A stretch of 64,000 bases of DNA, from positions 1,798,001 to 1,862,000 of the forward strand of contig NZ_JAMQJY010000001.1 in the NCBI RefSeq assembly GCF_023703085.1, written 5' to 3'. This document shows positions 1-64,000 of this stretch, piece by piece. The notes below the pieces were generated by a model, which saw only the letters and a program-made list of their open reading frames with translations, was not told where the DNA came from and searched no databases. Source of the stretch: Alkalicoccobacillus plakortidis. Lineage in GTDB: Bacteria > Bacillota > Bacilli > Bacillales > Bacillaceae_D. A program made the translations under genes and the position numbers. Every line of letters starts with the position of its first letter. Positions within the stretch are counted from its first letter, which is position 1.

Positions 1-424
1 GATCAAAGACTTTATTGTAGTATTCAAGGGCAACAAGTTCATTTTTCTGATAGAAATGTGACTTAATTAAAGAACCTTCTTCAAAGTAACTAAGAATAGT
101 TTCATTTTCTTTCTCTTCTTTAAAAAAACTCTTTCCTTTAATTTCTATTTCGTTTTTATAAATACTTTTGTCAATCTCACCCGAATTATTATTTTTCTGC
201 GAATAATACTCATATTTATTTAGATGATGTACATTTTCATAAACTCGATTCATTGACTTCAAGTCGTCAAAGATACTTTTATACTTTGGTTGGTAATCAA
301 AGGTTGTTATGGAAACATTGTAATTAGCATCTGTAAACATTTTTGATTGATTCAACGTTGCTACAGTAACCCCAGATTCAGGGGATATCCCATACGTCAC
401 TAAAAAAACTTTATTCTCAAACAT
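1..424 (-). CDS. Glycosyltransferase, N-terminal part (runs off the window)
   Basis: An open frame starts at ATG 424 behind a GGAGG ribosome binding site and runs off the left edge, giving about 141 residues. The protein begins MFENKVFLVTYGISPESGV and continues with a KMFTDANYNVSITTFDYQPKY segment. This resembles the start of the large GT4 protein at 18252-20240, which has a similar hydrophobic beta-strand, a glycine-rich turn and a TFNFDPEY-like segment. That pattern fits a GT-B fold glycosyltransferase of the TagE / poly(glycerol phosphate) glucosyltransferase type. The catalytic half is outside the window, so donor and acceptor are unknown. It sits downstream of galU, which makes UDP-glucose, consistent with decorating teichoic acid with glucose (inference). 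Confidence 0.6.
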   Translation of the reverse strand, partial: MFENKVFLVTYGISPESGVTVATLNQSKMFTDANYNVSITTFDYQPKYKSIFDDLKSMNRVYENVHHLNKYEYYSQKNNNSGEIDKSIYKNEIEIKGKSFFKEEKENETILSYFEEGSLIKSHFYQKNELVALEYYNKVFD

Positions 425-462
425 GATTCTGCCTCCATATTAATATATTTAAAAGCCAAAAA

Positions 463-489
463 ACGGTGAGAAATTGCATTGCTCACCGT
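463..489 (-). terminator. Intrinsic terminator after galU
   Basis: An 8-bp perfect stem (ACGGTGAG / CTCACCGT) is followed on the minus strand by a run of T. It lies between the galU stop and the next gene. Confidence 0.75.
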
Positions 490-522
490 CATTAATTACA
501 CAGTTTTGTTTATAACTAATTA

Positions 523-1405
523 TTATTTCAAAATGTCCTCAAGCTGAAGATATTCCTTCATTTTTTTGATAAGCTCTGGCTTTAACTCATCACGTTGCAT
601 CGCAAATTCTAACGTAGTCATAACAAAACCTAACTTCTCACCAACATCATATCGCTTGCCTTCAAAATCATAAGCAAATACCGGTTGCTTTTCATTTAAA
701 CGCTGAATCGCATCCGTTAACTGAATCTCTCCACCTGCACCAGTTTCCTGGTTTTCAAGGTATGTAAAGATTTCTGGAGTTAGTAGATAACGTCCAAGAA
801 TAGCAAGGTTAGATGTTGCCGTACCAAGCTTGGGCTTCTCAACAAATTGATTTACCTTATATAAACGACCATCTTGACTAATAGGATCAATAATACCATA
901 ACGATCGGTTACACTTTCATCAACCTGCTGCACACCAATAATGGAAGAACCCGTTTCATTATACTGCTCAATTAATTGCTGTAGGCAAGGCTTTTCGTTT
1001 TGTACAATATCATCACCTAATAAAACAGCAAACGGTTCATCTCCAATAAACTTACGCGCACACCAAACCGCATGACCAAGTCCTTTTGCTTCTTTTTGAC
1101 GAATGTAATGAATATCCACTTTTGATGCTTCTTGTACTTTTTCAAGAAGCTCAAACTTTTCCTTCTCAATTAAGTTCTGTTCTAACTCAAATGCATGATC
1201 AAAATGATCCTCAATCGCACGCTTACCTTTACCCGTAACGATGATGATATCCTCGATGCCTGACTTAACTGCTTCTTCAACAATATATTGAATTGTCGGC
1301 TTATCTACAATCGGGAGCATTTCCTTTGGCATTGCTTTTGTAGCCGGCAGGAATCGTGTTCCGAGTCCAGCAGCTTGGAATAATGGCTTTTCTTACTTTT
1401 TTCAT
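523..1405 (-). CDS. galU: UTP-glucose-1-phosphate uridylyltransferase (frameshift near start)
   Basis: GalU makes UDP-glucose from UTP and glucose-1-phosphate in the cytoplasm. The family signature is clear: [20 protein letters not shown] near the N-terminus, then LLGDDIV, VEKP and a [11 protein letters not shown] block. The intact frame only begins at the internal Met at 1332. The canonical start [18 protein letters not shown] can be rebuilt from ATG 1405, behind a GGAG site, if one base is removed at 1375-1376, where CCAGC reads CCAAGC. This is one of twelve frameshifts at that motif and is probably a sequence error. UDP-glucose would serve the glycosyltransferases of this cell-wall locus. 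The hairpin at 463-489 ends the transcript. Confidence 0.93.
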
Positions 1406-1419
1406 GAGGAATCTCCTTT

Positions 1420-3582
1420 TTAATCACTATTAATAATAACTCTCTCACTGATTCTTTTAGATGCTTGTCCATCATCAAGATCACAATAAAGATTATGAAA
1501 TTTCTCTAGTCGGTCTTTGTATTGTATATTTACCTGATCTATATTTTTTAAAACATTAATTAGTTCATCATTATTCATTATCAGAGGACCTGGACCATCT
1601 TCTTTTAAATCAATATAGAACCCCCTCAACGTATCCCGATATTTCTCTAAGTCGTAGGTAAAAAATAATATTGGGCGTTTAAGATTCGCATAATCAAAGA
1701 AGACAGATGAATAATCTGTTATTAATATATCAGATAGCAAATATAATTCAGAAATATCATCATATTTAGACCCGTTATAAACAAAATCACTAACATTTTC
1801 TAAATCCAAGTGATCTGCAATAAAATAATGAGTTCTAATAATAAAAAAGTACTCTTTTCCTAACTCCTCTCGCAATCTTTCCAAGTCTAAAGTTAATTTA
1901 AATTTGTACTGCCCAGGCTTATAATACTCATCATCTCTCCATGTAGGTGCATAGAGTACAATTTTTTTATCGATAGGTAAACCAAGTTTTTGTTTGAGCT
2001 CTAAACTAATTTCATCTTTATTAGAACTATAAAGCAAATCGTTCCTAGGATATCCATATTCTAATATTTCATTGTCATACAAAAAAGCTCTTTTAAAAAC
2101 TTCAGTTGAAAATTTGTTAGCAGAGACTAGGTAATCCCAAGAACGCGATTGCTCATAGAAATCGAGCTTATAATTAGGGTTAGCCGAGTGAATATCATCC
2201 ATGTCAAAAACTAACTTTTTTAATGGAGTACCGTGCCAAGTTTCCAAGAAAATTTGCTCTTGACGTTTAACATACCATAACGGTTGACGCATGTTATTTA
2301 CAAGAAATTTAGATCTCGCCATAAAATAAAGGTGTTTAAAACTAAATCTCTTTACCTTAACCGCTTTGAAAGGAATATTTTTCTCATTCTCATTAAATAC
2401 CCAAATATGTTTATATGCGTCTGGATATTCTTTACTTAAATATTCATATATATATTTGGGACTATCTGAATAGTTCTTACCTAAGAAGCTTTCATATAGT
2501 ATCCAATTTGGTTTTACTGATAACTTTTTTGATAAGAAAGATAAATACAGTATGCGCTTCGACGTTTTTGGCTTTTTTATCATTTTTTTGATTTTTTTAG
2601 CGGTAGAACGGATTCTTGCTATTTTTTGTGCTTTATAAAAATTCTTATCAACTAAATTTTTAATCTCAAAGTTATGAATTTTTCTATTGAAATAAAATAA
2701 TTCCAATTTCATTACCAGGAATGCTTTTGACCATTCTTCTAAAAGTATGATTCGGTTATCATCAAGTTCTCCGTCATATAATGAGTTGAAAAATCTATGA
2801 TGATAAGAATATAACAATCTTTTACGAAGCATTGCGCTTATTTGTGACTCTGAATCCAGTTCTTTCATAGCTAAGCTGAATGATCTTGGGTACAATAATG
2901 CTCTATTTGATCTTTGAGACAGTGATGGAAATTGAACAGCATCATTTCTTCTTAGTTTCAAATATTGAGCATCTTTATCAAATACAATGTTTGTTGATTT
3001 CTCATATGCTGGCATAGTGAAAGTAATATCAGACAAATCTGATAAACTCTCATTAAAAGTAATACGATTATCTAGAATGAAATTCATATCATATAATATA
3101 TTTAAGCAAGAAGCTCTCATTTTCTTCCTAGTTACAGATTTAGCTTTAATATTTCTAGATTCGACTAATCTATCCATCATAACGCCATAGGAGGTTGAAA
3201 ATGAAGGCTTTACATTAACCTTCTTTAGTGATCCTAAAACAAAATCCGCAGAAGAATGCTTCATAGTCTCGACTAAACAATAAAGTGTGTGTTCATGAAT
3301 GTAGTCATCTATATCCATGAAATAAAGATAATCACCCTCTGAATTCATAATTCCTTTATTTCGAGCAATTGCTACATTAGATATTGATTTGTCAATTATT
3401 ATTTTCAAATCGAATTTCTTTTTAATTTCATGTAGTAAAACATCTATTTCTGATTCGATTTCATTCAGTACTATTATCCATTCAAAATCTGAATAAATTT
3501 GCCTTTCAAGCAAATTAGCACATGCCTCTATATATTTTTTATCTTTATTATATAGCGGGGTAATTATACTTACTTTTTTCAC
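1420..3582 (-). CDS. Bifunctional GT2 / CDP-glycerol glycerophosphotransferase (TagF-like)
   Basis: This 720-residue two-domain cytoplasmic or membrane-associated protein starts with a GT2 glycosyltransferase domain (about residues 1-230, DxD-type motif FMDIDDY at 88-94). A basic linker (KKIKKMIKKPK) follows, then a CDP-glycerol:poly(glycerophosphate) glycerophosphotransferase domain (about 360-720). The second domain has the family landmarks LETWHGTPLKKL, YAPTWRDDEYY, ILITDYSSVFFDY and GFYIDL. The domain polymerises glycerol phosphate from CDP-glycerol. TagD, the CDP-glycerol maker, is the upstream neighbour. Total length is close to TagF of Bacillus subtilis, but the N-terminal GT2 domain may instead add a sugar. 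Whether it is the chain polymerase or a hybrid sugar/GroP enzyme cannot be settled from sequence. Confidence 0.85.
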   Translation of the reverse strand: MKKVSIITPLYNKDKKYIEACANLLERQIYSDFEWIIVLNEIESEIDVLLHEIKKKFDLKIIIDKSISNVAIARNKGIMNSEGDYLYFMDIDDYIHEHTLYCLVETMKHSSADFVLGSLKKVNVKPSFSTSYGVMMDRLVESRNIKAKSVTRKKMRASCLNILYDMNFILDNRITFNESLSDLSDITFTMPAYEKSTNIVFDKDAQYLKLRRNDAVQFPSLSQRSNRALLYPRSFSLAMKELDSESQISAMLRKRLLYSYHHRFFNSLYDGELDDNRIILLEEWSKAFLVMKLELFYFNRKIHNFEIKNLVDKNFYKAQKIARIRSTAKKIKKMIKKPKTSKRILYLSFLSKKLSVKPNWILYESFLGKNYSDSPKYIYEYLSKEYPDAYKHIWVFNENEKNIPFKAVKVKRFSFKHLYFMARSKFLVNNMRQPLWYVKRQEQIFLETWHGTPLKKLVFDMDDIHSANPNYKLDFYEQSRSWDYLVSANKFSTEVFKRAFLYDNEILEYGYPRNDLLYSSNKDEISLELKQKLGLPIDKKIVLYAPTWRDDEYYKPGQYKFKLTLDLERLREELGKEYFFIIRTHYFIADHLDLENVSDFVYNGSKYDDISELYLLSDILITDYSSVFFDYANLKRPILFFTYDLEKYRDTLRGFYIDLKEDGPGPLIMNNDELINVLKNIDQVNIQYKDRLEKFHNLYCDLDDGQASKRISERVIINSD

Positions 3583-3645
3583 TATTTATGACACTCTCCT
3601 AACACATCAAGTTTAATGGAAGAACACTATACAAAAGAAATAGAG

Positions 3646-3668
3646 GCTTACGTTGAACGCAGGCCTCA
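3646..3668 (-). terminator. Probable terminator after tagD
   Basis: GAGGC / GCCTC form a short imperfect stem downstream of the tagD stop, followed on the minus strand by TATTTCTTTT. The stem is short, so it may be only a weak terminator. Confidence 0.4.
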
Positions 3669-3678
3669 TTATCGGAAG

Positions 3679-4068
3679 TTATTGATGCAATAGTTCATCC
3701 TTGATTTTAGAGGTTGATATTCCATCAGTTCTTGGAAGGTAAACAACTTCACAATAATCATTTAAAAAGTCAAATTTCCCTTCCCAATCATCTCCCATAA
3801 CAAATATATCTATATCGTACTTTTTAACATCTTCTACTTTTTGATCCCATGTTTTCTCAGGGATCACTTCATCCACGTAACGAATAGCCTCAAGAATCAT
3901 CTTTCTATTTTCAAAGCTATGATATGCTTTTTTATCTTTAATTGCATTAAACTCATCAGTAGATATAGCGACAATCACGTAATCACCTAAGTCTTTTGCA
4001 CGTTTTAGTAAGTTTATATGACCCCAATGTAATAAATCAAATGTGCCATACGTTAATACCTTTTTCAA
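3679..4068 (-). CDS. tagD: Glycerol-3-phosphate cytidylyltransferase
   Basis: TagD makes CDP-glycerol from CTP and sn-glycerol-3-phosphate, the activated donor for glycerol-phosphate teichoic acid. At 129 residues it has the usual family length. It carries the nucleotidyltransferase motifs TYGTFDLLHWGHINLL (the HxGH element, residues about 6-21) and DGISTSKI near the C-terminus (the RxxxxSTS-type element, here RTDGISTSKI). It sits between the CDP-alcohol phosphatidyltransferase and the TagF-like polymerase. About 160 bp of AT-rich DNA separates it from the gene upstream, so it may have its own promoter. Confidence 0.95.
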   Translation of the reverse strand: MKKVLTYGTFDLLHWGHINLLKRAKDLGDYVIVAISTDEFNAIKDKKAYHSFENRKMILEAIRYVDEVIPEKTWDQKVEDVKKYDIDIFVMGDDWEGKFDFLNDYCEVVYLPRTDGISTSKIKDELLHQ

Positions 4069-4230
4069 GGCTCTCCCTCCATATCTGTAGGTAGTTAATA
4101 ATAATGTCTAAAAAATATTGTTATCACTTTGTAAACACTTTAACAGTATAACACAAGCTTCTAAATAGAATCATGGCATTTTCTAGATAAAGTGCGAAAG
4201 ATTCTATTACATCACATGATCAAATAATTC

Positions 4231-4985
4231 TCATGTAAAAGTCCTAACGGTTACGAAAGCTCTTAAGAATACTTTCAGTATTAAAACGCCAAGAAAACCT
4301 AATATATAATAAGTAATGACTTGCACTCCCATCAAATATTCAAGACAAACTGACAAAAGAAGTATAAGAAAAAAACCAGGTAATCCCAAAATAAAACAAG
4401 CAAATTCAAATAAAATCGATTTATTTCGTATTTGCTGTACTGGATCTTTTTGCTCAATTGTTGCAGTATGAGTCAAATCGAACGATAAAGGAAGAAGGAG
4501 AGACATAATAATACAAGTAATAACAATATACAATAAAATCATTGAGAGCATAGAGATCTCTAACATTCCTGTCATAACAAGATATGCAAGTGGAAACGAG
4601 AGGAACACGGGTAATGTCGCTGCTCTAATCAGCATGTCTATAAAAAATCCAAGCTTGGATTTTTTTTTGTCATTCTCGCTAGTTCACCATCTACACAATC
4701 AAACAAATAGCCTAAATTATAAGCTACAAAGGCTAAAATAAAACTTGTTGGTGTGGCCATAACCATAAACAAACCTGATAACAAAACAAACAAAACACTT
4801 AACCAACTGACCGCGTTTGGTGTGAGCCTCATTTTTTCAAATAATATCGTTATATAAATTGACATTCGTCTGAGTACATACCAAGACCACAAATCTTCTT
4901 TTGCACTATACGGTTGGACCTGACGTCTTAGTTCTATAATGCGCTCTGAATCAAAAAAAAATGTAGACAATTTCTCGGAAGACAA
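4231..4985 (-). CDS. CDP-alcohol phosphatidyltransferase-family membrane protein (frameshift)
   Basis: Two abutting frames together make one integral membrane enzyme. The N-terminal part has the CDP-alcohol phosphotransferase signature: YLFDCVDGELARM supplies D-x2-DG-x2-AR, and after the junction GFFID supplies G-x3-D. The final Asp of the usual G-x3-D-x3-D is Arg here (GFFIDMLIR). The frame break is at 4649-4668, either at a CCAAGCTTGG that may stand for CCAGCTGG or at the adjacent run of nine T. Several hydrophobic helices follow. Family members transfer a phosphoalcohol from a CDP-alcohol to an acceptor. Its place between TagD and a TagB-like gene suggests CDP-glycerol or CDP-ribitol chemistry (inference). 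The substrate is unknown. Confidence 0.75.
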
Positions 4986-5013
4986 AGTGACAGCTCCTTC
5001 TTTTTAACACCAC

Positions 5014-6207
5014 TTATTTAAGTGCAAATATCTCTTCTACCGTTTTTGCGGCTGAACGGCCATCATCAAGGTAACAAAAACGTTCTAAAAAGCCTTTATA
5101 GAACTGGTCATTTTTATTATCCAGACCTTCAATCTTTTTAATTTCTTCAACAATTTGATTCGTATTCATCACTAATGGTCCAGGCGCTTCCTTCTCTAAA
5201 TCAAAATAGAATCCGCGAATTTTACCTCTGTATAATTCAATGTCATATGTGAAGAAAAAAATGGGTCTTTTTAAAATGGCATAATCAAAGAATACAGATG
5301 AATAATCAGTGATTAAGATATCGGACATCAAGTATAGATCGGTAATATCGATACCTTTTGAGTAATCAAATACAAAGTCTTGATATTGATCGATCTCAAA
5401 CATCTCTGATACAAAAGAATGCATTCTTAATATGACAATATAATCGTGACCGATCTCTTTTTTTAATAGATCTAAATCAAGCTGCAGCTTAAACTTATAC
5501 TTGCCTGGTTCATAGTACTCGTGATCTCTCCATGTTGGTGCGTATAAGATTACTTTTTTCCCTTCAGGTAAACCATGTTTTTGCTTAAGTGTAATAATGT
5601 CAGCTTTATTATTACGGTTCATTAAATCATCATTACGAGGATAACCCTGCTCAATTATTTTCCCTTTAAAATCAAATGCCCGTTTGAAAATCTCAGTTGA
5701 ATAGCGATTAGGTGAAAGGAGATAGTCCCAATTTCTCGCTTCTTTTTGAAAGCCCTCGATATAACTTTCACGATTAGTACCTGGCATATGCACTTCTTCC
5801 ATATCTGCAACAAGTCTCTTTAAAGGGGTTCCGTGCCAGGTCTGAATGTACACATTATGTTTTGGTTTTGGAACCCAAGATGGCATTCGGCTATTGGTTA
5901 CCCAATATTTTGCACGGGCCATTTTAATAAACCATTTTAATGACAGTCTTTTTACATATGGAATACCAGCTTCATCAAATAAATGTTTACTTTGTTTATT
6001 TACACTCCAAATCAGCTCATAACCCGACTCATGCTCTTGCATATATTCATACATGGCTTTTGGATTACAGCTGTACTGCTTGCCCGAAAAACTTTCAAAC
6101 ATCACAAGCTTCTTTTGAATAGGAAGCAACGAAGCAGTGGCAAACAAGCATCTTGATATTTGCCTAGCTAGCGGAAGTTGTTTTAATCGTTTTATAGTAG
6201 ATTTCAT
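5014..6207 (-). CDS. CDP-glycerol glycerophosphotransferase (TagB-like)
   Basis: This 397-residue single-domain member of the CDP-glycerol glycerophosphotransferase family lacks the GT2 domain of the 1420-3582 protein. Landmarks are VMFESFSGKQYSCNPKAMYE near residues 35-54, IQTWHGTPLKRL, YAPTWRDHEYY, DILITDYSSVFFDYA and GFYFDLE. Size and architecture fit TagB, the primase that adds the first glycerol phosphate to the lipid-linked disaccharide. The catalytic half closely resembles the TagF-like neighbour, so a polymerase role cannot be excluded. The start at 6207 is the first Met and opens a basic amphipathic stretch typical of peripheral membrane binding. The gene follows a terminator at 6233-6270. 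Confidence 0.82.
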   Translation of the reverse strand: MKSTIKRLKQLPLARQISRCLFATASLLPIQKKLVMFESFSGKQYSCNPKAMYEYMQEHESGYELIWSVNKQSKHLFDEAGIPYVKRLSLKWFIKMARAKYWVTNSRMPSWVPKPKHNVYIQTWHGTPLKRLVADMEEVHMPGTNRESYIEGFQKEARNWDYLLSPNRYSTEIFKRAFDFKGKIIEQGYPRNDDLMNRNNKADIITLKQKHGLPEGKKVILYAPTWRDHEYYEPGKYKFKLQLDLDLLKKEIGHDYIVILRMHSFVSEMFEIDQYQDFVFDYSKGIDITDLYLMSDILITDYSSVFFDYAILKRPIFFFTYDIELYRGKIRGFYFDLEKEAPGPLVMNTNQIVEEIKKIEGLDNKNDQFYKGFLERFCYLDDGRSAAKTVEEIFALK

Positions 6208-6232
6208 TCAATTCTCCTTATTCCATCCTCTT

Positions 6233-6270
6233 CAAAAGAAACCTCCGTCACATATTGTGAGTCAGAGGTT
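6233..6270 (-). terminator. Intrinsic terminator after the sugar-phosphate transferase gene
   Basis: AAACCTC and GGAGGTTT form a stem with an internal partly paired region around CACAATATGTG. On the minus strand it is followed by CTTTTG. It lies between the stop of the gene at 6280 and the start of the TagB-like gene. Confidence 0.6.
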
Positions 6271-6279
6271 TTTAATTTA

Positions 6280-7651
6280 TCAAAAGTCTTCTTGTTTTTT
6301 TGCAAAGATACCCACTTTTTTTGTCTTCTTCACTTCACCTTCAGATTTGGCCTTATTAATAACAACCAATATTGTTCTGAGAAGAATAATAAAATCCAAC
6401 CACAGCGAGTAATTACGGATATAATGTAGATCAAACTTAAGTTTCTTATCCACATTTGTTGTGTATTTTCCCATCACTTGTGCATAACCAGTAATTCCTG
6501 GCTTAACAGTATTTCGGTAGTTAAACCATTTGTTATCCTTCTGAAATTGATCCGCAAAGAAATTTCTTTCAGGACGTGGTCCAACTAATGACATATCACC
6601 TATTAGCACGTTAATCAGCTTGGGGCAGCTCATCGATGCGTGTCTTACGCATAAAACGACCGATCTTTGTAATACGATCATCACCAGATTGAGCCAAGGT
6701 TGGTCCTGTTTTCTCTTCGGCATTTTCAACCATTGAACGGAATTTCAATATCTGAAATTGTTTATGATCCTTGCCTATACGATCCTGTTTGAAGAAAATT
6801 GAGCCTCCGTCTTCTAGTTTAATAACTAATGCAGCAATTAAACAGACTGGCAAGGTTGGTACTAAAATCGCCAGTGAAAAGACAATATCTGTGATGCGTT
6901 TTAATGCTAACTGAGCAACAGGCAATGTAAATGGTTTAACCTGCATAACCATTGTATCATCAAGTGTTGTAACGGACGTGTTCATTACTAATAACTCATT
7001 AACAGTTGGAACGACATAGACTAACTTATTGTTTTTCATCGCATGGAAAATGATTCGGTTCTTTTTATCTTCTTCAAGTGAAGAACTTAAGAAGACAAAA
7101 TCATAGTTTAAGAGCTGTGATTTAAGCTGCTGTACACTCGATTTTTTATCGTAGTACTTCGCATTCCCGTTGTTAGAAAGGAATTGCGAGAGATTGTCTT
7201 CCATCTCATTAAATTCAGACTCCGCTCCAATGAACATTAGCTTACCTTTTCGGGAAAGTTGATTATATTTTGTATAGAGTACTTTCCAAGTAAGAAGCAT
7301 CACAAACGCAAAAACATGAGCAAGAATGATAACAGAACGTGGTAAGGCAAATTCTCTAAATAAAAATGAAGCGGTCATTGTTAAGAGCATGATAAATGTT
7401 AATGAAACCGCAAGCTTTCGAACAATATCCCATACATCATACTGAATGAGTCGATCCACTTCATAGATACATATAAACACTACACTAATTAATAAAATCC
7501 ACGGAATAACCGACATAAACGCTTCGATATTTCGAGGAGCAATCCGTTCGTATCGTGCTGTAAAAGCAAGTACGTACGCCATTATAATAATAAAGAGGTC
7601 TATAACAATGATAAATCCTCTGGCAAATTTATTGGGAAAAATATTTAGCAT
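6280..7651 (-). CDS. Polyprenyl-phosphate sugar-1-phosphate transferase (frameshift)
   Basis: This is a bacterial sugar transferase that loads the first sugar-1-phosphate onto undecaprenyl phosphate at the membrane. It has four or five N-terminal hydrophobic helices (about residues 8-130), a soluble middle domain, another helix (SLAILVPTLPVCLIAALVI), then the catalytic block with ILKFRSM, TRIDELPQL, GDMSLVGPRPE, VKPGITGYAQV and a conserved tail. The frame is broken at 6618-6623, where GCTTGG stands for GCTGG. Removing one base joins DELPQ to LINVLIGDMSLVGPRP as in the family. The start at 7651 follows a GGGG site, while the Met at 7672 has none. The sugar is unknown: UDP-glucose from GalU or a HexNAc are candidates. 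Confidence 0.87.
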
Positions 7652-7771
7652 ACAAATAACCCCTAGATTCATAGTCTAAAGGTTATTTTAACACACTCTT
7701 TACGGAAAACCTCTTCTTTTTTACAATTTCCTTTAAATCTTCACAGTTGTATACATCTACAATAAGGTGCG

Positions 7772-8494
7772 TTAGTTCGATTCATACAGGTCGATCATTT
7801 CATGAATGTCACCCTCTGCTTCGACCTTACCTCGATTTAAGACAATCGCTCGATCACAAAGTTTTTTTAATGGTCCCATACTATGAGAAACAATCACAAT
7901 TGTTTTACCTGCTTCTTTCATCTCAAGCATTTTTTTATTACACTTTTTTTTGAAATCTCGATCTCCAACCGCTAATACTTCATCAATTAAGACAATGTCC
8001 GTCTCAATGTGAACAGCAATAGAGAATCCAAGTCGTGCTTTCATTCCAGATGAATAAAATTTAACAGGTGTATGAATAAATTCATCAAGCTCTGCAAACT
8101 CAACAATGACTGGTAGTAACTCTTCAATCTGTCGCTTTTTCAATCCGTAGATCGCACAGTTTAGACGAATATTCTCCATACCTGATAAGTCTCCACTTAA
8201 ACCGGCACTTAACTCAATTAAAGGCATCAACGTGCCATTAAGCTTAATCTGCCCGCTATCAGGAACAATAACACCAGAGATTACTTTAAATAAAGTACTC
8301 TTACCTGCACCATTTTTCCCAATAATCGCGTAGCCTTCACCTTTTTTTACGGTGAACGATACGTCCTCCAGTGCTTGAAATTTGTCGATGGTCTTTTCAT
8401 GCTTAAATAAAGAGATTAATTGACCTTTAATTGTCTTTTCCGTTGGCTTTCGAAACGCTTTTTTTATATGATTCACTTCAATGGCATTACTCAT
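7772..8494 (-). CDS. ABC exporter ATP-binding protein (Wzt/TagH type, short form)
   Basis: A 240-residue ATPase with Walker A GKNGAGKSTLFK, signature YSSGMKARLGF and Walker B DIVLIDEVLAVGD. The YSSGMKARL form of the signature is typical of polysaccharide and teichoic acid exporters. It ends soon after the ATPase domain and lacks the membrane-spanning tail of the TagH at 10421. It starts one base after the stop of the permease at 8496, so the two form a unit. With a dedicated TagGH pair also present, this second exporter may handle a different surface glycan, perhaps the one started by the sugar transferase just downstream (inference). Confidence 0.88.
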   Translation of the reverse strand: MSNAIEVNHIKKAFRKPTEKTIKGQLISLFKHEKTIDKFQALEDVSFTVKKGEGYAIIGKNGAGKSTLFKVISGVIVPDSGQIKLNGTLMPLIELSAGLSGDLSGMENIRLNCAIYGLKKRQIEELLPVIVEFAELDEFIHTPVKFYSSGMKARLGFSIAVHIETDIVLIDEVLAVGDRDFKKKCNKKMLEMKEAGKTIVIVSHSMGPLKKLCDRAIVLNRGKVEAEGDIHEMIDLYESN

Positions 8495-8495
8495 C

Positions 8496-9275
8496 TTACA
8501 TCACTTCCCCGATCTTACGACTCATGACCTTGAAGAATTTCCAACCTCCAAAAAAGATAACCAATGAGAAAGTGATCGTATAGGCAATCATCCCCCAAGT
8601 TGGTGTCAATTCGCCACCATGAAAGATCCATCTGTAGATTGTTAATATTGTTACCATCGGATTTAACTGAAACAAAATAAAATATCCACCAAGCTGTTCC
8701 TTTACTTGAAGTAATGGATACATAACAGCCGACAAATACATCCAGCCACGCATGAGAAGTCCAACAATAAATTCAACATCTCTAAAATAGACATTTACAC
8801 AAGAAAAAACAAATACAATGCCGAGTAGCAACACTGTCTGCAGAAGAATGACAAATGGTAGAACAGCTAGTCCAACTAATGGTATGGAACCATTAATGTA
8901 CAACGAATAGGCTGCCACGAGTATAAGTGATATTAACAAATTGACCAGGCTTGATGCCGTTACTGTAATAGGAAACAATTCTCTAGGAAAATAGATTTTT
9001 TTAATCAAGGATCCATTTGACGTTAAGCTTTTTGTTCCTCTTGAAACAGAGTGTTGCGTATACATAAATGGAATTAAGCCCGATACAAGGAACAAGGTAT
9101 AATTTTCAATCGATACACGCGCAATCACCATAAAAACTAACGTAAAAATCAACATCAAACCCAATGGCTCTAGTAACGTCCAAAAATAACCAAAAAACGT
9201 ATTTCGATAACGAACGCGTAGTTCTTTATGAACAAGAAAATACAGCAGTTCTTTATACTTCAGAATCTCTTTCAT
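8496..9275 (-). CDS. ABC exporter permease (Wzm/TagG type)
   Basis: A 259-residue ABC-2 type permease with six predicted membrane helices. The conserved N-terminal amphipathic segment (KELRVRYRNTFFGYFWTLLEP) and the FVFSCVNVYFRDVEFIV region are features of polysaccharide and teichoic acid exporters. It pairs with the ATPase whose start follows by one base. It differs clearly in sequence from the TagG at 12087, so the locus encodes two exporters. The GT2 gene lies upstream. Confidence 0.88.
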   Translation of the reverse strand: MKEILKYKELLYFLVHKELRVRYRNTFFGYFWTLLEPLGLMLIFTLVFMVIARVSIENYTLFLVSGLIPFMYTQHSVSRGTKSLTSNGSLIKKIYFPRELFPITVTASSLVNLLISLILVAAYSLYINGSIPLVGLAVLPFVILLQTVLLLGIVFVFSCVNVYFRDVEFIVGLLMRGWMYLSAVMYPLLQVKEQLGGYFILFQLNPMVTILTIYRWIFHGGELTPTWGMIAYTITFSLVIFFGGWKFFKVMSRKIGEVM

Positions 9276-9324
9276 TTCATCTCAACCTTACCGATTTGGA
9301 CTTAACACTTTCAACGTTATATCA

Positions 9325-10381
9325 TTATTTAATCGGTTTGTCACTTCTCAGTGATTTTCGTTTCTTCTTAAAAAACCAGTACTCTTTTTTGAAAAAAGCC
9401 TTAAAACAACCTAAGCCACGGAAAAAATGAAGACAGAAAAAAGTCCAAATGGTAGGTAGGAAATAGCGAAGTCCAGATTGTTTGATGATACCACGACTTG
9501 CCCAGCTTGGCTGCAGCAAGATAAAGCAACCCGACACCACCTAGCACCCAACGCATAGGCGCAAAGAAAACAGCAAGCAAGAGCACCGCTAATCCAATTA
9601 GAAAAGCAAACAAAGGAGCTTTATGTCTGATCCGTAAACTACCTGGAACAGATTGATCAGCAATCATCGTCCACGTTCCATCACCTAATGACTTTTGAAT
9701 CAAGCCCTTTAATGTTAGCCGAACATAATACGTTGATTGAATCGATGTAGACATAAAAAAGCGCATTCCCTGATCCTTCATTCGCTTATGAAACTCAATA
9801 TCCTCATTTCGCTTTAGGTCCTCATTAAAATACCCAACCTTTTCAAAGACCTCTCGCTTATACGCACCATATGGAACGGTATCAACAAATCCTTCCCATA
9901 CCCCTTTAATAGTTCGAAATTTGGAATTTCCTACACCAAATGAATGCGAATAGACATATTGATTAATTGTTCCTTGGAAACCTGTTCCTTCAGAATTAAT
10001 AATTCCACCAACACACTCAACACCTGGTTGCTTCTCTATTAGCTTAAGGTAATTCTCTAAAAAGTCCTCTGGAATTAGAGTATGCCCATCAATCCGAAGA
10101 ATATAATCACCCCTGGCTGCTTGAATGCCAAGATTCCAAGCCAGGGGAAGGGTTTGTTTTGGGTTTGAGATAAGTTTAATGAGATTTGGATTAATATCTT
10201 TAAATGATTGTACCTTATCTACAGTTTTATCAGTTGACATTCCATCTATAATAATTATTTCATAATCTTGTTCATTAACTGTCTGCTCATGTAACTTTAA
10301 AATCAGTTCACTTATAAAGCGTTCTTCGTTTTTTGTGACAATCAAAACAGTAATTTTCACTGGTTCATTAACATTTCCCAT
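9325..10381 (-). CDS. GT2 family glycosyltransferase (frameshift near the end)
   Basis: An inverting GT-A glycosyltransferase. The N-terminus ITVLIVTKNEERFI and the segment GDYILRIDGHTLIPEDF (DxD-type RIDGH) mark the nucleotide-sugar site. A C-terminal pair of hydrophobic helices follows. At 9505-9510 GCTTGG stands for GCTGG. Correcting one base gives the ending YLAAASWASRGII and then LHFFRGLGCFKAFFKK, a typical GT2 tail, instead of an early stop at 9401. The sugar is not predictable. It sits between the two ABC exporter units, so it probably builds part of an exported chain. Confidence 0.82.
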
Positions 10382-10420
10382 CGGTATACATCTCCATGTA
10401 TCGCACTTAATATCGTTTAA

Positions 10421-12072
10421 TTAATCATTGTTTCTAGTAAAGCTCATTTGGTCACCTTCAGAATTCACAAGTACATCATAGCCATTTATGAGATATAGAC
10501 CACCACTATTCACTAAATTAGTAGAGTCTATCGTTTCATCAACAACAATAGCAACTGCAATGTTTTTTTCATCAAACTTTATAGTAAAGCTCTCATGAGG
10601 AAAATTCATATAAGTAAATCCATAATTATCAGTCATCTCGTTTTCATCAGCACCATTTAAGACAGTTTTAGCGCTATCTTTAGTTTCTCCGAGCTGAGCA
10701 AGAAAATACTGATAAGAAGTACCGAATCTTTCCGGTAGTATCTTCACAATGTCATCCATGGATATTGTAGAATTTGAAATTTGATCTTCCGATAAAATTA
10801 AAGCATCCCTATCTATATACTTTTCTGAGTTATTGTTCTCAACTAGATAAGCATTAGATTCTGCATTTCTCCTATAATTGTTACTTTAGAAGCAAATGGT
10901 AAGACTGTATCCTCTATATTTAAATGTGCATCTTGATATAAAGCTGCTTCTTCAACAGAAATATACCCTTCCTTATCTTCATTAAAAAGGGATTCCTGTT
11001 CAATCTCCTCTTGCTCAACCAAATCTGCATTATCTTCTTCATTTCCCTCTGAAACACTAGTCCCTATAGTCGGAGAAACTAAGAATATCCCACTAATAAT
11101 AAAAGCTAAAACAAATATTGATAGCTGTAATGGAAATGCTAAATTTAATTGTTTTTTGCTTTTAACTCGAACTTTCTTTTTTTTCTGAGTATATCTAGAA
11201 GGCAAAATATCCGGGTCATATGGTTTCTCTTCTGGCTCTATAACTTTTTTTTCCTGATGGTTAGGGGCCACGATCGTTGAGCGCTTGTCTTTTAACTCTT
11301 CCTTATGAGCTTGTTTAGCTTCATTTGAAAGTTTGTTAAACCAATTTATATACTCTTCGTAATTTTCGAGGACCGTTTTCGTTTCACCAAATTCTTTTAG
11401 CTCTCCATTATGAAGCCAGAGAACGCGATCAGAAATACTTTTTATTTGTCCAATTGAATGGCTAATAAAGATAATCGTTTTACCTTGTGATTTAAATTCA
11501 TTGATTTTATCTAAACATTTTTGGTAAAAAGTTTTGTCTCCAACTGATAAGGCTTCATCTACAATTAAAAGATCTGGATTGGTATGCACTGATATCGCGA
11601 AACCAAGCCTAGACTTCATACCCGATGAATATTTTTTAACTGGCTGATTCATGAAATCTCCAATATCAGCAAAGTCTTCGATAGAAGGAGTTAGTTGATC
11701 TACTTCATTTCTTGAGAATCCATGCATGAGTAACTTAAGTTCAATATTGTCATAGCCACTTAAATTATTGTTAAGTCCTACATTTATTGCAATCAATGAA
11801 GGCTCTCCATTAATATCGATTTGCCCCTCTGTTGGTGGGATCACATGTGAAAGAATATTAGAAATTGTCGATTTACCAGATCCGTTGATTCCTACAACAC
11901 CAACGGTTTCACCATCTTTAATCTCTAATGAAATATCTCGAAGTGCATAGAAGTTTCTCTGCTTTTCCTTCTTCATTGACTTTGGTGTCAAAATATCAAG
12001 TAGTTTCTCTGTATTCGTTCGATATAAGGTATATTGCTTACTCACACCTGTTAATTTAACCTTGTGCTGCAC
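10421..12072 (-). CDS. tagH: Teichoic acid export ATP-binding protein TagH (frameshift)
   Basis: ATPase of the teichoic acid exporter with a TagH-type tail. Residues about 1-250 hold Walker [13 protein letters not shown], signature [11 protein letters not shown] and Walker [15 protein letters not shown] basic linker ([12 protein letters not shown]), one membrane helix ([16 protein letters not shown]) and an acidic extracellular domain follow. The frame breaks near 10875-10880, where one base seems lost; restoring it joins FASKVTI to [13 protein letters not shown] and continues to 10421. I place the start at GTG 12072, which has GGAGG eight bases upstream, rather than at ATG 12090, which overlaps tagG. 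It is coupled to tagG at 12087. Confidence 0.9.
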
Positions 12073-12086
12073 GTTAAAGCCTCCAC

Positions 12087-12890
12087 TCATAAATAATCAA
12101 CAAAGCTATCTTTGAATTTGTAATGAATGTATGAGCCTATAAATGCAAGAACAAGAATGCCTGTCCAGAAGTAGCTCATATATGCTAGATTTTCAAAAAA
12201 CCAAGCTCTGCCTAAAAGCGTGTCACGAAATCCTTCAAATAGATAATAGAATGGATTTAATTGTAAAAATGAAATCATCCAATCAGGCATTGTATATGGT
12301 ACCCAAACGATTGGTGACAAGAAGAACATCATTCGCATACCTGCTTGTAATAATTGATAATAATCGCGAATGATAGTAGCAATTGTTGAACTAAAAAGTG
12401 TAAACACATATAAAAATGTGAATAAACTTATTAAGTAGTACGGAAGCTGCAGTATATAGATTCCAGGGTTAATTCGATTAATTAATAAAATTATTGCAAG
12501 TATGCCCAACATTAATACAAAACTCATGGCATTGCCTACAATGACAATCGAAGGCAGTACACTAATAGGGAACTTCATTTTAGAGACCATTCGAATTTTT
12601 TGATGAACACTATTAGAACCTTGGAGGATCGTTGGACTAATAAAAAACCAAGGGATAAGACCGATTACTAGCCATACAAAAAAAGGCGTTTCACCAACAT
12701 CTGCTCCGCCTCTTATTCCTAGACCAAAAATCGCCCAAAATACTAAGACCTGCATCAAAGGATTAAAGATTTGCCATAGCATCCCCAAATAGTGCAGCTG
12801 ATACTTGCTACGTTGTTCATAACCTGCAAGTCTAAAAATGAGATGTTTGTTTTTATACTGTTCTTTTATGATACTAAATATATTTCTCAT
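12087..12890 (-). CDS. tagG: Teichoic acid translocation permease TagG
   Basis: A 267-residue ABC-2 type permease that moves lipid-linked teichoic acid across the membrane. TagG-like features are the N-terminal [24 protein letters not shown] segment, split by several membrane helices, and the [14 protein letters not shown] region. Its stop overlaps the beginning of the tagH frame. About 265 bp of AT-rich DNA upstream has no gene and is where a promoter for tagGH may lie; I could not fix one with confidence. Confidence 0.92.
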
Positions 12891-13155
12891 ACCAAAATAC
12901 CCTTCTTACTTTCTATTTGTCTACTTAAAATAAGACACCTTTTACTCAATCCATATTAGCAGAACAATCTTTTATACAGAATACATATATACCTAATAAT
13001 AAATTAAAGTTCTCGCAATTACGACCTAAATTTTCAACCTTCGCTTTTCTGCCTTATTATGTCCATAAATTTTAATTTTCCATCAAAAATTTACACATAA
13101 TTAATACACATAGCTAAAAGAGGTAAAGAAAATTTACCCCTTTCATTTATATATT

Positions 13156-14899
13156 TCATTGAACGTCTTCTTTTATTAGTTCATTTACAAATCTTTCACT
13201 CGAATTTCCATCTAAATCATCGAAAAAGTATTGGACAAATGGCTCGATACGTTCTGATTCAAATTCATTATTAGTAATACTATTAACTATGTCATCAGTA
13301 GACTTAGCTAAAACACCAGGAATAAAAGATTGATAGTCAAAGTAAAAATCCCGTTTTTGGATGTATTCTTCAACATCATATGAGAAGAATATCATTGGCT
13401 TTCTTAACAATGCGTATTCAAAGCATACTGAAGAGTAGTCTGTGATAAGGATATCTGTTATAAACAACAAATCATTCACTTCTCTATACTCTGAAAAATC
13501 ATAAAAGAAATCTACATAATGATAAGGAATAGTAATTTTATTTTTTATGAATGGATGCACTTTAAAGATAAATACATATTCATCTTTTAATTCATTATAT
13601 AACTTATCCAAATTTAATACATCATATGGGTAATGAGCAGAACTTTGTCCATTTCCTCGGAATGTTGGTGCAAACAAGATAACTTTTTTATTTTTCAAAA
13701 ATGGATACTGATTATAAAGTTCTTCTCTTTTATTTTCTTTATATTTTTCATCAAAGAAGATATCAGTTCTTGGAACACCAATTGGAGCTACAGCAGCTTC
13801 ATCTATACCGAACCCTTCAGCATAATGACGTACAATGTTCTTTGAACTAACAACTGCTTTTGTATAATTTCTGTGATTTAATGATTTAATTGATGGTCCG
13901 CCTGGTCTACCTACTCGGCTGTATCCAAATGTTTTAAATGCTCCTACTGCATGCCATACCTGTATCAAATCTGCTTCTTCACGTATTTTTAATGGATAAA
14001 TTATAGGATAAAAATCATCTAAAATTATTTTTTTAGAAGTTGCAAACCAATATGCTAGTTGAATTGTCTCTTTTAATGTTTTCTTTTCTGTGATAGCAGA
14101 TTTCAACATAAACTTGTAGTCATAATTCAATCCTTGCTTAAGCATATTTTCATAAACAAAGCCAAAGTTCCCATCCATCTCAATTCTACTATCTGACGCA
14201 AATGTTATTCTATCTTGCTTAATTGGTAGGAGGTTGAATAATTTATATAATGATTTGAAAATAAAACTGTTTCTTTCTTTTGCTTTCTTCGTTTCTTTTT
14301 TTGATGATGGATCTAGGTCATTAGGATTTAAATCTTTTAGTTTAGTCGCTTCAAGCTTGGAGAGTTTTTAATTTTATATTTTGGGTAACCATTAAATTAT
14401 ATTGAAGGTGTCTTTTTGCAGTATAGTATTCCAATTTTGTTGAATGGAAATTATTTTTCAGAAATCGATTAATATTTCCAAGCGGCACCTCTCGTTCTAT
14501 TACCCCTAATGAAGTATTTAAGAGAGTAAGTTTTATAAACATGTTGTATGAACCATTAGGAAGAGGAGCTCCCCCTTTTGTAACAGACGAAAAGTTAATT
14601 TCACCTTCAAAGCCTGCCCACTTATATTTTTCTTCTTCAAAATTATCTAGGTCATGTAATGGAAATTCAAAACGTTCTTTTTCATCATCATTGTTCCTTA
14701 AAACAATCGCTTTATAAATATGGTCATCTTTTTCGAGAGGAATTCCAGAAAAATATGCATAACCATTAATTTTCATTAATCCGCCATTCCAAGATAAGTG
14801 AGTTACTTTGCGATTAATTTCATACAAATTGGCATCAGTGATTCCATCTATTGGCAGTTGTTCATCTTCTATTACTTCATGTGTTTGTTTCGTTCCCAT
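13156..14899 (-). CDS. TarL/TarK-like poly(ribitol-phosphate) polymerase (frameshift)
   Basis: Two reading frames join into one protein of about 580 residues if one base is removed at 14355-14360 (CCAAGC for CCAGC). The join reads LKTLQLEATKLKDLNPND and continues through LLPIKQDRITFASDSR into the second frame. The N-terminal 185 residues form a beta-rich accessory domain, as in TarL. The rest is the CDP-alcohol polymerase domain with EMDGNFGFVYE, IQVWHAVGAFK, LFAPTFRG and DILITDYSSVCFEYA. The WHAVGAFK form, rather than WHGTPLK, marks the ribitol branch. It probably polymerises ribitol phosphate from CDP-ribitol supplied by TarI and TarJ. ATG 14899 has GGAG seven bases upstream. Confidence 0.85.
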
Positions 14900-14932
14900 T
14901 CTTTCCACTCCAGTGCCTACTTTTACTTATTA

Positions 14933-16141
14933 CTAATTATCTTTTAATAAAATATCAACAAAACGTTTACTTGATTTACCATCTTTTTGATCATAAAATA
15001 AGTCAACAAATTTATTGACTTTTTCTTGATTGAAATCTTTTTGGTGTATTGAAGAAATTAATTCATTTGTTGTTTTTACTATTGGACCAGGAATAAAATC
15101 TTTATATGAAAAATAAAAATCACGATTTCTAGTATATTCATCTACATCGAAGGCAAAAAACACCATCGGTTTATTTAACAGTGCATATTCAAAGCACACT
15201 GAAGAATAATCAGTAATAAGCACATCTGAGATTAATAACAAATCATTTATTTCACGATATGCAGAGAAATCATAGTAAAAATCTTTATATTCTTGAGGCA
15301 ATTTAAACTGCTCTTTTACAAAAGGATGTAATTTTAATATAAAAATATATTCCTCATTTAAATCTTCATATATGGATTTGAAATCGATTTGATCAAAGGG
15401 GAAATAAGCCGTTGTTTTCCCTTTTCCTCGAAAAGTAGGCGCAAACATTATTACTTTTTTACCTTTTGTAAAGGGATACGTTTTATAAAGTTCCTCTTTT
15501 TTACTTTTTTTATAGGAATCGTCAAAGAACACATCCGTTCTAGGTACACCTATAGATTTCACTTTCTGCTCTTCAATTCCAAACCCTTCAGCATAATATG
15601 AGATTACACTATTAGAACTAACTATAGCCTTAGTATAATTTCTATGTGTTCTTGAATTGGAAGATGGAGCCCCTGGCAAACCTGCTCTACTATGACCGAA
15701 TCGTTTAAACGCACCAACAGCATGCCATACTTGGATAAGCTCTGCTTCTTTCCTAATTTTCAAAGGGTAAACATAAGCGTAATAGTCATCTACAATTATT
15801 TTTTTTGAAGTAGCTAATAAATACGCAAGTTTAACGTAAGTCAATGGATTTTTACGTACATTCTCTTTCAACATAAACTTACAATCAATATTCAGTTTCT
15901 GTCTTTTTATTTCCTCAAATATGAATAAGAAATTACCTGATAAATCACTTCGACTATCAGAAGCAAAAAGTATTTGATTTTTTTTTATGGGGATAAGGCA
16001 AAATGATAGGTACAATGATACAAAAATAAACTTAAAAAGACTTCGAGCTATTTTGAAATGAAACTTTTTAATTTTTTCATCTCCATTCAATTGAAACCAC
16101 TTTCTTTTCCGGTTCCCAAATTCTGCATTTAGATTTTCCAT
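14933..16141 (-). CDS. TarL-like CDP-ribitol/glycerol phosphotransferase, single-domain paralogue
   Basis: About 400 residues, a close relative of the catalytic domain of the next gene. It shares KNQILFASDSRSDLSGNF, IQVWHAVGAFKRFGHSR, FAPTFRGKGKTTAYFPFD and DVLITDYSSVCFEYAL. It lacks the N-terminal accessory domain and has instead a basic segment and a hydrophobic stretch near residues 35-60, probably a membrane anchor. This may be the ribitol-phosphate primase, or a second polymerase like the S. aureus TarK/TarL pair (inference). Two in-frame starts exist (16162 and 16141), both overlapping the end of tarJ. I prefer 16141 because it overlaps less. Confidence 0.8.
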   Translation of the reverse strand: MENLNAEFGNRKRKWFQLNGDEKIKKFHFKIARSLFKFIFVSLYLSFCLIPIKKNQILFASDSRSDLSGNFLFIFEEIKRQKLNIDCKFMLKENVRKNPLTYVKLAYLLATSKKIIVDDYYAYVYPLKIRKEAELIQVWHAVGAFKRFGHSRAGLPGAPSSNSRTHRNYTKAIVSSNSVISYYAEGFGIEEQKVKSIGVPRTDVFFDDSYKKSKKEELYKTYPFTKGKKVIMFAPTFRGKGKTTAYFPFDQIDFKSIYEDLNEEYIFILKLHPFVKEQFKLPQEYKDFYYDFSAYREINDLLLISDVLITDYSSVCFEYALLNKPMVFFAFDVDEYTRNRDFYFSYKDFIPGPIVKTTNELISSIHQKDFNQEKVNKFVDLFYDQKDGKSSKRFVDILLKDN

Positions 16142-17154
16142 TCCAAGACCGTCTTCCCCCATGCGGAGACTTGATCTTCTTCAAAAGCATGGCGTATATC
16201 ATCAATATTATTTATCGTGACTACCTTTGTAACTAAATGATTTAGATAGCTAATTACTTCTTTATTTTGTTCTAGAAAGTCAACTGTATCAACAAAATCA
16301 TTTCTACCACTTCTGCTACTTCCAAATAAAGTAATGCCCTTTTCCAATACCATTCTAGTGTTTATTTCAACAGGGTCTTCACTTACACCTAAAAGAGAGA
16401 TAGAGCCTTGTGGTTTTATACAGTCTATAATTTGTTCAATTGCCATCTCACTACCAAGTCCACCCACACATTCAAATGCATGATCAATCTCTACATCAGA
16501 TGGTATGTTATTTATCAAATATGATTTATCAATAAATGTAAAATATTCTATTTTACGTTTGGTTTTCCCAAACAAAACAACTTCAGATTCGGGATATTTA
16601 TTTTTAAGCAATATCGATGTAATATAACCAAGGTTCCCATCCCCCCAAACTCCAATAGTCTGTTTACGATCATGAGATTTAAAATTAAAACGCGTAATCC
16701 CATGCATTGCTACACTTACTAGTTCTAAAAATGCGGCTGTATGAATATCTAGTTCTTTGAATAGTGGAACTAAACGATCATGTCGCATAAATACATAATC
16801 TTGCATAAATCCATCATATCCACTTGAACGAAAACGGGAAGATCTCAAGTAATTTTCATCCATGTGATCATCTTGTTCAATTGGCAAATTCGGAATCATT
16901 ACAACTGGCTGACCGACTTCAAATTCCTCTTTAGGATCGTACACTACTTCTCCAACGCCCTCGTGTATGAGTGACATTGGTAATTTTTTTTCGAGTACTG
17001 AGGCATCTCTCTTACCTTGATAATACCTTTGATCCGCATTACAAACAGATAAAAATTTTGGTCGGATAATTACTTTATCTGAATTAATTGTCCTTGGTTT
17101 ATAAGTGACTTCAAATTGACCAGGATAAACTAGACGATAGACTTGGTTTATCAT
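16129..17154 (-). CDS. tarJ: Ribulose-5-phosphate reductase TarJ
   Basis: A 341-residue zinc-type alcohol dehydrogenase that reduces ribulose-5-phosphate to ribitol-5-phosphate with NADPH. It matches TarJ from the first residues (MINQVYRLVYPGQFEVTYK). Metal and substrate elements include CNADQRYYQGKRD and LIHEGVGEV, the nucleotide-binding motif is GDGNLGYI, and HAFECVGGLGSE and LFGSSRSGRNDF are characteristic. Its ATG overlaps the tarI stop by four bases, so translation is coupled: TarJ makes the substrate that TarI activates. Confidence 0.95.
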   Translation of the reverse strand: MINQVYRLVYPGQFEVTYKPRTINSDKVIIRPKFLSVCNADQRYYQGKRDASVLEKKLPMSLIHEGVGEVVYDPKEEFEVGQPVVMIPNLPIEQDDHMDENYLRSSRFRSSGYDGFMQDYVFMRHDRLVPLFKELDIHTAAFLELVSVAMHGITRFNFKSHDRKQTIGVWGDGNLGYITSILLKNKYPESEVVLFGKTKRKIEYFTFIDKSYLINNIPSDVEIDHAFECVGGLGSEMAIEQIIDCIKPQGSISLLGVSEDPVEINTRMVLEKGITLFGSSRSGRNDFVDTVDFLEQNKEVISYLNHLVTKVVTINNIDDIRHAFEEDQVSAWGKTVLEWKI

Positions 17155-17894
17155 ACAGTGGCCACCTCTTCAGGATCCCTTTCAGCATAAGTCGAGTCCT
17201 TAATTATCGCTTCAGCCACTTTTAAATCATACGGTGTTGTTATTTTTATATTATAAACTTCGCCTTTAACTAATTTAACAGTATGACCTCTAAGTAAACA
17301 TATTTTGGCAGCATCAGAAAGAATATCTCTTTCTTCTTCGTTAAGACTCTCATAAGCATTTTTCAAAGTTTTAATATTAAAACTTTGGGGGGTTTGACCT
17401 TGATACATTTTTTCTCGAATTGGTATATCAGTAATGGTTTCATTATTTTTTGATTCTACAATAGTATCAATTGCCTCAATCACCGTATCACAAGCACCAA
17501 ATTCTAGTGCAGCATTAATGTTATCTTCGATAATTCGATGTGTTAGAAATGGTCGAACCGAGTCGTGTGTAACAATAATATCTTCATCTGTTGAGCCGAA
17601 AGTATTTTCTATATATGCAATACCAGACATTATTGTTTCATTACGAGTGTTTCCGCCTTTTACAAGTTTAATTTTATCCATTCCGCCAATATATTTCTTT
17701 ATAATATCTCCTGTATAATTCAACCATTTCTCAGGTACTAAAATTAAAATTGCATCTAACTTTTGATTTAACAAGAATTTTTCAATTGTATGAATTAATA
17801 TAGGCGTGTCGTCTAATGTAAGAAATTGTTTAGGGAGATGTGTATTACCCATTCTACTACCATTGCCACCAGCTAAAATCATTCCATAAATCAT
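17151..17894 (-). CDS. tarI: Ribitol-5-phosphate cytidylyltransferase TarI
   Basis: A 247-residue IspD-like nucleotidyltransferase. The N-terminus MIYGMILAGGNGSRMG and LPKQFLTLDDTPILIHT are the CTP-binding and TarI signatures. VTHDSVRPFLTHRII and MYQGQTPQSF follow. It makes CDP-ribitol from CTP and ribitol-5-phosphate. An upstream in-frame Met at 17918 exists, but ATG 17894 has AAGGAGG at ideal spacing and matches the family start. First gene of the tarIJ-polymerase group. Confidence 0.95.
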   Translation of the reverse strand: MIYGMILAGGNGSRMGNTHLPKQFLTLDDTPILIHTIEKFLLNQKLDAILILVPEKWLNYTGDIIKKYIGGMDKIKLVKGGNTRNETIMSGIAYIENTFGSTDEDIIVTHDSVRPFLTHRIIEDNINAALEFGACDTVIEAIDTIVESKNNETITDIPIREKMYQGQTPQSFNIKTLKNAYESLNEEERDILSDAAKICLLRGHTVKLVKGEVYNIKITTPYDLKVAEAIIKDSTYAERDPEEVATV

Positions 17895-18042
17895 TATAAG
17901 CCTCCTTAATAAATGCATTCCGATATTTTATATAATTAACATTAACTTTACAATAGTAACATAGACATAACATTCCACTCAAATCCCATTTTTTGCATGA
18001 AATCATATTAAAGATAAGCCTAGCTCTATTTTTTAGAGTTCT

Positions 18043-18080
18043 TGTTTTATCCTTTACTTATATAAATAAAGGATAAAACA
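18043..18080. terminator. Long hairpin, probable terminator after the GT4 gene
   Basis: A perfect 14-bp inverted repeat (TGTTTTATCCTTTA / TAAAGGATAAAACA) with a 10-base AT loop. It lies 3' of the GT4 gene (minus strand) and 5' of tarI. AT-rich, so it may terminate or protect RNA. Confidence 0.6.
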
Positions 18081-18113
18081 GGTTAAAGTTTACTGGTAAA
18101 ATACTTACGAAAA

Positions 18114-18155
18114 CCTCTAATAAAGATATTTGCAAACAAATAAATTTATTAGAGG
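18114..18155. repeat. Inverted repeat downstream of the GT4 gene
   Basis: An 11-bp inverted repeat (CCTCTAATAAA / TTTATTAGAGG) separated by 20 bases, between the GT4 stop and the 18043-18080 hairpin. Role unknown: a second terminator or a regulatory hairpin. Confidence 0.45.
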
Positions 18156-18251
18156 TAATAGTAGCATTGTATGGGTTCTTATCTATAAAAGTTAAACCGC
18201 AACTATTGTTTTTGATTTTAATGCGTAACGTTTCCATATTACAAATAGATA

Positions 18252-20240
18252 CTATTGTGAATTGTTCTCAATTTTTATACTTAGATTACCGTGGTCCTTT
18301 GTAAAATACGGAACTGCCAAGAAGTTAGAATTTATGGTTTTAGTTGACATAATAATATTTTCAGCCTTGTTATAGCCAAGTCTTTTCTCAAATGCAACGT
18401 TACGATCTTCTGATAAAATTGAAATATCTAATATGCATTGTTTTTTAATATTAAAATGATCTATTTTTAAATGAGCCTCAATATAATAATTGTCGTTACT
18501 AATTTTTATTACTTTTAATGGGAATTCAATGAAGTTTTTCGTTTCTCGATCATATAATTTCCCGATAATATTAGGACTTAATACTTCACTGTCCTTCACA
18601 TTCAAAAAATAAACATTCCCTTCAAAACTTAAGTTAGAGCGTTCTAAAGTAACACTGGATAAATATAAATCCATATTTTCAACATTTATCTTCATTGCCT
18701 TTTGAGACTTGATAGTTTCAAACATTTCCTTCCAATTATCTGCGAATTTTTTTTCACTAAAATGGTGAGATGATTCAATAGCATTTTTCGAGAATTGATT
18801 TAATCGATCTTTAGTACTTAATAGCTCAATTATGCGGTCTGACATTTCTTTAATATTATCACCCTCTATCAAATATCCATTGTAACCGGATCTAATCATA
18901 TCAGAAGGACCATATTTAATATCCATTGAGATTACAGGGGTACCATTTGAAAGACTCTCTAATACACTCATTGCAAAACCTTCATACTTACTTGTAATTA
19001 AAGAAATTGAAGAATTCTCTAGTGTTTGTTTCGGATTTTCAGTATAAGGTTTAAGAAACACGTTTCTAGTTAAACCTAACTCCCGAATCAATTTTTCGAG
19101 ATTTTCTTTTTCTTCTCCAAATCCATAGATTGAAAGACTTGCATCCGGCAAAGCAGATACAACCTCTTCAAACGCTTTTATTGCGATATCTAGTCTTTTT
19201 TCTTTATGATATCTAGATAATATTGTTACATTATGGTCCATAGGTATCACTGGTTTGTCTAAAATGTGTTCACTATAATGAGGTATTACAAAATAATTTT
19301 CTCGAGAACCATATCGAGACTTTATATCATCCCTTTGCAAATTTGTCAGAAATACGATAGCATCAACTTCATTTAATCTTGATAATACAGCCCTATTTCC
19401 TAAGCGTATTGTAGACATAAAATGATAAGGTTCTCTTAGATGTGTACTGTGTGTCATATATATTTTATAAATAAAAGGGCTATTAAATGATAATGTCATA
19501 TCATCAGTCCCTCTAGCTTCACCTATTAAAAATGTTGATTTTTCACCAACCAGCTTTTCTAAAAAAAAGTGTTGAAAATCAATAGTATTCCTAAATTCAA
19601 TAGATTTATTGTTTACGTAATCGAAAAGCATTATCCTTATAATTTTTGAAGTTTCATTACTGGGGTTATATTCATGCCATTTTGAAAGATAGCAAATTCC
19701 TTCTTCAGTAAGAAATAGTTCCTGAACTAATTTATTATAAACCGAATCAAAAATTAGTATTTTTGTAAGAATTGATTCAGAGTTATAAATCTTCCTTTTT
19801 ATTCTTGACCGTCTTTCATCAAAGTAGTCTTCTAGTATGGTAGAACCATTTATGTTTTTTCTTCGATACATTTTGTATAGCCCGTTAAGATAAAAGCGAC
19901 TTATTGTTGAACTTTCTTTTACCTCTTGTAAAAACTGATACTCCGTACTTGGTGAATAACCAACAGAGTCTATATCCACTTTTGAATTAACAAGTGAACT
20001 CGAACAACGTTCCTTAAAGAACTCATTGATATTTGTCACAGTTGTATTATTATCTATGTATTTTCTTTGATACAAACTTCTAATGATTTGAGGATATTCC
20101 GGATCGAAATTAAAAGTGGCTATTTGAGTTTTTACACCAAATTGTTTTGAAAATACTTTACACCTATTTAACATAGCCTTCGTTAGGCCTCCAAAATTAT
20201 AGGCAATTTCAGATGTAGTAATTAAAATTTTCTCATTCAT
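18252..20240 (-). CDS. GT4 family glycosyltransferase (TagE-like, long form)
   Basis: A 662-residue GT-B glycosyltransferase. The N-terminus MNEKILITTSEIAYNFGGLT opens the acceptor domain. The C-terminal half has the GT4 nucleotide-sugar signature: SRYHKEKRLDIAIKAFEE, then SKYEGFAMSVLESLSNGTPVI in two blocks containing the paired catalytic Glu (E-x7-E). After about residue 520 comes a beta-rich tail of about 140 residues that I do not recognise. TagE-type enzymes add glucose to poly(glycerol phosphate), and TarM/TarQ-type enzymes decorate ribitol phosphate. Either would fit here. The partial gene at 1-424 looks like a relative, so the locus is flanked by two such enzymes. Confidence 0.82.
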   Translation of the reverse strand: MNEKILITTSEIAYNFGGLTKAMLNRCKVFSKQFGVKTQIATFNFDPEYPQIIRSLYQRKYIDNNTTVTNINEFFKERCSSSLVNSKVDIDSVGYSPSTEYQFLQEVKESSTISRFYLNGLYKMYRRKNINGSTILEDYFDERRSRIKRKIYNSESILTKILIFDSVYNKLVQELFLTEEGICYLSKWHEYNPSNETSKIIRIMLFDYVNNKSIEFRNTIDFQHFFLEKLVGEKSTFLIGEARGTDDMTLSFNSPFIYKIYMTHSTHLREPYHFMSTIRLGNRAVLSRLNEVDAIVFLTNLQRDDIKSRYGSRENYFVIPHYSEHILDKPVIPMDHNVTILSRYHKEKRLDIAIKAFEEVVSALPDASLSIYGFGEEKENLEKLIRELGLTRNVFLKPYTENPKQTLENSSISLITSKYEGFAMSVLESLSNGTPVISMDIKYGPSDMIRSGYNGYLIEGDNIKEMSDRIIELLSTKDRLNQFSKNAIESSHHFSEKKFADNWKEMFETIKSQKAMKINVENMDLYLSSVTLERSNLSFEGNVYFLNVKDSEVLSPNIIGKLYDRETKNFIEFPLKVIKISNDNYYIEAHLKIDHFNIKKQCILDISILSEDRNVAFEKRLGYNKAENIIMSTKTINSNFLAVPYFTKDHGNLSIKIENNSQ

Positions 20241-20461
20241 AGACTAAGCTCCTAATTATAATAGTATTTCAAGTATAATATATAAAAAAAAACGATTCAA
20301 CTTTACATATCAGGTCTCCGTTATTACTAATATTGAAATATAAACCAGATCCTGTTAGTTATATTCAATTATCAATGTTTTTTTCGACAAAAATACTTGT
20401 CCACATGACAACATCCGACTGCGACGGCTTTTTACGACATTTATGCACAACCTGTGGGTAA

Positions 20462-20509
20462 TATCTATATATTGTTTTTTTAGTGTTTATCATATACTAT
20501 ATGTGGTAT
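20462..20509 (+). promoter_or_regulatory. Tandem NrdR boxes upstream of nrdI
   Basis: Two matches to the NrdR box pattern C-W-ATAT-W-T: CTATATATTGT (ATAT core 20467-20470) and CTATATGTGGT (core 20499-20502). The cores are 32 bp apart, about three helical turns, the spacing usual for NrdR. They lie about 42-90 bp before the nrdI start, where the promoter is expected. NrdR represses ribonucleotide reductase genes when dATP is plentiful. Confidence 0.7.
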
Positions 20510-20544
20510 AGTTCATTAAATAAGATTGAAAACAAGGAACGTGA

Positions 20545-20941
<397 letters not shown>

Positions 20942-23021
20942 ACAATCAGATTATGATTCGTAAAGAAGGTCAATTCCAATTTGATAAAGATTTAGAGGCC
21001 GTACATAGTTATTTTGTTGATTACATCAACCAAAATACGGTCTTCTTTCATGATCTTGAAGAAAAGATCAAATATCTAGTAGAAAATGATTATTATGAAG
21101 AGCACATTATTGATATGTACACGATGGAAGATATTAAAGAAGTCTACCAATTGGCTTATGAGAAAAAATTCCGCTTTCCTTCATTTATGAGTGCATTTAA
21201 GTTCTATAACGACTATGCGCTTAAAACGAATGACAAAAAGAAGATTCTTGAACGCTATGAGGATCGCATTTCGATCGTTGCGTTATTTTTTGCAAAAGGT
21301 GACACAGCGAAGGCAAAACAATATGTTGAAACAATGATTAATCAAGAGTATCAACCAAGTACGCCTTCTTTCTTAAATGCTGGTCGTAAGCGTCGTGGGG
21401 AGCTTGTTAGTTGTTTCCTTCTTGAAGTAAATGATTCACTAAATGATATCTCAAAAGCGATTGATATTTCTATGCAGCTATCAAAGCTTGGTGGCGGAGT
21501 ATCTCTTAATCTTTCGAAGCTTCGTGCAAAGGGTGAAGCGATCAAAGATGTTGAGAATGCGACTAAAGGTGTTGTAGGTGTAATGAAGCTTCTTGATAAT
21601 GCCTTCCGTTATGCGGATCAAATGGGGCAGCGTCAAGGTTCAGGAGCAGCGTATCTTAACGTTTTCCATAGTGACATTAACGATTTCCTTGATACTCGTA
21701 AAATCTCAGCGGATGAGGATGTACGTGTTAAGACGTTATCAATCGGTGTTGTGATTCCAGATAAATTTGTAGAACTTGCACGTGAGGATAAGGATGGCTA
21801 TGTCTTCTACCCACACACTGTTTACAAAGAGTACGGAGTTCATATGGATGAAATGGATATGGACGAGATGTATGAACAACTTGTTAATAATCCTAACGTT
21901 CGTAAGGATAAGATGAATCCTCGTCGTCTGTTGCAGAAGCTAGCAATCTTGCGTTCTGAATCGGGTTATCCATACATCATGTTTGCAGACAATGTAAACA
22001 AAGCACATGCTAACAATCATATTAGTAAAGTGAAATTCTCTAATCTTTGCTCTGAAGTGCTTCAAGCGTCTCAAGTATCTTCTTATGGAGATTACAATGA
22101 AGAAGATGACATCGGTCTTGATATTTCTTGTAACCTTGGCTCAATTAATATCATGAACGTAATGAAGAACAGGTCTCTTGAACAAACTGTTGCGATTGCA
22201 ACAGATTCGTTAACGCATGTATCAGAGACAACAAACATCCCTAATGCACCAGCTGTGCTTCGAGCGAATAATGCTATGCGTTCGATTGGTCTTGGCGCGA
22301 TGAACCTTCACGGATACCTGGCTCAGAATCAGATTGCGTATGAAAGCGAAGAAGCACGTGACTTTGCAAATACCTTTTTCATGATGATGAACTTCTATTC
22401 GATAAAACGTTCAAATGAAATTGCCGAAAGAACAGGACAAACCTATTACGAGTTTGAAGGATCGACTTATGCAGATGGAAGCTATTTCACAAAATACGTA
22501 ACAAAAGACTATTCTCCTAAGTTTGAGAATATCGCGGCACTCTTTGAGGGCATGAATGTTCCAACAAAAGAGGACTGGGCAGAGCTTGCTGAGAACGTTA
22601 AAAAGCATGGCCTATATCACAGCTATCGCCTATGTATTGCACCAACAGGTTCTATCTCGTATGTTCAATCTAGTACTGCTTCTGTTATGCCGATTATGGA
22701 GCGTATGGAAGAACGAACTTACGGAAACAGTAAAACCTACTATCCAATGCCAGGACTTGCTCCGACAAACTGGTTCTTCTATAAAGAAGCGTATGACATG
22801 GATATGTTTAAAGTAGTAGACATGATCTCAACCATTCAAGAGCACGTGGATCAAGGAATTAGCTTCACGTTATTCTTGAAGGACACGATGACTACACGTG
22901 ATTTGAACCGCATTGACTTATATGCACATCACAAAGGTATCAAAACGATCTACTATGCACGAACTAAAGATACTGGACAAGAAGGATGCCTTTCTTGTGT
23001 CGTTTAAATAAATGAAAACTT

Positions 23022-23054
23022 CCATCAGAGAGTTGCAGAGCATCTCTCTGATGG
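23022..23054 (+). other. Hairpin between nrdE and nrdF
   Basis: A perfect 11-bp stem (CCATCAGAGAG / CTCTCTGATGG) with an 11-base loop, followed by only CCCTTT. It probably tunes relative expression or mRNA stability of nrdE and nrdF rather than fully terminating. Confidence 0.65.
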
Positions 23055-23088
23055 CCCTTTAATAGGGGGATAAAAGGAGATACAAATC

Positions 23089-24069
23089 ATGAACAGAGTA
23101 TTTGACGCAGCAAACTGGTCAAAACATGAGGATGACTTTACCCAAATGTTTTATAGCCAGAATGTGAAGCAATTCTGGCTACCAGAAGAAGTAGCCTTAA
23201 ACGGGGACCTTCTAACGTGGAAGTACCTTGATGATGCGGAAAAAGACGCATATATGAAGGTGCTGGCAGGATTAACATTACTAGATACAGAGCAAGGGAA
23301 CACAGGTATGCCAATCATTGCTGATCATGTTGAAGGGCATCAACGTAAAGCAGTACTTAACTTCATGGCGATGATGGAGAATGCTGTTCACGCCAAGTCA
23401 TACAGTAATATTTTTATGACTCTAGCTACAACCGAAAAAATTAATGAAGCCTTTGATTGGGTAACAGAAAATCGTTTCCTACAAAAGAAAGCTCAAATGA
23501 TTGTTGGCTTGTACGAGGATATTAAAGAAGGAGACGACATTTCTCTATTTAAAGGAATGGTTGCTTCCGTTTACCTTGAGAGCTTCCTTTTCTACAGTGG
23601 CTTCTACTATCCACTTTATTTCTATGGTCAAGGAAAGTTGATGCAAAGCGGCGAAATTATTAACCTTATCCTACGTGATGAAGCGATCCACGGTGTATAC
23701 ATAGGTTTACTTGCTCAAGAAATCTACAATAAACAAACACCAGAAGTACAGCTTGAGTTACAAGCCTTTTCACTAGATCTGCTGAAGAAACTATATGAGA
23801 ATGAGCTTGCCTACACAGAGGATGTCTATGATCAGGTTGGCTTATCCTATGACGTGAAGAAGTTTATTCGCTACAATGCCAACAAAGCGTTAATGAACCT
23901 AGGCTTTGACGCCTACTTTGAAGAAGAAGAAATTAATCCAATCATCTTAAATGGACTTGATACCAAAACAAAGTCTCATGATTTCTTCTCCATGAAAGGT
24001 AATGGCTATAAGAAAGCAACAGTAGAACCTGTACGAGATGACGACTTTATTTTTGAAACGCAAGAGTAG
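23089..24069 (+). CDS. nrdF: Class Ib ribonucleotide reductase, small (radical) subunit
   Basis: A 326-residue metal-radical subunit. Metal ligand motifs are visible: [24 protein letters not shown] (E-x2-H), [12 protein letters not shown] and [12 protein letters not shown] (E-x2-H). The N-terminus ([18 protein letters not shown]) is typical of NrdF. AAAGGAG precedes the ATG. It receives its oxidant from NrdI and passes the radical to NrdE. Confidence 0.97.
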
Positions 24070-24123
24070 GCCTCGGCCTCTCCTGCGTTTTACCTTTGTT
24101 ACAGATAGAAAGGACGTTGACTA

Positions 24124-24744
24124 ATGGGAAAAATGGACGAACAAATTTTAGTTGCCCCACGGGAAGCTGTATTTCAATCAGAAACCCTCACTTTTCAAGG
24201 CTTAACAGGGGAACAAAAACAAACAGATTCAATCATGAAGCACATTAAAGAAACGTATAAAGAAATGCGCCGTGGTGATGCCGAAGAGGATCCGAGCTTC
24301 AAGCAGCCCATTCCATACGTAGTCATTAGACGGGGCTCTGAGGTTTTTGCTTACGAACGTTTAGCTGGTGGTGGCGAATCCCGTTTACATAATAAGCTTT
24401 CACTAGGCTTTGGCGGGCACATGAACCATATCGAAGCTGGTAGTTTTGATGACGTATTACGAATTAATACAGATCGTGAGTTAAATGAAGAATTACATTT
24501 GGCAGAAAGCGACAAAGTATCGATTCAGACAATCGGTTTAATAAATGACGACGAATCAGAAGTTGGACGAGTTCACATCGGCATCCTCTCCGTCTTAGAT
24601 GTCGTTAAGCATGCGAACGTAGAAGTAAAAGAAACAGAGCAAATTCCTGGCTATTGGATGAGTCTAGAGCAATTAAAAGAGAAAGATAACTATGATCGTA
24701 TGGAGACGTGGTCTCAATATGTCGTGGATTTATTAAAGGCATAA
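24124..24744 (+). CDS. Nudix-like hydrolase after nrdF
   Basis: A 206-residue protein. Residues about 95-130 hold a Nudix-like box: GFGGHMNHIEAG, a short insertion, then DRELNEEL supplying the REL-x-EE core. Nudix enzymes cleave nucleoside diphosphates linked to another group. The flanks (PIPYVVIRRGSEVFAYERL before, VGRVHIGILSVL after) are usual for the fold. It lies 55 bp after nrdF with AAAGGA before the ATG, so it may belong to the nrd operon, possibly cleaning nucleotide pools (inference). Its last 40 bp are duplicated at 25013-25052, beyond repeat array A. Confidence 0.75.
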   Translation: MGKMDEQILVAPREAVFQSETLTFQGLTGEQKQTDSIMKHIKETYKEMRRGDAEEDPSFKQPIPYVVIRRGSEVFAYERLAGGGESRLHNKLSLGFGGHMNHIEAGSFDDVLRINTDRELNEELHLAESDKVSIQTIGLINDDESEVGRVHIGILSVLDVVKHANVEVKETEQIPGYWMSLEQLKEKDNYDRMETWSQYVVDLLKA

Positions 24745-25012
24745 GGAATACGGAGTTAGCAAGAAACATTTAATCGTTAATAACAGCAGGAGCAGGTGCT
24801 TCGGCCATTCCAAGAGGAATGTGCAGCTAGCAAGAAAGAACGGAAATTGATCAAGAACGATTTGATCGTTAATAAGATCCCAAGTCAGTCAGCAAGAGAT
24901 TGGCTTGTTTAAATAAGAAGAATGATGAGTTGAGCAAGAAGTACTGCCTGATATCAAGAAGGTTGTTGAGTGGAGCAAGATCACGAACCTGTTACCAACA
25001 AACTTATTCGAG
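24745..25012 (+). repeat. Phased CAAG array A (3' of the Nudix gene)
   Basis: CAAG or close variants occur at 24760, 24831, 24852, 24873 (TAAG), 24893, 24914 (TAAG), 24935, 24955, 24976 and 24996 (CAAC), plus CCAAG at 24810. Steps are 20 or 21 bp, so pairs span 41 bp. The bases between differ from unit to unit. It has no convincing gene. It starts immediately after the Nudix stop and ends at a copy of the Nudix gene end, followed by a terminator. Confidence 0.75.
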
Positions 25013-25052
25013 ATGGAGAAGTGGTCTCTCAATATGTTGTGGATTCATTAAA
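25013..25052 (+). repeat. Second copy of the Nudix gene 3' end
   Basis: This 40-bp segment begins ATGGAGAAGTGGTCTCTCAA and closely matches the Nudix gene at 24700-24738, which begins ATGGAGACGTGGTCTCAATA. Both continue TATGT-GT-GGATT-ATTAAA with a few substitutions. The copy lies between array A and the terminator. Confidence 0.75.
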
Positions 25053-25060
25053 TATCTACT

Positions 25061-25101
25061 AAAAAGATCAGTTCCCTCAATACCAAGGAACTGATCTTTT
25101 T
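25061..25101. terminator. Bidirectional terminator
   Basis: AAAAAGATCAGTTCC and GGAACTGATCTTTTT form a strong stem with a short loop. T-runs follow on both strands, so it can end both the nrd/Nudix transcript and the convergent lipoprotein gene. Confidence 0.85.
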
Positions 25102-25119
25102 ATTTTTTATTGAGTGAGG

Positions 25120-25788
25120 TTACTTTTTAGGCGCTCGATATCCTGCATTTTCTGCTTCAGTTTCAGAACAGAAGTATTGAGCTACATTCTTTGTTCTCTC
25201 ATAATAAGTGCTTCCGGGAACGTGGTAAATACCATTTTCGCTCCCTTTTATATCACAGCTGGCTTGTTCTTCCGTATCGCTTTGGCTTGTTTGGTCTGAC
25301 TTAGTAGTCTGCTGAGCAGTTGCAGTTGCCTCTTCAAGCTCCGTTTCTTTCGTTTGAATCTCTTCTTTTAAATCTTCTTTATCACTCTCAAGTGAGGAGA
25401 TTTGTTCTGATAACTCTTTCTTCTCCTCGTTTAAACTCTCATTCACATTTTTCAGTTCATCATTGTTTTTTGTAAGGACATCAATTTCTTCTTCGTTTTT
25501 AGCAACTTTGTCTTCTAGTTCCTCAATGGATTCTTGACTTATTAACTCTTCTTCAAGTTCAGTTATCTTGTTTTCTGCTTCAAGCAATTCTGATTTCAGT
25601 TGATCATTTTCTTCCTGTAAATCTGATACCTGTTTCTCCTGCTCCTGCGTTAAGGACTGTAATTCATCTAAACTCGGTCCTGCTGACACATTTGAAGCAT
25701 CACCACATCCACTTAAAATTAACAGCAAACTAAACATAGCAACAATTATGTATTTCGAAATCAATTTTGGTTTAGTTGTGTTCATTTT
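25120..25788 (-). CDS. Coiled-coil lipoprotein with a C-terminal sunset-type domain
   Basis: About 222 residues from ATG 25788, which is preceded by GAGAGGGAAG. A signal peptide ends in the lipobox LILSGC, so the protein should be lipid-anchored outside the cell. Residues about 35-160 form a long Glu/Lys/Leu coiled coil. The last 50 residues hold [22 protein letters not shown], split by a turn, then [20 protein letters not shown]. This is the small Cys-containing module found at the end of many secreted Bacillus proteins (sunset domain). Function is unknown; a cell-wall spacer or sensor is possible. Confidence 0.75.
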
Positions 25789-25867
25789 TGTACTTCCCTC
25801 TCCTCTTATGTAAACTACAAATAAATACGAATCTATCATAATATTCGATTTATATAATTGCTACAGT

Positions 25868-26215
25868 TTCGACAAAAGCAGTCATTGCTCGCTATATTTA
25901 CCAAGAAGAATGACACTTTGAGCAAGATGACTTAGACTGTCACCAAGAAGATTGACTAGTTTAGCAAGAATAACAGGAATATACCAAGTAGAATATCGGG
26001 TGGAGCAAGATCAGATGACTCTTACCAAGATGAATATCGGGTTAAATAAGAACCACTCCCTCTTACCAAGACGGATAACTGATTAAGTAAGAACCACTGC
26101 ACCTCTCCAAGACGCATAACAAGTTAAGCAAGAAATACTGCCTCTCTCCAAGACGGATAACTGATTAAGCAAGAGCCACTCCCTCTCTCCAAGAGGAAGC
26201 TCAACCCTCTCCCTC
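25868..26215 (+). repeat. Phased CAAG array B
   Basis: Alternating CCAAGA and GCAAGA cores. CCAAG occurs at 26066, 26107, 26148 and 26189, exactly 41 bp apart, with GCAAG-type cores about halfway. Best unit: CCAAGACGGATAACTGATTA, then AGCAAGAACCACTCCCTCTTA. Earlier units are more diverged. The array lies between the lipoprotein gene start and the terminator of the M20 peptidase gene. No gene is supported. Confidence 0.8.
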
Positions 26216-26230
26216 AGCAGCAGCAAAAAA

Positions 26231-26273
26231 ACAAGCGAAACGGCCATTCGAATTGACCGTTTCGCTTGTTTTA
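26231..26273. terminator. Terminator after the M20 peptidase gene
   Basis: ACAAGCGAAACGG and CCGTTTCGCTTGT form a 13-bp stem, with A-run and T-run on the two sides, downstream of the peptidase stop on the minus strand. Confidence 0.85.
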
Positions 26274-26313
26274 AATTTTAGTGAAGCGAGAACTCGTAAA
26301 GGATTCTAGATTT

Positions 26314-27451
26314 CTAATTCTCTGCTAATCGCTCTATTACTGCAGCCAACAATTCAGCTCTTTCTACTAGTGTATCAATCTCCAAATACTCGCCCTCATT
26401 ATGTTGGTTACCGCCTTTTGGTCCTAGTCCATCAACAGTGGCGATCCCCATCGCCGAAGTGAAAGAAGCATCGGAGCCTCCACCCGTCGAGATATCGGTA
26501 ATCGGTAGTCCAATCTCTTCTCCTACCGACTTAATCGTATCAAGCAGTTCAATTGTTTGGCTATTTTTCTCCATTGGGGGTCTTGTGATGCCACCTTTAA
26601 GAATAATAGATGTGCCCTCTACATCTGGAGTTGCACAGATTTCTTTTATTTTTTCAGCTAGTGGATCTGCTTGGTCCATTTTTGAGATTCGGATATCTAC
26701 CTCAGCTTTGGCCGTTGGGGCAACTGTATTCACCGAGGAACCTCCACTAATCAAACCAACATTGACACTAATTCCATTTTCATGATCCGAGAGTGCATGA
26801 AGCTTAATGGTTTTATGTGAAAGCTCTTCAATCGCGCTACGACCTTTTTCAGGTTCAATGCCGGAATGTGCCGCTTGTCCTTTTACTTCTATCGAATATA
26901 GCCCTCCTCCTCTTCGTGAGGAGACCAGAGAACCGTCTACTCTTGCTTGGTTCCATAACAAGGGCGTGTTTCATTCCTTGTGCTTGTTCTTCTATAATGA
27001 CTCTCCCTACTGGAGCACCAATCTCTTCGTCACTTGTGAAAAGTAGTTTAATTGACTTAAGAGCTTCACTATTTTCTTCTAGAAGAGCTTTAACTGCGTA
27101 CAATGTTGTTACATGGCTTCCCTTCATATCTACAACACCAGGACCATAAGCGATTTCATCTTTTATTGAAAAAGGTCTCTTGGCTACCGTCCCTTCAGGA
27201 AATACGGTATCCATATGTAGAACAAGCAAAATGGATGGATCTACGGCATCTTTGTGCGTAACAATTAGCTGATTCCCGTATTCTTCTACCTCTCTCACTT
27301 CCGCATGCAAACCAAGATGTTCAAATTCAGTTTTCAAAATTTGCACGACTTCGTCTACACCTTTTTTGTTGTAAGAGCCACTATCTACATTTACAAGCTC
27401 TTTAAGCAATTTAAGCATCGAATCTTGCTGTTCCTCCAAATAAGCTTTCAT
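26314..27451 (-). CDS. M20 family metallopeptidase (carboxypeptidase G2-like; frameshift)
   Basis: Two overlapping frames join at 26945-26950, where GCTTGG stands for GCTGG. The corrected junction reads ALVMEPARVDGSLVSSRRG. Zinc-site motifs: LLVLHMDTVFPEG (H, D), GPGVVDMKGS, FTSDEEIGAP (E-E) and a C-terminal NQHNEGEYL with the last His. The dimerisation domain shows VKGQAAHSGIEPEKGRSA. The length of about 378 residues suits glutamate carboxypeptidase or ArgE/DapE relatives. The substrate is probably an N-acyl or peptidyl amino acid. No signal peptide is seen, so it acts in the cytoplasm. Confidence 0.88.
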
Positions 27452-27497
27452 CTAAAACACTCCAATCCTGTCTCTCTTATTATTCTACCACTAAAAA

Positions 27498-27556
27498 AAA
27501 GCTGTCACAAAAAGCGAGTACCATCCTTAGATGCTCACTGCTTTTGTGACAGCTTT
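27498..27556 (-). terminator. Terminator upstream of the M20 gene
   Basis: AAAGCTGTCACAAAA and TTTTGTGACAGCTTT give a 15-bp stem with a long loop that can pair further (GCGAG with CTCACTGC). On the minus strand it follows the 36-residue ORF and a T-run is present. Confidence 0.8.
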
Positions 27557-27564
27557 CTTTTGTC

Positions 27565-27675
27565 TTATAAAAAACTCAACGTAATCTTAACCCAACCGAT
27601 AATTGCTAACCATAGAGGCATACTTAGTAACGTTCCCCAGAGAACTCCTTCAAATAAGTTTCCTTCGTGCTCCAT
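27565..27675 (-). CDS. Small 36-residue membrane peptide
   Basis: A short ORF from ATG 27675 with a strong GGGGGAG site upstream. The predicted protein begins MEHEGNLFEGVLWGTLLSMP and ends with one hydrophobic helix (LWLAIIGWVKITLSFL). It lies between the response regulator gene and a terminator, so it may be the last gene of that unit. Single-helix peptides of this size are often small subunits of transporters or kinases. I do not recognise the family. Confidence 0.5.
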   Translation of the reverse strand: MEHEGNLFEGVLWGTLLSMPLWLAIIGWVKITLSFL

Positions 27676-27759
27676 TATGCTCTCCCCCTTTTATAAGGAG
27701 TTTAGACAATTATATGCTGTCCTATTCATAAAGTATTCGCTTTCATTTGGTAGATTCCT

Positions 27760-28473
27760 TTATTTTTTATTTGGTTCTATTGGTTTATACAATTTTTCCG
27801 GGCGCCCCACCACTCCATAGGATACATCACTTATTGCATCGCCTCTATCAACTAAAGCTGCCAAATACCTTCTAGCTGTTGAGCGACTGACTCCAAGAGC
27901 TTCTACTATCAACTCTGTAGTGGCTTCCCCTTGATCTTGTATAAACTCTAGTATTTTCTGATACGTAATTTGATCTATTCCTTTTGCGTAAGGGATTGAT
28001 TCAGGTTCTGCATGAGGTACTACGTTAAAAAGTTGATCAATAGAGTCTTGATCGAGTTTTTTCTGTTCGTTTGACCATGTAGTAACATTCAACCTGAATT
28101 GTTGATAGCGAGTCAGCATGTCCTTAAAGCGCTGAAAGATTAATGGTTTTGTCAGATAGTCAAATACACCATATCTTAGTGAATCGATAATCATATTTGC
28201 ATCCTTTTCGGCACTAATCATAATCACATCTATCTGTGGATACTCAGTCTTTAATTGCGGCAGAAACTCTATCCCATTCATATCCGGTAGATAAATATCT
28301 AATATGACAAGCTGTGGCTCAAGCACTTCTAGCAATGTATCTGTTTCATGCTTTGAAGAAGCAATACCTACCACTCTAAATCCATCTACCTTCTCAACAA
28401 AGCGTTTATTAATCTCAGCAACTTTTAGATCATCTTCAATAATTAAGACATCAATGATTTGGTTTTGCTCCAT
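27760..28473 (-). CDS. CitB/DctR-family response regulator
   Basis: About 237 residues from ATG 28473, which has AAGGAG nine bases upstream; an earlier Met at 28509 overlaps the kinase and has no site. The receiver domain shows the acidic pair LIIEDD, the phospho-acceptor in VILDIYLPDMNG, SAEK and the conserved Lys in YLTKPL. The C-terminus has a helix-turn-helix (EALGVSRSTARRYLAALVDRG) of the CitB/MalR/DcuR type. It should be phosphorylated by the kinase encoded just upstream. Such pairs sense C4-dicarboxylates or citrate and activate uptake genes. The target here is unknown. Confidence 0.9.
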   Translation of the reverse strand: MEQNQIIDVLIIEDDLKVAEINKRFVEKVDGFRVVGIASSKHETDTLLEVLEPQLVILDIYLPDMNGIEFLPQLKTEYPQIDVIMISAEKDANMIIDSLRYGVFDYLTKPLIFQRFKDMLTRYQQFRLNVTTWSNEQKKLDQDSIDQLFNVVPHAEPESIPYAKGIDQITYQKILEFIQDQGEATTELIVEALGVSRSTARRYLAALVDRGDAISDVSYGVVGRPEKLYKPIEPNKK

Positions 28474-28498
28474 TGAATTAAACTCCTTTTTAACCATT

Positions 28499-30079
28499 CT
28501 ATTGTTCAATTGGGATTATCACCTCTATTGTCGTAACGGCCTCCGTGTTCGACCGATGATGTAGAGTTCCCTCTAACCCGTCAACCATCTCTTGAACAAT
28601 ACGCATCCCGTATCCATGATTCTTTTGTGTTTTTGTCGAATAGCCAGTCTCTAATAATGAATCAATGGAAAGTGCGCCTAAGCCTACTCCCCAATCCTGA
28701 ACCATCATACTTAATGATTTGTCAGTGTACGTAAAAGAAATGGCGATTTTTTTTTGTTGTGCTCCTGGTTTAAGTACAGCATCCATTGCATTGTCTAACA
28801 GATTTCCCACAATGGTTAACACCGGCCGTTTTTGCTTATTATCAAGTGCAATTGGCTGTTCAGAAAGCAGGATATCACAGTCAATTCCTTTTTCCTCTGC
28901 TTGGTGCTGCTTGCCTATTAACAATGCGTGTAGCCAGCTATCTACTTGTTTATCAGTAAATGTGCTTGTTTTCTTAAACTGCGCCTGTGATTCCTCATCA
29001 ATATAATCAATGGCTTCTTGATATGATTCAAGCTGCAGTAGTCCAGACAACACATATAGTTTATTGGAAAATTCATGTGTTTGCGCTCGTAATGCGTCTG
29101 CATAATCTTGCGTTTGACTAAGGCGTTCTGTTAACTCTATAAAATCAGATGTGTCTCTAAGGCTAAAAACAGTGCCCATCCACTCCTTTCCTTTATTCCA
29201 GATCGGCACTTTTTGAACAACAATTCCTTTGGTCATTGAAATGGCTTCTTGATTTTTGTTTGTTCCGTCACTTTGTAACGATAACTCCGTAAGCACTGGT
29301 GAGTGGTCCATATCCGACATTGATGTACCTGTATAATCATTCTCAGGATCTAGATTTAATAGTTTCTTCGCTCGAGTGTTCATTAACGTAATCTCACCAA
29401 TTTGGTTAAACGCTACTAACCCTTCTCCAACCGATTCAACAATGGCTTGTTTCTCCTGATAAAGTCGTCCAATCTCATTTGGCTCCATACCTAATGTTGC
29501 ACGCTTTAGACTTCTTGTAATAAATACTGTACCTAAAAGACCCAAAATTAACGTTCCAAGTCCAATGAAGAGAACAATTCTTTCATATACTAGCGCAGTA
29601 GACTCAATTCCTTCTGCTAAAAAACCAACTGAGACAAAACCAATCACATTACCTTCAGACATAATTGGCGCTTTTCCTCTTACTGAAAGCCCTAAAGAGC
29701 CTTCCGCTTTTGAAATAATTGAGCGTCCTTCAAGTAAAACTGGATCGTTGTCACCCCCAACAGAAGGGAGACCAATTCTTGATTGTTTAGGGTGGTAATA
29801 ACGAATTCCTTCATGGTTAGCAATTGTGATAAATTCAGCTTCACTCACTTCAAACGCAGCTTTTGCCGTTTGGTTCATCGCGGCAGCCGGATCATTTGAT
29901 TGAAAGGCATCAATAATGGTTTGATTCAGCGCAAGTGTTTCCGCTACATCAAGAGCTCGTTGCCCAATTTCCTGTTCTAATGCATCCTCAATGACTTTCT
30001 GAAAAGAAATGCCTAAAATGCTGATAATAGATAAAATCAATACAATAATCAACAGCATTAATTTATATTGAAATTTCAT
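28499..30079 (-). CDS. CitA/DcuS-family sensor histidine kinase
   Basis: 526 residues. One helix at residues 7-25, an extracellular sensor domain of about 140 residues (with YYHPKQSRIGLPSVGGD, as in citrate and C4-dicarboxylate sensors), a second helix near 165-190, a cytoplasmic PAS domain, the phospho-acceptor motif AQTHEFSNKLYVLSGLLQL and an ATPase with NLLDNAMDA and GVGLG. The signal is probably a carboxylate. The kinase and regulator overlap slightly, so they are co-translated. No obvious transporter gene is adjacent; the YfcC-family gene at 33040 lies several genes away. Confidence 0.9.
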   Translation of the reverse strand: MKFQYKLMLLIIVLILSIISILGISFQKVIEDALEQEIGQRALDVAETLALNQTIIDAFQSNDPAAAMNQTAKAAFEVSEAEFITIANHEGIRYYHPKQSRIGLPSVGGDNDPVLLEGRSIISKAEGSLGLSVRGKAPIMSEGNVIGFVSVGFLAEGIESTALVYERIVLFIGLGTLILGLLGTVFITRSLKRATLGMEPNEIGRLYQEKQAIVESVGEGLVAFNQIGEITLMNTRAKKLLNLDPENDYTGTSMSDMDHSPVLTELSLQSDGTNKNQEAISMTKGIVVQKVPIWNKGKEWMGTVFSLRDTSDFIELTERLSQTQDYADALRAQTHEFSNKLYVLSGLLQLESYQEAIDYIDEESQAQFKKTSTFTDKQVDSWLHALLIGKQHQAEEKGIDCDILLSEQPIALDNKQKRPVLTIVGNLLDNAMDAVLKPGAQQKKIAISFTYTDKSLSMMVQDWGVGLGALSIDSLLETGYSTKTQKNHGYGMRIVQEMVDGLEGTLHHRSNTEAVTTIEVIIPIEQ

Positions 30080-30195
30080 TGGTTACACTCCCACAACTTT
30101 GACCAACCAATTCTACTAGCAATTGTTTGTTACGGCTATTATAGCATTGACATCCTACCACACCGAAACCAACGCAACTGAAACGTAAAAAGCTC

Positions 30196-30235
30196 AAAAA
30201 AAGGAGAGCACCCAGTTAAGGGGCCCTCCTCCTTC
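30196..30235 (-). terminator. Terminator after the 28-residue ORF
   Basis: GGAGGAGGGCCC and GGGTGCTCTCC pair imperfectly around TTAACT, followed on the minus strand by seven T. Confidence 0.6.
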
Positions 30236-30251
30236 TGAACCTTTCTGACCT

Positions 30252-30338
30252 TTATGCAGTCAGACCGCGCGTGCGCAGGTGGTTCATTTTGTTGCGAGAA
30301 TCCGCAACTACGTTAAGCCTTGTACAATCAACTTTCAC
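30252..30338 (-). CDS. Putative 28-residue basic peptide
   Basis: A GTG start at 30338 lies behind AAAGGAGGTGG, a very strong ribosome binding site, and a terminator follows the stop. The peptide starts MKVDCTRLNVVADSRNKMNH and ends LRTRGLTA. It has no membrane helix. It is the only gene-like object in the roughly 590-bp gap between the kinase gene and the NYN gene. It may be a real small protein or a leader peptide. I do not recognise it. The rest of the gap shows only weak hairpins, for example near 30520-30560. Confidence 0.5.
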   Translation of the reverse strand: MKVDCTRLNVVADSRNKMNHLRTRGLTA

Positions 30339-30670
30339 TGAACCACCTCCTTTCGATTGAGTTTATTATACTAGCTGCATGTCCATTTTGTAAAGACTTA
30401 TTTTTCGGAATATTTAAGTTAATAAAGACAAATTAAAAAAAATGGTTTAGATTTATCGGAACACGGGAAGTATTGATAATAAGATCAACAAGTGAGAATT
30501 AGTCTCCTTAAGATCAAGACAAAATAAAAAAGACAAGGTATGTCCCTGTCTTTGTAACGTATGAATTTAACGTACTAAATGTTAACGAATGCGTTTAACG
30601 AATCATTTACCTGTACCCCTATAATATGAAACTATCGGGGCGAAGTCAACCATTTATTCGTGAAGTTCTA

Positions 30671-31558
30671 TCATTTTCTGACAGAAACAGATTCTACAAA
30701 GGGCGTAACCGTGTTACGGCCTTTTTCTGTTAATGCTAGGCTAGGCTTGACTTCCCCTGTACTCAGATCCTTATTAATGGTCCCAATTAACTTCCTAACC
30801 TTTAATAAATCAATTAGTTCACTAGCGGAATTTGCCGGAATTGAGAACTTAAGAGAATATTGGTTTCTAAGCCATGGTGCACCGAGGTACAAATCACTAT
30901 CTCCGTACTTCTTCTCCCATTCATCAATAAATTGCAAGGACTGCTCCACATAAGCATCTAACTCATATTCTTGCTCTTCTAATTTAAGAAAGTTCCCTAA
31001 ATCTTCACTATGGTGCGAGTAATTTGTAATATCTGTATGTTTAGGTGCTGCCTCTGATAAATAAAATAAGTGTACTTGTTTCCCTTTATACATAAGACGA
31101 CTCATAATCGGAACCATATCACTATCAGCGGTCACAAACACATAACACGATATACTTTCATCCTTAAATGTACTTTCAATTGCATCAATACATAATTCGA
31201 TATCTGATGAATTCTTTCTAGAATCTCCATCCTTATCGTTTGAATACACATGTTTAATTTGAATACGTTGTTTTTGCAAGTCCGTTAGACTCGAACGAAT
31301 GCGTTGAAAATCTGCGTATGCTCGAAATGTACGAACACGGTCCTGTCCATATCGCTCCCATAAGCATTGAAACAGGTTTTTGCTTTTTTCTTCATGATTA
31401 GGGTTATGATTATATCGGTTCATTAACGTCCAGTATACATTATCATAATCTACAAAAATCGCTACATTATCATCTGGTAAGTTTGCATCATAATTAGAAT
31501 GGAGCAAGGCATCTAGCTTCTTTATAAATTGGTCATTTATTTGGTCTTTCATTTCCAT
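30671..31558 (-). CDS. NYN-domain (PIN-like) protein
   Basis: About 295 residues from ATG 31558 (GGGAG upstream). The N-terminal half is a NYN domain, a PIN-like RNase fold: VAIFVDYDNVYWTL, SSDIELCIDAIES and CYVFVTADSDMVPIM provide the conserved Asp residues. The C-terminal half, after about residue 190, looks like a small winged-helix unit (SASELIDLLKVRKLIGTIN). NYN proteins are thought to cut RNA. No partner gene is obvious. Confidence 0.78.
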   Translation of the reverse strand: MEMKDQINDQFIKKLDALLHSNYDANLPDDNVAIFVDYDNVYWTLMNRYNHNPNHEEKSKNLFQCLWERYGQDRVRTFRAYADFQRIRSSLTDLQKQRIQIKHVYSNDKDGDSRKNSSDIELCIDAIESTFKDESISCYVFVTADSDMVPIMSRLMYKGKQVHLFYLSEAAPKHTDITNYSHHSEDLGNFLKLEEQEYELDAYVEQSLQFIDEWEKKYGDSDLYLGAPWLRNQYSLKFSIPANSASELIDLLKVRKLIGTINKDLSTGEVKPSLALTEKGRNTVTPFVESVSVRK

Positions 31559-31691
31559 GGGTGTTGCTCCCTTCTGGCTCTTATACAAATTTTTGATTTC
31601 TTCATCTTATTTTCATCATAATTTATTCCCTACATCTGTATAATTGTGTATGCTTAAAAAGCACTTATACATAAGAAAGGGGAATGATTTT

Positions 31692-32012
31692 ATGTCTACT
31701 TCTCGAATATTTAAATGGATAACGGGTGGTGGTGAAGCGATATTAGCTATTCCAGTTTTAGGAGGAGCAATTGTCATGTCCACCTATTGGACTATCCTTT
31801 TAGTGATGCTAGGCTTACACATCACTACTTTAATTCTATCCAATAAAGATCGTGGTGATACGCACGCTAGTATTTTAGGGATTGTCACGTCATGTGTTGC
31901 TTGGATCCCATTTGTTGGTTTTGTTATGCATCTGATCACGGCGATTCTTCTTTTAGTGAATGCCGGAAAACGAGATCCTGCAAGCGCAACTGAAATGAAC
32001 GGTCCGCTATAA
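31692..32012 (+). CDS. Small membrane protein, three helices
   Basis: 106 residues from ATG 31692, with AAAGGGG upstream. Three hydrophobic segments: AILAIPVLGGAIVMSTYWTI, ILLVMLGLHITTLIL, and WIPFVGFVMHLITAILLLV. No catalytic motif. It is monocistronic, transcribed away from the NYN gene and followed by a hairpin. Function unknown. Confidence 0.65.
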   Translation: MSTSRIFKWITGGGEAILAIPVLGGAIVMSTYWTILLVMLGLHITTLILSNKDRGDTHASILGIVTSCVAWIPFVGFVMHLITAILLLVNAGKRDPASATEMNGPL

Positions 32013-32020
32013 GAAAAATG

Positions 32021-32050
32021 AAGGAACCCTTTTTGTAGATAGGGTTCTTT
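32021..32050. terminator. Terminator between convergent genes
   Basis: GAACCCT and AGGGTTC with flanking A and T runs, between the membrane-protein gene (plus) and the aldo/keto reductase gene (minus). Confidence 0.7.
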
Positions 32051-32055
32051 TCACT

Positions 32056-32870
32056 TTATCCATGAACCCCTCTATCTTCATTAAGTTGAGAGATTTTATC
32101 CATTTCATCAGACGTTAATTCAAAATCAAAAATGTCTGCGTTCGATTCAATACGCTCTTCTTTACTAGACTTCGGAATTGGAATGATTCCACGTTGAACA
32201 TTCCAACGAAGAATGATTTGAGCGGTGTCTTTGTTGTATTGTTCGGCTAATTCTTTAAGCAATGGGTGATCCGTTAATCTGCCACGCATCAGAGGTGACC
32301 ATGACTCTAAAACGATTTGATGTGTTTGACAATAGTTTTGAAGTTTTTCTTGAGAAAGAATGGGTGCAGCTCAACTTGGTTTAAGACTGGTTTGATCGTA
32401 GCGGTTTTCATTAGCCGTTCAAGATCATCTTCAGAAAAATTACTTACACCTATAGACTTAATCTTACCTTCTTGCACTAATTCTTCAAGGGCACGCCAAC
32501 TTCCTGCATTGTCCTCTTCTGAACCAGGCCAATGAATTAGAACTAATTCAATTGATTCTAATCCTAGTTTTGCATAACTTGCGAGAACAGCCTGTCTTGT
32601 TTTTTCATAACCAAGCTCTGTTTTCCAAACTTTTGTTGTTACATAGATCTCATCCTCCGGTATTCCTTGAACAATCGCTTCACGAATAGCCTCTCCAACC
32701 GCCTGCTCATTCTCATACATAGCTGCCGTATCAATTAAACGATAGCCATAGCGAAGTGCTTTATGTACAGATAAGGATGCTTCCTCATCAGTCATTTTGT
32801 AAACGCCAAGTCCAAAGACCGGAATATGATGACCATCTGATAAAGGAATCGTTGTTTGCAAAGATGTCAT
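32056..32870 (-). CDS. Aldo/keto reductase (frameshift)
   Basis: A TIM-barrel NADPH-dependent reductase of the YvgN/YtbE type. The catalytic tetrad is visible in RLIDTAAMYENE (Asp, Tyr), TTKVWKTELGY (Lys) and LVLIHWPG (His). The C-terminal IPIPKSSKEERIESN binds the cofactor. The frame breaks near 32352-32372. Restoring one base gives NQVELHP, then LSQEKLQNYCQTHQIVLES and SWSPLMRGRL. The length of about 271 residues is normal for the family. It probably reduces small aldehydes or dicarbonyls. Confidence 0.88.
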
Positions 32871-32997
32871 TGGAACACCACCTCAATCAAAATTATTTTT
32901 GTCGTTTGTGCTTCCTATCCTCTACATACCCGTTTACTGAAAACATTAACTTAAATACTACTAATTCAATAAAGAAAAGATAATCCCTGCACAAAAA

Positions 32998-33029
32998 AGA
33001 AGACGTAAGCACAATTACTTAACGTCTTC
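32998..33029 (-). terminator. Terminator after the YfcC-family gene
   Basis: GAAGACGT-AAG and CTT-ACGTCTTC pair, followed on the minus strand by a T-run. Confidence 0.75.
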
Positions 33030-33039
33030 ATTCTTGATT

Positions 33040-34478
33040 TTATTTATCCTGTCCAACCGTTACTTGAGCATAAGTTAAGAAAATAATTCCTACTCCCATA
33101 TAAATAATAAACAGTGGGATAAAGAACCTAACCCATTTACTCCAACTCACTCCGGCAACAACTAACGCAGCCATAAAATATCCTGAGGTCGGAAATAAGA
33201 TATGGGCAAAACCATCTCCAAATTGAAAGGCTAAAATAGCTGTTTGCCTAGTCACTCCAACAATATCTGATAGTGGTGCCATAATCGGCATAGTCACAAG
33301 TGCCTGACCACTGCCTGATGGAATAAAAAAGTTAATCACCAATTGAACAACCATCATTCCAATTGCACTTAATGTACTAGGTAGCTGACCTACCACTGAT
33401 CCTAACCCAAAAACAATCGAGTCCATAATTTGACCATCTTCAAGAACAATCGCAACCGATCTAGCAATCCCTATGATTATGGCTCCCATTAATACTTCTC
33501 TAAACCCTTCTGTAAATGCTTCACATATCTTTGTGATCGACAATCCTGCAATAAGTCCAACAATGACACCCATAAAGATAAACAATCCTGACATCTCAAG
33601 CATAAACCAACCAAGATTCGTCACACCATAAACCACTAAGCCAAAAAAGAAAGGCAGCGTTACTATCGCAATGAGTTGTCTTTTATTCATTCGCTTGGCC
33701 GGTTGACTAAGAGCATCCTTAAACGTATGACGCTTGTCTTCATCTTCATGATACGTAAAGCTAGATTCCGGATTACTTTTCACCTTGCGTGCATAACGCA
33801 TAACATATAAGCTTCCTATAATTACAATCACTATGAGAACGAGCACTCTAAGTCCAAACCCAGAATACGTTTCTAAACCGGATATCTGCTGAGAAATACC
33901 AACTGTTCCAGGATTCATGACACCTGCAGTAAAACCTAACGCCGTTGAAATTAACGCTATAGCTGTAGCTGTCATTGAATCGTATCCTAACGAAACACAG
34001 AGAGGAATCAAAACCGGTATGTAGACAAGGGCCAATTCAGGCGTTCCAATCGTTGTTGCAACCGTCGCAAACACCGTAATAAGAACAGGAATAATAAGAA
34101 TACTCTGTTTTTTGAACTTGCGAGCTAATCGATCAACACCTATCTCAATAATATCTGTTCGACGAAGCACCATAAACATGCCACCAATGATAAAGGTAAA
34201 AAAGATAATTTCACTGGCATCTTGCATGCCACGTGGTATAGCTAACATAAAATCCATTAATGAAAGCGGAGACGATTCAATCTCAGTAAAGGAGTCAGGG
34301 TTGATAGACTCTCTACCGTTTGGTCCATCAACGCGCTCGAATGTACAGCTGGAACGATATACGTCAAAATGGCGGACACACCACTTATAATAAAAAGCAG
34401 CACATAGATATGTGGCATGCTCCACCCATTTTTCTTTTTAGTCGTTGTTGTTGAAACCTTTTGTGGCTCCATCCTCAC
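33040..34478 (-). CDS. YfcC-family membrane transporter (frameshift)
   Basis: About 479 residues with a dozen hydrophobic helices. Family markers include IPRGMQDASEIIFFTFIIGG, TPELALVYIPVLIPLCVSLG, GFTAGVMNPGTVGI and FFIPSGSGQALVTMPIMAPL. The frame breaks near 34345, where CCAGCTGG seems to have lost a G. Restoring it gives YIVPAGTFERVDGPNGRES. Relatives (YfcC, ArcD-like) carry amino acids or C4-dicarboxylates; substrate unknown. It is monocistronic with its own terminator. Confidence 0.82.
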
Positions 34479-34656
34479 ACCCCTTTACGCATAATAGTGT
34501 TCATTTTAGCGCAGGTCATTTGAACAAGCATTGTGTAGTTTCAACAAAGGACAAGTCATGTTTTAGCGAATTTGTTACATCTGTTCATGCACACTTTATC
34601 TGGTGCATGCTTATTTAATCAGAAGTAGGTCAGATTTTATAACAAGAAAAAAGAAT

Positions 34657-34692
34657 AGGGCAAGAATCGGAGTGGAGTCCGGTTCTTGTCCT
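34657..34692 (-). terminator. Terminator beyond array C
   Basis: AGGGCAAGAATCGGA and TCCGGTTCTTGTCCT form a 15-position stem with two mismatches, then on the minus strand ATTCTTTTTTCTT. It would end the adenine deaminase transcript after array C. Confidence 0.7.
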
Positions 34693-34694
34693 AG

Positions 34695-35042
34695 GTTTAG
34701 ATGATTGTTATTCCGGTTGTGATACTTCATAAAGAGAGTAGAATCGGCTCTTAGTAGAGGAGCCTGGCTCTTGCTAAGGATGTTTGGCTCTTGTTAAAGA
34801 GGTCTGGCTCTTGCTAAAGAGGCCTGGCTCTTGCTAAAGTTACCAGTCTTCTTTGTGAAAAGGACTTAGTTCTTGCTAACAAGCCCAACTTCTTAATGAA
34901 GATTACAAAGCTCTTGCTATCGGACTATGTGGCTTGCTGAAAACCGGTTCGGTCTTGAGAATATGGAGATTCCTCTTGCTAACGCACTTTCCGTCTTGAT
35001 TCACCAAGCCATTTCTCTTGCTAATGGGGCTCCCTCTTGCTC
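34695..35042 (-). repeat. Phased CAAG array C (3' of the adenine deaminase gene)
   Basis: On the plus strand GGCTCTTG recurs at 34746, 34766, 34786, 34806 and 34826, exactly 20 bp apart. TTGC-type cores then follow at 34873, 34914, 34934, 34954 (TTGA) and 34976, with steps of 41, 20, 20 and 22. Read in the direction of the deaminase gene these are CAAG(A) cores. The array abuts the deaminase stop codon and ends at the terminator. Confidence 0.8.
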
Positions 35043-36743
35043 TTAATCCATCACTAACGGCACAACTTTACCCGCATTCACATCAATTAAGCCATGATCT
35101 GTTATTTTCAAAGCTGGACTAACAGGAAGTGAAAGTGTGCTCATCGACATAATTGGATTATAGTGCTTGTATCCGAGTTCACGCATTGCTCGGCATAACT
35201 CTTCCACACGTTTCGCCAATTTTTCAAGTGGTTCTTCTGTTAAGATGCCTCCGACTGGAAGTGGTACTTTTGCTTGAATCTTGCCTTCCCAGACGACACA
35301 GATCCCACCTTGCATGGAAATCACTTCATTTGCAGCCATTTTCATATCTTCGGTGTTCTCGCCAACAAGAAGTAAATTGTGATTATCATGGGAATACGTT
35401 GTCGCAACGGCACCGTGTTTTATGATATCGCCTGTAATTAGGCCGTGTGCTCGTGAACCACCTTTTCCATAACGTTCGAAAGTGGCAATTAATAAATGCT
35501 CGGTTTCTTGCCATTTCAGAAGTCCGTCATGCACATCAACATTTTCGTGTACTTCAGCTGTAAATGTCGAGCCATCCTGGACTTTCATGACTCTTGTAGG
35601 ATAGGTGCCATTCTCTTTGTCCACATGTACTTGAAAGTCTTTGTCAGTGAGTGGAGCTAATTTCACACTTTCATAAAAGGCTTCTGGAAATTGTCTGCTG
35701 ACATCATCAGAATTCTGTTCACTGTTCACTAACTCACCTGTTTTATAAACCGCGGTTAGTTCAAACTGTTCCAAATTAGAAAGCAAACAAAAATCCGCTA
35801 TTTTACCTGGTGCAATCACACCTCTGTCATGCATTCGCATTCTTTTTGCTGGTGTAAATGTACTCGCATAGATCACATCTTCAGGCGCCATTCCCATTTG
35901 CATCGCTTTTTTGACGATTTGGTTTAGGTGCCCTCGCTCTGCTAAGGAGTCGGCCATGACATCATCAGTGATAAAGCAAAAATGTTCACTTACATCCTGC
36001 TCACTTAAATACTCGATCACTTCAGGTGTCATTGATTTTTCTTGTATCTCAATGAACATTCCCGCTTCGATTCGAGCTTTTAATCCTTCAATGGTTTGAT
36101 GAGTATGATCGGAATCAACGCCAGCATAAATCATCTGGTGCAAATCAGTATCAAGTAATTTAGGGACATGACCTTCAATAATCGTCTCTGGATAGTTGGC
36201 TCGCATATGCTGAAGCAACCGCTTTGTTTTATTATCGCCTTCAGAGATAACATCGACGTAATTCATAATCTCACCTAAACAGATGATCTTTTCTGTTTGC
36301 ATTAAGTGATCAATATCCTCTATTTCAATTGCTCCACCCGTTGTCTCCATTGATGTTGCTGGTACAGAGCTCGGAATCGAATAAAACATATCCACTTCAC
36401 ATTGCTCACTCGCCCGAATCATTTCCGTTACTCCGTCAACACCAAAGACATTCGCCATTTCATGAGGCTCTGGAACAATTGTCGTCACACCATTTTGAAT
36501 TAGCGCTTTTGAAAAAGTTGCTGGTGTCACCATAGTGCTCTCAATATGGAGATGGATATCAATTAAACCAGGAACCATAAACTGCCCGTTACCATCCACA
36601 TGATGAGTCGCTTGAAAATAGCTTGTCTGCTTGTTGCCAATATAGAAAAATCGACCGTCTTTAATCGCTACATTTGCTAGCTTAAAGACTTTTTCATAAC
36701 TATTAAATACCTTTACATGTTCGATCAGTGTGTCAATCTGCAT
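35043..36743 (-). CDS. Adenine deaminase
   Basis: A 566-residue amidohydrolase converting adenine to hypoxanthine and ammonia. Metal-site motifs: GLIDIHLHIES (HxH), EIMNYVDV, EGHVPKL (His), GVDSDHTHQ (His) and CFITDDVMADSL (Asp). The C-terminal domain includes SHDNHNLLLVGEN and GGICVVWEGK, as in AdeC. It is the last gene of an operon that also encodes an ABC importer and a nucleoside hydrolase, so it may process bases released from imported nucleosides. GGAGG precedes the ATG. Confidence 0.9.
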   Translation of the reverse strand: MQIDTLIEHVKVFNSYEKVFKLANVAIKDGRFFYIGNKQTSYFQATHHVDGNGQFMVPGLIDIHLHIESTMVTPATFSKALIQNGVTTIVPEPHEMANVFGVDGVTEMIRASEQCEVDMFYSIPSSVPATSMETTGGAIEIEDIDHLMQTEKIICLGEIMNYVDVISEGDNKTKRLLQHMRANYPETIIEGHVPKLLDTDLHQMIYAGVDSDHTHQTIEGLKARIEAGMFIEIQEKSMTPEVIEYLSEQDVSEHFCFITDDVMADSLAERGHLNQIVKKAMQMGMAPEDVIYASTFTPAKRMRMHDRGVIAPGKIADFCLLSNLEQFELTAVYKTGELVNSEQNSDDVSRQFPEAFYESVKLAPLTDKDFQVHVDKENGTYPTRVMKVQDGSTFTAEVHENVDVHDGLLKWQETEHLLIATFERYGKGGSRAHGLITGDIIKHGAVATTYSHDNHNLLLVGENTEDMKMAANEVISMQGGICVVWEGKIQAKVPLPVGGILTEEPLEKLAKRVEELCRAMRELGYKHYNPIMSMSTLSLPVSPALKITDHGLIDVNAGKVVPLVMD

Positions 36744-36763
36744 AACGATGGGTCCCTCCAGTA

Positions 36764-37825
36764 TTAATCAACAAGTACAAGCTTTTCTTTTGGAAATTGA
36801 ATGGTAACCTGTTCGCCTGATGCGAAGGCATACTCAGAATCTTGGTTAATCGTAAAGTCACCAAGCACAGTGTTCACGACATATTGATGGCTCCGTCCAA
36901 GGAATGTGCTCACTGAAATTTGCCCGTTCACCTGATTCGGCCCAAGTAACTCGCCTTTATGCGGGAGTATGGTTAAGTAGTCAGGACGAATTGCACCAAT
37001 CATACTTGTTGGACTTGCAGCTTGCTTTGCCTCTGCCACATGAAACTCTAAACCTTGTGCCTTCATGACAAATCCACCCTCAGCTTCTTGTTTGTCAGTG
37101 AATGAAATAAAATTCTTAAAGCCAATAAAATCAGCAATAAATTTTGTTTTAGGATAAGAGTAAATCTCAGAAGGCTGATCCAATTGCTCAATGACACCTT
37201 TGTTCATGATCGCAACCTGATCAGAAATCGAGAAACATTCTTCTTGGTCATGAGAAACATAAACAGTTGTAATCCCTAATTCTTGTTGAATACGGCGAAT
37301 TTCTACGCGCATGCTTTCACGTAGATTAGCATCCAGATTACTTAACGGCTCATCGAACAGTAAAAGGTCTGGTTTAATAACAAGCGCTCTAGCAATCGCC
37401 ACACGTTGTTTTTGTCCACCAGATAGTTCCTGTGGAAAACGTTGCTCATAGCCTGACAAGTTCACAATCTCAAGCATTTCCTGGACAAGCTTTTTTGTCT
37501 CAGCCGTAGTTTTTTTACGTAGTCTCAAACCAAAAGCGACATTATCATAAACAGACATGTGCGGAAATAATGCATAGTTTTGAAAAACAAATCCGAAGTT
37601 TCGTTTACTCACAGGTACTCGCGTGTAATCTTTATCCTTAAAGGTAAAACGTCCTTCTTTCGCTTCAAGAAAACCTGCAATTAATCGTAAAGTCGTTGTT
37701 TTTCCACAACCACTAGGTCCTAGTAATGAAACGAGCTTGCCTTTTTCTATATCAAGGTGGAAATCCTTCAGAATATCCTGCTTCTGATAGGCCACTGAAA
37801 TGTTATCTAAAGTAAGTAATGCCAT
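36764..37825 (-). CDS. ABC importer ATP-binding protein (PotA-like)
   Basis: 353 residues: Walker A LLGPSGCGKTTTLR, Q-loop FVFQNYALFPHMSV, signature LSGGQKQRVAIARAL, Walker B LLLFDEPLSNLDANLR, H-loop YVSHDQEE, then a C-terminal TOBE-type regulatory domain. The sequence class is that of spermidine/putrescine and iron/thiamine importers. Genome context argues for a purine-related substrate, see findings. Confidence 0.92.
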   Translation of the reverse strand: MALLTLDNISVAYQKQDILKDFHLDIEKGKLVSLLGPSGCGKTTTLRLIAGFLEAKEGRFTFKDKDYTRVPVSKRNFGFVFQNYALFPHMSVYDNVAFGLRLRKKTTAETKKLVQEMLEIVNLSGYEQRFPQELSGGQKQRVAIARALVIKPDLLLFDEPLSNLDANLRESMRVEIRRIQQELGITTVYVSHDQEECFSISDQVAIMNKGVIEQLDQPSEIYSYPKTKFIADFIGFKNFISFTDKQEAEGGFVMKAQGLEFHVAEAKQAASPTSMIGAIRPDYLTILPHKGELLGPNQVNGQISVSTFLGRSHQYVVNTVLGDFTINQDSEYAFASGEQVTIQFPKEKLVLVD

Positions 37826-37840
37826 TGTGTTTTGCCTCCA

Positions 37841-38626
37841 TTATCGTTTAGTGAAATATGCAATTCCCATTAAGCGTTCAATTAAGAACATCAGACCAGC
37901 TGTTAGAATCATTAATAATACTGAAACTGCCGCAATGGTTGGATCAAAGTAGTTCTCAACATAGGTCAGCATCTGAATTGGCAATGTACTGAAACCAGGT
38001 CCGGTCATAAATACAGAGATATCTACATTGTTAAAAGATTCAAGGAACGCAATTAGAACAGCTGCAATAATACCTGAACGAATATTCGGTAGTACTATTT
38101 TAAAGAATGTTTCTACATGACCTGCTCCTAAACTTAATGCTGCCTCTTCAATCGAAAAGTCAAAGTTAGAAAGACTCGAGGATATCACCCGAATGATAAA
38201 TGGCAGCATGATAATGGTATGTCCAATAAACAAACCAGCATAAACAGGGATTCCGTACTCGACGATAATATAACGCAAAAACGTAAAACCAAGCACAATT
38301 CCGGGTATTAATACCGGTGAGATAAAGACAGCATTTAATAGCTGCTTTCCTTTAAAATCGTAACGACTTAATGCATATGCTGCTGGGATACCAATCAACA
38401 AAGCCATAAGGTTCCCTGCAAGTGAAACTAATATAGAAATTTTAAAGGTTTCTAAAAACATCGATACCTTAAAGATATTTTCATACCAATTCAAGGAAAA
38501 GCCTTCTGGCGGAAACTTCAGCACACTACCAGGTTCAAAGGAAGTGATTGAGATTATGACCAGTGGTCCGATCAAGAAGACAAAAACCAAAAATGTAACA
38601 AGGGATAAGACCCAGTTCTTTTTCAT
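37841..38626 (-). CDS. ABC importer permease (PotC-like)
   Basis: 261 residues with six helices. The coupling motif EEAALSLGAGHVETFFKIVLP (EAA loop, about residues 158-178) contacts the ATPase. It forms the transmembrane pore with the permease at 38633. The stop and start of the neighbours are within a few bases, so it is part of one operon. Confidence 0.9.
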   Translation of the reverse strand: MKKNWVLSLVTFLVFVFLIGPLVIISITSFEPGSVLKFPPEGFSLNWYENIFKVSMFLETFKISILVSLAGNLMALLIGIPAAYALSRYDFKGKQLLNAVFISPVLIPGIVLGFTFLRYIIVEYGIPVYAGLFIGHTIIMLPFIIRVISSSLSNFDFSIEEAALSLGAGHVETFFKIVLPNIRSGIIAAVLIAFLESFNNVDISVFMTGPGFSTLPIQMLTYVENYFDPTIAAVSVLLMILTAGLMFLIERLMGIAYFTKR

Positions 38627-38632
38627 CGCTCA

Positions 38633-39455
38633 CTACCCCCTTGGATTTAATTTCAGTGCGACTTTGTTAATCACCATAATAAATAGTACGGTAACAGCGA
38701 TCATAATGACGCTGACAATAGATGCTACATGCCAGTCATTTAATGTCACGGCATTTTGATATAAGAATGTTGAAATCACTCGTTGATTGCCTCCAAGTAG
38801 TGCTGGAGTTGTATAAGCTGTAAAACTTCCAACAAAGACAAGTGTGCAACCAATCATTAAACCAGGTACACATAATGGCAGCAGGATCTTCCGGAAGATT
38901 GTAACTTTCGGAGCTCCTAAGCTCTCAGCAGCCTCAAGCAGATTACGGTCCACATTTTCAAGAACCCCTACTAACGTGACAATCATTAATGGAAGGAACA
39001 AATGAATAAGCCCAATATTAACTGCAAGTGGTGTGTACATGATTTCTAGTGGTTCTGATCGCAATCCTACGCCCATTAGGAATTGATTTAACAAACCGTT
39101 TCGTCCAAGGATAATCATCCAAGCTAAATGAACGAACAACGGGACTAACTAGCAGCGGGAATACCGCAAGCAAAAGCATAATTGCCTTTGTTCTTGCCCG
39201 TAGACCTGAGATAAAATAAGCTGCTGGAAACCCTAAGATAATACAGAATAACGTTGTTAAAAGACTGACGCGAATGGTTGTAAACAAGATTTCCATAAAA
39301 TAATCATTTTTAAAAAAGTCTAGATACCCCTGGAAAGAAAAGCTGCCTGCATCAGAAAATGTCCAAGCAAATGTTAAGGCCAAAGGTATGATCATAAACA
39401 AGGTTAAAAACAACACACCCGGTAATAAAAGAATGTAGATATACTTTTTCTTCAC
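38633..39455 (-). CDS. ABC importer permease (PotB-like, frameshift)
   Basis: About 274 residues with six helices. The EAA loop is LLEAAESLGAPKVTIFRKILLP. The frame breaks at 39119-39124, where CCAAGC stands for CCAGC. The corrected minus-strand reading gives SPVVRSFSWMIILGRNGLLN, typical of this permease class. Its ATG overlaps the nucleoside hydrolase stop by four bases (ATGA), so the two are translationally coupled. Confidence 0.88.
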
Positions 39456-40399
39456 AAAGATCCCTCCTGCGGTACGCTGATTGTGTGGACAAAAAGATTA
39501 AGAAACGCATCAGCATCCACTTTAAGACTTACATGGACATTCGGCTGTTGGTCGAGTCTACCTTGGAAATCACACACTGTTTGACCGTCACATAAACGAC
39601 TTGATGTCTCGATATCTACAAAAAGCTGTTGAGTTGTTACAAGAGCTGGTTGAATAGCTACTGCTACAGCAAGTGGATCATGCATCGCACATGCTTTTAC
39701 ACCATTTCGTTCAATATAACGCGCCATATAATCTGACGTGCTCTGACGAATATATTCACCGTACTTTGTATTATCAAGCTGTTGCAGATGTGCTTCTGTA
39801 AGTAGTGCTTTTCTCGTTACGTCTAATCCGACCTGTGTGAGCTTTTTAAATCCAGCTTCTAACACAATTCTCGCAGCCTCTGGATCGACGTACATGTTAT
39901 ACTCCGCAACAGGAGTTACATTACCAATATCATCTACAACTCCACCCATAAAAATGACTTCATCAAGATACGTTGGTAATTCAGGACACTTTTGCAAGGC
40001 TTCTGCTAGGTTGGTTAACGGTCCGGTCATAATGAAGGTCAATGGTTGTGTTGATTTTTTTGCAAGCTCAATCATATAATCTGCAGCATAGTCGTTTTCA
40101 GGTTTCTTAGTTGGAGTAAACTCGGCAAGAGCGCCACCAATCCCGTCTGCACCATGAATCCGGTGTTCAAAATATGAGGTTCTTACGAGAGGTTGATTGG
40201 CACCAGGTACAACAGGAATATGCGATGCACCGGTCATTTCAACAATCTTGCATGTGTTTAATGTTGCTGTTTCTAGAGATACGTTTCCATTAACTGTCGT
40301 AATTGCAGCAACATCCACATCATCCGAGTGGATTGCTAGCAGAATGCCCAGTGCATCATCCACACCCGTATCTACATCGATTAGTACCTTCCGACTCAT
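39452..40399 (-). CDS. Inosine/uridine-preferring nucleoside hydrolase
   Basis: About 315 residues from ATG 40399 (AGGAGTG upstream). The N-terminus KVLIDVDTGVDDALGILLA carries the calcium-binding DTGxDDA motif. TTVNGNVSLETATLNT and FIMTGPLTNLAEAL follow, and MHDPLAVAVAI holds the late conserved HD. It cleaves nucleosides to base plus ribose. It is embedded in an ABC importer operon between the binding-protein and permease genes, an arrangement that suggests the imported solute is a nucleoside. Confidence 0.92.
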   Translation of the reverse strand: MSRKVLIDVDTGVDDALGILLAIHSDDVDVAAITTVNGNVSLETATLNTCKIVEMTGASHIPVVPGANQPLVRTSYFEHRIHGADGIGGALAEFTPTKKPENDYAADYMIELAKKSTQPLTFIMTGPLTNLAEALQKCPELPTYLDEVIFMGGVVDDIGNVTPVAEYNMYVDPEAARIVLEAGFKKLTQVGLDVTRKALLTEAHLQQLDNTKYGEYIRQSTSDYMARYIERNGVKACAMHDPLAVAVAIQPALVTTQQLFVDIETSSRLCDGQTVCDFQGRLDQQPNVHVSLKVDADAFLNLFVHTISVPQEGSL

Positions 40400-40420
40400 T
40401 GCATTCACTCCTAGACAAAA

Positions 40421-40455
40421 TATAGGCGCCCGAATTGACATATCCGGCGCCTATA
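40421..40455 (-). other. Hairpin between binding-protein and nucleoside hydrolase genes
   Basis: TATAGGCGCC and GGCGCCTATA form a perfect 10-bp GC-rich stem with TTTTG after it on the minus strand. A partial terminator or mRNA-end stabiliser here would let the binding protein be made in excess over the rest of the operon. Confidence 0.7.
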
Positions 40456-40467
40456 TACCATTTTTAA

Positions 40468-41523
40468 TTACTTAGCGATTTCTTGATTCCAACGCTCAAT
40501 CCATTTAGCTGAACTTTCATTCACATACGCCATATCTAATTGATTTAATCCTTCAACAACATCTTGACCATACGTGATACCTTCTGCTTCTTCATCCGTT
40601 AGCTCAACCGTTGTATTAACAGGAGAGTCAATTTTCGCTTTTGCCGTTGTTTCTTGAATATCATGACTTAATTGAAAGTTAATAAACTCTTCAGCAAGTT
40701 CTTTGTTTTTGCTACCTTCAACAATATTAACGGTATTCATAACTGCATATCCGCCCTCTTCTGGAGCCACAAATTCAGCAGAAGGGATTGCTTCTTTGAG
40801 ATCATTAAAATACATTTCCATAAATGGTCCACCCACAATTTCACCTTGAGCAAACATGTTAACAAAATCAGAGGTTTTGTCGTATTCCTTTACAATGTTA
40901 GGAGTGAGCTCTTGCATTTTGGCAAAAGCAGCATCTTCATTAAAAGAATCCTCACCTGCAACTTTGGATGCTGCATCTAAAAACATCGGTCCCGTAGTAG
41001 AAGTAATACCAGGAATCGTTAAATTGTTAGCAAGATTCTCATCCCAAAGATCAGCCCACGATGTAATGTCTCCATCTACTTCATCAGCATTATAAGCAAT
41101 TCCAAATTGACCAATCGTATAAGCTGGACCATACTCTTCCCCTAGTGGAGCTTGAGCAACTTCATAAATCTCTTCTATATTAGGGATGTTGCTACGATCA
41201 ATCTCTGCAAATAGTCCGTCATTAATTGCTTGTTGCGCATAATAATCAGATAAGTAGACAACATCTACATCAGCTGTACCTTGACGAATTTTATTTAGTC
41301 GTTCCGCATTGTTTCCTACATCTAATACAATCTCTACGTTGTGCTCTTCCTCAAATGGAGCATAAACCTCTTCTCTAAAGAAATCCTCTGAGAATCCCCA
41401 TGTAGAAATCACTAATTTTGTAGGCGAGCCGTTAGAACCTTGTGATTCATCCGATCCTCCACATGCAGTAAGTGCAATTGCTGACAATGCCACAAGAGTT
41501 GATGTTCCAAGAATTTTTTTCAT
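40468..41523 (-). CDS. ABC importer substrate-binding lipoprotein (PotD-like)
   Basis: About 351 residues from ATG 41523 (GGAGG upstream). Signal peptide ends in lipobox LTACGG. The mature part reads LVISTWGFSEDFFREEVYAPFEEEHNVEI, split by turns, typical of family 1 (PotD/AfuA/ThiB-like) binding proteins. First gene of the ABC, nucleoside hydrolase and adenine deaminase operon. The ligand is unknown; purine nucleosides are suggested by context only. Confidence 0.87.
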   Translation of the reverse strand: MKKILGTSTLVALSAIALTACGGSDESQGSNGSPTKLVISTWGFSEDFFREEVYAPFEEEHNVEIVLDVGNNAERLNKIRQGTADVDVVYLSDYYAQQAINDGLFAEIDRSNIPNIEEIYEVAQAPLGEEYGPAYTIGQFGIAYNADEVDGDITSWADLWDENLANNLTIPGITSTTGPMFLDAASKVAGEDSFNEDAAFAKMQELTPNIVKEYDKTSDFVNMFAQGEIVGGPFMEMYFNDLKEAIPSAEFVAPEEGGYAVMNTVNIVEGSKNKELAEEFINFQLSHDIQETTAKAKIDSPVNTTVELTDEEAEGITYGQDVVEGLNQLDMAYVNESSAKWIERWNQEIAK

Positions 41524-41601
41524 TTGATACCCTCCAAATTTTGTTGTGATAACTATAGGGTCCCCAAGCATTCGCTAAAAGTTCCCATAAAAAAAGAAAA
41601 A

Positions 41602-41639
41602 GACACTCTCGCAGAATAATTGTGCATTCTACAAGAGTC
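41602..41639 (-). terminator. Terminator downstream of the DUF2294 gene
   Basis: GACACTCTCGCAGAAT and ATTCTACAAGAGTC pair with small mismatches. On the minus strand TTTTTCTTTTTTT follows. It separates this gene from the binding-protein gene. Confidence 0.7.
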
Positions 41640-41723
41640 CCTTTTCCTTGTATACAAAGAATTGGTTACGCCTGTTTATACTTATTGCGGTTCCTTCTTC
41701 AGATAGATCCGAACAAAGAATCC

Positions 41724-42059
41724 TTATTTTAAAATGATGTTCGTAAATGCCCACTGTGTTCTCGCATCAAAATCACGAAGAACCACATCAATCGAAAGTT
41801 CTGTTTGTTCCTGCAGCTTCTGAAGCAACTTCTTCTTATATAGAAGAGATAACTGAAAATCAACTTCTTGTTTTAAGCTAGGTACTTCCCCTTCAAGTGC
41901 GGTAGAGCGAGGCGAGCGACGATGCTTCGCTTGAAATGTAATAATTTCATTTTCAACTGTCACTTTCAGTAGAGTTGTGCCAACCCCAAACATTTCCTTT
42001 GATACCTCATTATAAAGATGAGCCAGAAGTTTCTTTGTTTCATTAGAATGTAATGTCAC
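41724..42059 (-). CDS. DUF2294-family protein
   Basis: About 111 residues from GTG 42059, where the product begins MTLHSNETKKLLAHLYNEVS. An AGGTGATG site precedes it. The longer frame upstream is not supported by a ribosome binding site. Blocks FGVGTTLLKVTVENEIITF and LRDFDARTQWAFTNIIL fit the DUF2294 family. Function is unknown. It is transcribed divergently from the XRE regulator gene. Confidence 0.6.
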   Translation of the reverse strand: MTLHSNETKKLLAHLYNEVSKEMFGVGTTLLKVTVENEIITFQAKHRRSPRSTALEGEVPSLKQEVDFQLSLLYKKKLLQKLQEQTELSIDVVLRDFDARTQWAFTNIILK

Positions 42060-42263
42060 ACCATCACCTATTATGAAGATAATGAAAATCACTTGCAGGT
42101 TCATTATACATAAGATTCTAACGTTCGGCAACACAATGTTCGGATTTATTCAATAAACTTAATACCACATCGTCTATATGAGAGATTTTTTCACCAAAAG
42201 ACGGAAATTGATATATTTATTCACCTTTATGTATCTCCATACTGCTAAGGTAAGAAAACTGTA

Positions 42264-42310
42264 CATAATGACAACTTTTTCAGTCATAATGACAATAATA
42301 CTTTACATTA
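42264..42310 (+). promoter_or_regulatory. Candidate operator for the XRE regulator
   Basis: CATAATGACAA occurs twice as a direct repeat at 42264-42274 and 42285-42295, 21 bp apart, and an inverted CATTATG follows at 42306-42312. The site lies 50-100 bp before the small HTH gene and between divergent genes, a good position for autoregulation. Confidence 0.45.
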
Positions 42311-42361
42311 TGAACAGGATCACTTACACTGAGATTATCTTAAAGAGAAAGGAACAATAAC

Positions 42362-42574
42362 ATGCTACGAAATCGAGTGCGTGAGTTACGCGCAAGGGAT
42401 CATCTCACACAAGCCGATCTAGCAAACAAAATAGGAGCAACCCGCCAAACCGTCGGAATGATTGAAAAGGCTGATTATGCTCCATCAGTTGCCCTTGCGC
42501 TAAAGATCTCTTCAGTTTTTAACGTTGCCTTAGAGGAAGTATTTTGGCTTGAAAGCGAGGATGAGGCAAAATGA
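42362..42574 (+). CDS. XRE-family transcriptional regulator (70 residues)
   Basis: A single-domain helix-turn-helix protein: LRARDHLTQADLANKIGATR, then QTVGMIEKADYAPSVALALK. This short type (YvaO/YgzD-like) often sits before a membrane protein gene and regulates it. The stop overlaps the start of the next gene by four bases (ATGA). AAAGGAAC precedes the ATG. Confidence 0.88.
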   Translation: MLRNRVRELRARDHLTQADLANKIGATRQTVGMIEKADYAPSVALALKISSVFNVALEEVFWLESEDEAK

Positions 42575-42993
42575 TCGAAAAAATTGTACGTTCTCCGTTC
42601 ATGCAGATTGTTTGTGTGTGGATTTTATTTATATGGTTCTACGTGCTAGCAAAACCAATACCAGTCGAAGTTCCTTTTGTTATTTTTATGCTTGTGTTCT
42701 TTTTATTACTCACAGCACTTATTATGATTCATAATCAGCGTCATCCTAAACGAAAAATTCGACTCTTCACATTTACACCTTATGAACTACAAGAAGACGA
42801 CGAAGGACAACAATGGGTGACCAACCGTGCTTCTAGAAAAGTTTATATTATGTATTGGGCTGGAATTCCTATATCAGCTGGAACCATGATTTCGTTCCCG
42901 TATTTCCCTGAAGTACCACTAGGCTTGTTACTAATCTTAGCTACAATTCAATACTCCATTATGTGGATTGAAACAAAACGTTATCTAAACTAA
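42571..42993 (+). CDS. Membrane protein coupled to the XRE regulator
   Basis: 140 residues with helices at about 10-27, 33-52, 90-105 and 110-128, and a charged middle loop (FTPYELQEDDEGQQWV). Translationally coupled to the upstream HTH gene. Such small regulator plus membrane protein pairs are common in Bacillaceae; function unknown. Confidence 0.68.
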   Translation: MIEKIVRSPFMQIVCVWILFIWFYVLAKPIPVEVPFVIFMLVFFLLLTALIMIHNQRHPKRKIRLFTFTPYELQEDDEGQQWVTNRASRKVYIMYWAGIPISAGTMISFPYFPEVPLGLLLILATIQYSIMWIETKRYLN

Positions 42994-43016
42994 ATGAATA
43001 TAGGAGGCACTTATTT

Positions 43017-43514
43017 ATGGGTTATTTAATAGCATATATCTTAGTATTCTTATTTGCCGCCACACCATTTTTTGAAGGAGTAGCCATTATTCCCATTGGA
43101 ACTGTAGCTGGATTGAATCCCTTTGTTGCAGCTCTAATTGCACTTATTGGGAACATTTTAACCGTTCTACTCGTCATCGTATTTGTTGAACAAATTAAAG
43201 CATGGATGGAAAGAAGACGAATTAAAAAAGGAAAACCGGAAAAAACCAAAAAAAACGAACGTGCTCAACGTGTCTTCACAAAATATGGACTTCCAGGACT
43301 TTGTTTAATCGGACCAACATTCGGAAGTCATCTCACCGCTTTAGTTGGAATGTCGCTAAGTGGGAGTAAATCAAGAACAGCTATCTGGATGAGTATTTCT
43401 CTAACAGTTTGGTGTCTAGCTATGGCACTTGTCTCATTTTATGGACTCGGACATTTAATAGAGGATAACGAGACTTCTAGGATGTTAAGAGATTTTATCG
43501 AAAGCTATAACTAA
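43017..43514 (+). CDS. Putative small multi-drug export protein
   Basis: 165 residues with a first helix pair (LIAYILVFLFAATPFFEGVA), NPFVAALIALIGNILTVLLV, a basic cytoplasmic loop (ERRRIKKGKPEKTKKNE) and RVFTKYGLPGLCLIGPTFGSHLT, split by a turn. This pattern fits the small multi-drug export family (Sm_multidrug_ex). GGAGG before ATG. Third gene of the 42362 unit. Confidence 0.72.
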   Translation: MGYLIAYILVFLFAATPFFEGVAIIPIGTVAGLNPFVAALIALIGNILTVLLVIVFVEQIKAWMERRRIKKGKPEKTKKNERAQRVFTKYGLPGLCLIGPTFGSHLTALVGMSLSGSKSRTAIWMSISLTVWCLAMALVSFYGLGHLIEDNETSRMLRDFIESYN

Positions 43515-43520
43515 AGAATA

Positions 43521-43555
43521 AAGACGAGATGGACATGAGGCCCCTCTCGTTTTTA
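43521..43555 (+). terminator. Terminator after the export-protein gene
   Basis: ACGAGA and TCTCGT with a 15-base loop, followed by TTTTTATT. Short stem but good T-run. Confidence 0.55.
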
Positions 43556-43599
43556 TTCGTTCCATAAGATCGAATGAGGAAAAATTCCTTCCCTATTGC

Positions 43600-43920
43600 T
43601 AAAGAGGAGTTTATCTGGCTGAAAGAGCGCGGAGCTTGGCGACACGAGTTGGTTCTTGGTAACGGATTGGCGATCTGGATTAGGAGGTGATGAGGCTTGG
43701 TGTCGGGAGTTCATTCTTGCTCCATCCTTGATCCGCCTTGGTTTTGCTCCTTTCTTCTTGCTCCATCCTTGATCCGCCTTGGTTTTGCTCCTTTCTTCTT
43801 GCTCCATCCTTGATCCCTCTTGGTTTTGCTCCTTCCTTCTTGCTCCATCCCTAATCCCTCTTGGTTTCGCTGCTCCTTTCTTTCTAAAAACATCCTAGCT
43901 CTTGCTAACCTCCTTGCTCT
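43600..43920 (-). repeat. Phased CAAG array D (3' of the PHP gene)
   Basis: On the plus strand TTGCTCCATCC starts at 43717, 43758, 43799 and 43840: three steps of exactly 41 bp. CCTTGG-type cores occur about halfway. Read on the minus strand the cores are GCAAG and CCAAGG. The middle units are nearly identical, the outer ones decayed. It lies between the terminators of two convergent genes. Frames across it encode only low-complexity repeats (for example KKKGAKPRRIKDGA) and are not credible genes. Confidence 0.8.
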
Positions 43921-43934
43921 CCCCACAAAAAAAA

Positions 43935-43963
43935 GGCGGACACCAGTATCTCTGATATCCACC
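43935..43963 (-). terminator. Terminator after the PHP gene
   Basis: GGTGGA-TATC pairs with GATA and TCCGCC (with G-T pairs and a bulge), followed on the minus strand by eight T. Confidence 0.6.
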
Positions 43964-43972
43964 ACTCTCCTA

Positions 43973-44737
43973 TTAAAATAAGCCCATATATCTTTTTTTC
44001 TTTACTCGGACTGGAGGTTCGGCGTAGATGTTATAGTCTTTAATTAACCTGTCCGCATTTTGTTCAAAGTACACAGCACTTGATCCGTCGCCATGCCTAT
44101 GCAGAGTGTCAAATGCTTTTGTAAAATCACTACTGCGTGATTTCGAGTTAAGTGCTGATGACATGATGAAATGGACTAGACGATTTTCAATTAGTTGTTC
44201 TGAAAATTTACGTGTATATCCACTGACTCTACCCGTAAAGCTTGAGGCATTTAATTGAGCAAGCGCTCCGCCTTTGATTAGCTTGTACAATAATTCTGGT
44301 TGCTCAATAATTTCCTTATGACGTTCTGGATGAGCCAAAATTGGTCTGGCACCCGCAAGTTGCAGGTTATACAAGATATCCGAAGCCCGAGGATGTAGAG
44401 TTTCGCCACCTAAAACGACTAACATATATTGAGAATTATTTAATGTTAAAATCTCGCCATCATTATAGGCACGAGGAAGATCATCATCGAGATGAATACT
44501 TTGTCCAGGAACAACTTGGATGGCGAGATTATGTTCTCTTGCCGTCACATTGAGTTCATTTACTCGGTCTACTATTTCAGTTGGTAAAACACTATCCTTA
44601 TTTAATCTAAATTCTGGAGCTGCAATAAGAGTTTTGACTCCACTTTCTTCTGATTTTTGCAATAATTTCAACACTTCAGTTCTACTTGGAGATTGTTCAT
44701 TAAAATCCGGTAAGATATTCACTAAATAATCAATCAT
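43973..44737 (-). CDS. CpsB/YwqE-like PHP-domain protein lacking most catalytic residues
   Basis: About 254 residues with the overall fold of the CpsB/YwqE protein-tyrosine phosphatases. It keeps PILAHPERHKEI and GALAQLNASSFTG. However the metal-binding motifs are lost: the N-terminal MIDIHCHILP of the family is MIDYLVNILP here, the ATPHH region is AAPEF, PGQEIRI is PGQSIHL, and IASDAHN is IMSSALN. It is therefore probably not an active phosphatase and may be a regulatory pseudoenzyme (inference). The start at 44737 has GGAGG 14 bases upstream; a TTG 12 bases earlier is an alternative. No kinase genes (YwqCD type) are adjacent. Confidence 0.75.
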   Translation of the reverse strand: MIDYLVNILPDFNEQSPSRTEVLKLLQKSEESGVKTLIAAPEFRLNKDSVLPTEIVDRVNELNVTAREHNLAIQVVPGQSIHLDDDLPRAYNDGEILTLNNSQYMLVVLGGETLHPRASDILYNLQLAGARPILAHPERHKEIIEQPELLYKLIKGGALAQLNASSFTGRVSGYTRKFSEQLIENRLVHFIMSSALNSKSRSSDFTKAFDTLHRHGDGSSAVYFEQNADRLIKDYNIYAEPPVRVKKKRYMGLF

Positions 44738-44908
44738 AAATGAATACAAGCCTCCTTATTAACTTGTTTTATAGATAGGATGAGCTACCGATTAAAATCT
44801 ATGTATCTTATATTATAACGAACACTCCGTTCTTCATCAAGAACATAAAGACAAACCCTCCTAAATACCTAGTAATATTCTCTCTTCAGTTTGTTAATGG
44901 CACAAAAA

Positions 44909-44942
44909 AAGTCTTAGAAAGAGGATACTCTTCCTAAGACTT
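44909..44942 (-). terminator. Terminator after the siderophore-binding protein gene
   Basis: AAGTCTTAGAAAGAG and CTCTTCCTAAGACTT pair over 15 positions with one mismatch, with A and T runs outside. Confidence 0.8.
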
Positions 44943-44947
44943 GTTCA

Positions 44948-45945
44948 TTATTTTGTTAGAGCCTGTACGACATCATCTATTTTCATCTGATCAGCAATTG
45001 GTCCACTACTGATCCAATGTTTTGGATTAACCGAATAAACTTGATCTTTTTGTACTGCAGGCAAGTCCTTCCATAAGGAGGATTGCTCTACTTCTCCAAA
45101 GCTCTCTTGGTCTCGAGATACATCCTCGGACGACCACCAGCACTCCCTGAAGCAACAAAGATAAAATCAGATGAAAGTTCGGGAAGAATCTCCTGAGATA
45201 CCTCCGCCACCTGTCTCACTTTATCAGTTTGTTCTTGTAATTCAAGAACTATAGGAGCTGGATTTAATTGAAGGTCGTTATACAACATGCCAGCGTAACC
45301 CGCATACGTCTGTCCATTCTGTTCAAAGCCGGGAAAGTTTATACGTAAATCACGTGCAGTTGTACGTAAAAATATTACCTCTTTGTCTGTTCCTACAGCT
45401 TCTTCAATTTCACTTCGCGCTTCTTCAAGCTGATTATCTACTTCCTCAATGACGGTCATTGCCTTTTCCTCATACCCTAGCTCTGAGCCCATCTGAATGA
45501 TTGAATCACGCCACTTCTCACGATCATATAAAATGGTTGGAGCTATTTTTGTTAATTCTTTATACGTATTTTCGTCTGTAACATCGGATGTTACTATTAA
45601 GTCTGGATTACTTTCAAGAATCGCTTCATAATCGAGCTGTTCTCCCCAAACAGATATTGGTGTATCTCCTAATTGGTCCTCTAGATAATAATCGGATCCA
45701 ATTGCTGTTGCTAAAACAAGTGGTACCTCAAGGGAGACAAGCATGTCTTCCAAGTTAATAGAAGCAATCCGAGAGACATCTTCTGGAATAACGGTTTCAC
45801 CATAAGCGTGAGTATTAACTACTTGCTCTTCAACTTCACCTGGTGACTTTTCACTTTCCTCTGTCTCACCTAGATCATTACAAGCACTTAATACAGTCAT
45901 TATGAGAATAATTGAAAGCCAACCCCATTTATTTAATTGTTTCAC
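44948..45945 (-). CDS. Iron-siderophore ABC binding lipoprotein (frameshift)
   Basis: About 332 residues. Signal peptide with lipobox VLSACN. The fold is that of FeuA/YclQ/FhuD proteins: NLEDMLVSLEVPLVLATAIG, YEAILESNPDLIVTSDV and IFLRTTARDLRINFPG. The frame breaks near 45136-45145, next to GCTGG. Restoring one G gives VASGSAGWSSEDVSRDQESF, and translation continues to ALTK at 44948. No permease or ATPase gene is adjacent, so it must use components encoded elsewhere. A Fur box lies just upstream. Confidence 0.86.
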
Positions 45946-45964
45946 TTTAACCCCTCCACGTAAA

Positions 45965-45979
45965 TGATAGAAATTCTCA
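45965..45979 (-). promoter_or_regulatory. Fur box upstream of the siderophore-binding protein gene
   Basis: TGAGAATTTCTATCA on the minus strand matches the 7-1-7 Fur box TGATAAT-N-ATTATCA at 11 of 14 positions. It lies 20 bp before the start codon. Confidence 0.65.
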
Positions 45980-46046
45980 TTTGTTAGTGTATCTGTTTTT
46001 TTCTATTAAAAACATGGATTATTGTGCGCTATCAGATGCCAACATA

Positions 46047-47175
46047 TTACGTACAGAGGGTTTCAACAGCTAGATCTACTACCTGCTCATGAGCGTATGG
46101 TGAATAATCTAACCAAGGCATTTCTTTAAGCATTTGTACATTTCCCATTTGGACCGCTCGTAACTTCTTCCACTCAGTACTCTGATTAACCGACTGCCAA
46201 GTCAGTTGAGAGCTAACATCTTGATCAATGATAAGAAGAATATGATCACCCAAAAACTCACTCAGCTCATGTGTATGGATTACCTTATATAAATCAATAT
46301 CCTCATAGTTATAAGCAGAGGTTAATCCTAGATCCTCGTAAAGTACAGCTCCTACATTTCTTTTTCCATAAACAACCAAATGACCACACATTACATGTAA
46401 TAAGGATATACTTTTGCTACCCAACTTTTCTCTTAACTTTAGACGTGTCTTAGATACCTTATCTTGATATCGTTTTAACCAGGCAACAGCCTCTCGTTTT
46501 TTACCCGATATCTCGGCTACCTCTTGTAAGTGCTCACGCCATGTTAATTCAAGCCAAGGCAAAATCAAGGTAGGTGCTATTTTTTTAATTTCTACTTTTA
46601 CTTGGTTTGGAAATATGTCTGGACACAATATCAAACCAGGCTCTGCTGCTCTAAGATGAGTAAGATTCTCCAAGCCAAAGATTTGTTGACATCCGTTTAG
46701 AGCGTTTTAGATGAACAGGTATTTGCAGAATCTCTTGTTTGAGATGAAAATCTCTTGTTGAATCAACTGTTGCAACTTGTGGGATCACTCCAAGAGAAAG
46801 TAGATGTCCAGTGAACGGAAGTGCAAGAGCAGCCATTGTACTTCTTTTTTCTACTCGATATTGTTTTGGAGAAAGCTTCACACTCTGTTTGAATTTCCGA
46901 CTAAAATAAAACTCATCTGCATACCCAGCCCCTTCAGCAATAATTTGTATAGCAGCTGATGAGAATAGCAGCTGTTTTTTTGCAGAAGCCATTCGTACGT
47001 TTGTTACATATTCATTTGGACTCGCACCAGTGTATTCTTTAAATACTTTAGAAAAATACCAGATACTCAATCCAGCAACCCTTGCCATCTCATCACGTGA
47101 TATCGGCCGATGATATTCACGATGTATAAATGCAGTAACCCGTTCTAGGTTTGACTTGTTATAATCCTCTATCAT
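46047..47175 (-). CDS. AraC regulator with a ferri-siderophore-binding domain (Btr-like, frameshift)
   Basis: An N-terminal AraC DNA-binding domain of about 105 residues (ISRDEMARVAGLSIWYFSKV, then YADEFYFSRKFKQSV) is fused to a periplasmic-binding-protein-like domain (from about residue 130, LGVIPQVATVDST). This is the architecture of Btr, which activates siderophore uptake genes when it binds the ferri-siderophore. At 46670-46675 CCAAGC stands for CCAGC; correcting it joins MSTNLWLENLTHLRAAEPG. Its likely target is the binding protein gene next door. A Fur box precedes it. The ATG at 47175 has better spacing to GAGGG than the one at 47181. Confidence 0.85.
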
Positions 47176-47193
47176 ATTCATTTCCCTCTCAAT

Positions 47194-47208
47194 TGATAAC
47201 TTTTATCA
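47194..47208 (-). promoter_or_regulatory. Fur box upstream of the AraC-type regulator
   Basis: TGATAACTTTTATCA is a near-perfect 7-1-7 inverted repeat (TGATAA / TTATCA), 19 bp before the regulator start. Confidence 0.75.
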
Positions 47209-47292
47209 ACTGTAACATACATCGCTTATATTTTTGTTATACATGATTATTAAATATGGTAAAATTATCATAAAAACAAAAGGGGTCATTTT

Positions 47293-47937
47293 ATGAAGAA
47301 AGTTAATTTCACTGCTCGTCTCGTTTTTTGGACGGGTATTACTTGTTTGGTATTAGGACTAATTGTTGCCATTATCTCTGCTTCTATAATTTCTTCATAT
47401 GGAGAGTTAATGTACTCCATCCCTTCTGGCTTCCTGCAATTTTTAGCTACTGCTTCTCCATTTGCGCTCGTAGGTATTATTCTACTTGGGCTTAGTGAGA
47501 TGATTGAGCAACAGTCGTTAACCAATCAATTATTAGCCAAAAATTCTGGTGTTGATGTTAAGGCTTATCATACGGAGTTATACAATACCCATTTAACAGA
47601 AAAACAGACGCTTAAAGAGCAATATGCGCATGTAGCAACGTCTGAACCAAAAGCGCCAACTCTTAATTATGAGGTGATCAAAAAACGTTTTGATGAAGTG
47701 AATTGGTATATAAAAGACACAGATGTTAACTGGGTTTGTCATATTGTTGGGCAATCAGACGAGCGAGTCCATACGATTACAGCGAGTCCATGGCACTATT
47801 ATTTTGTCGCCGAAACGTCAGGGAATAAGTATCTAATTAAAATCGATCGCGACCTAACAAATACAGCTAAAATCCTCAATTGGCACGACCACTCGAATAT
47901 GCTTGAATGGTGGCATACCTACAAAACCAAAAACTAA
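47293..47937 (+). CDS. Unknown protein with two N-terminal membrane helices
   Basis: 214 residues. Helices at about 8-32 and 45-66, then a soluble part with TLNYEVIKKRFDEVNWYIKD and WHYYFVAETSGNKYLIKIDR. AAAAGGGG precedes the ATG. I do not recognise the family. Monocistronic, followed by a strong terminator. Confidence 0.6.
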   Translation: MKKVNFTARLVFWTGITCLVLGLIVAIISASIISSYGELMYSIPSGFLQFLATASPFALVGIILLGLSEMIEQQSLTNQLLAKNSGVDVKAYHTELYNTHLTEKQTLKEQYAHVATSEPKAPTLNYEVIKKRFDEVNWYIKDTDVNWVCHIVGQSDERVHTITASPWHYYFVAETSGNKYLIKIDRDLTNTAKILNWHDHSNMLEWWHTYKTKN

Positions 47938-47951
47938 TCATTAGTACGCAA

Positions 47952-47987
47952 AAAAAATCAGTGAGAACTTATCCTCACTGATTTTTT
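47952..47987. terminator. Bidirectional terminator
   Basis: AAAAAATCAGTGAG and CTCACTGATTTTTT, a perfect 14-bp stem with an 8-base loop, between convergent genes. Confidence 0.88.
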
Positions 47988-49497
47988 CTATAATTGTGTA
48001 GCTTGTTCAGAAAGTGACTCTTCTTCGTTCTCTTTGGCTTTTACTGGCTGATCACGGAAATCTTCTCCTGGTTTAGAACGTTTCATAAAGAAGGAGAGCA
48101 CAAGTGCAATCAATGCTACAAATACAGTAAGAAGGAATGCATCATTAATCCCTTCAACCGTTGCTTGATTAACTAGATCCTGCCCTGCAAGACCTGATCC
48201 TGCAAGCTCCTCAACATGAGTGGTTGTTCTTGTTGACATGATTGTAACAAGAAGAGCAGACCCAATCGCACCTGATACTTGTTGAAGTGTATTATTCATC
48301 GCCGTTCCATGTGGATTATAACGAGCTGGAAGCTGATTTAATCCGTTGGTCATAACAGGCATCATCACCATTGACATACCAAACATTCTTGCTGTGTAAA
48401 GGAGCATGAGTGTCGTATATGTTGTTTCCATTGTTAATCTGCTAAACATAAACGACGTTAAAATGGTGATTGATAATCCTGTAATAGCTAGTAATCTTGC
48501 CCCGTATTTATCAAAAAGCTTACCTGTGATAGGTGACATGATTCCCATTAATAAGGCACCAGGAAGCATTAGCAAACCTGAATCTAGTGGGGAAATCCCT
48601 CTAATTGTTTGGACATACATTGGAAGAAGTAGCATTGCACCAAACATCGCCATCATTAATGTAACAGAAATCATTGATGATAAAGCAAACATTGGATATC
48701 GATAAATTCGGAACTCAAGCATAGGTACCTCTAGTTTTAATTGACGAAGGATAAAGACAACTAACGCAATCCCACCGGCAATTAATGTAAGATAAACCTC
48801 TGGTGTGCCCCAAGCCTTTGTCTCCCGCTGAACCAAAACCATATAACAATCCACCAAATCCAATACTCGATAGGATTACAGACAATCCATCCAGTTTAAT
48901 CGCAATTGGCTCTTTTTTATCATGTAACAAAAAGACGGCTGTCAGCAGAATAACAACTGCAACAGGAAGTGTGACATAAAATAGCATTTTCCATGAATAG
49001 TGCTCAATTAAAAAACCAGATAGTGTTGGACCTATGGCCGGTGCAAAGATCATAACAAGACCAAAAACACCCATCGCAGCCCCTCGTTTTTCAATTGGAA
49101 AACCAGTTAATAACACATTCATTAATAATGGCATCATGATGGCTGAACCTGATGCTTGAATGACACGTGCAGATAATAGAACCGGAAAGTTCCAAGAAAC
49201 AACGGCTAATATCGTCCCAAGTGTAAACAAGCTAATTGCTGTTAAAAATAGACTTCTAACAGTGAATTTCTGAATAAGGAATGCCGTAACCGGTATTAAT
49301 ACCCCATTCACCAGCATATAGCCAGTTGCTAACCATTGAACGGTTGAAGCTGAAATTTCAAAATCTCTCATAATAGATGGTAACGCCACATTAAGTAGTG
49401 TTTCATTTAATATCGAGATAAATGCCCCCGCAAGCAAAATTGCAATAATGCCGTAGGGAGGTCGTTTTGTTTCTTCTATTGATGTTGAATTTGACAT
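47988..49497 (-). CDS. MFS multidrug transporter, DHA2 family (frameshift)
   Basis: About 502 residues with 14 predicted helices, as in EmrB/QacA/LmrB. Motifs: NETLLNVALPSIMRDFEISA, QWLATGYMLVNGVLIPVTAF and GPTLSGFLIEHYSWKMLFYV. At 48810-48815 CCAAGC stands for CCAGC. The corrected reading is GFGSAGDKGWGTPEVYLTLI. Divergently transcribed from the TetR-family gene, which is likely its repressor. It should export drugs or toxic compounds using proton motive force. Confidence 0.9.
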
Positions 49498-49534
49498 TTA
49501 TACCCCTCCATAACAACTGTTCATTTTTTTATAC

Positions 49535-49547
49535 CAGTGTTATACTG
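49535..49547. promoter_or_regulatory. Candidate operator between MFS and TetR genes
   Basis: CAGTGTTATACTG is a short inverted repeat (CAGT-5-ACTG) in the 158-bp divergent intergenic region, 38 bp from the transporter start. It is short and a weak call. Confidence 0.35.
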
Positions 49548-49655
49548 AACTTATATTACTCCTGTCATTTCTAAATTGCAACAAGAGAATCTTGCTTTTT
49601 TCATGAAAAACTGTGAAACTTTTTAAGGTAGGAAAAGATTATGGAGAGGTGTCAA

Positions 49656-50559
49656 ATGAACAATCGCAGACAGGACGTTATTGAAAGCGCTCATCAAGTT
49701 TTCGCAGAGAAAGGGTACCGAGCAGCTTCCATTCAAAACATTCTCGATCGTAGCTCAATATCTAAAGGGACTTTATATAAATACTTTTCATCTAAAAGCG
49801 ATATCATTTTAGCCGTCTTTAAATGGCTAGCACATAAGATTGAACAAGCTAGAGATGAGCTCATACTTTATCGCGACCCTAAGGACCTTGATACGCTTAA
49901 GGAACAGATCAGTATCCAGATAGAACTGCTAGAAACCTACAAAATGTTTTCATTATTCCAGGAGGTTTTTGTCTCAGATGACATTGAGCTTAAACAGTAT
50001 ATTAAACAGCACCAAGCTATACGAATTAAAATGGATACACAGACGATTAACTGATATTTTTGATGAGGAAGCAGCTCCATATTTATTAGACTGCGCAGTC
50101 ATGATGACCGGTATTCTTCATATGCATTTTAGATATCATTCTGCCACCACACCTAAAACACAAAGAACAAGCAAGGATGTTGTGCATTACTGTATTAATC
50201 GGCTAGTGGAATTAGTTCATCAGGTCACAAAGAATAAGGAACAGCTGTTAGATCCACAGCTTCTTGATCAATGGGCTCCAGATCAAATGAAGGAAGAGGA
50301 TCTTCGTATTGAGACACTCGAGCAATCTTTGTTTAATTTAAAGCAGCTGATATTTAAGCACTCAAGTGAAGACGAACAAAAAAAGCACAAGGAACGGCTG
50401 GATTTTCTCAATGAAGAGCTTGTCCAACAAACCGAACCTCGTACTTTTTTAATTGATAGCATAATAGGGTCTCTTACGATTGATGCTAAACCAGAGTGGC
50501 AAAAGCAGCTTAGTGAATTTAAAGCAAGCGTTTTAATTTTTCTAAAAGACTCAGATTAA
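49656..50559 (+). CDS. TetR/AcrR-family regulator (frameshift)
   Basis: About 300 residues from ATG 49656 (GGAGAGG upstream). The DNA-binding domain is VIESAHQVFAEKGYRAASIQ, then NILDRSSISKGTLYKYFSSK. The frame breaks at 50012-50017 (CCAAGC for CCAGC). The corrected reading YIKQHQLYELKWIHRRLTDI joins both parts. The C-terminal region is unusually long for TetR, with a charged helical stretch (EDLRIETLEQSLFNLKQLIF). It probably represses the MFS gene. Confidence 0.88.
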
Positions 50560-50562
50560 ATT

Positions 50563-50784
50563 CTACAAATCCCAGAAGGTATCAAAGTCCACCTTATAAT
50601 CCATATCTTGAAGCGTAATGATAATACGTCTTGCGCTTCTCACACTCGGCTCTCTGTCTTCCTTGCAGAGTCTGCGTACGGTTTCACGACTAACTCCACA
50701 CATATTGGCCATTCGTTGCTGCGTAATCTCATGCTGAGACAAAAATTGTGCAAAAGGAGTCTCAGGTTCTGTTATCTGATACAT
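50563..50784 (-). CDS. Small XRE-type helix-turn-helix protein
   Basis: 73 residues from ATG 50784, with GGAGG seven bases before. Helix-turn-helix: HEITQQRMANMCGVSRETVR, then RLCKEDREPSVRSARRIIIT. It runs convergent to the TetR gene with a 3-bp gap. Target unknown. Confidence 0.75.
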   Translation of the reverse strand: MYQITEPETPFAQFLSQHEITQQRMANMCGVSRETVRRLCKEDREPSVRSARRIIITLQDMDYKVDFDTFWDL

Positions 50785-50945
50785 CAATGCACCTCCGAGT
50801 TTTTTCTGTCAATGAATCTTTATGCATTTATTATAACTTGCTTTAAAGCGTAGTTGTCGGGTGAATTGCCTCTTTATAGTTGGGAAAAACGCGATTACAT
50901 TTTAAAAGAAATGATGTGTTTTTCTTCCTAATTGCATAGAAAAAA

Positions 50946-50976
50946 AGAGAACGAAGACATCCTTGTCCCGTTCCCT
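50946..50976. terminator. Probable terminator after ribokinase gene
   Basis: GAACGAAGACA and TGTCCCGTTC pair with a 2-bp internal mismatch; A-run outside gives a T-run on the minus strand, 41 bp beyond the rbsK stop. Confidence 0.5.
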
Positions 50977-51016
50977 TTATACTAGTTTAACCGTTTTTGA
51001 GGATTGGGATAATAAG

Positions 51017-51928
51017 CTAAAACTTCCTCACTTCAGTTAATGTCGGCATTCCTGTTTGAGCTCCAAATTTAGTCACAGACAATCCTGCAGCATCATTTGC
51101 AAACTCAATTGCTTCTGCTAACTCTATTCCACTAGCAAGACAATAGGAAAGAGCTCCGTTAAATGTATCTCCTGCTCCTGTCGTATCAATGACCTCGACA
51201 TCCCTACCTTGAACAAATCCAGTCACAATATCCCCTTTTTGTTTAAAGCGAACTCCTTCACTTCCTAATGTCACAACAACAGCATCTACCTTCTCTTTTA
51301 GTAGGTCCTCGATACCCAACTCCACATTAGACTGTTCTGTCATATGTGCTAGCTCCGTTTCGTTTGGTGTGATGTAATGAACCGCTTGGAGTAATGATTC
51401 ATTGAGACGCTCAGCCGGTGCTGGCGCAGGATTTAGAATAACCTTTACTGCAGATTCAGCAGCGATCTGGGCTGCATGTTCAACAATCTCCAGTGGAATT
51501 TCAAGTTGGAGCACCACGATATCTGCAGATTGAATGATGTCCTTTGCTGCATCAATATGCTCTTTTGTTAAGGCAAAGTTCGCTCCAGGAACAATGATAA
51601 TTTGATTATCCTCTTCTGAAACCGTGATTTGTGCCATACCCGTTGTTTGTCCTTGAAGTATTTGAACAAATGATGTATCAATTTGTTCATCCTGTAGGTG
51701 CTTGAGCAATGCTTGACCTGAATGGTCATCTCCTACAGCACCAATCATACTTACCTCGGCGCCAAGTCTGGCAGCTGCTACTGCTTGATTAGCTCCTTTT
51801 CCACCTGGAAGTTGATCAAAGCTCTCACCTGAGATGGTTTCACCTTTTTGGGGAAATCGGCTTGATCTCGTGACCATATCCATATTAATACTTCCTATGA
51901 CAACTACTTTTGGTTTATTTGTTAACAT
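51017..51928 (-). CDS. rbsK: Ribokinase
   Basis: A 303-residue PfkB-family kinase that phosphorylates ribose to ribose-5-phosphate. Signatures: VVVIGSINMDMVTRSSRFP, LPGGKGANQAVAAARLGA (PfkB signature 1) and VIDTTGAGDTFNGALSYCL (signature 2, catalytic Asp). No rbs transport genes are adjacent. It could use ribose released by the nucleoside hydrolase at 39452 (inference). Confidence 0.93.
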   Translation of the reverse strand: MLTNKPKVVVIGSINMDMVTRSSRFPQKGETISGESFDQLPGGKGANQAVAAARLGAEVSMIGAVGDDHSGQALLKHLQDEQIDTSFVQILQGQTTGMAQITVSEEDNQIIIVPGANFALTKEHIDAAKDIIQSADIVVLQLEIPLEIVEHAAQIAAESAVKVILNPAPAPAERLNESLLQAVHYITPNETELAHMTEQSNVELGIEDLLKEKVDAVVVTLGSEGVRFKQKGDIVTGFVQGRDVEVIDTTGAGDTFNGALSYCLASGIELAEAIEFANDAAGLSVTKFGAQTGMPTLTEVRKF

Positions 51929-52103
51929 GTATCAGTCACCCGCTTTTTCTGTTCGTTTCCTCTAGTTAGACCCATAAAGAATATCATATTCTGTAGGTTC
52001 TGCCTAATTGGGTGTTGGTTTCATCGTCCTGTCACATAGAGTCCGTTAATACCTGCTCATTATCTGCTAAAATAGGTTGGATGTACTTTTTATGAGGTGG
52101 CGT

Positions 52104-52724
52104 ATGAAACGAAAAATAGCTGTTCTTGTTTTATTTCTTATATTTGGAGTATTGGTCTATTTGAATCGATTTGATTTAGTCGATTGGATTCGCGATTATG
52201 GGCAACGCTCGGTTATTCTAACCACTATTGCCGCGACGTTATTTGCCTTATTTCCTGTTATTCCGTATCCGATTATTGGCGCATTACTCGGAGTGATGTA
52301 CGGGCCGGCACTTGGGAGCCTTGTCACTTGGATTGGTTCATCCATTGCGTCCATTATTATGTTTATCGCCATTCGTTTTGGCTTTCAGGATTGGGGACGG
52401 AAGGTAATTACTCGTTATCAATCATTAGACAAAATTACAGCGTTATTCGAACGAAATGCATTTATGACGATTTTTATCAGTCGTATGGTACCTGTGATTC
52501 CTTCAATTGTTGCAAATTCTTATTTTGCTTTAAGCCGAGTATCATTAGGCGTCTATTCCATCGCATCAACAATCGGAAAAATTCCTTCAATGATTCTGTT
52601 CGCAACAGTAGGTAGCACGCTACTAAACAACCCAGGCGACCTTTTATTTGTGGGGTTATACTATGTTGGATTTTTACTGGTTGTTTACAGTTGCTATCGA
52701 ATGTGGACAAGAAGGGGAAGATGA
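52104..52724 (+). CDS. TVP38/TMEM64 (VTT-domain) membrane protein
   Basis: About 206 residues from ATG 52104, next to a GAGGTGG site; earlier Met codons lack good sites. Several helices, with the VTT core FPVIPYPIIGALLGVMYGPA, split by GSLVTWIGSSIASIIMF, and the MVPVIPSIVANSYFALSRV motif. VTT/DedA-like proteins act as lipid scramblases or transporters in the membrane. Exact role unknown. Confidence 0.82.
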   Translation: MKRKIAVLVLFLIFGVLVYLNRFDLVDWIRDYGQRSVILTTIAATLFALFPVIPYPIIGALLGVMYGPALGSLVTWIGSSIASIIMFIAIRFGFQDWGRKVITRYQSLDKITALFERNAFMTIFISRMVPVIPSIVANSYFALSRVSLGVYSIASTIGKIPSMILFATVGSTLLNNPGDLLFVGLYYVGFLLVVYSCYRMWTRRGR

Positions 52725-52835
52725 TCGGCTATCGTTAACCGCTTCTAGATAAGCAGAGAAATTAGCGTGGTTGATTTAGGCACATCCTTAGACATGTCAG
52801 CAGTCATCAGATTCTGATTACACTGTTTGAATGAA

Positions 52836-53026
52836 GCTCTATCAGAGCGGACGGGATGGGGCCGACTCCGAGGGGATGTACGGGCAGGCTTGAAATACAC
52901 TGGCATAGCCAGTTTAGTTCAAGGCCCGCCCCCGGAAAGCGTGCCCCATCCCGGGAGCGGATGTATAAGGACCCACACTTTGCTAAAGGCCCGTACTGCT
53001 ATAAGTAGCAGTACGGGCCTTATTTT
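52836..53026 (+). ncRNA. Candidate structured non-coding RNA with its own terminator
   Basis: A GC-rich island in an AT-rich gap. GGGATGGGGC (52853-52862) pairs perfectly with GCCCCATCCC (52943-52952). Inside it TCCG-a-GGGG (52867-52875) pairs with CCCCCGGA (52929-52936), CGGGC (52881-52885) with GCCCG (52924-52928), CTTGAA (52889-52894) with TTCAAG (52918-52923), and CTGGC (52900-52904) with GCCAG (52908-52912). This makes one long rod with bulges. A perfect 15-bp hairpin (52986-53021) with TTATTTTCC follows. The T-run favours the plus strand. I could not assign a known RNA family or a promoter. Confidence 0.55.
52986..53021 (+). terminator. Strong GC-rich terminator hairpin
   Basis: AAGGCCCGTACTGCT and AGCAGTACGGGCCTT, a perfect 15-bp stem with a 6-base loop, followed by ATTTTCC. 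It may also serve the convergent gene at 53077. Confidence 0.8.
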
Positions 53027-53076
53027 CCTATAGGAAGAGGGAGCTACTAATGGGTTTCGAGATACTCCCTCTCTCA

Positions 53077-54293
53077 TTACTCTTGATCTAATTTCAAAAG
53101 CGTCCTGTAGAGAATGGTGGTTGAAATCTTCACATCTTCTGGTGTGGTCCATTCTTTTGGATTGTGGCTGATTCCATTTTGAGAACGTGCGAATATCATA
53201 CCCATTGGCCACTTGCCTGTGAATTGCATACCGTCATGTCCCGCTCCGCTTGGTAACGTTACTGGTCCGATTCCCTCTTCTTCTAAACTAGCTTCGATCG
53301 CTTGCTGAATCGTTTCAGAGCAAGGAGCTTGGAGAAATCCTCTGCATCTCCTCAATCTCTAGTTCAAGTTGACGCTCACTCGCAATATGTTCAGCGACCT
53401 GTCGAATATCTGCTTCCGCTTGATCTCGAACGGATTCTTGCACATGTCTGAGATCGATGGTCCATTCACTATATCCAGGGATCACATTTGTGCCACCCGG
53501 CTTAGCTAAAATTTGCCCAACTGTTGCAACTAACTCTGGATATTTGTTTGCAATGCGTTCAATTTCTGCAATGATCAGACTCGCACCGACTAGCGTGTCA
53601 CGCCGTTGATTCATCGGAGTAGCACCTGCATGACCAGCCTCACCTGTTAGTTTCATACGTAACCAGGCATGGACCAGCAATCCCGCTAACAATGCCTGCT
53701 GCTATATTAGCTGACTCAAGGATTTTTCCTTGTTCAATGTGTAGCTCTAGGTAGGCTTTTATATTTTCAAGCTTTGCCTCCCCAAAAGCATTTGGATCAT
53801 AACCTTGCTGCTTCATTGCTTCATAAATACTGACACCATCTGCATCCGTCTTTTGTAATTGTTCTGCTGTTAAAATACCCGCAACAGCTCTGCTTCCAAT
53901 CATACCAAGACCAAACCGCGATCCTTCTTCATCTTTAAAAGCCATCACTTTGACTGTATGCGTTAGCTCTTTGCCTTGTTCCTGCAGGCTTTCTAATACC
54001 TCGATTCCTGCAAGAACACCTAATGGCCCGTCAAAATTCCCTCCATTTGGTACACTATCAACGTGTGAGCCAATTAATAATGTATCCTCTTTGGTTCCTT
54101 TTTTAATGCCATACAGATTTCCTACTGAATCATAGCCGGTTGTCAGACCAGCTTCTTCCATATACGTTCTCACCTGCTCATTCGCAGCCGCTTCAAGATC
54201 AGTGTAGGAGTATCTTGTGACTCCACCGTCATCCGTTTTTCCTATTTCGGATAGTTCCTTAAGTCTAATCCAGATTCGTTCCCCATTAATCAT
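53077..54293 (-). CDS. N-carbamoyl-L-amino acid hydrolase family enzyme (two frameshifts)
   Basis: A zinc-dependent amidohydrolase of the hydantoinase/carbamoylase (AllC/AmaB) family, about 404 residues. Metal motifs: LLIGSHVDSVPNGGNFDGPLG, split by a turn, KDEEGSRFG and YLELHIEQGKILE, with a late SGAGHDGMQF. Frameshifts lie at 53667-53672 (CCATGC for CCAGC, restoring GIVSGIAGPAWLRMKLTGEA) and at 53327-53332 (CCAAGC for CCAGC, restoring EEMQRISPAPCSETIQQAI). It starts inside the end of the ATC hydrolase gene, so they are coupled. Context suggests N-carbamoyl-L-cysteine as substrate (inference). Confidence 0.85.
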
Positions 54294-55008
54294 TTGATTT
54301 TCCCTTCTTTCCTTTTAACGTAAATTGAAAGTGGCATACGCCTTCTTTTATTACATATTGATCATGCTCTACTTCGATGTCTGGATTAAATCCTTTTGCT
54401 ACTGCTGGGTCAATCATCTCACAGTACAGAATTCCGTATTCACCCATTTCATCATCTACCCATTGCTGACCAAACGGACATTTAGTAAATGTTTGGTCAA
54501 TATTACCTTCCGTGAACACATTTTCAAATTCAAACAGATCACTTCTGCCCATATCATAATTTGGAAGATATTGTTCCAGGTCATTCGCATAGCCCATATG
54601 TTTAGCGCGTTTCGCTATTCCCTGTCCTCTCACTTCACCGAATGTTCGGACACCTTCACGAACAGCATGCTTGCCAGCTTCTCCATAATGATCAACAATC
54701 TCTTTGGTGACGTGAGCAAACAATTGGGCCATCCATGGATAAATGGACTGCTGATCTAGTTCCAAACCTTTTGTTGCTACGGTGTGATTAGGAAGATACG
54801 ATGCAAGACAATGAATTTCTCCTTCAAACGTTGCTTGATCAGAGATGAGCTTGGCACGTGCCAAGCCAAACGCTTCTATTCCATTTCTTATAAAACTTTT
54901 GGCCCCTTCCCCAAATTCTTTTGTAATTGCCGACTCCAAATGTGTGATAAGCTTTGCCGTGATCGAATACATTGAGAGTGTAGGCAACGGTTGTCGATTT
55001 GTTGACAT
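54286..55008 (-). CDS. L-2-amino-thiazoline-4-carboxylate (ATC) hydrolase family protein
   Basis: About 240 residues from ATG 55008, nine bases after GGAGG. The C-terminal half carries TFTKCPFGQQWVDDEMGEYG and LYCEMIDPAVAKGFNPDIEV, characteristic of ATC hydrolase-like proteins. In Pseudomonas, ATC hydrolase opens the thiazoline ring to N-carbamoyl-L-cysteine, which a carbamoylase converts to L-cysteine. The next gene, overlapping by eight bases, is such a carbamoylase, which supports this pathway. Confidence 0.75.
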   Translation of the reverse strand: MSTNRQPLPTLSMYSITAKLITHLESAITKEFGEGAKSFIRNGIEAFGLARAKLISDQATFEGEIHCLASYLPNHTVATKGLELDQQSIYPWMAQLFAHVTKEIVDHYGEAGKHAVREGVRTFGEVRGQGIAKRAKHMGYANDLEQYLPNYDMGRSDLFEFENVFTEGNIDQTFTKCPFGQQWVDDEMGEYGILYCEMIDPAVAKGFNPDIEVEHDQYVIKEGVCHFQFTLKGKKGKSND

Positions 55009-55086
55009 ATGCATTCTACCTCCTCATCAAATATGAACTTTTTCTATCTACCCAGTGTATCATGGGACTCAAATAAACATAAAAAA

Positions 55087-55110
55087 AACCGTCTTAGCAT
55101 TCAGACGGTT
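55087..55110 (-). terminator. Terminator after ribA
   Basis: AACCGTCT and AGACGGTT with an 8-base loop touch the RibA stop codon, followed on the minus strand by eight T. Confidence 0.82.
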
Positions 55111-55868
55111 CATTCATTGTTTGGACATGTTTCCTCATCACGTAAATGTCCAGAGCGATTTACTTTTGTATCCAGATACGCTTTATTAAATTCAGAGACA
55201 TCGCCCCATAAAGGAGTTCTCCCTAATACCGGCAATCCCGCGTTTCTAAGTGCTTCCAACTTCTTTGGATTATTTGTGATTAAGGTCACTGGTTTTGATC
55301 GTAATGTTTTGAGTACTTTAATGACATCATCATAATTTCTTGAATCATCAACAAATCCAAGAGCCTGATTCGCTTCTACCGTGTCGTATCCATTTTCCTG
55401 AAGGATATAGGCCATTGCTTTACTAAACAAACCAATTCCTCTTCCTTCGTGGTTTGCTAAATAAAATAGGGCCCCCGTCCCGTGTTCAGCAATCATCTTC
55501 ATCGATTGTTTTAATTGAAACCCACAATCGCATCTTTTACTTCCAAATATATCTCCAGTATGACAGATCGAATGCATTCGAATAATTGCATCCTCATCAA
55601 AAGAAAAATCGCCATACGTTAGAACACTCGATTGTTGGAATTCAGCTAAGTTTTCGGAGGATAATTTCTCGAGCATGCGATCAAAATCCTCTGTGACCTC
55701 TTGGCAATGTAACCAGCAATACCATTGAAACGTAACGGTTTCACCATATAAGTTAACAGGCAATTGAATGGGTCCAACTAGATAAATCGCCCCTTCATCT
55801 AAAGGGATCATTTGAATTTTTTCTTCTATACGTGAAAGACCTTTAACATCTATTTTCATTTCAGTCAT
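55110..55868 (-). CDS. ribA: GTP cyclohydrolase II
   Basis: About 252 residues from ATG 55868. RibA opens GTP to start riboflavin synthesis. Zinc ligands are in HSICHTGDIFGSKRCDCGFQ (three Cys). NHEGRGIGLFSKAMAYILQE and the C-terminal LITNNPKKLEALRNAGL are typical. It lacks the DHBP synthase domain of the fused Bacillus RibBA (B. subtilis RibA), so this is a stand-alone type, perhaps a second copy. It lies near flavin-dependent monooxygenase genes and could support their FMN supply (inference). Confidence 0.9.
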   Translation of the reverse strand: MTEMKIDVKGLSRIEEKIQMIPLDEGAIYLVGPIQLPVNLYGETVTFQWYCWLHCQEVTEDFDRMLEKLSSENLAEFQQSSVLTYGDFSFDEDAIIRMHSICHTGDIFGSKRCDCGFQLKQSMKMIAEHGTGALFYLANHEGRGIGLFSKAMAYILQENGYDTVEANQALGFVDDSRNYDDVIKVLKTLRSKPVTLITNNPKKLEALRNAGLPVLGRTPLWGDVSEFNKAYLDTKVNRSGHLRDEETCPNNE

Positions 55869-56010
55869 GGTAGATACCCCTTTGTTATTATCATGTCTCA
55901 TTATACTTTTTTTATAAACGGTACTGTTATCATATGCCCTGATCATCAGATTAGATAGTAGCCACTTTGATGTACCTTAGTATAAAAAAAGATACTAAAT
56001 CAAAAAAGAA

Positions 56011-56028
56011 CCCCATTTCCTTATGGGG
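56011..56028 (-). terminator. Terminator overlapping the monooxygenase stop codon
   Basis: CCCCAT and ATGGGG with a 6-base loop, then TTCTTTTTT on the minus strand. The stop codon of the upstream gene lies inside the hairpin. Confidence 0.7.
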
Positions 56029-57349
56029 CATTTCGATTTATCGGTTTTTTTAACCCTAGATGCTCTCTTAGATTAGAACCTGAGTAATCCGTTCGAACAA
56101 GTCCTCTCTCCTGCAGAATAGGCACAACTTTTCCAACAAAATCTTCAAGTCCACTTGGTAGCAAAGGAATCTGTAGCATAAATCCATCTGCTGCCTCTTC
56201 TGTGATCCATCGCTCCATGGCATCGGCTACTTGTTCTGCGGTGCCAACAAATTCATCCTTTCGTGCCGAATTCGTTAGCCTGCCATATAATTCACCTACA
56301 GTAAGTTGTTCTGTTTCAATTATTTTTTTCATTTCATCAAATTGACTTTGGATGCCGTTGACTTCTGGAAAGACAACTTCACTTGCTGGAGTATCATTGG
56401 AATACGGTGAAAAATCAACATTACCCATATAACCAGACAAAAAGCGCAAACCAACATCAACTGGTACAAGATCTTGTAACTCCTGATGCTTCTTAATGGC
56501 CTCTTCTTCCGTATCTCCGATGATAGGAGCAATCGCATGCAAAATGAGAAGATCCTCTTGCTGTCTTCCAAATTCATTTAGCCTGTCCTTTAACTCGCGA
56601 TAAAAAGCTTTTGCACCTTCAATATTGTCTTTATGGGCAAATACAACTTCTGCCGTTCTTGCCGCAAGTTGCTGACCGTCAACGGAAGATCCTGCCTGAA
56701 TAATAACTGGTTGTCCTTGGTCTGAGCGGGCAATATTAAGCGGCCCCTTCACTTGGAAAAAGTCGCCTTTATAATGAAGTTCATGAACCTTCTCTTTGTC
56801 ATAGAAGCTGCCTGTCTCTTTATTATAGGAAAAAGCATCGTCTTCCCAAGAATCCCAAAGCCCTTGCACAACGTCTATAAACTCCTCAGCGCGATGATAT
56901 CGCTCACGATGAGTGTAGTGGTCATGCCTGCTAAAATTTTGACCCGTTTCACCCGTTGCATCACCAGTCGTCACCATATTCCATCCTACTCTTCCCTTTG
57001 AAAGCATATCAACTGATGCAACTTGGCGTGCTAAATTATATGGTTCGTTGTAGGAAGTGGAAGCTGTAGCACCTAAACCTATATGTGTTGTAGCAGTCGC
57101 CATTGCTGTGATCAGGATGAGTGGATCAAACCGGTTTAGAATATTTGGATGGGAATCGTGATTAATTGCTAAGCTATCCGCAATAAAGGCTATATCAAAT
57201 CGCCCTTTTTCTGCAAGCTGTGCTAAGTGTTGATAATAGGAAACGTCAATGCTTGAACTTGGCTGAGCTGTTGGGTGACGCCAAGAGGCAACATGCATAC
57301 CTGTACCAATTAAGTACGCAGCCAGTTTCATTTGCTTTTTCTCGCCCAT
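56021..57349 (-). CDS. FMN-dependent monooxygenase, NtaA/SnaA/DszA family
   Basis: A 442-residue luciferase-like TIM-barrel enzyme using reduced FMN. Family blocks: MKLAAYLIGTGMHVASWRHP, RFDIAFIADSLAINHD, TATTHIGLGATASTSYNEPY and GRVGWNMVTTGDATGETGQN. Members oxidise sulfonates, sulfones, nitrilotriacetate or N-acetylcysteine-like compounds. Together with two MetQ-like lipoproteins and a second luciferase-like enzyme it forms a putative sulfur-scavenging cluster. It starts two bases after the neighbouring lipoprotein gene. Confidence 0.9.
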   Translation of the reverse strand: MGEKKQMKLAAYLIGTGMHVASWRHPTAQPSSSIDVSYYQHLAQLAEKGRFDIAFIADSLAINHDSHPNILNRFDPLILITAMATATTHIGLGATASTSYNEPYNLARQVASVDMLSKGRVGWNMVTTGDATGETGQNFSRHDHYTHRERYHRAEEFIDVVQGLWDSWEDDAFSYNKETGSFYDKEKVHELHYKGDFFQVKGPLNIARSDQGQPVIIQAGSSVDGQQLAARTAEVVFAHKDNIEGAKAFYRELKDRLNEFGRQQEDLLILHAIAPIIGDTEEEAIKKHQELQDLVPVDVGLRFLSGYMGNVDFSPYSNDTPASEVVFPEVNGIQSQFDEMKKIIETEQLTVGELYGRLTNSARKDEFVGTAEQVADAMERWITEEAADGFMLQIPLLPSGLEDFVGKVVPILQERGLVRTDYSGSNLREHLGLKKPINRNAP

Positions 57350-57350
57350 C

Positions 57351-58181
57351 TTAATAGGTCTCCTTATACGTACTCAGCTCTTCAAGCGTAATAAATGTAG
57401 GGAGATAGTTGCCATCATACGTCTCTTCAATAAAGTTTGCCGTCTCATCACTTTGATAGATATCAATAATCGTTTGAAAAGCTGGCTGATCCTTGTTCTC
57501 CTCAAGTGTTGCAATGATATTGATATAGGGCTTCGCTGTCGCGTCTTCATGAATCACCGCATCATCAAGCATTAAATTAGCTTGAAGAGCCACACCATTA
57601 TTAATAATTGCCGCATCTAAGTCTTCCATCACACGTGGCGCACTTGCTCCATCAACAGGCACAAATTCAAGATTTTTAGGATTTTCCTTTACCTTGTCCG
57701 CGCCCCCATTTCCATCAAAATCATCAACCAATTTAATGAGTCCTTCAGATTGTAACAATGCCAAAGCTCTTCCCCAATTGGAACTGTCGTTTGGAAGTGC
57801 CACTGTTGATCCATCAGCAAGTTCACTTATTTCTGTTATCGTGTCGGAATACATCCCAAGTGGTGCAATAATGGTGGTAGCAATAGGCACAATATTTGTT
57901 TCATTTGCTTCATTAAAAAGATCTAGATACGCAATGTGTTGAAACGCATTGATATCAATATCCCCTTCAACTAGAATTTGATTGGGGTCCACCGTCGCAT
58001 CAAGCTCTACTAGCTCCAGATCAACCCCTTCTTCTTCTGCCTTTTCTTGAATATAGGTCCACGTTTTTTCCTCAGAATTCCGAATCCCTACTTTTACCGT
58101 TTCATCATTCTGACCAGAAGACACAGAGCAGCCTCCAAGAAAAATACCAAAAGCTATACCTACAACGACTAGCCTTTTCAT
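57351..58181 (-). CDS. MetQ/NlpA-family binding lipoprotein (copy 1)
   Basis: About 276 residues from ATG 58181 (GGGGG upstream). Lipobox FLGGCS. NlpA-family signs: VKVGIRNSEEKTWTYIQEKA, NAFQHIAYLDLFNEANETN and VALPNDSSNWGRALALLQSE. These bind methionine or related sulfur compounds for an ABC importer, but no ATPase or permease gene is near. Only modestly similar to copy 2, so the two may bind different ligands. Confidence 0.85.
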   Translation of the reverse strand: MKRLVVVGIAFGIFLGGCSVSSGQNDETVKVGIRNSEEKTWTYIQEKAEEEGVDLELVELDATVDPNQILVEGDIDINAFQHIAYLDLFNEANETNIVPIATTIIAPLGMYSDTITEISELADGSTVALPNDSSNWGRALALLQSEGLIKLVDDFDGNGGADKVKENPKNLEFVPVDGASAPRVMEDLDAAIINNGVALQANLMLDDAVIHEDATAKPYINIIATLEENKDQPAFQTIIDIYQSDETANFIEETYDGNYLPTFITLEELSTYKETY

Positions 58182-58195
58182 GTCCAACCCCCACT

Positions 58196-59008
58196 TTAAA
58201 ATACTGGCACCACTGCACCATCATATTCATTCTCTATATACGTTCTCACTTTATCCGATTGAAGAGCCTCTGCTAACTTCTGAATCGCTTCAGTGTCTGC
58301 TTTTTCAGGAGTTGATACCAATATATTGACGTATGGTGATTCACTTCCCTCAATGATTAAAGCATCCTCTAACGGATCAAGATCAATCTCTAAAGCATAA
58401 TTTGTATTAATGGCCACCAGATCAAGATCATCCAAAGCACGAGGCAATAAAGGCCCGTCTAACGTCTTAAATTCTAAATCCAATTCATTTTCAACTATAT
58501 CTGCAACGGTAAAATCACTTGTCTTTTCCATTGTATCTAATTGGATAATGTCATTTGCCTCAAGCAATTGTAGTGCCCGCGACAGATTAACAGGATCATT
58601 TGGAATCGCCACCTCCGTTCCCTGCGCTACTTCATCGATAGAGTTATACGTTTTTGAATAAAAACCAAATGGCTCAATATGAATACCAGCTACTTCTACT
58701 AGATCAAGACCAATATCTTCGTTCACTTGATTTAAATACGGAGTATGTTGAAAGAAGTTTGCATCGTATTCTCCATCCGCTGTTTGTCTGTTTGTCTGTA
58801 CACCGTCTGTACTCAAGTCAACTTCGAGTTCGATGCCTTCAGCTTCCAAGTCCTCGGCAATAAGTTCAAGTAGCTCACCATGTGGAGTCGAGGCAGCCGA
58901 GATACGTAACACTTCTATCTCCTCATCACCCGAAGCACCTGATTCACTACCACAAGCTGTTAAACCCAATAAACCAATAAGAGTTATTGCTTTAGCGTAC
59001 GTTTTCAT
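58196..59008 (-). CDS. MetQ/NlpA-family binding lipoprotein (copy 2)
   Basis: 270 residues. Lipobox LTACGS. LRISAASTPHGELLELIAED, DANFFQHTPYLNQVNEDIGL and VAIPNDPVNLSRALQLLEAN match MetQ more closely than copy 1. Likely imports methionine or a sulfur compound together with transporter parts encoded elsewhere. It lies between copy 1 and the 59026 monooxygenase. Confidence 0.88.
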   Translation of the reverse strand: MKTYAKAITLIGLLGLTACGSESGASGDEEIEVLRISAASTPHGELLELIAEDLEAEGIELEVDLSTDGVQTNRQTADGEYDANFFQHTPYLNQVNEDIGLDLVEVAGIHIEPFGFYSKTYNSIDEVAQGTEVAIPNDPVNLSRALQLLEANDIIQLDTMEKTSDFTVADIVENELDLEFKTLDGPLLPRALDDLDLVAINTNYALEIDLDPLEDALIIEGSESPYVNILVSTPEKADTEAIQKLAEALQSDKVRTYIENEYDGAVVPVF

Positions 59009-59025
59009 CTAATCCCCCTCACTTT

Positions 59026-60029
59026 TTACACAATGCTCTCTGTTTGGAAAAACGATAATTGTCGTAGCTGTTGAAACGTATGAAGCTTCTCATCCACATT
59101 CGTTAGTGGAACATGAACAATGAGTTCATCTACATCTAATCCTTCAGTAAGCTCTTCTAACTTATTTTTGACGGTATCAATTGAACCCGTTATGACCCCT
59201 GATTCTTTTTTATCTATCCAATAGCTAATACCTGTTGATTCGCCAAAAGCAGCAGCACGTTCATAGGAATTGACATTAAGTGTACGACCATCTTCAACAT
59301 GCACTTTGAAGCTGTATGGATATTTATTAAGCGCCTTCGCTTCTTCATCTGTGTCGGCTACAATAATACCTACCGCAAGTAGGAATTGAGGCTGTGAATG
59401 GTCTCTAGCTTGAAACGTTTCTTGATAAACTGAAGCAGCAGCACGTAGTTCTTCAATCGTAGAATTAATAAAACTAGCAAACACATAGGAAACACCATGA
59501 GATGCGGCTAGTTCTGCACTCTTTGAACTTCCCCCAATAAATAAACATCGGCCGGCTTCTTTGGAATGGGCCATGCCACTAACTCACGCTCCTTCTCTCC
59601 ATCATTTAAAAACCCGAGTAACTCTCCAAACTTTTCATTAAATGCCTCACTATCAGAACCAGTGCCTTGAAGAGCTGTTGTTGAAATGTTTGTTCCACCA
59701 GGAGCTTTTCCAATACCAAGATCCACCCTATCCGGTTCAAGTGAAGCGAGCACATTAAAAACCTCAGCTACCTTAAAAGCAGGATAATGCTGAAGCATCA
59801 CTCCACCAGAACCAACACGAATACGCTTTGTTTTTGCAAGAATATAAGGAATTAATGCCTCAGGAGCAGAACCAGCTAATTCAGCAAAATTATGATGCTC
59901 AGATACCCAAAAGCGACTAAAACCTAACTCATCTGCAAACTGCGCCAGCTTCACCGTTTTTTTCAAGGCCTCCACAGCCGTTTCCTCTTCTGCAATAGGA
60001 CTTTGATCTAATATACTTATTCGCATCAT
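59026..60029 (-). CDS. Luciferase-like monooxygenase, MsnO8-type (frameshift)
   Basis: About 334 residues. LDQSPIAEEETAVEALKKTV, then RFWVSEHHNFAELAGSAPEA and LGIGKAPGG mark the MsnO8/LLM group. The frame breaks at 59531-59535, a run of five C that should be six. Correction gives VYLLGGSSKSAELAASHGVS. First gene of the cluster with two MetQ-like proteins and a second flavin monooxygenase. The ATG at 60026 is an equally good start. Confidence 0.87.
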
Positions 60030-60165
60030 CTATTCCTTCTTTCTATAGTATTAAATACTTATAAACTTAATCGGAATTAATATTCCACTAAATATAGCAC
60101 TGAGCTCACAGATAATCAATTGCGTTTTTGATAGGATTTATCTATCAATTGAATAAATTTCAAAT

Positions 60166-60196
60166 GAAAAAACCGCTGATTGAGTTTGAACAGCGG
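60166..60196 (-). terminator. Terminator beyond array E
   Basis: CCGCTG and CAGCGG with a 12-base loop, then TTTTTTC on the minus strand. It would end a homoserine dehydrogenase transcript after array E. Confidence 0.7.
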
Positions 60197-61020
60197 GATC
60201 GTTGTTATGGCTAGTGGATTGATGTTCTGGTTGGTGGGGGGGAAGTTGTTCTGGCTAATGTGTCGTTTTTCTTGGTTACAGGTTCTTGCTCTTGTTGGTG
60301 CAGGGGTTGGTCTTAGTAACTGCTCCTTGCTCTTGTTGCTGCGGGGATTCGTCTTGGTTACTGCTTCTTGCTCTTGATAATGCGGAGGTTCGTCTTGGTT
60401 TCAGTTTCTTGCTCTTGATTATGCTCCAATTCATCTTGGTTACTGCTCCTTGCTCTTGATTATGCTCCAATTCTTCTTGGTTACTGCTCCTTGCTCTTGA
60501 TGCTGCGTCGATTCTTCTTGGTAACTGATCCTTGCTCTTGATTATGCTCCAATTCGTCTTGGTTACTGCTCCTTGCTCTTGTTGCTGCGGAGGTTCTTCT
60601 TGGTAACTGATCCTTGCTCTTGATGATGCTCCAATTCGTCTTGGTTACTGCTCCTTGCTCTTGTTGCTGCGGGGATTCGTCTTGGTTACTGCTCCTTGCT
60701 CTTGATGCTGCGTCGATTCGTCTTGGTTACTGCTCCTTGCTCTTGATTATGCTCCAACTCGTCTTGGTTACTGCTCCTTGCTCTTGATGCTGCGTCGATT
60801 CGTCTTGGTTACTGCTCCTTGCTCTTGATGATGCTCCAATTCGTCTTGGTTACTGCTCCTTGCTCTTGATGATGCTCCAATTCGTCTTGGTTACTGCTCC
60901 TTGCTCTTGATGATGCTTCGATTCGTCTTAGTAACTACTCCTTGCTCTTGATGGTGCTTGGTTTCGGCTTGATAACACCTCCTCCCTCTTGCTAAACCTC
61001 CATCCATCTCTGCCCTTCCT
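60197..61020 (-). repeat. Phased CAAG array E (about 20 units of 41 bp)
   Basis: The largest array, about 820 bp. GATGATGCTCC starts at 60827, 60868 and 60909 (the last with CTTCG), exactly 41 bp apart. On the plus strand each unit has a constant part (TCTTGGTTACTGCTCC then TTGCTCTTG) and a variable part of about 16 bp in several forms, for example ATGATGCTCCAATTCG, ATGCTGCGTCGATTCG and TTGCTGCGGGGATTCG. Read on the minus strand the cores are CCAAGA and GCAAG. The array begins just after the homoserine dehydrogenase stop and ends at a terminator. No credible gene. Confidence 0.88.
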
Positions 61021-61030
61021 AAGAAGAACA

Positions 61031-62047
61031 TTATGAGAAAGACCGTTCCAATTTAGTCAAATTAATAAGATCCTTAATTGCTGCACTTGCCGCGCCTGTT
61101 GGACTTGATGCTCCTCCTGAAACAAATAATTCTCCCATTTCCTCGGTCGAAAATAGAATTCCTTTGTTTGTGCCATGAACGTGTGATAATGGATGCTCAT
61201 TTGATAAAAACTCAGTCTTTACTGAGAGCGTGACTATTTGATCCTGACATGTAGCCCTTGCCACTAATCTTACTTTACTACCTTTTTCTTTGGCATGAAG
61301 AATATCTGCTTTTGTAAGATTTGTGATTCCAATAACTGACGCATCGTTATACGAACGATTTGCTTTAAATATGCTATTGGCTAGTATGACTAGTTTGTTT
61401 GCTGTATCGATTCCTTCCACATCAAGCGATGGATCGGTTTCTGCAATGCCTTTTTCTTGTGCTCGTTGGAGAGATTCTGAAAAATCCCGACCAGTATCCA
61501 TCATCTCTGAGAGTATGTAGTTGCTTGTTCCGTTTAAGACTGCCAAAAATTCCGTGATTGTTGTACCTGCTAAACAATACTCTGCCACATCTAAGGTCGG
61601 CAAAGCCGCCGCAACTGCTCCACTATATTTAATGACACGCTGATGAGATTGAGCCAATTCCATTAATTCTAAAAAATGATGAACAAGCGCCCCTTTGGAA
61701 ATAGCAACAATATCTAGTCCATCTGTTATTGCCTGCTTCATATAGCTATACCCCGGCTCCCCATGTGCTTGATGAGTCGGAGCAGCTTCCACCAATACAT
61801 CTCCACGAAATGTATAATCCGTTTGTAATGTTATTTCTGCCCTTTTCGCATAAGCGTTGATCCCCGCTGATCCAGGTTCACTCTCTAGTAACTGCTGCAG
61901 ATTTAGACCACTTTGATCTTCCAAGAGACCATGTCTGCCAATGATCCCTACCACTCGAATGTTCATTTGATAATCATCCTGCTTGTTTGCTAGTAGCTTA
62001 ATGATCGAACGACTGACTGAACCAAATCCACTTATATAAATCTTCAT
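61031..62047 (-). CDS. Homoserine dehydrogenase, short form without ACT domain
   Basis: About 338 residues from ATG 62047 (GGAGG upstream). NAD(P)-binding motif KIYISGFGSVSRSIIKLL. Catalytic region: VLNGTSNYILSEMMDTGRDF, then AQEKGIAETDPSLDVEGIDT with the conserved Lys shortly after (NKLVILANS). It lacks the C-terminal ACT regulatory domain, so threonine feedback is not expected. It converts aspartate semialdehyde to homoserine. Transcription seems to run on into array E. Confidence 0.9.
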   Translation of the reverse strand: MKIYISGFGSVSRSIIKLLANKQDDYQMNIRVVGIIGRHGLLEDQSGLNLQQLLESEPGSAGINAYAKRAEITLQTDYTFRGDVLVEAAPTHQAHGEPGYSYMKQAITDGLDIVAISKGALVHHFLELMELAQSHQRVIKYSGAVAAALPTLDVAEYCLAGTTITEFLAVLNGTSNYILSEMMDTGRDFSESLQRAQEKGIAETDPSLDVEGIDTANKLVILANSIFKANRSYNDASVIGITNLTKADILHAKEKGSKVRLVARATCQDQIVTLSVKTEFLSNEHPLSHVHGTNKGILFSTEEMGELFVSGGASSPTGAASAAIKDLINLTKLERSFS

Positions 62048-62208
62048 ATTTTCCTCCAGTAAGAATTTTCTCTCCACACAGATGTCTATTCCGATTAAAC
62101 TAGATGAATAAAGGTAAAAGTAGAGTTAGACATTTTACTTGTGATTTTTTGCATCATCATAGATGATAGAAACTAACAGAGTTCACTATTTAAAAGGAGT
62201 ACTACACT

Positions 62209-63270
62209 ATGACCACAACGGTTCCTTCAAATTCACTTAAAATACTTCTAAGAGCATCAAAAGAAACCATTCCAAAAGCAAGGCAGCATCTTAAAGATTG
62301 GAAACAAGTTAGTCAACAAATTCCAGATAAAGAGATCCGTGAACAAGCATCCTGGACCATTAGTGATAAGACCTTTCACTGCGAAGGTGGCAGTATCCTC
62401 GGACTTTTAGCTGGTGACAATCAAGATGCATATATCAAATTCATGGTCGCTTATCAAAGCATCTGTGACTATTTAGATACCCTCTGCGACAAAAATGATG
62501 CGCATAATCAGGAGGACTTCCGCTCTATCCATCATGCATTATTAGACAGTCTCAGTCCAGGGGAGCCATTCTATGACTACTATCAACACCGCCAACCATT
62601 TGATGATGGTGGATATTTAAAACAGCTAGTCACAACTTGTAGAGAAACCATCGAGACTTTCCCAGGGTTTGCAAACATGCAAGAGGATATGAAAGAGGTA
62701 TCTCAGTTTTATATTGACTTCCAAGTATATAAACACGTTGAAAAAAGCCTAAGAGAGCCACTTCTTATGCATTTTTATGAAACGAACAAACACCTCGCTC
62801 CAGACATGCGTTGGTATGAGTTCGCCTGTGGAACAGCTTCAACACTCGGTTTGTATTGCCTCGCAGCATATGCAGCTAATAGCATCAAGACAAAATCAGA
62901 GTCTAAACAAATCAAAGAAGCCTACTTCCCTTGGTTACAAGGACTGCATATCATGCTGGATTATTTTATTGACCAAGAAGAAGACCGTGCCGAAGATGAG
63001 ATGAACTTTACAAGCTATTACGAAAATAGAGATGACCTCATTAACCGAGTCAATATCCTGGATCAAGAAGCAACAACCAAGTTAAAAACGTTACCAGATG
63101 CATCCTTCCACCTTTTGATCAAACGAGGACTTTACGCCATTTACCTTGCCGACTCAAAAGTCAAAGCACACCCGCAAATGCAAAAAGATGCAAAATCGTT
63201 ACTCAAACTTGGCGGAATGCCCGCTAAATTTTTCTATTATAATCGATGGATGTTTAAACGGAAGACGTAA
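62209..63270 (+). CDS. ytpB: Tetraprenyl-beta-curcumene synthase-like protein (YtpB family)
   Basis: 353 residues matching the YtpB/DUF2600 family of large-chain terpene synthases, which make sesquarterpene precursors from tetraprenyl or longer diphosphates. Visible blocks: ARQHLKDWKQVSQQIPDKEI, YQSICDYLDTLCDKND (Asp-rich), LHIMLDYFIDQEEDRAEDEM (Asp-rich, second site). AAAAGGAG before ATG. Monocistronic with a good terminator. In Bacillus, sesquarterpenes are linked to spore or membrane protection. Confidence 0.87.
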   Translation: MTTTVPSNSLKILLRASKETIPKARQHLKDWKQVSQQIPDKEIREQASWTISDKTFHCEGGSILGLLAGDNQDAYIKFMVAYQSICDYLDTLCDKNDAHNQEDFRSIHHALLDSLSPGEPFYDYYQHRQPFDDGGYLKQLVTTCRETIETFPGFANMQEDMKEVSQFYIDFQVYKHVEKSLREPLLMHFYETNKHLAPDMRWYEFACGTASTLGLYCLAAYAANSIKTKSESKQIKEAYFPWLQGLHIMLDYFIDQEEDRAEDEMNFTSYYENRDDLINRVNILDQEATTKLKTLPDASFHLLIKRGLYAIYLADSKVKAHPQMQKDAKSLLKLGGMPAKFFYYNRWMFKRKT

Positions 63271-63278
63271 AAAAGAAG

Positions 63279-63307
63279 AAAGAGCAAACTCAGGTGGTTT
63301 GCTCTTT
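63279..63307 (+). terminator. Terminator after ytpB
   Basis: AAAGAGCAAAC and GTTTGCTCTTT with a 7-base loop, then TT. Confidence 0.85.
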
Positions 63308-63394
63308 TTGAGTTCACTAAAAAAAGGTATCTTAAATCGGATCTACTTCTATTCAAAAATTAAAAGCCCACCCAATATAGGCCGGCTCATATAT

Positions 63395-63808
63395 TTAATT
63401 ATCCTCTGGTCCTTCATACGCATAACGACCACGATATGGTTTTGTAATATATTCATTCTCTTCTACAATTTTATTTAACATCACGTAAAGAGAACTTTCG
63501 TTATAAACAATATTATTTCGTTCAAGCTCTGCTCCAATCTCTTTTGCATTTAAAGAAAGAGTAGAGTTTTTAAGGGTTTTTACAATAAATGGTTCAATAA
63601 TGTCACGCTTTGCTCGGACTGGTCTTTGCTGTTCTTTGGGCGACACGTCTTGTTTAATCTCTGAATAGGAAGATGAATCTGCAGTACCATCACGCAAATC
63701 TAACTCTCTTAACCTCGAATAAATGACGTTAAACTCCTCGGCACTTGCTTTTCGTTCTTCATAAATTTGTTCCATACGTTGTTTGAGTGCATCTCTTTCT
63801 GTGTACAC
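63395..63808 (-). CDS. Rok-like nucleoid-associated repressor
   Basis: 137 residues. The N-terminal coiled coil (TERDALKQRMEQIYEERKAS, then VIYSRLRELDLRDG) and the C-terminal winged helix ending ITKPYRGRYAYEGPED closely follow Rok of B. subtilis, whose C-terminus reads KKPYRGQYILEGE. A short variable linker joins them. Rok binds AT-rich DNA and represses competence and foreign genes. The protein is shorter than B. subtilis Rok, resembling small Rok variants. The 190 bp up to the window end carry no gene I can support. Confidence 0.75.
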   Translation of the reverse strand: MYTERDALKQRMEQIYEERKASAEEFNVIYSRLRELDLRDGTADSSSYSEIKQDVSPKEQQRPVRAKRDIIEPFIVKTLKNSTLSLNAKEIGAELERNNIVYNESSLYVMLNKIVEENEYITKPYRGRYAYEGPEDN

Positions 63809-64000
63809 GATTAGTTTTTTCTCCCCTCGCTATTCTACTATTTATATTCTACCTATAAAAGGTGCCAGACGTAAATATAAAAATTCTGAATAGCAAATAG
63901 AAAATTCATCCAAATTACATTTTTCAGTAACTTATATCTATATTTCTCCCTAAATGTGGATGCCCAGCAGTTTGATTTGCTGAATCTAATAGCTTTACCA

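Follow-up and report, generated by a model that had tools for sequence, protein, structure and literature searches.

The chromosome of Alkalicoccobacillus plakortidis carries dispersed arrays in which a short core, most frequently CAAG, recurs every 20 or 21 bp, close to two turns of the DNA helix. The five CAAG arrays that an earlier note had claimed in the window (the whole 64,000-nucleotide stretch analyzed here) are all present, and the observation is confirmed and larger than first described. The cores are phased along the helix and are better conserved than the spacers between them; the arrays occupy gaps with a gene 3′ end, in free orientation, and they neither encode protein nor share a consensus RNA fold. 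They may well be DNA elements that a putative cooperative DNA-binding protein would read from one side of the helix, a reading to which we give about an even chance.

Results

Chained [CT]AAG cores were located for arrays A to E, with genome coordinates converted to window coordinates. Array A (24811-24979, + strand) contains nine cores with steps of 20, 21, 21, 20, 21, 21, 20, and 21 bp and lies behind a + strand gene ending at 24744; the array is real, but the CAAG at 24760 that had been counted as its first is out of phase with the others. The 3′ end of the preceding gene (24700-24744, + strand) has an imperfect copy across the array, at about 25013-25062, and a terminator-like hairpin with a T run stands after the array (25065-25110, + strand), all of which were identified by eye. 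Array B (25902-26193, + strand; 15 cores with steps of 20 or 21 bp) is antisense to both neighbors; on one side of it the − strand gene 25120-25839 starts, and on the other stands the terminator-like hairpin that belongs to the − strand gene at 26314. A 16th CAAG nearby (26232) is part of the stem of a bidirectional terminator-like hairpin located where the array has its 3′ end (26229-26276; by eye and hairpin scan). Array C (34750-35039, − strand; 14 cores) lies directly behind the stop codon of the − strand gene 35043-36743 (adenine deaminase family), and a terminator-like hairpin follows at its far end (34661-34690, − strand; by eye). Array D (43635-43904, − strand; 12 cores) and array E (60271-60991, − strand; 36 cores), the latter behind a homoserine dehydrogenase family gene (61031-62077), are built on a 41-bp double unit, present about 17 times in E. 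The 41-bp steps claimed for B, D, and E were recovered by Tandem Repeats Finder, with period 41 at 26019-26198 (4.4 copies), 43710-43882 (4.2 copies), and 60270-60958 (16.8 copies), respectively. The C of the core is sometimes T.

The earlier note had staked its claim on a genome-wide excess of 20/21-bp CAAG spacing and on the arrays not all stemming from one recent tandem duplication; the excess is present, and a single such duplication does not account for all arrays. Across the whole host genome, 565 overlapping triple-core matches (267 + 298) were found, versus 3 (1 + 2) with the reversed pattern, and 860 kb of this genome held 24 CAAG arrays, versus counts of 0 and 2 when the sequence was reversed. 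Same-strand CAAG pairs in the 460 kb around the window numbered 121 at 20 bp and 127 at 21 bp, with 18 at 19 bp, 16 at 22 bp, and 24.8 expected per distance. The excess returned at 41, 61/62, 82, 102/103, and 123 bp; distances off the multiples gave 13 to 59 pairs each. Three second-order Markov sequences contained no CAAG arrays, and reversal of the sequence left none on one strand and a single array on the other. Searches of relatives bore out the occurrence of the pattern there: further families of the order have similar arrays, with flanking letters peculiar to each family, and CAAGA recurs across many families.

The pattern had been tied to CAAG, which is indeed the commonest word but is one of about ten different words in the host genome with a common step of about 20.5 bp. 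When 5-mers with at least three different letters were chained in 860 kb, chains of at least four at steps of 8 to 44 bp occurred only at 19 to 21 and 38 to 42 bp, and chains of at least five at steps of 45 to 130 bp occurred only at 59 to 62, 79 to 83, 99 to 104, and 122 to 123 bp; every step at which such a 5-letter word was chained thus lay close to 20.5 bp or a multiple of it. Other periods occur elsewhere at single loci, at 17/18 bp in congener G004 (four copies) and at 31, 36, and 37 bp in genome G075. The mean step of 20.3 to 20.75 bp corresponds to 10.1 to 10.4 bp per turn, and the steps keep the cores on a helical line, as had been proposed, with an rms deviation of at most 0.59 bp in every pattern listed. 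Compared with shuffled orders of the steps, the observed orders were only mildly better in phase (mean z from −0.1 to −2.1 across eight sets), because unit duplication supplies much of the regularity within arrays; for the two Bacteroidota loci, the mean z was +0.8. In congener G001, 17 of 23 arrays fit the step pattern 21 21 20 21 21(22) 20 21 20 21 21 21, nine with all twelve cores and eight with cores missing by our own reading.

Both dispersed homologous and orthologous arrays agree with the earlier claim that core and spacing persist as the remaining letters drift. Congeners G001 and G004 gave 5 usable ortholog pairs of 20, from 23 arrays; the pairs were restricted to similar length, and two of the five came from one tandem cluster. 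In these pairs, the core A-N-Y-A-A-G was 91 to 100% identical, its N 66%, and the spacer 59 to 84%, with 83% identity in the flanks, coding sequence included. Over 56 cores, agreement was 56/56 at positions +2 and +3, 55 at +1, 52 at −2, and 51 at the C/T position. Gaps were nearly absent, in part as a product of this restriction on length. Three dispersed homologous arrays were identical in 34/34 comparisons at −2, +1, +2, and +3 and in 50 to 88% elsewhere; +1 to +3 belong to the detection word, and −2 lies outside it. Positions −1 and +6 are restricted yet carry mixed letters inside a single array, a pattern more suggestive of a binding motif than of simple copying. Spacers turn C-rich from 5′ to 3′ regardless of gene orientation, which is unexplained by simple binding sites.

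These comparisons bear on the strongest alternative, that the arrays are selfish or neutral minisatellites generated and spread by unit duplication and inter-locus copying, with both core and 20.5-bp period imposed by a step of the copying machinery and not by any function in the cell. Unit duplications do occur, in blocks of 41, 62, and about 278 bp, and distant loci carry homologous arrays. At the gene junction of array D, Alkalicoccobacillus porphyridii has a CAAG array too, but with quite different units, so that units at this locus are entirely replaced between species, and the 1.49 kb behind the ortholog of the array E neighbor gene holds no CAAG chain of more than two cores in four congeners. 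This explanation nevertheless seems somewhat unlikely to us, since old arrays with mutually dissimilar units still keep core and spacing, the core is kept in orthologous arrays as spacers diverge, and 860 kb showed no other period at the chain lengths required above. An ordinary minisatellite (VNTR), whose units are alike through recent duplication and whose core is free to change after they diverge, was rejected: diverged arrays keep A-N-Y-A-A-G and the steps, although arrays B, D, and E do contain recent duplications.

In answer to the check on gene 3′ ends that the earlier note had proposed, all 38 arrays examined sit in gaps with a gene 3′ end, and 0/38 lie in divergent gaps, between two promoters. 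A row of transcription factor operators at promoters was rejected on this count; in tandem gaps, the promoter of the next gene is possible. In the complete genome of G004, about 21/23 array groups follow the leading strand by our own count, which assumes the origin at coordinate 0 and leaves out one single match, and only 9/24 arrays do so in the G000 sample. A single replication-orientation rule, true in G004, therefore fails in G000.

In arrays A, C, and E, CAAG is in the sense strand, and each array is preceded by a stop codon and followed by a terminator-like hairpin (by eye); the element is also asymmetric. These features would suit rows of RNA-binding-protein sites in 3′ untranslated RNA. 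We consider such an RNA role quite improbable, however. CAAG arrays in tandem gene gaps divide into 7 sense and 7 antisense, and a hairpin stands between gene end and array on 24/52 gene-end sides. RNAalifold found 0 pairs in 13 copies, and 11 of 14 single folds had z above −2 against shuffled sequence (range, −6.7 to +3.2). Among the three below −2 were one array with tandem duplication and array B folded together with its terminator, so that the low values came in part from duplication or the terminator. Rfam gave no match in the window at gathering score, and a known structured RNA family was rejected. With neither an orientation rule nor a consensus fold, the earlier suggestion of a phased RNA motif is not supported.

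Several other classes were rejected. CRISPR arrays have near-identical repeats of some 20 to 50 bp with unique spacers between them. Here the conserved part is 4 to 6 bp and the spacers are 14 to 16 bp and often duplicated; no cas family was among the Pfam matches of ten window genes scanned. The 0 consensus pairs in 13 copies reject a REP/BIME palindromic repeat. As for protein-coding repeats, the 20/21-bp steps shift the reading frame along the array, and a hint of an open frame set by AAG in each unit was dropped after stop counts in five Alkalicoccobacillus genomes, where no core-anchored frame is stop-free. For a phage origin the picture is mixed. The CAAG pattern matched 50 viral contigs, of which 32 have at least one open frame; several of the other 18 resemble gene ends or short-unit repeats, at least five are short 20- to 21-bp tandem repeats, and by eye the 18 were not convincing as arrays of this type.

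Discussion

On the reading that we favor, the arrays would be long rows of putative protein-binding sites at intervals of two helical turns, an arrangement that would turn all cores to one side of the helix. In the CAAG family, A-N-[CT]-A-A-G together with the weaker preferences between −4 and +8 would make up one contact face of about 13 bp, and the 7 to 8 bp with little information would form the back of the helix. We infer an oligomeric or cooperative DNA-binding protein that would fill the row and produce a rigid or wrapped nucleoprotein stretch; our guess is that this stretch serves to anchor the chromosome or to insulate neighboring transcription units. On this view, different proteins, or a single family with shifted specificity, would read the several words. 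A paralogue search among 771 proteins predicted in 860 kb with a script of our own, based on open reading frames and codon usage, in place of a published gene finder, found no large DNA-binding family as candidate reader of the roughly ten words, and one paralogous binding protein per word was rejected.

A broader and more doubtful proposal is that the arrays form a general addressing system in chromosomes of the order, with many short words read from one face of the DNA in a single two-turn geometry, which would tether, insulate, or pair loci; its rows would stand in quiet DNA behind genes. It is very improbable that same-word arrays recognize each other by direct duplex-duplex homology and so cluster loci in space: the word is free, the spacing is fixed, the word is common to arrays of one genome, and Neurospora RIP is reported to sense short homologies at 11- to 12-bp spacing (PMC4858203), but variation among allowed letters at −1 and +6 inside one array and the presence of CAAGA in many families are more like protein specificity.

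If the protein-bound reading is true, several families of a much-studied order carry a chromosomal element defined by helical spacing and not by letters. This raises the questions of which protein covers the DNA behind genes in these bacteria and whether the chromosome carries an architectural layer that is read through helical phase. Even if the arrays are selfish, repeats at one sole period in 860 kb would be a new fact on bacterial satellite formation. No description of such arrays appeared in the titles and abstract openings of the matches listed in the open-access literature.

Among known systems, plasmid iterons are direct repeats about two turns apart at one locus beside a replication gene, whereas the arrays occupy dozens of chromosomal loci with many words; iterons of plasmids or phages are by definition carried near rep on a mobile replicon. 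The REP/BIME elements of enterobacteria resemble the arrays in being dispersed and located at gene 3′ ends; their units are palindromic and fold, unlike the direct repeats without a fold described here. Multi-repeat response-regulator sites such as those of ArcA likewise keep direct repeats in helical phase, at a distance of 11 bp with some outliers at 22 bp; as excerpted, they comprise two to five repeats at promoters (PMC3798270), whereas the arrays have at least 9 and up to more than 40 cores at two-turn intervals and occupy gaps that include a gene 3′ end. The TAACTGA repeats are also sets of direct repeats of a short word at many intergenic places, patchy across phyla and of open function; in the Maribeggiatoa genome, they lie mostly just upstream of start codons in two to six copies (PMC4679880). 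They consist of one fixed heptamer, whereas the arrays combine a fixed spacing with differing words.

All five arrays that an earlier note had described in the window are present in its sequence: A (24811-24979, + strand), B (25902-26193, +), C (34750-35039, -), D (43635-43904, -), and E (60271-60991, -). Each repeats the core A-N-[CT]-A-A-G at a step of 20 or 21 bp. The chained [CT]AAG cores number 9, 15, 14, 12, and 36, respectively, and the chain of B contains one extra CAAG inside a terminator stem. The 41-bp double unit claimed for B, D, and E was recovered in those arrays, whereas the units of A and C have drifted. An imperfect duplication of the preceding gene's 3′ end flanks array A (24700-24744 and about 25013-25062), which would fit an insertion of the array together with a target copy.

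CAAG pairs, tabulated at distances of 4-129 bp in 460 kb around the window, are in excess at 20/21 bp, and the excess recurs at each 20.5-bp multiple as far as 123 bp. The array search returned none in simulated sequence and one in reversed sequence (460 kb). The excess holds across the whole genome, G000 (4.37 Mb, 9 contigs), with 565 overlapping triple-core matches versus 3 for the reversed pattern.

The core and its spacing are kept while the rest drifts, and agreement is highest in the core both among dispersed homologous arrays and between congeners. Three dispersed homologous arrays agree in 34 of 34 comparisons at offsets -2, +1, +2, and +3 from the core and in 50-88% elsewhere; detection by [CT]AAG conditions +1 to +3 and leaves -2 free. 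As a cleaner test, arrays of the congener G001 were compared with the same intergenic site in the congener G004, with core conditioning on the G001 side only. Flanks were matched for 20 of 23 arrays, 5 of which passed the filter (length difference of ≤45 bp, both flanks >75%); the remaining 15 were excluded, chiefly for a different copy number or length, and two of the five pairs belong to one tandem cluster. Over 56 cores, agreement was 56 at +2 and +3, 55 at +1, 52 at -2, 51 at the C/T position, and 37 at the free N (-1). The remaining positions agree in 59-84% (one offset with 3 cells omitted), and the flanks, coding sequence included, in 83%. Gaps are limited to 3 cells, which the length filter favors, and steps are equal save where one side misses a core.

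Wider sharing of sites is rare: for 2 of 20 merged G000 loci, a flanking gene also borders an array among the loci fetched from other species, a set that covers part of those genomes. The array D junction in Alkalicoccobacillus porphyridii also holds a CAAG array in identical orientation, with a 62-bp unit of three for the 41-bp unit of G000. No CAAG chain of more than two cores was found in the 1.49 kb behind the gene orthologous to that at array E in four congeners; in A. murimartini, the ortholog is followed immediately by a luciferase-like gene that looks, by eye, similar to the next gene of the window.

The CAAG logo is most informative between about -4 and +8, and the opposite face shows a weaker C-richness. 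Inside a single array, position -1 takes C, G, or T and rarely A, and +6 is mostly C or G. Along the CAAG strand, spacers shift from G-rich to C-rich irrespective of gene orientation (860-kb sample of G000). The mean step is 20.51 bp in G000; 20.74, 20.75, 20.65, and 20.47 bp in congeners; 20.27 bp in Gracilibacillus; and 20.34 bp in Sporosarcina. By our reading, a single 12-core step pattern fits 17 of the 23 G001 arrays (9 complete, 8 with missing cores); another 3 share an alternative pattern, and the last 3 are short. The palindrome AAAATGNNCATTTT, with two wobble letters allowed, has seven sites in the 860 kb: four immediately precede a CAAG array on its 5′ side, one lies on the 3′ side of such an array at a distance of 105 bp, and the remaining two are distant. 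By eye, it also occurs at about nine G001 arrays. A leader resembling ATAAGGAANAAAAATGNNCATTTTT, readable as a palindrome and also as a ribosome-binding site plus start codon, adjoins some arrays (G000 C1 1335931, 1520314, 1520630, 1715396, and 1865353; loci L307 and L308).

CAAG is one of several words repeated at this step. The 860 kb were searched for any five-letter word, with at least three different letters, chained at step d or d+1. Words chained at least 5 times (d, 11 to 44) gave loci at 19-21 and 39-41 only, those chained at least 4 times (d, 8 to 44) at 19-21 and 38-42 only, and those chained 5 times (d, 45 to 130) at 59-62, 79-83, 99-104, and 122-123 only. CAAG dominates, by our reading, 16 of the 33 merged loci, a CATGC[AG]AGA hybrid being counted with it. 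The other words, on one strand, are ATCGTTTCA/ATCGCTCCA, CGATATC, CGGGTA, GGTAAT, CTCATGGAGC, CTCGATTCC, CGCGCA, CATGAGCGC, and TGTTA; the sample holds about ten distinct words, or more if related ones are split. Non-CAAG arrays with the 20/21-bp step lie outside the window at G000 C1 1106755, 1180092, 1323841, 1421675, 1660459, 1884512, 1900422, 1907166, 1917006, and elsewhere, and ATCGTTTCA and ATCGCTCCA intermix in phase within one C1 array. TGGAGC (complement of GCTCCA) matches at array spacing in 21 of 397 genomes of the order. Among stretches taken without selection, those from G217 and G289 (100 kb each), from G175 and G300 (80 kb each), and from Escherichia coli (50 kb) yielded no arrays, and that from G225 (80 kb) yielded a single array, within an open frame; arrays are present in G043, G219, G075, and G004, which were picked for known matches. 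The other periods seen are 17/18, at one four-copy locus of G004, and 31, 36, and 37, at one locus each in G075.

All five Alkalicoccobacillus genomes examined, including A. porphyridii P16 and A. murimartini DSM 19154, carry arrays (83 to 1081 matches; control, ≤6). Among 41 genomes of the family, one outside the genus stands well over background (25 matches; runner-up, 6). The order sample (299 genomes) includes 295 outside the genus, 9 of which, spanning 8 families, have by our count at least 20 matches with a control of at most one tenth. In the phylum sample, 68 of 398 genomes have a three-core match, mostly 1-2 each; larger counts outside the order are 7-bp simple repeats in G526, G557, and G684 and occur also in G455, G466, G468, G469, G730, and G772. 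A scan of named genomes gave at least 120 matching stretches. Among the matches listed, many have an open frame or consist of simple repeats, and frame-closed arrays are present in Alkalicoccobacillus, Oceanobacillus senegalensis, Sporosarcina, Fictibacillus, Gracilibacillus, Pontibacillus, Sutcliffiella, Bacillus pinisoli, and two Bacteroidota. Core flanks vary by lineage (GATATCAAGAA in Sutcliffiella, CGCTCAAGAA in Sporosarcina). All three Halobacillus loci have the flank AACGCGCGCAAGA and may be coding, since each is open in at least one frame. The Bacteroidota loci L192 (Marinilabiliaceae JC017) and L149 (Flammeovirgaceae UBA5008) hold CAAGA arrays with 20/21-bp steps and without an open frame. 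Viral contigs L257, L282, L288, L292, and L296 contain short CAAGA tandem repeats of 20-21 bp, closed in all frames. Across the whole G128 genome (family f8), the reversed control pattern itself matches 67 + 64 times, so its genus may carry arrays with another word.

The arrays examined stand in gaps bordered by a gene 3′ end. Of 38 arrays (24 CAAG, 14 other words), 14 lie in convergent gaps, 24 in tandem gaps, and 0 in divergent gaps by our own gene predictor; the divergent class makes up 76 of 622 gaps and 13.5% of intergenic bases. The probability of 0/38 is ~0.004 to 0.007 by hand calculation, assuming an independence that arrays do not fully have. CAAG arrays in tandem gaps are 7 sense and 7 antisense; the orientation of other words is arbitrary, and they were therefore left out of this count. 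A terminator-like hairpin, called by a simple rule, separates gene and array on 24 of 52 gene-end sides. In the complete G004 genome, ~21 of 23 array groups follow what is presumed to be the leading strand, a rule that fails in G000. Between two successive arrays at G000 C1 1865050-1865585 lies an apparent truncated copy of the downstream gene's start.

Free orientation, the two-turn step, and the conserved core and step favor reading the arrays as rows of sites for a putative cooperative DNA-binding protein, a reading that, from sequence, we consider evenly poised. Conservation of core and step while the spacer drifts suggests a trans-acting reader. The proposal that all cores face one side of the helix gains support from the two-turn step with its free back face, which points to contacts along that side. 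Such rows might, as a guess, serve in insulation or anchoring. The strongest rival is a selfish repeat whose own copying machinery would set the step. Another, inspired by Neurospora RIP, in which short homologies at 11-12 bp are sensed (excerpt of PMC4858203), is that arrays pair by homology. The phased RNA motif of the earlier note is disfavored, relative to a DNA element, by the free orientation, the hairpins that often precede the array, and the absence of a fold and of a frame.

No prior description of such arrays came up among the titles and abstract openings given by open-access literature searches. Iterons and REP elements are among the known systems with which the arrays were compared. 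ArcA sites, as described in the excerpt of PMC3798270, resemble the arrays in having phased repeats but comprise two to five of them. The TAACTGA repeats, mostly adjoining start codons in one genome, are built on one fixed heptamer (excerpt of PMC4679880), unlike the differing words of the arrays.
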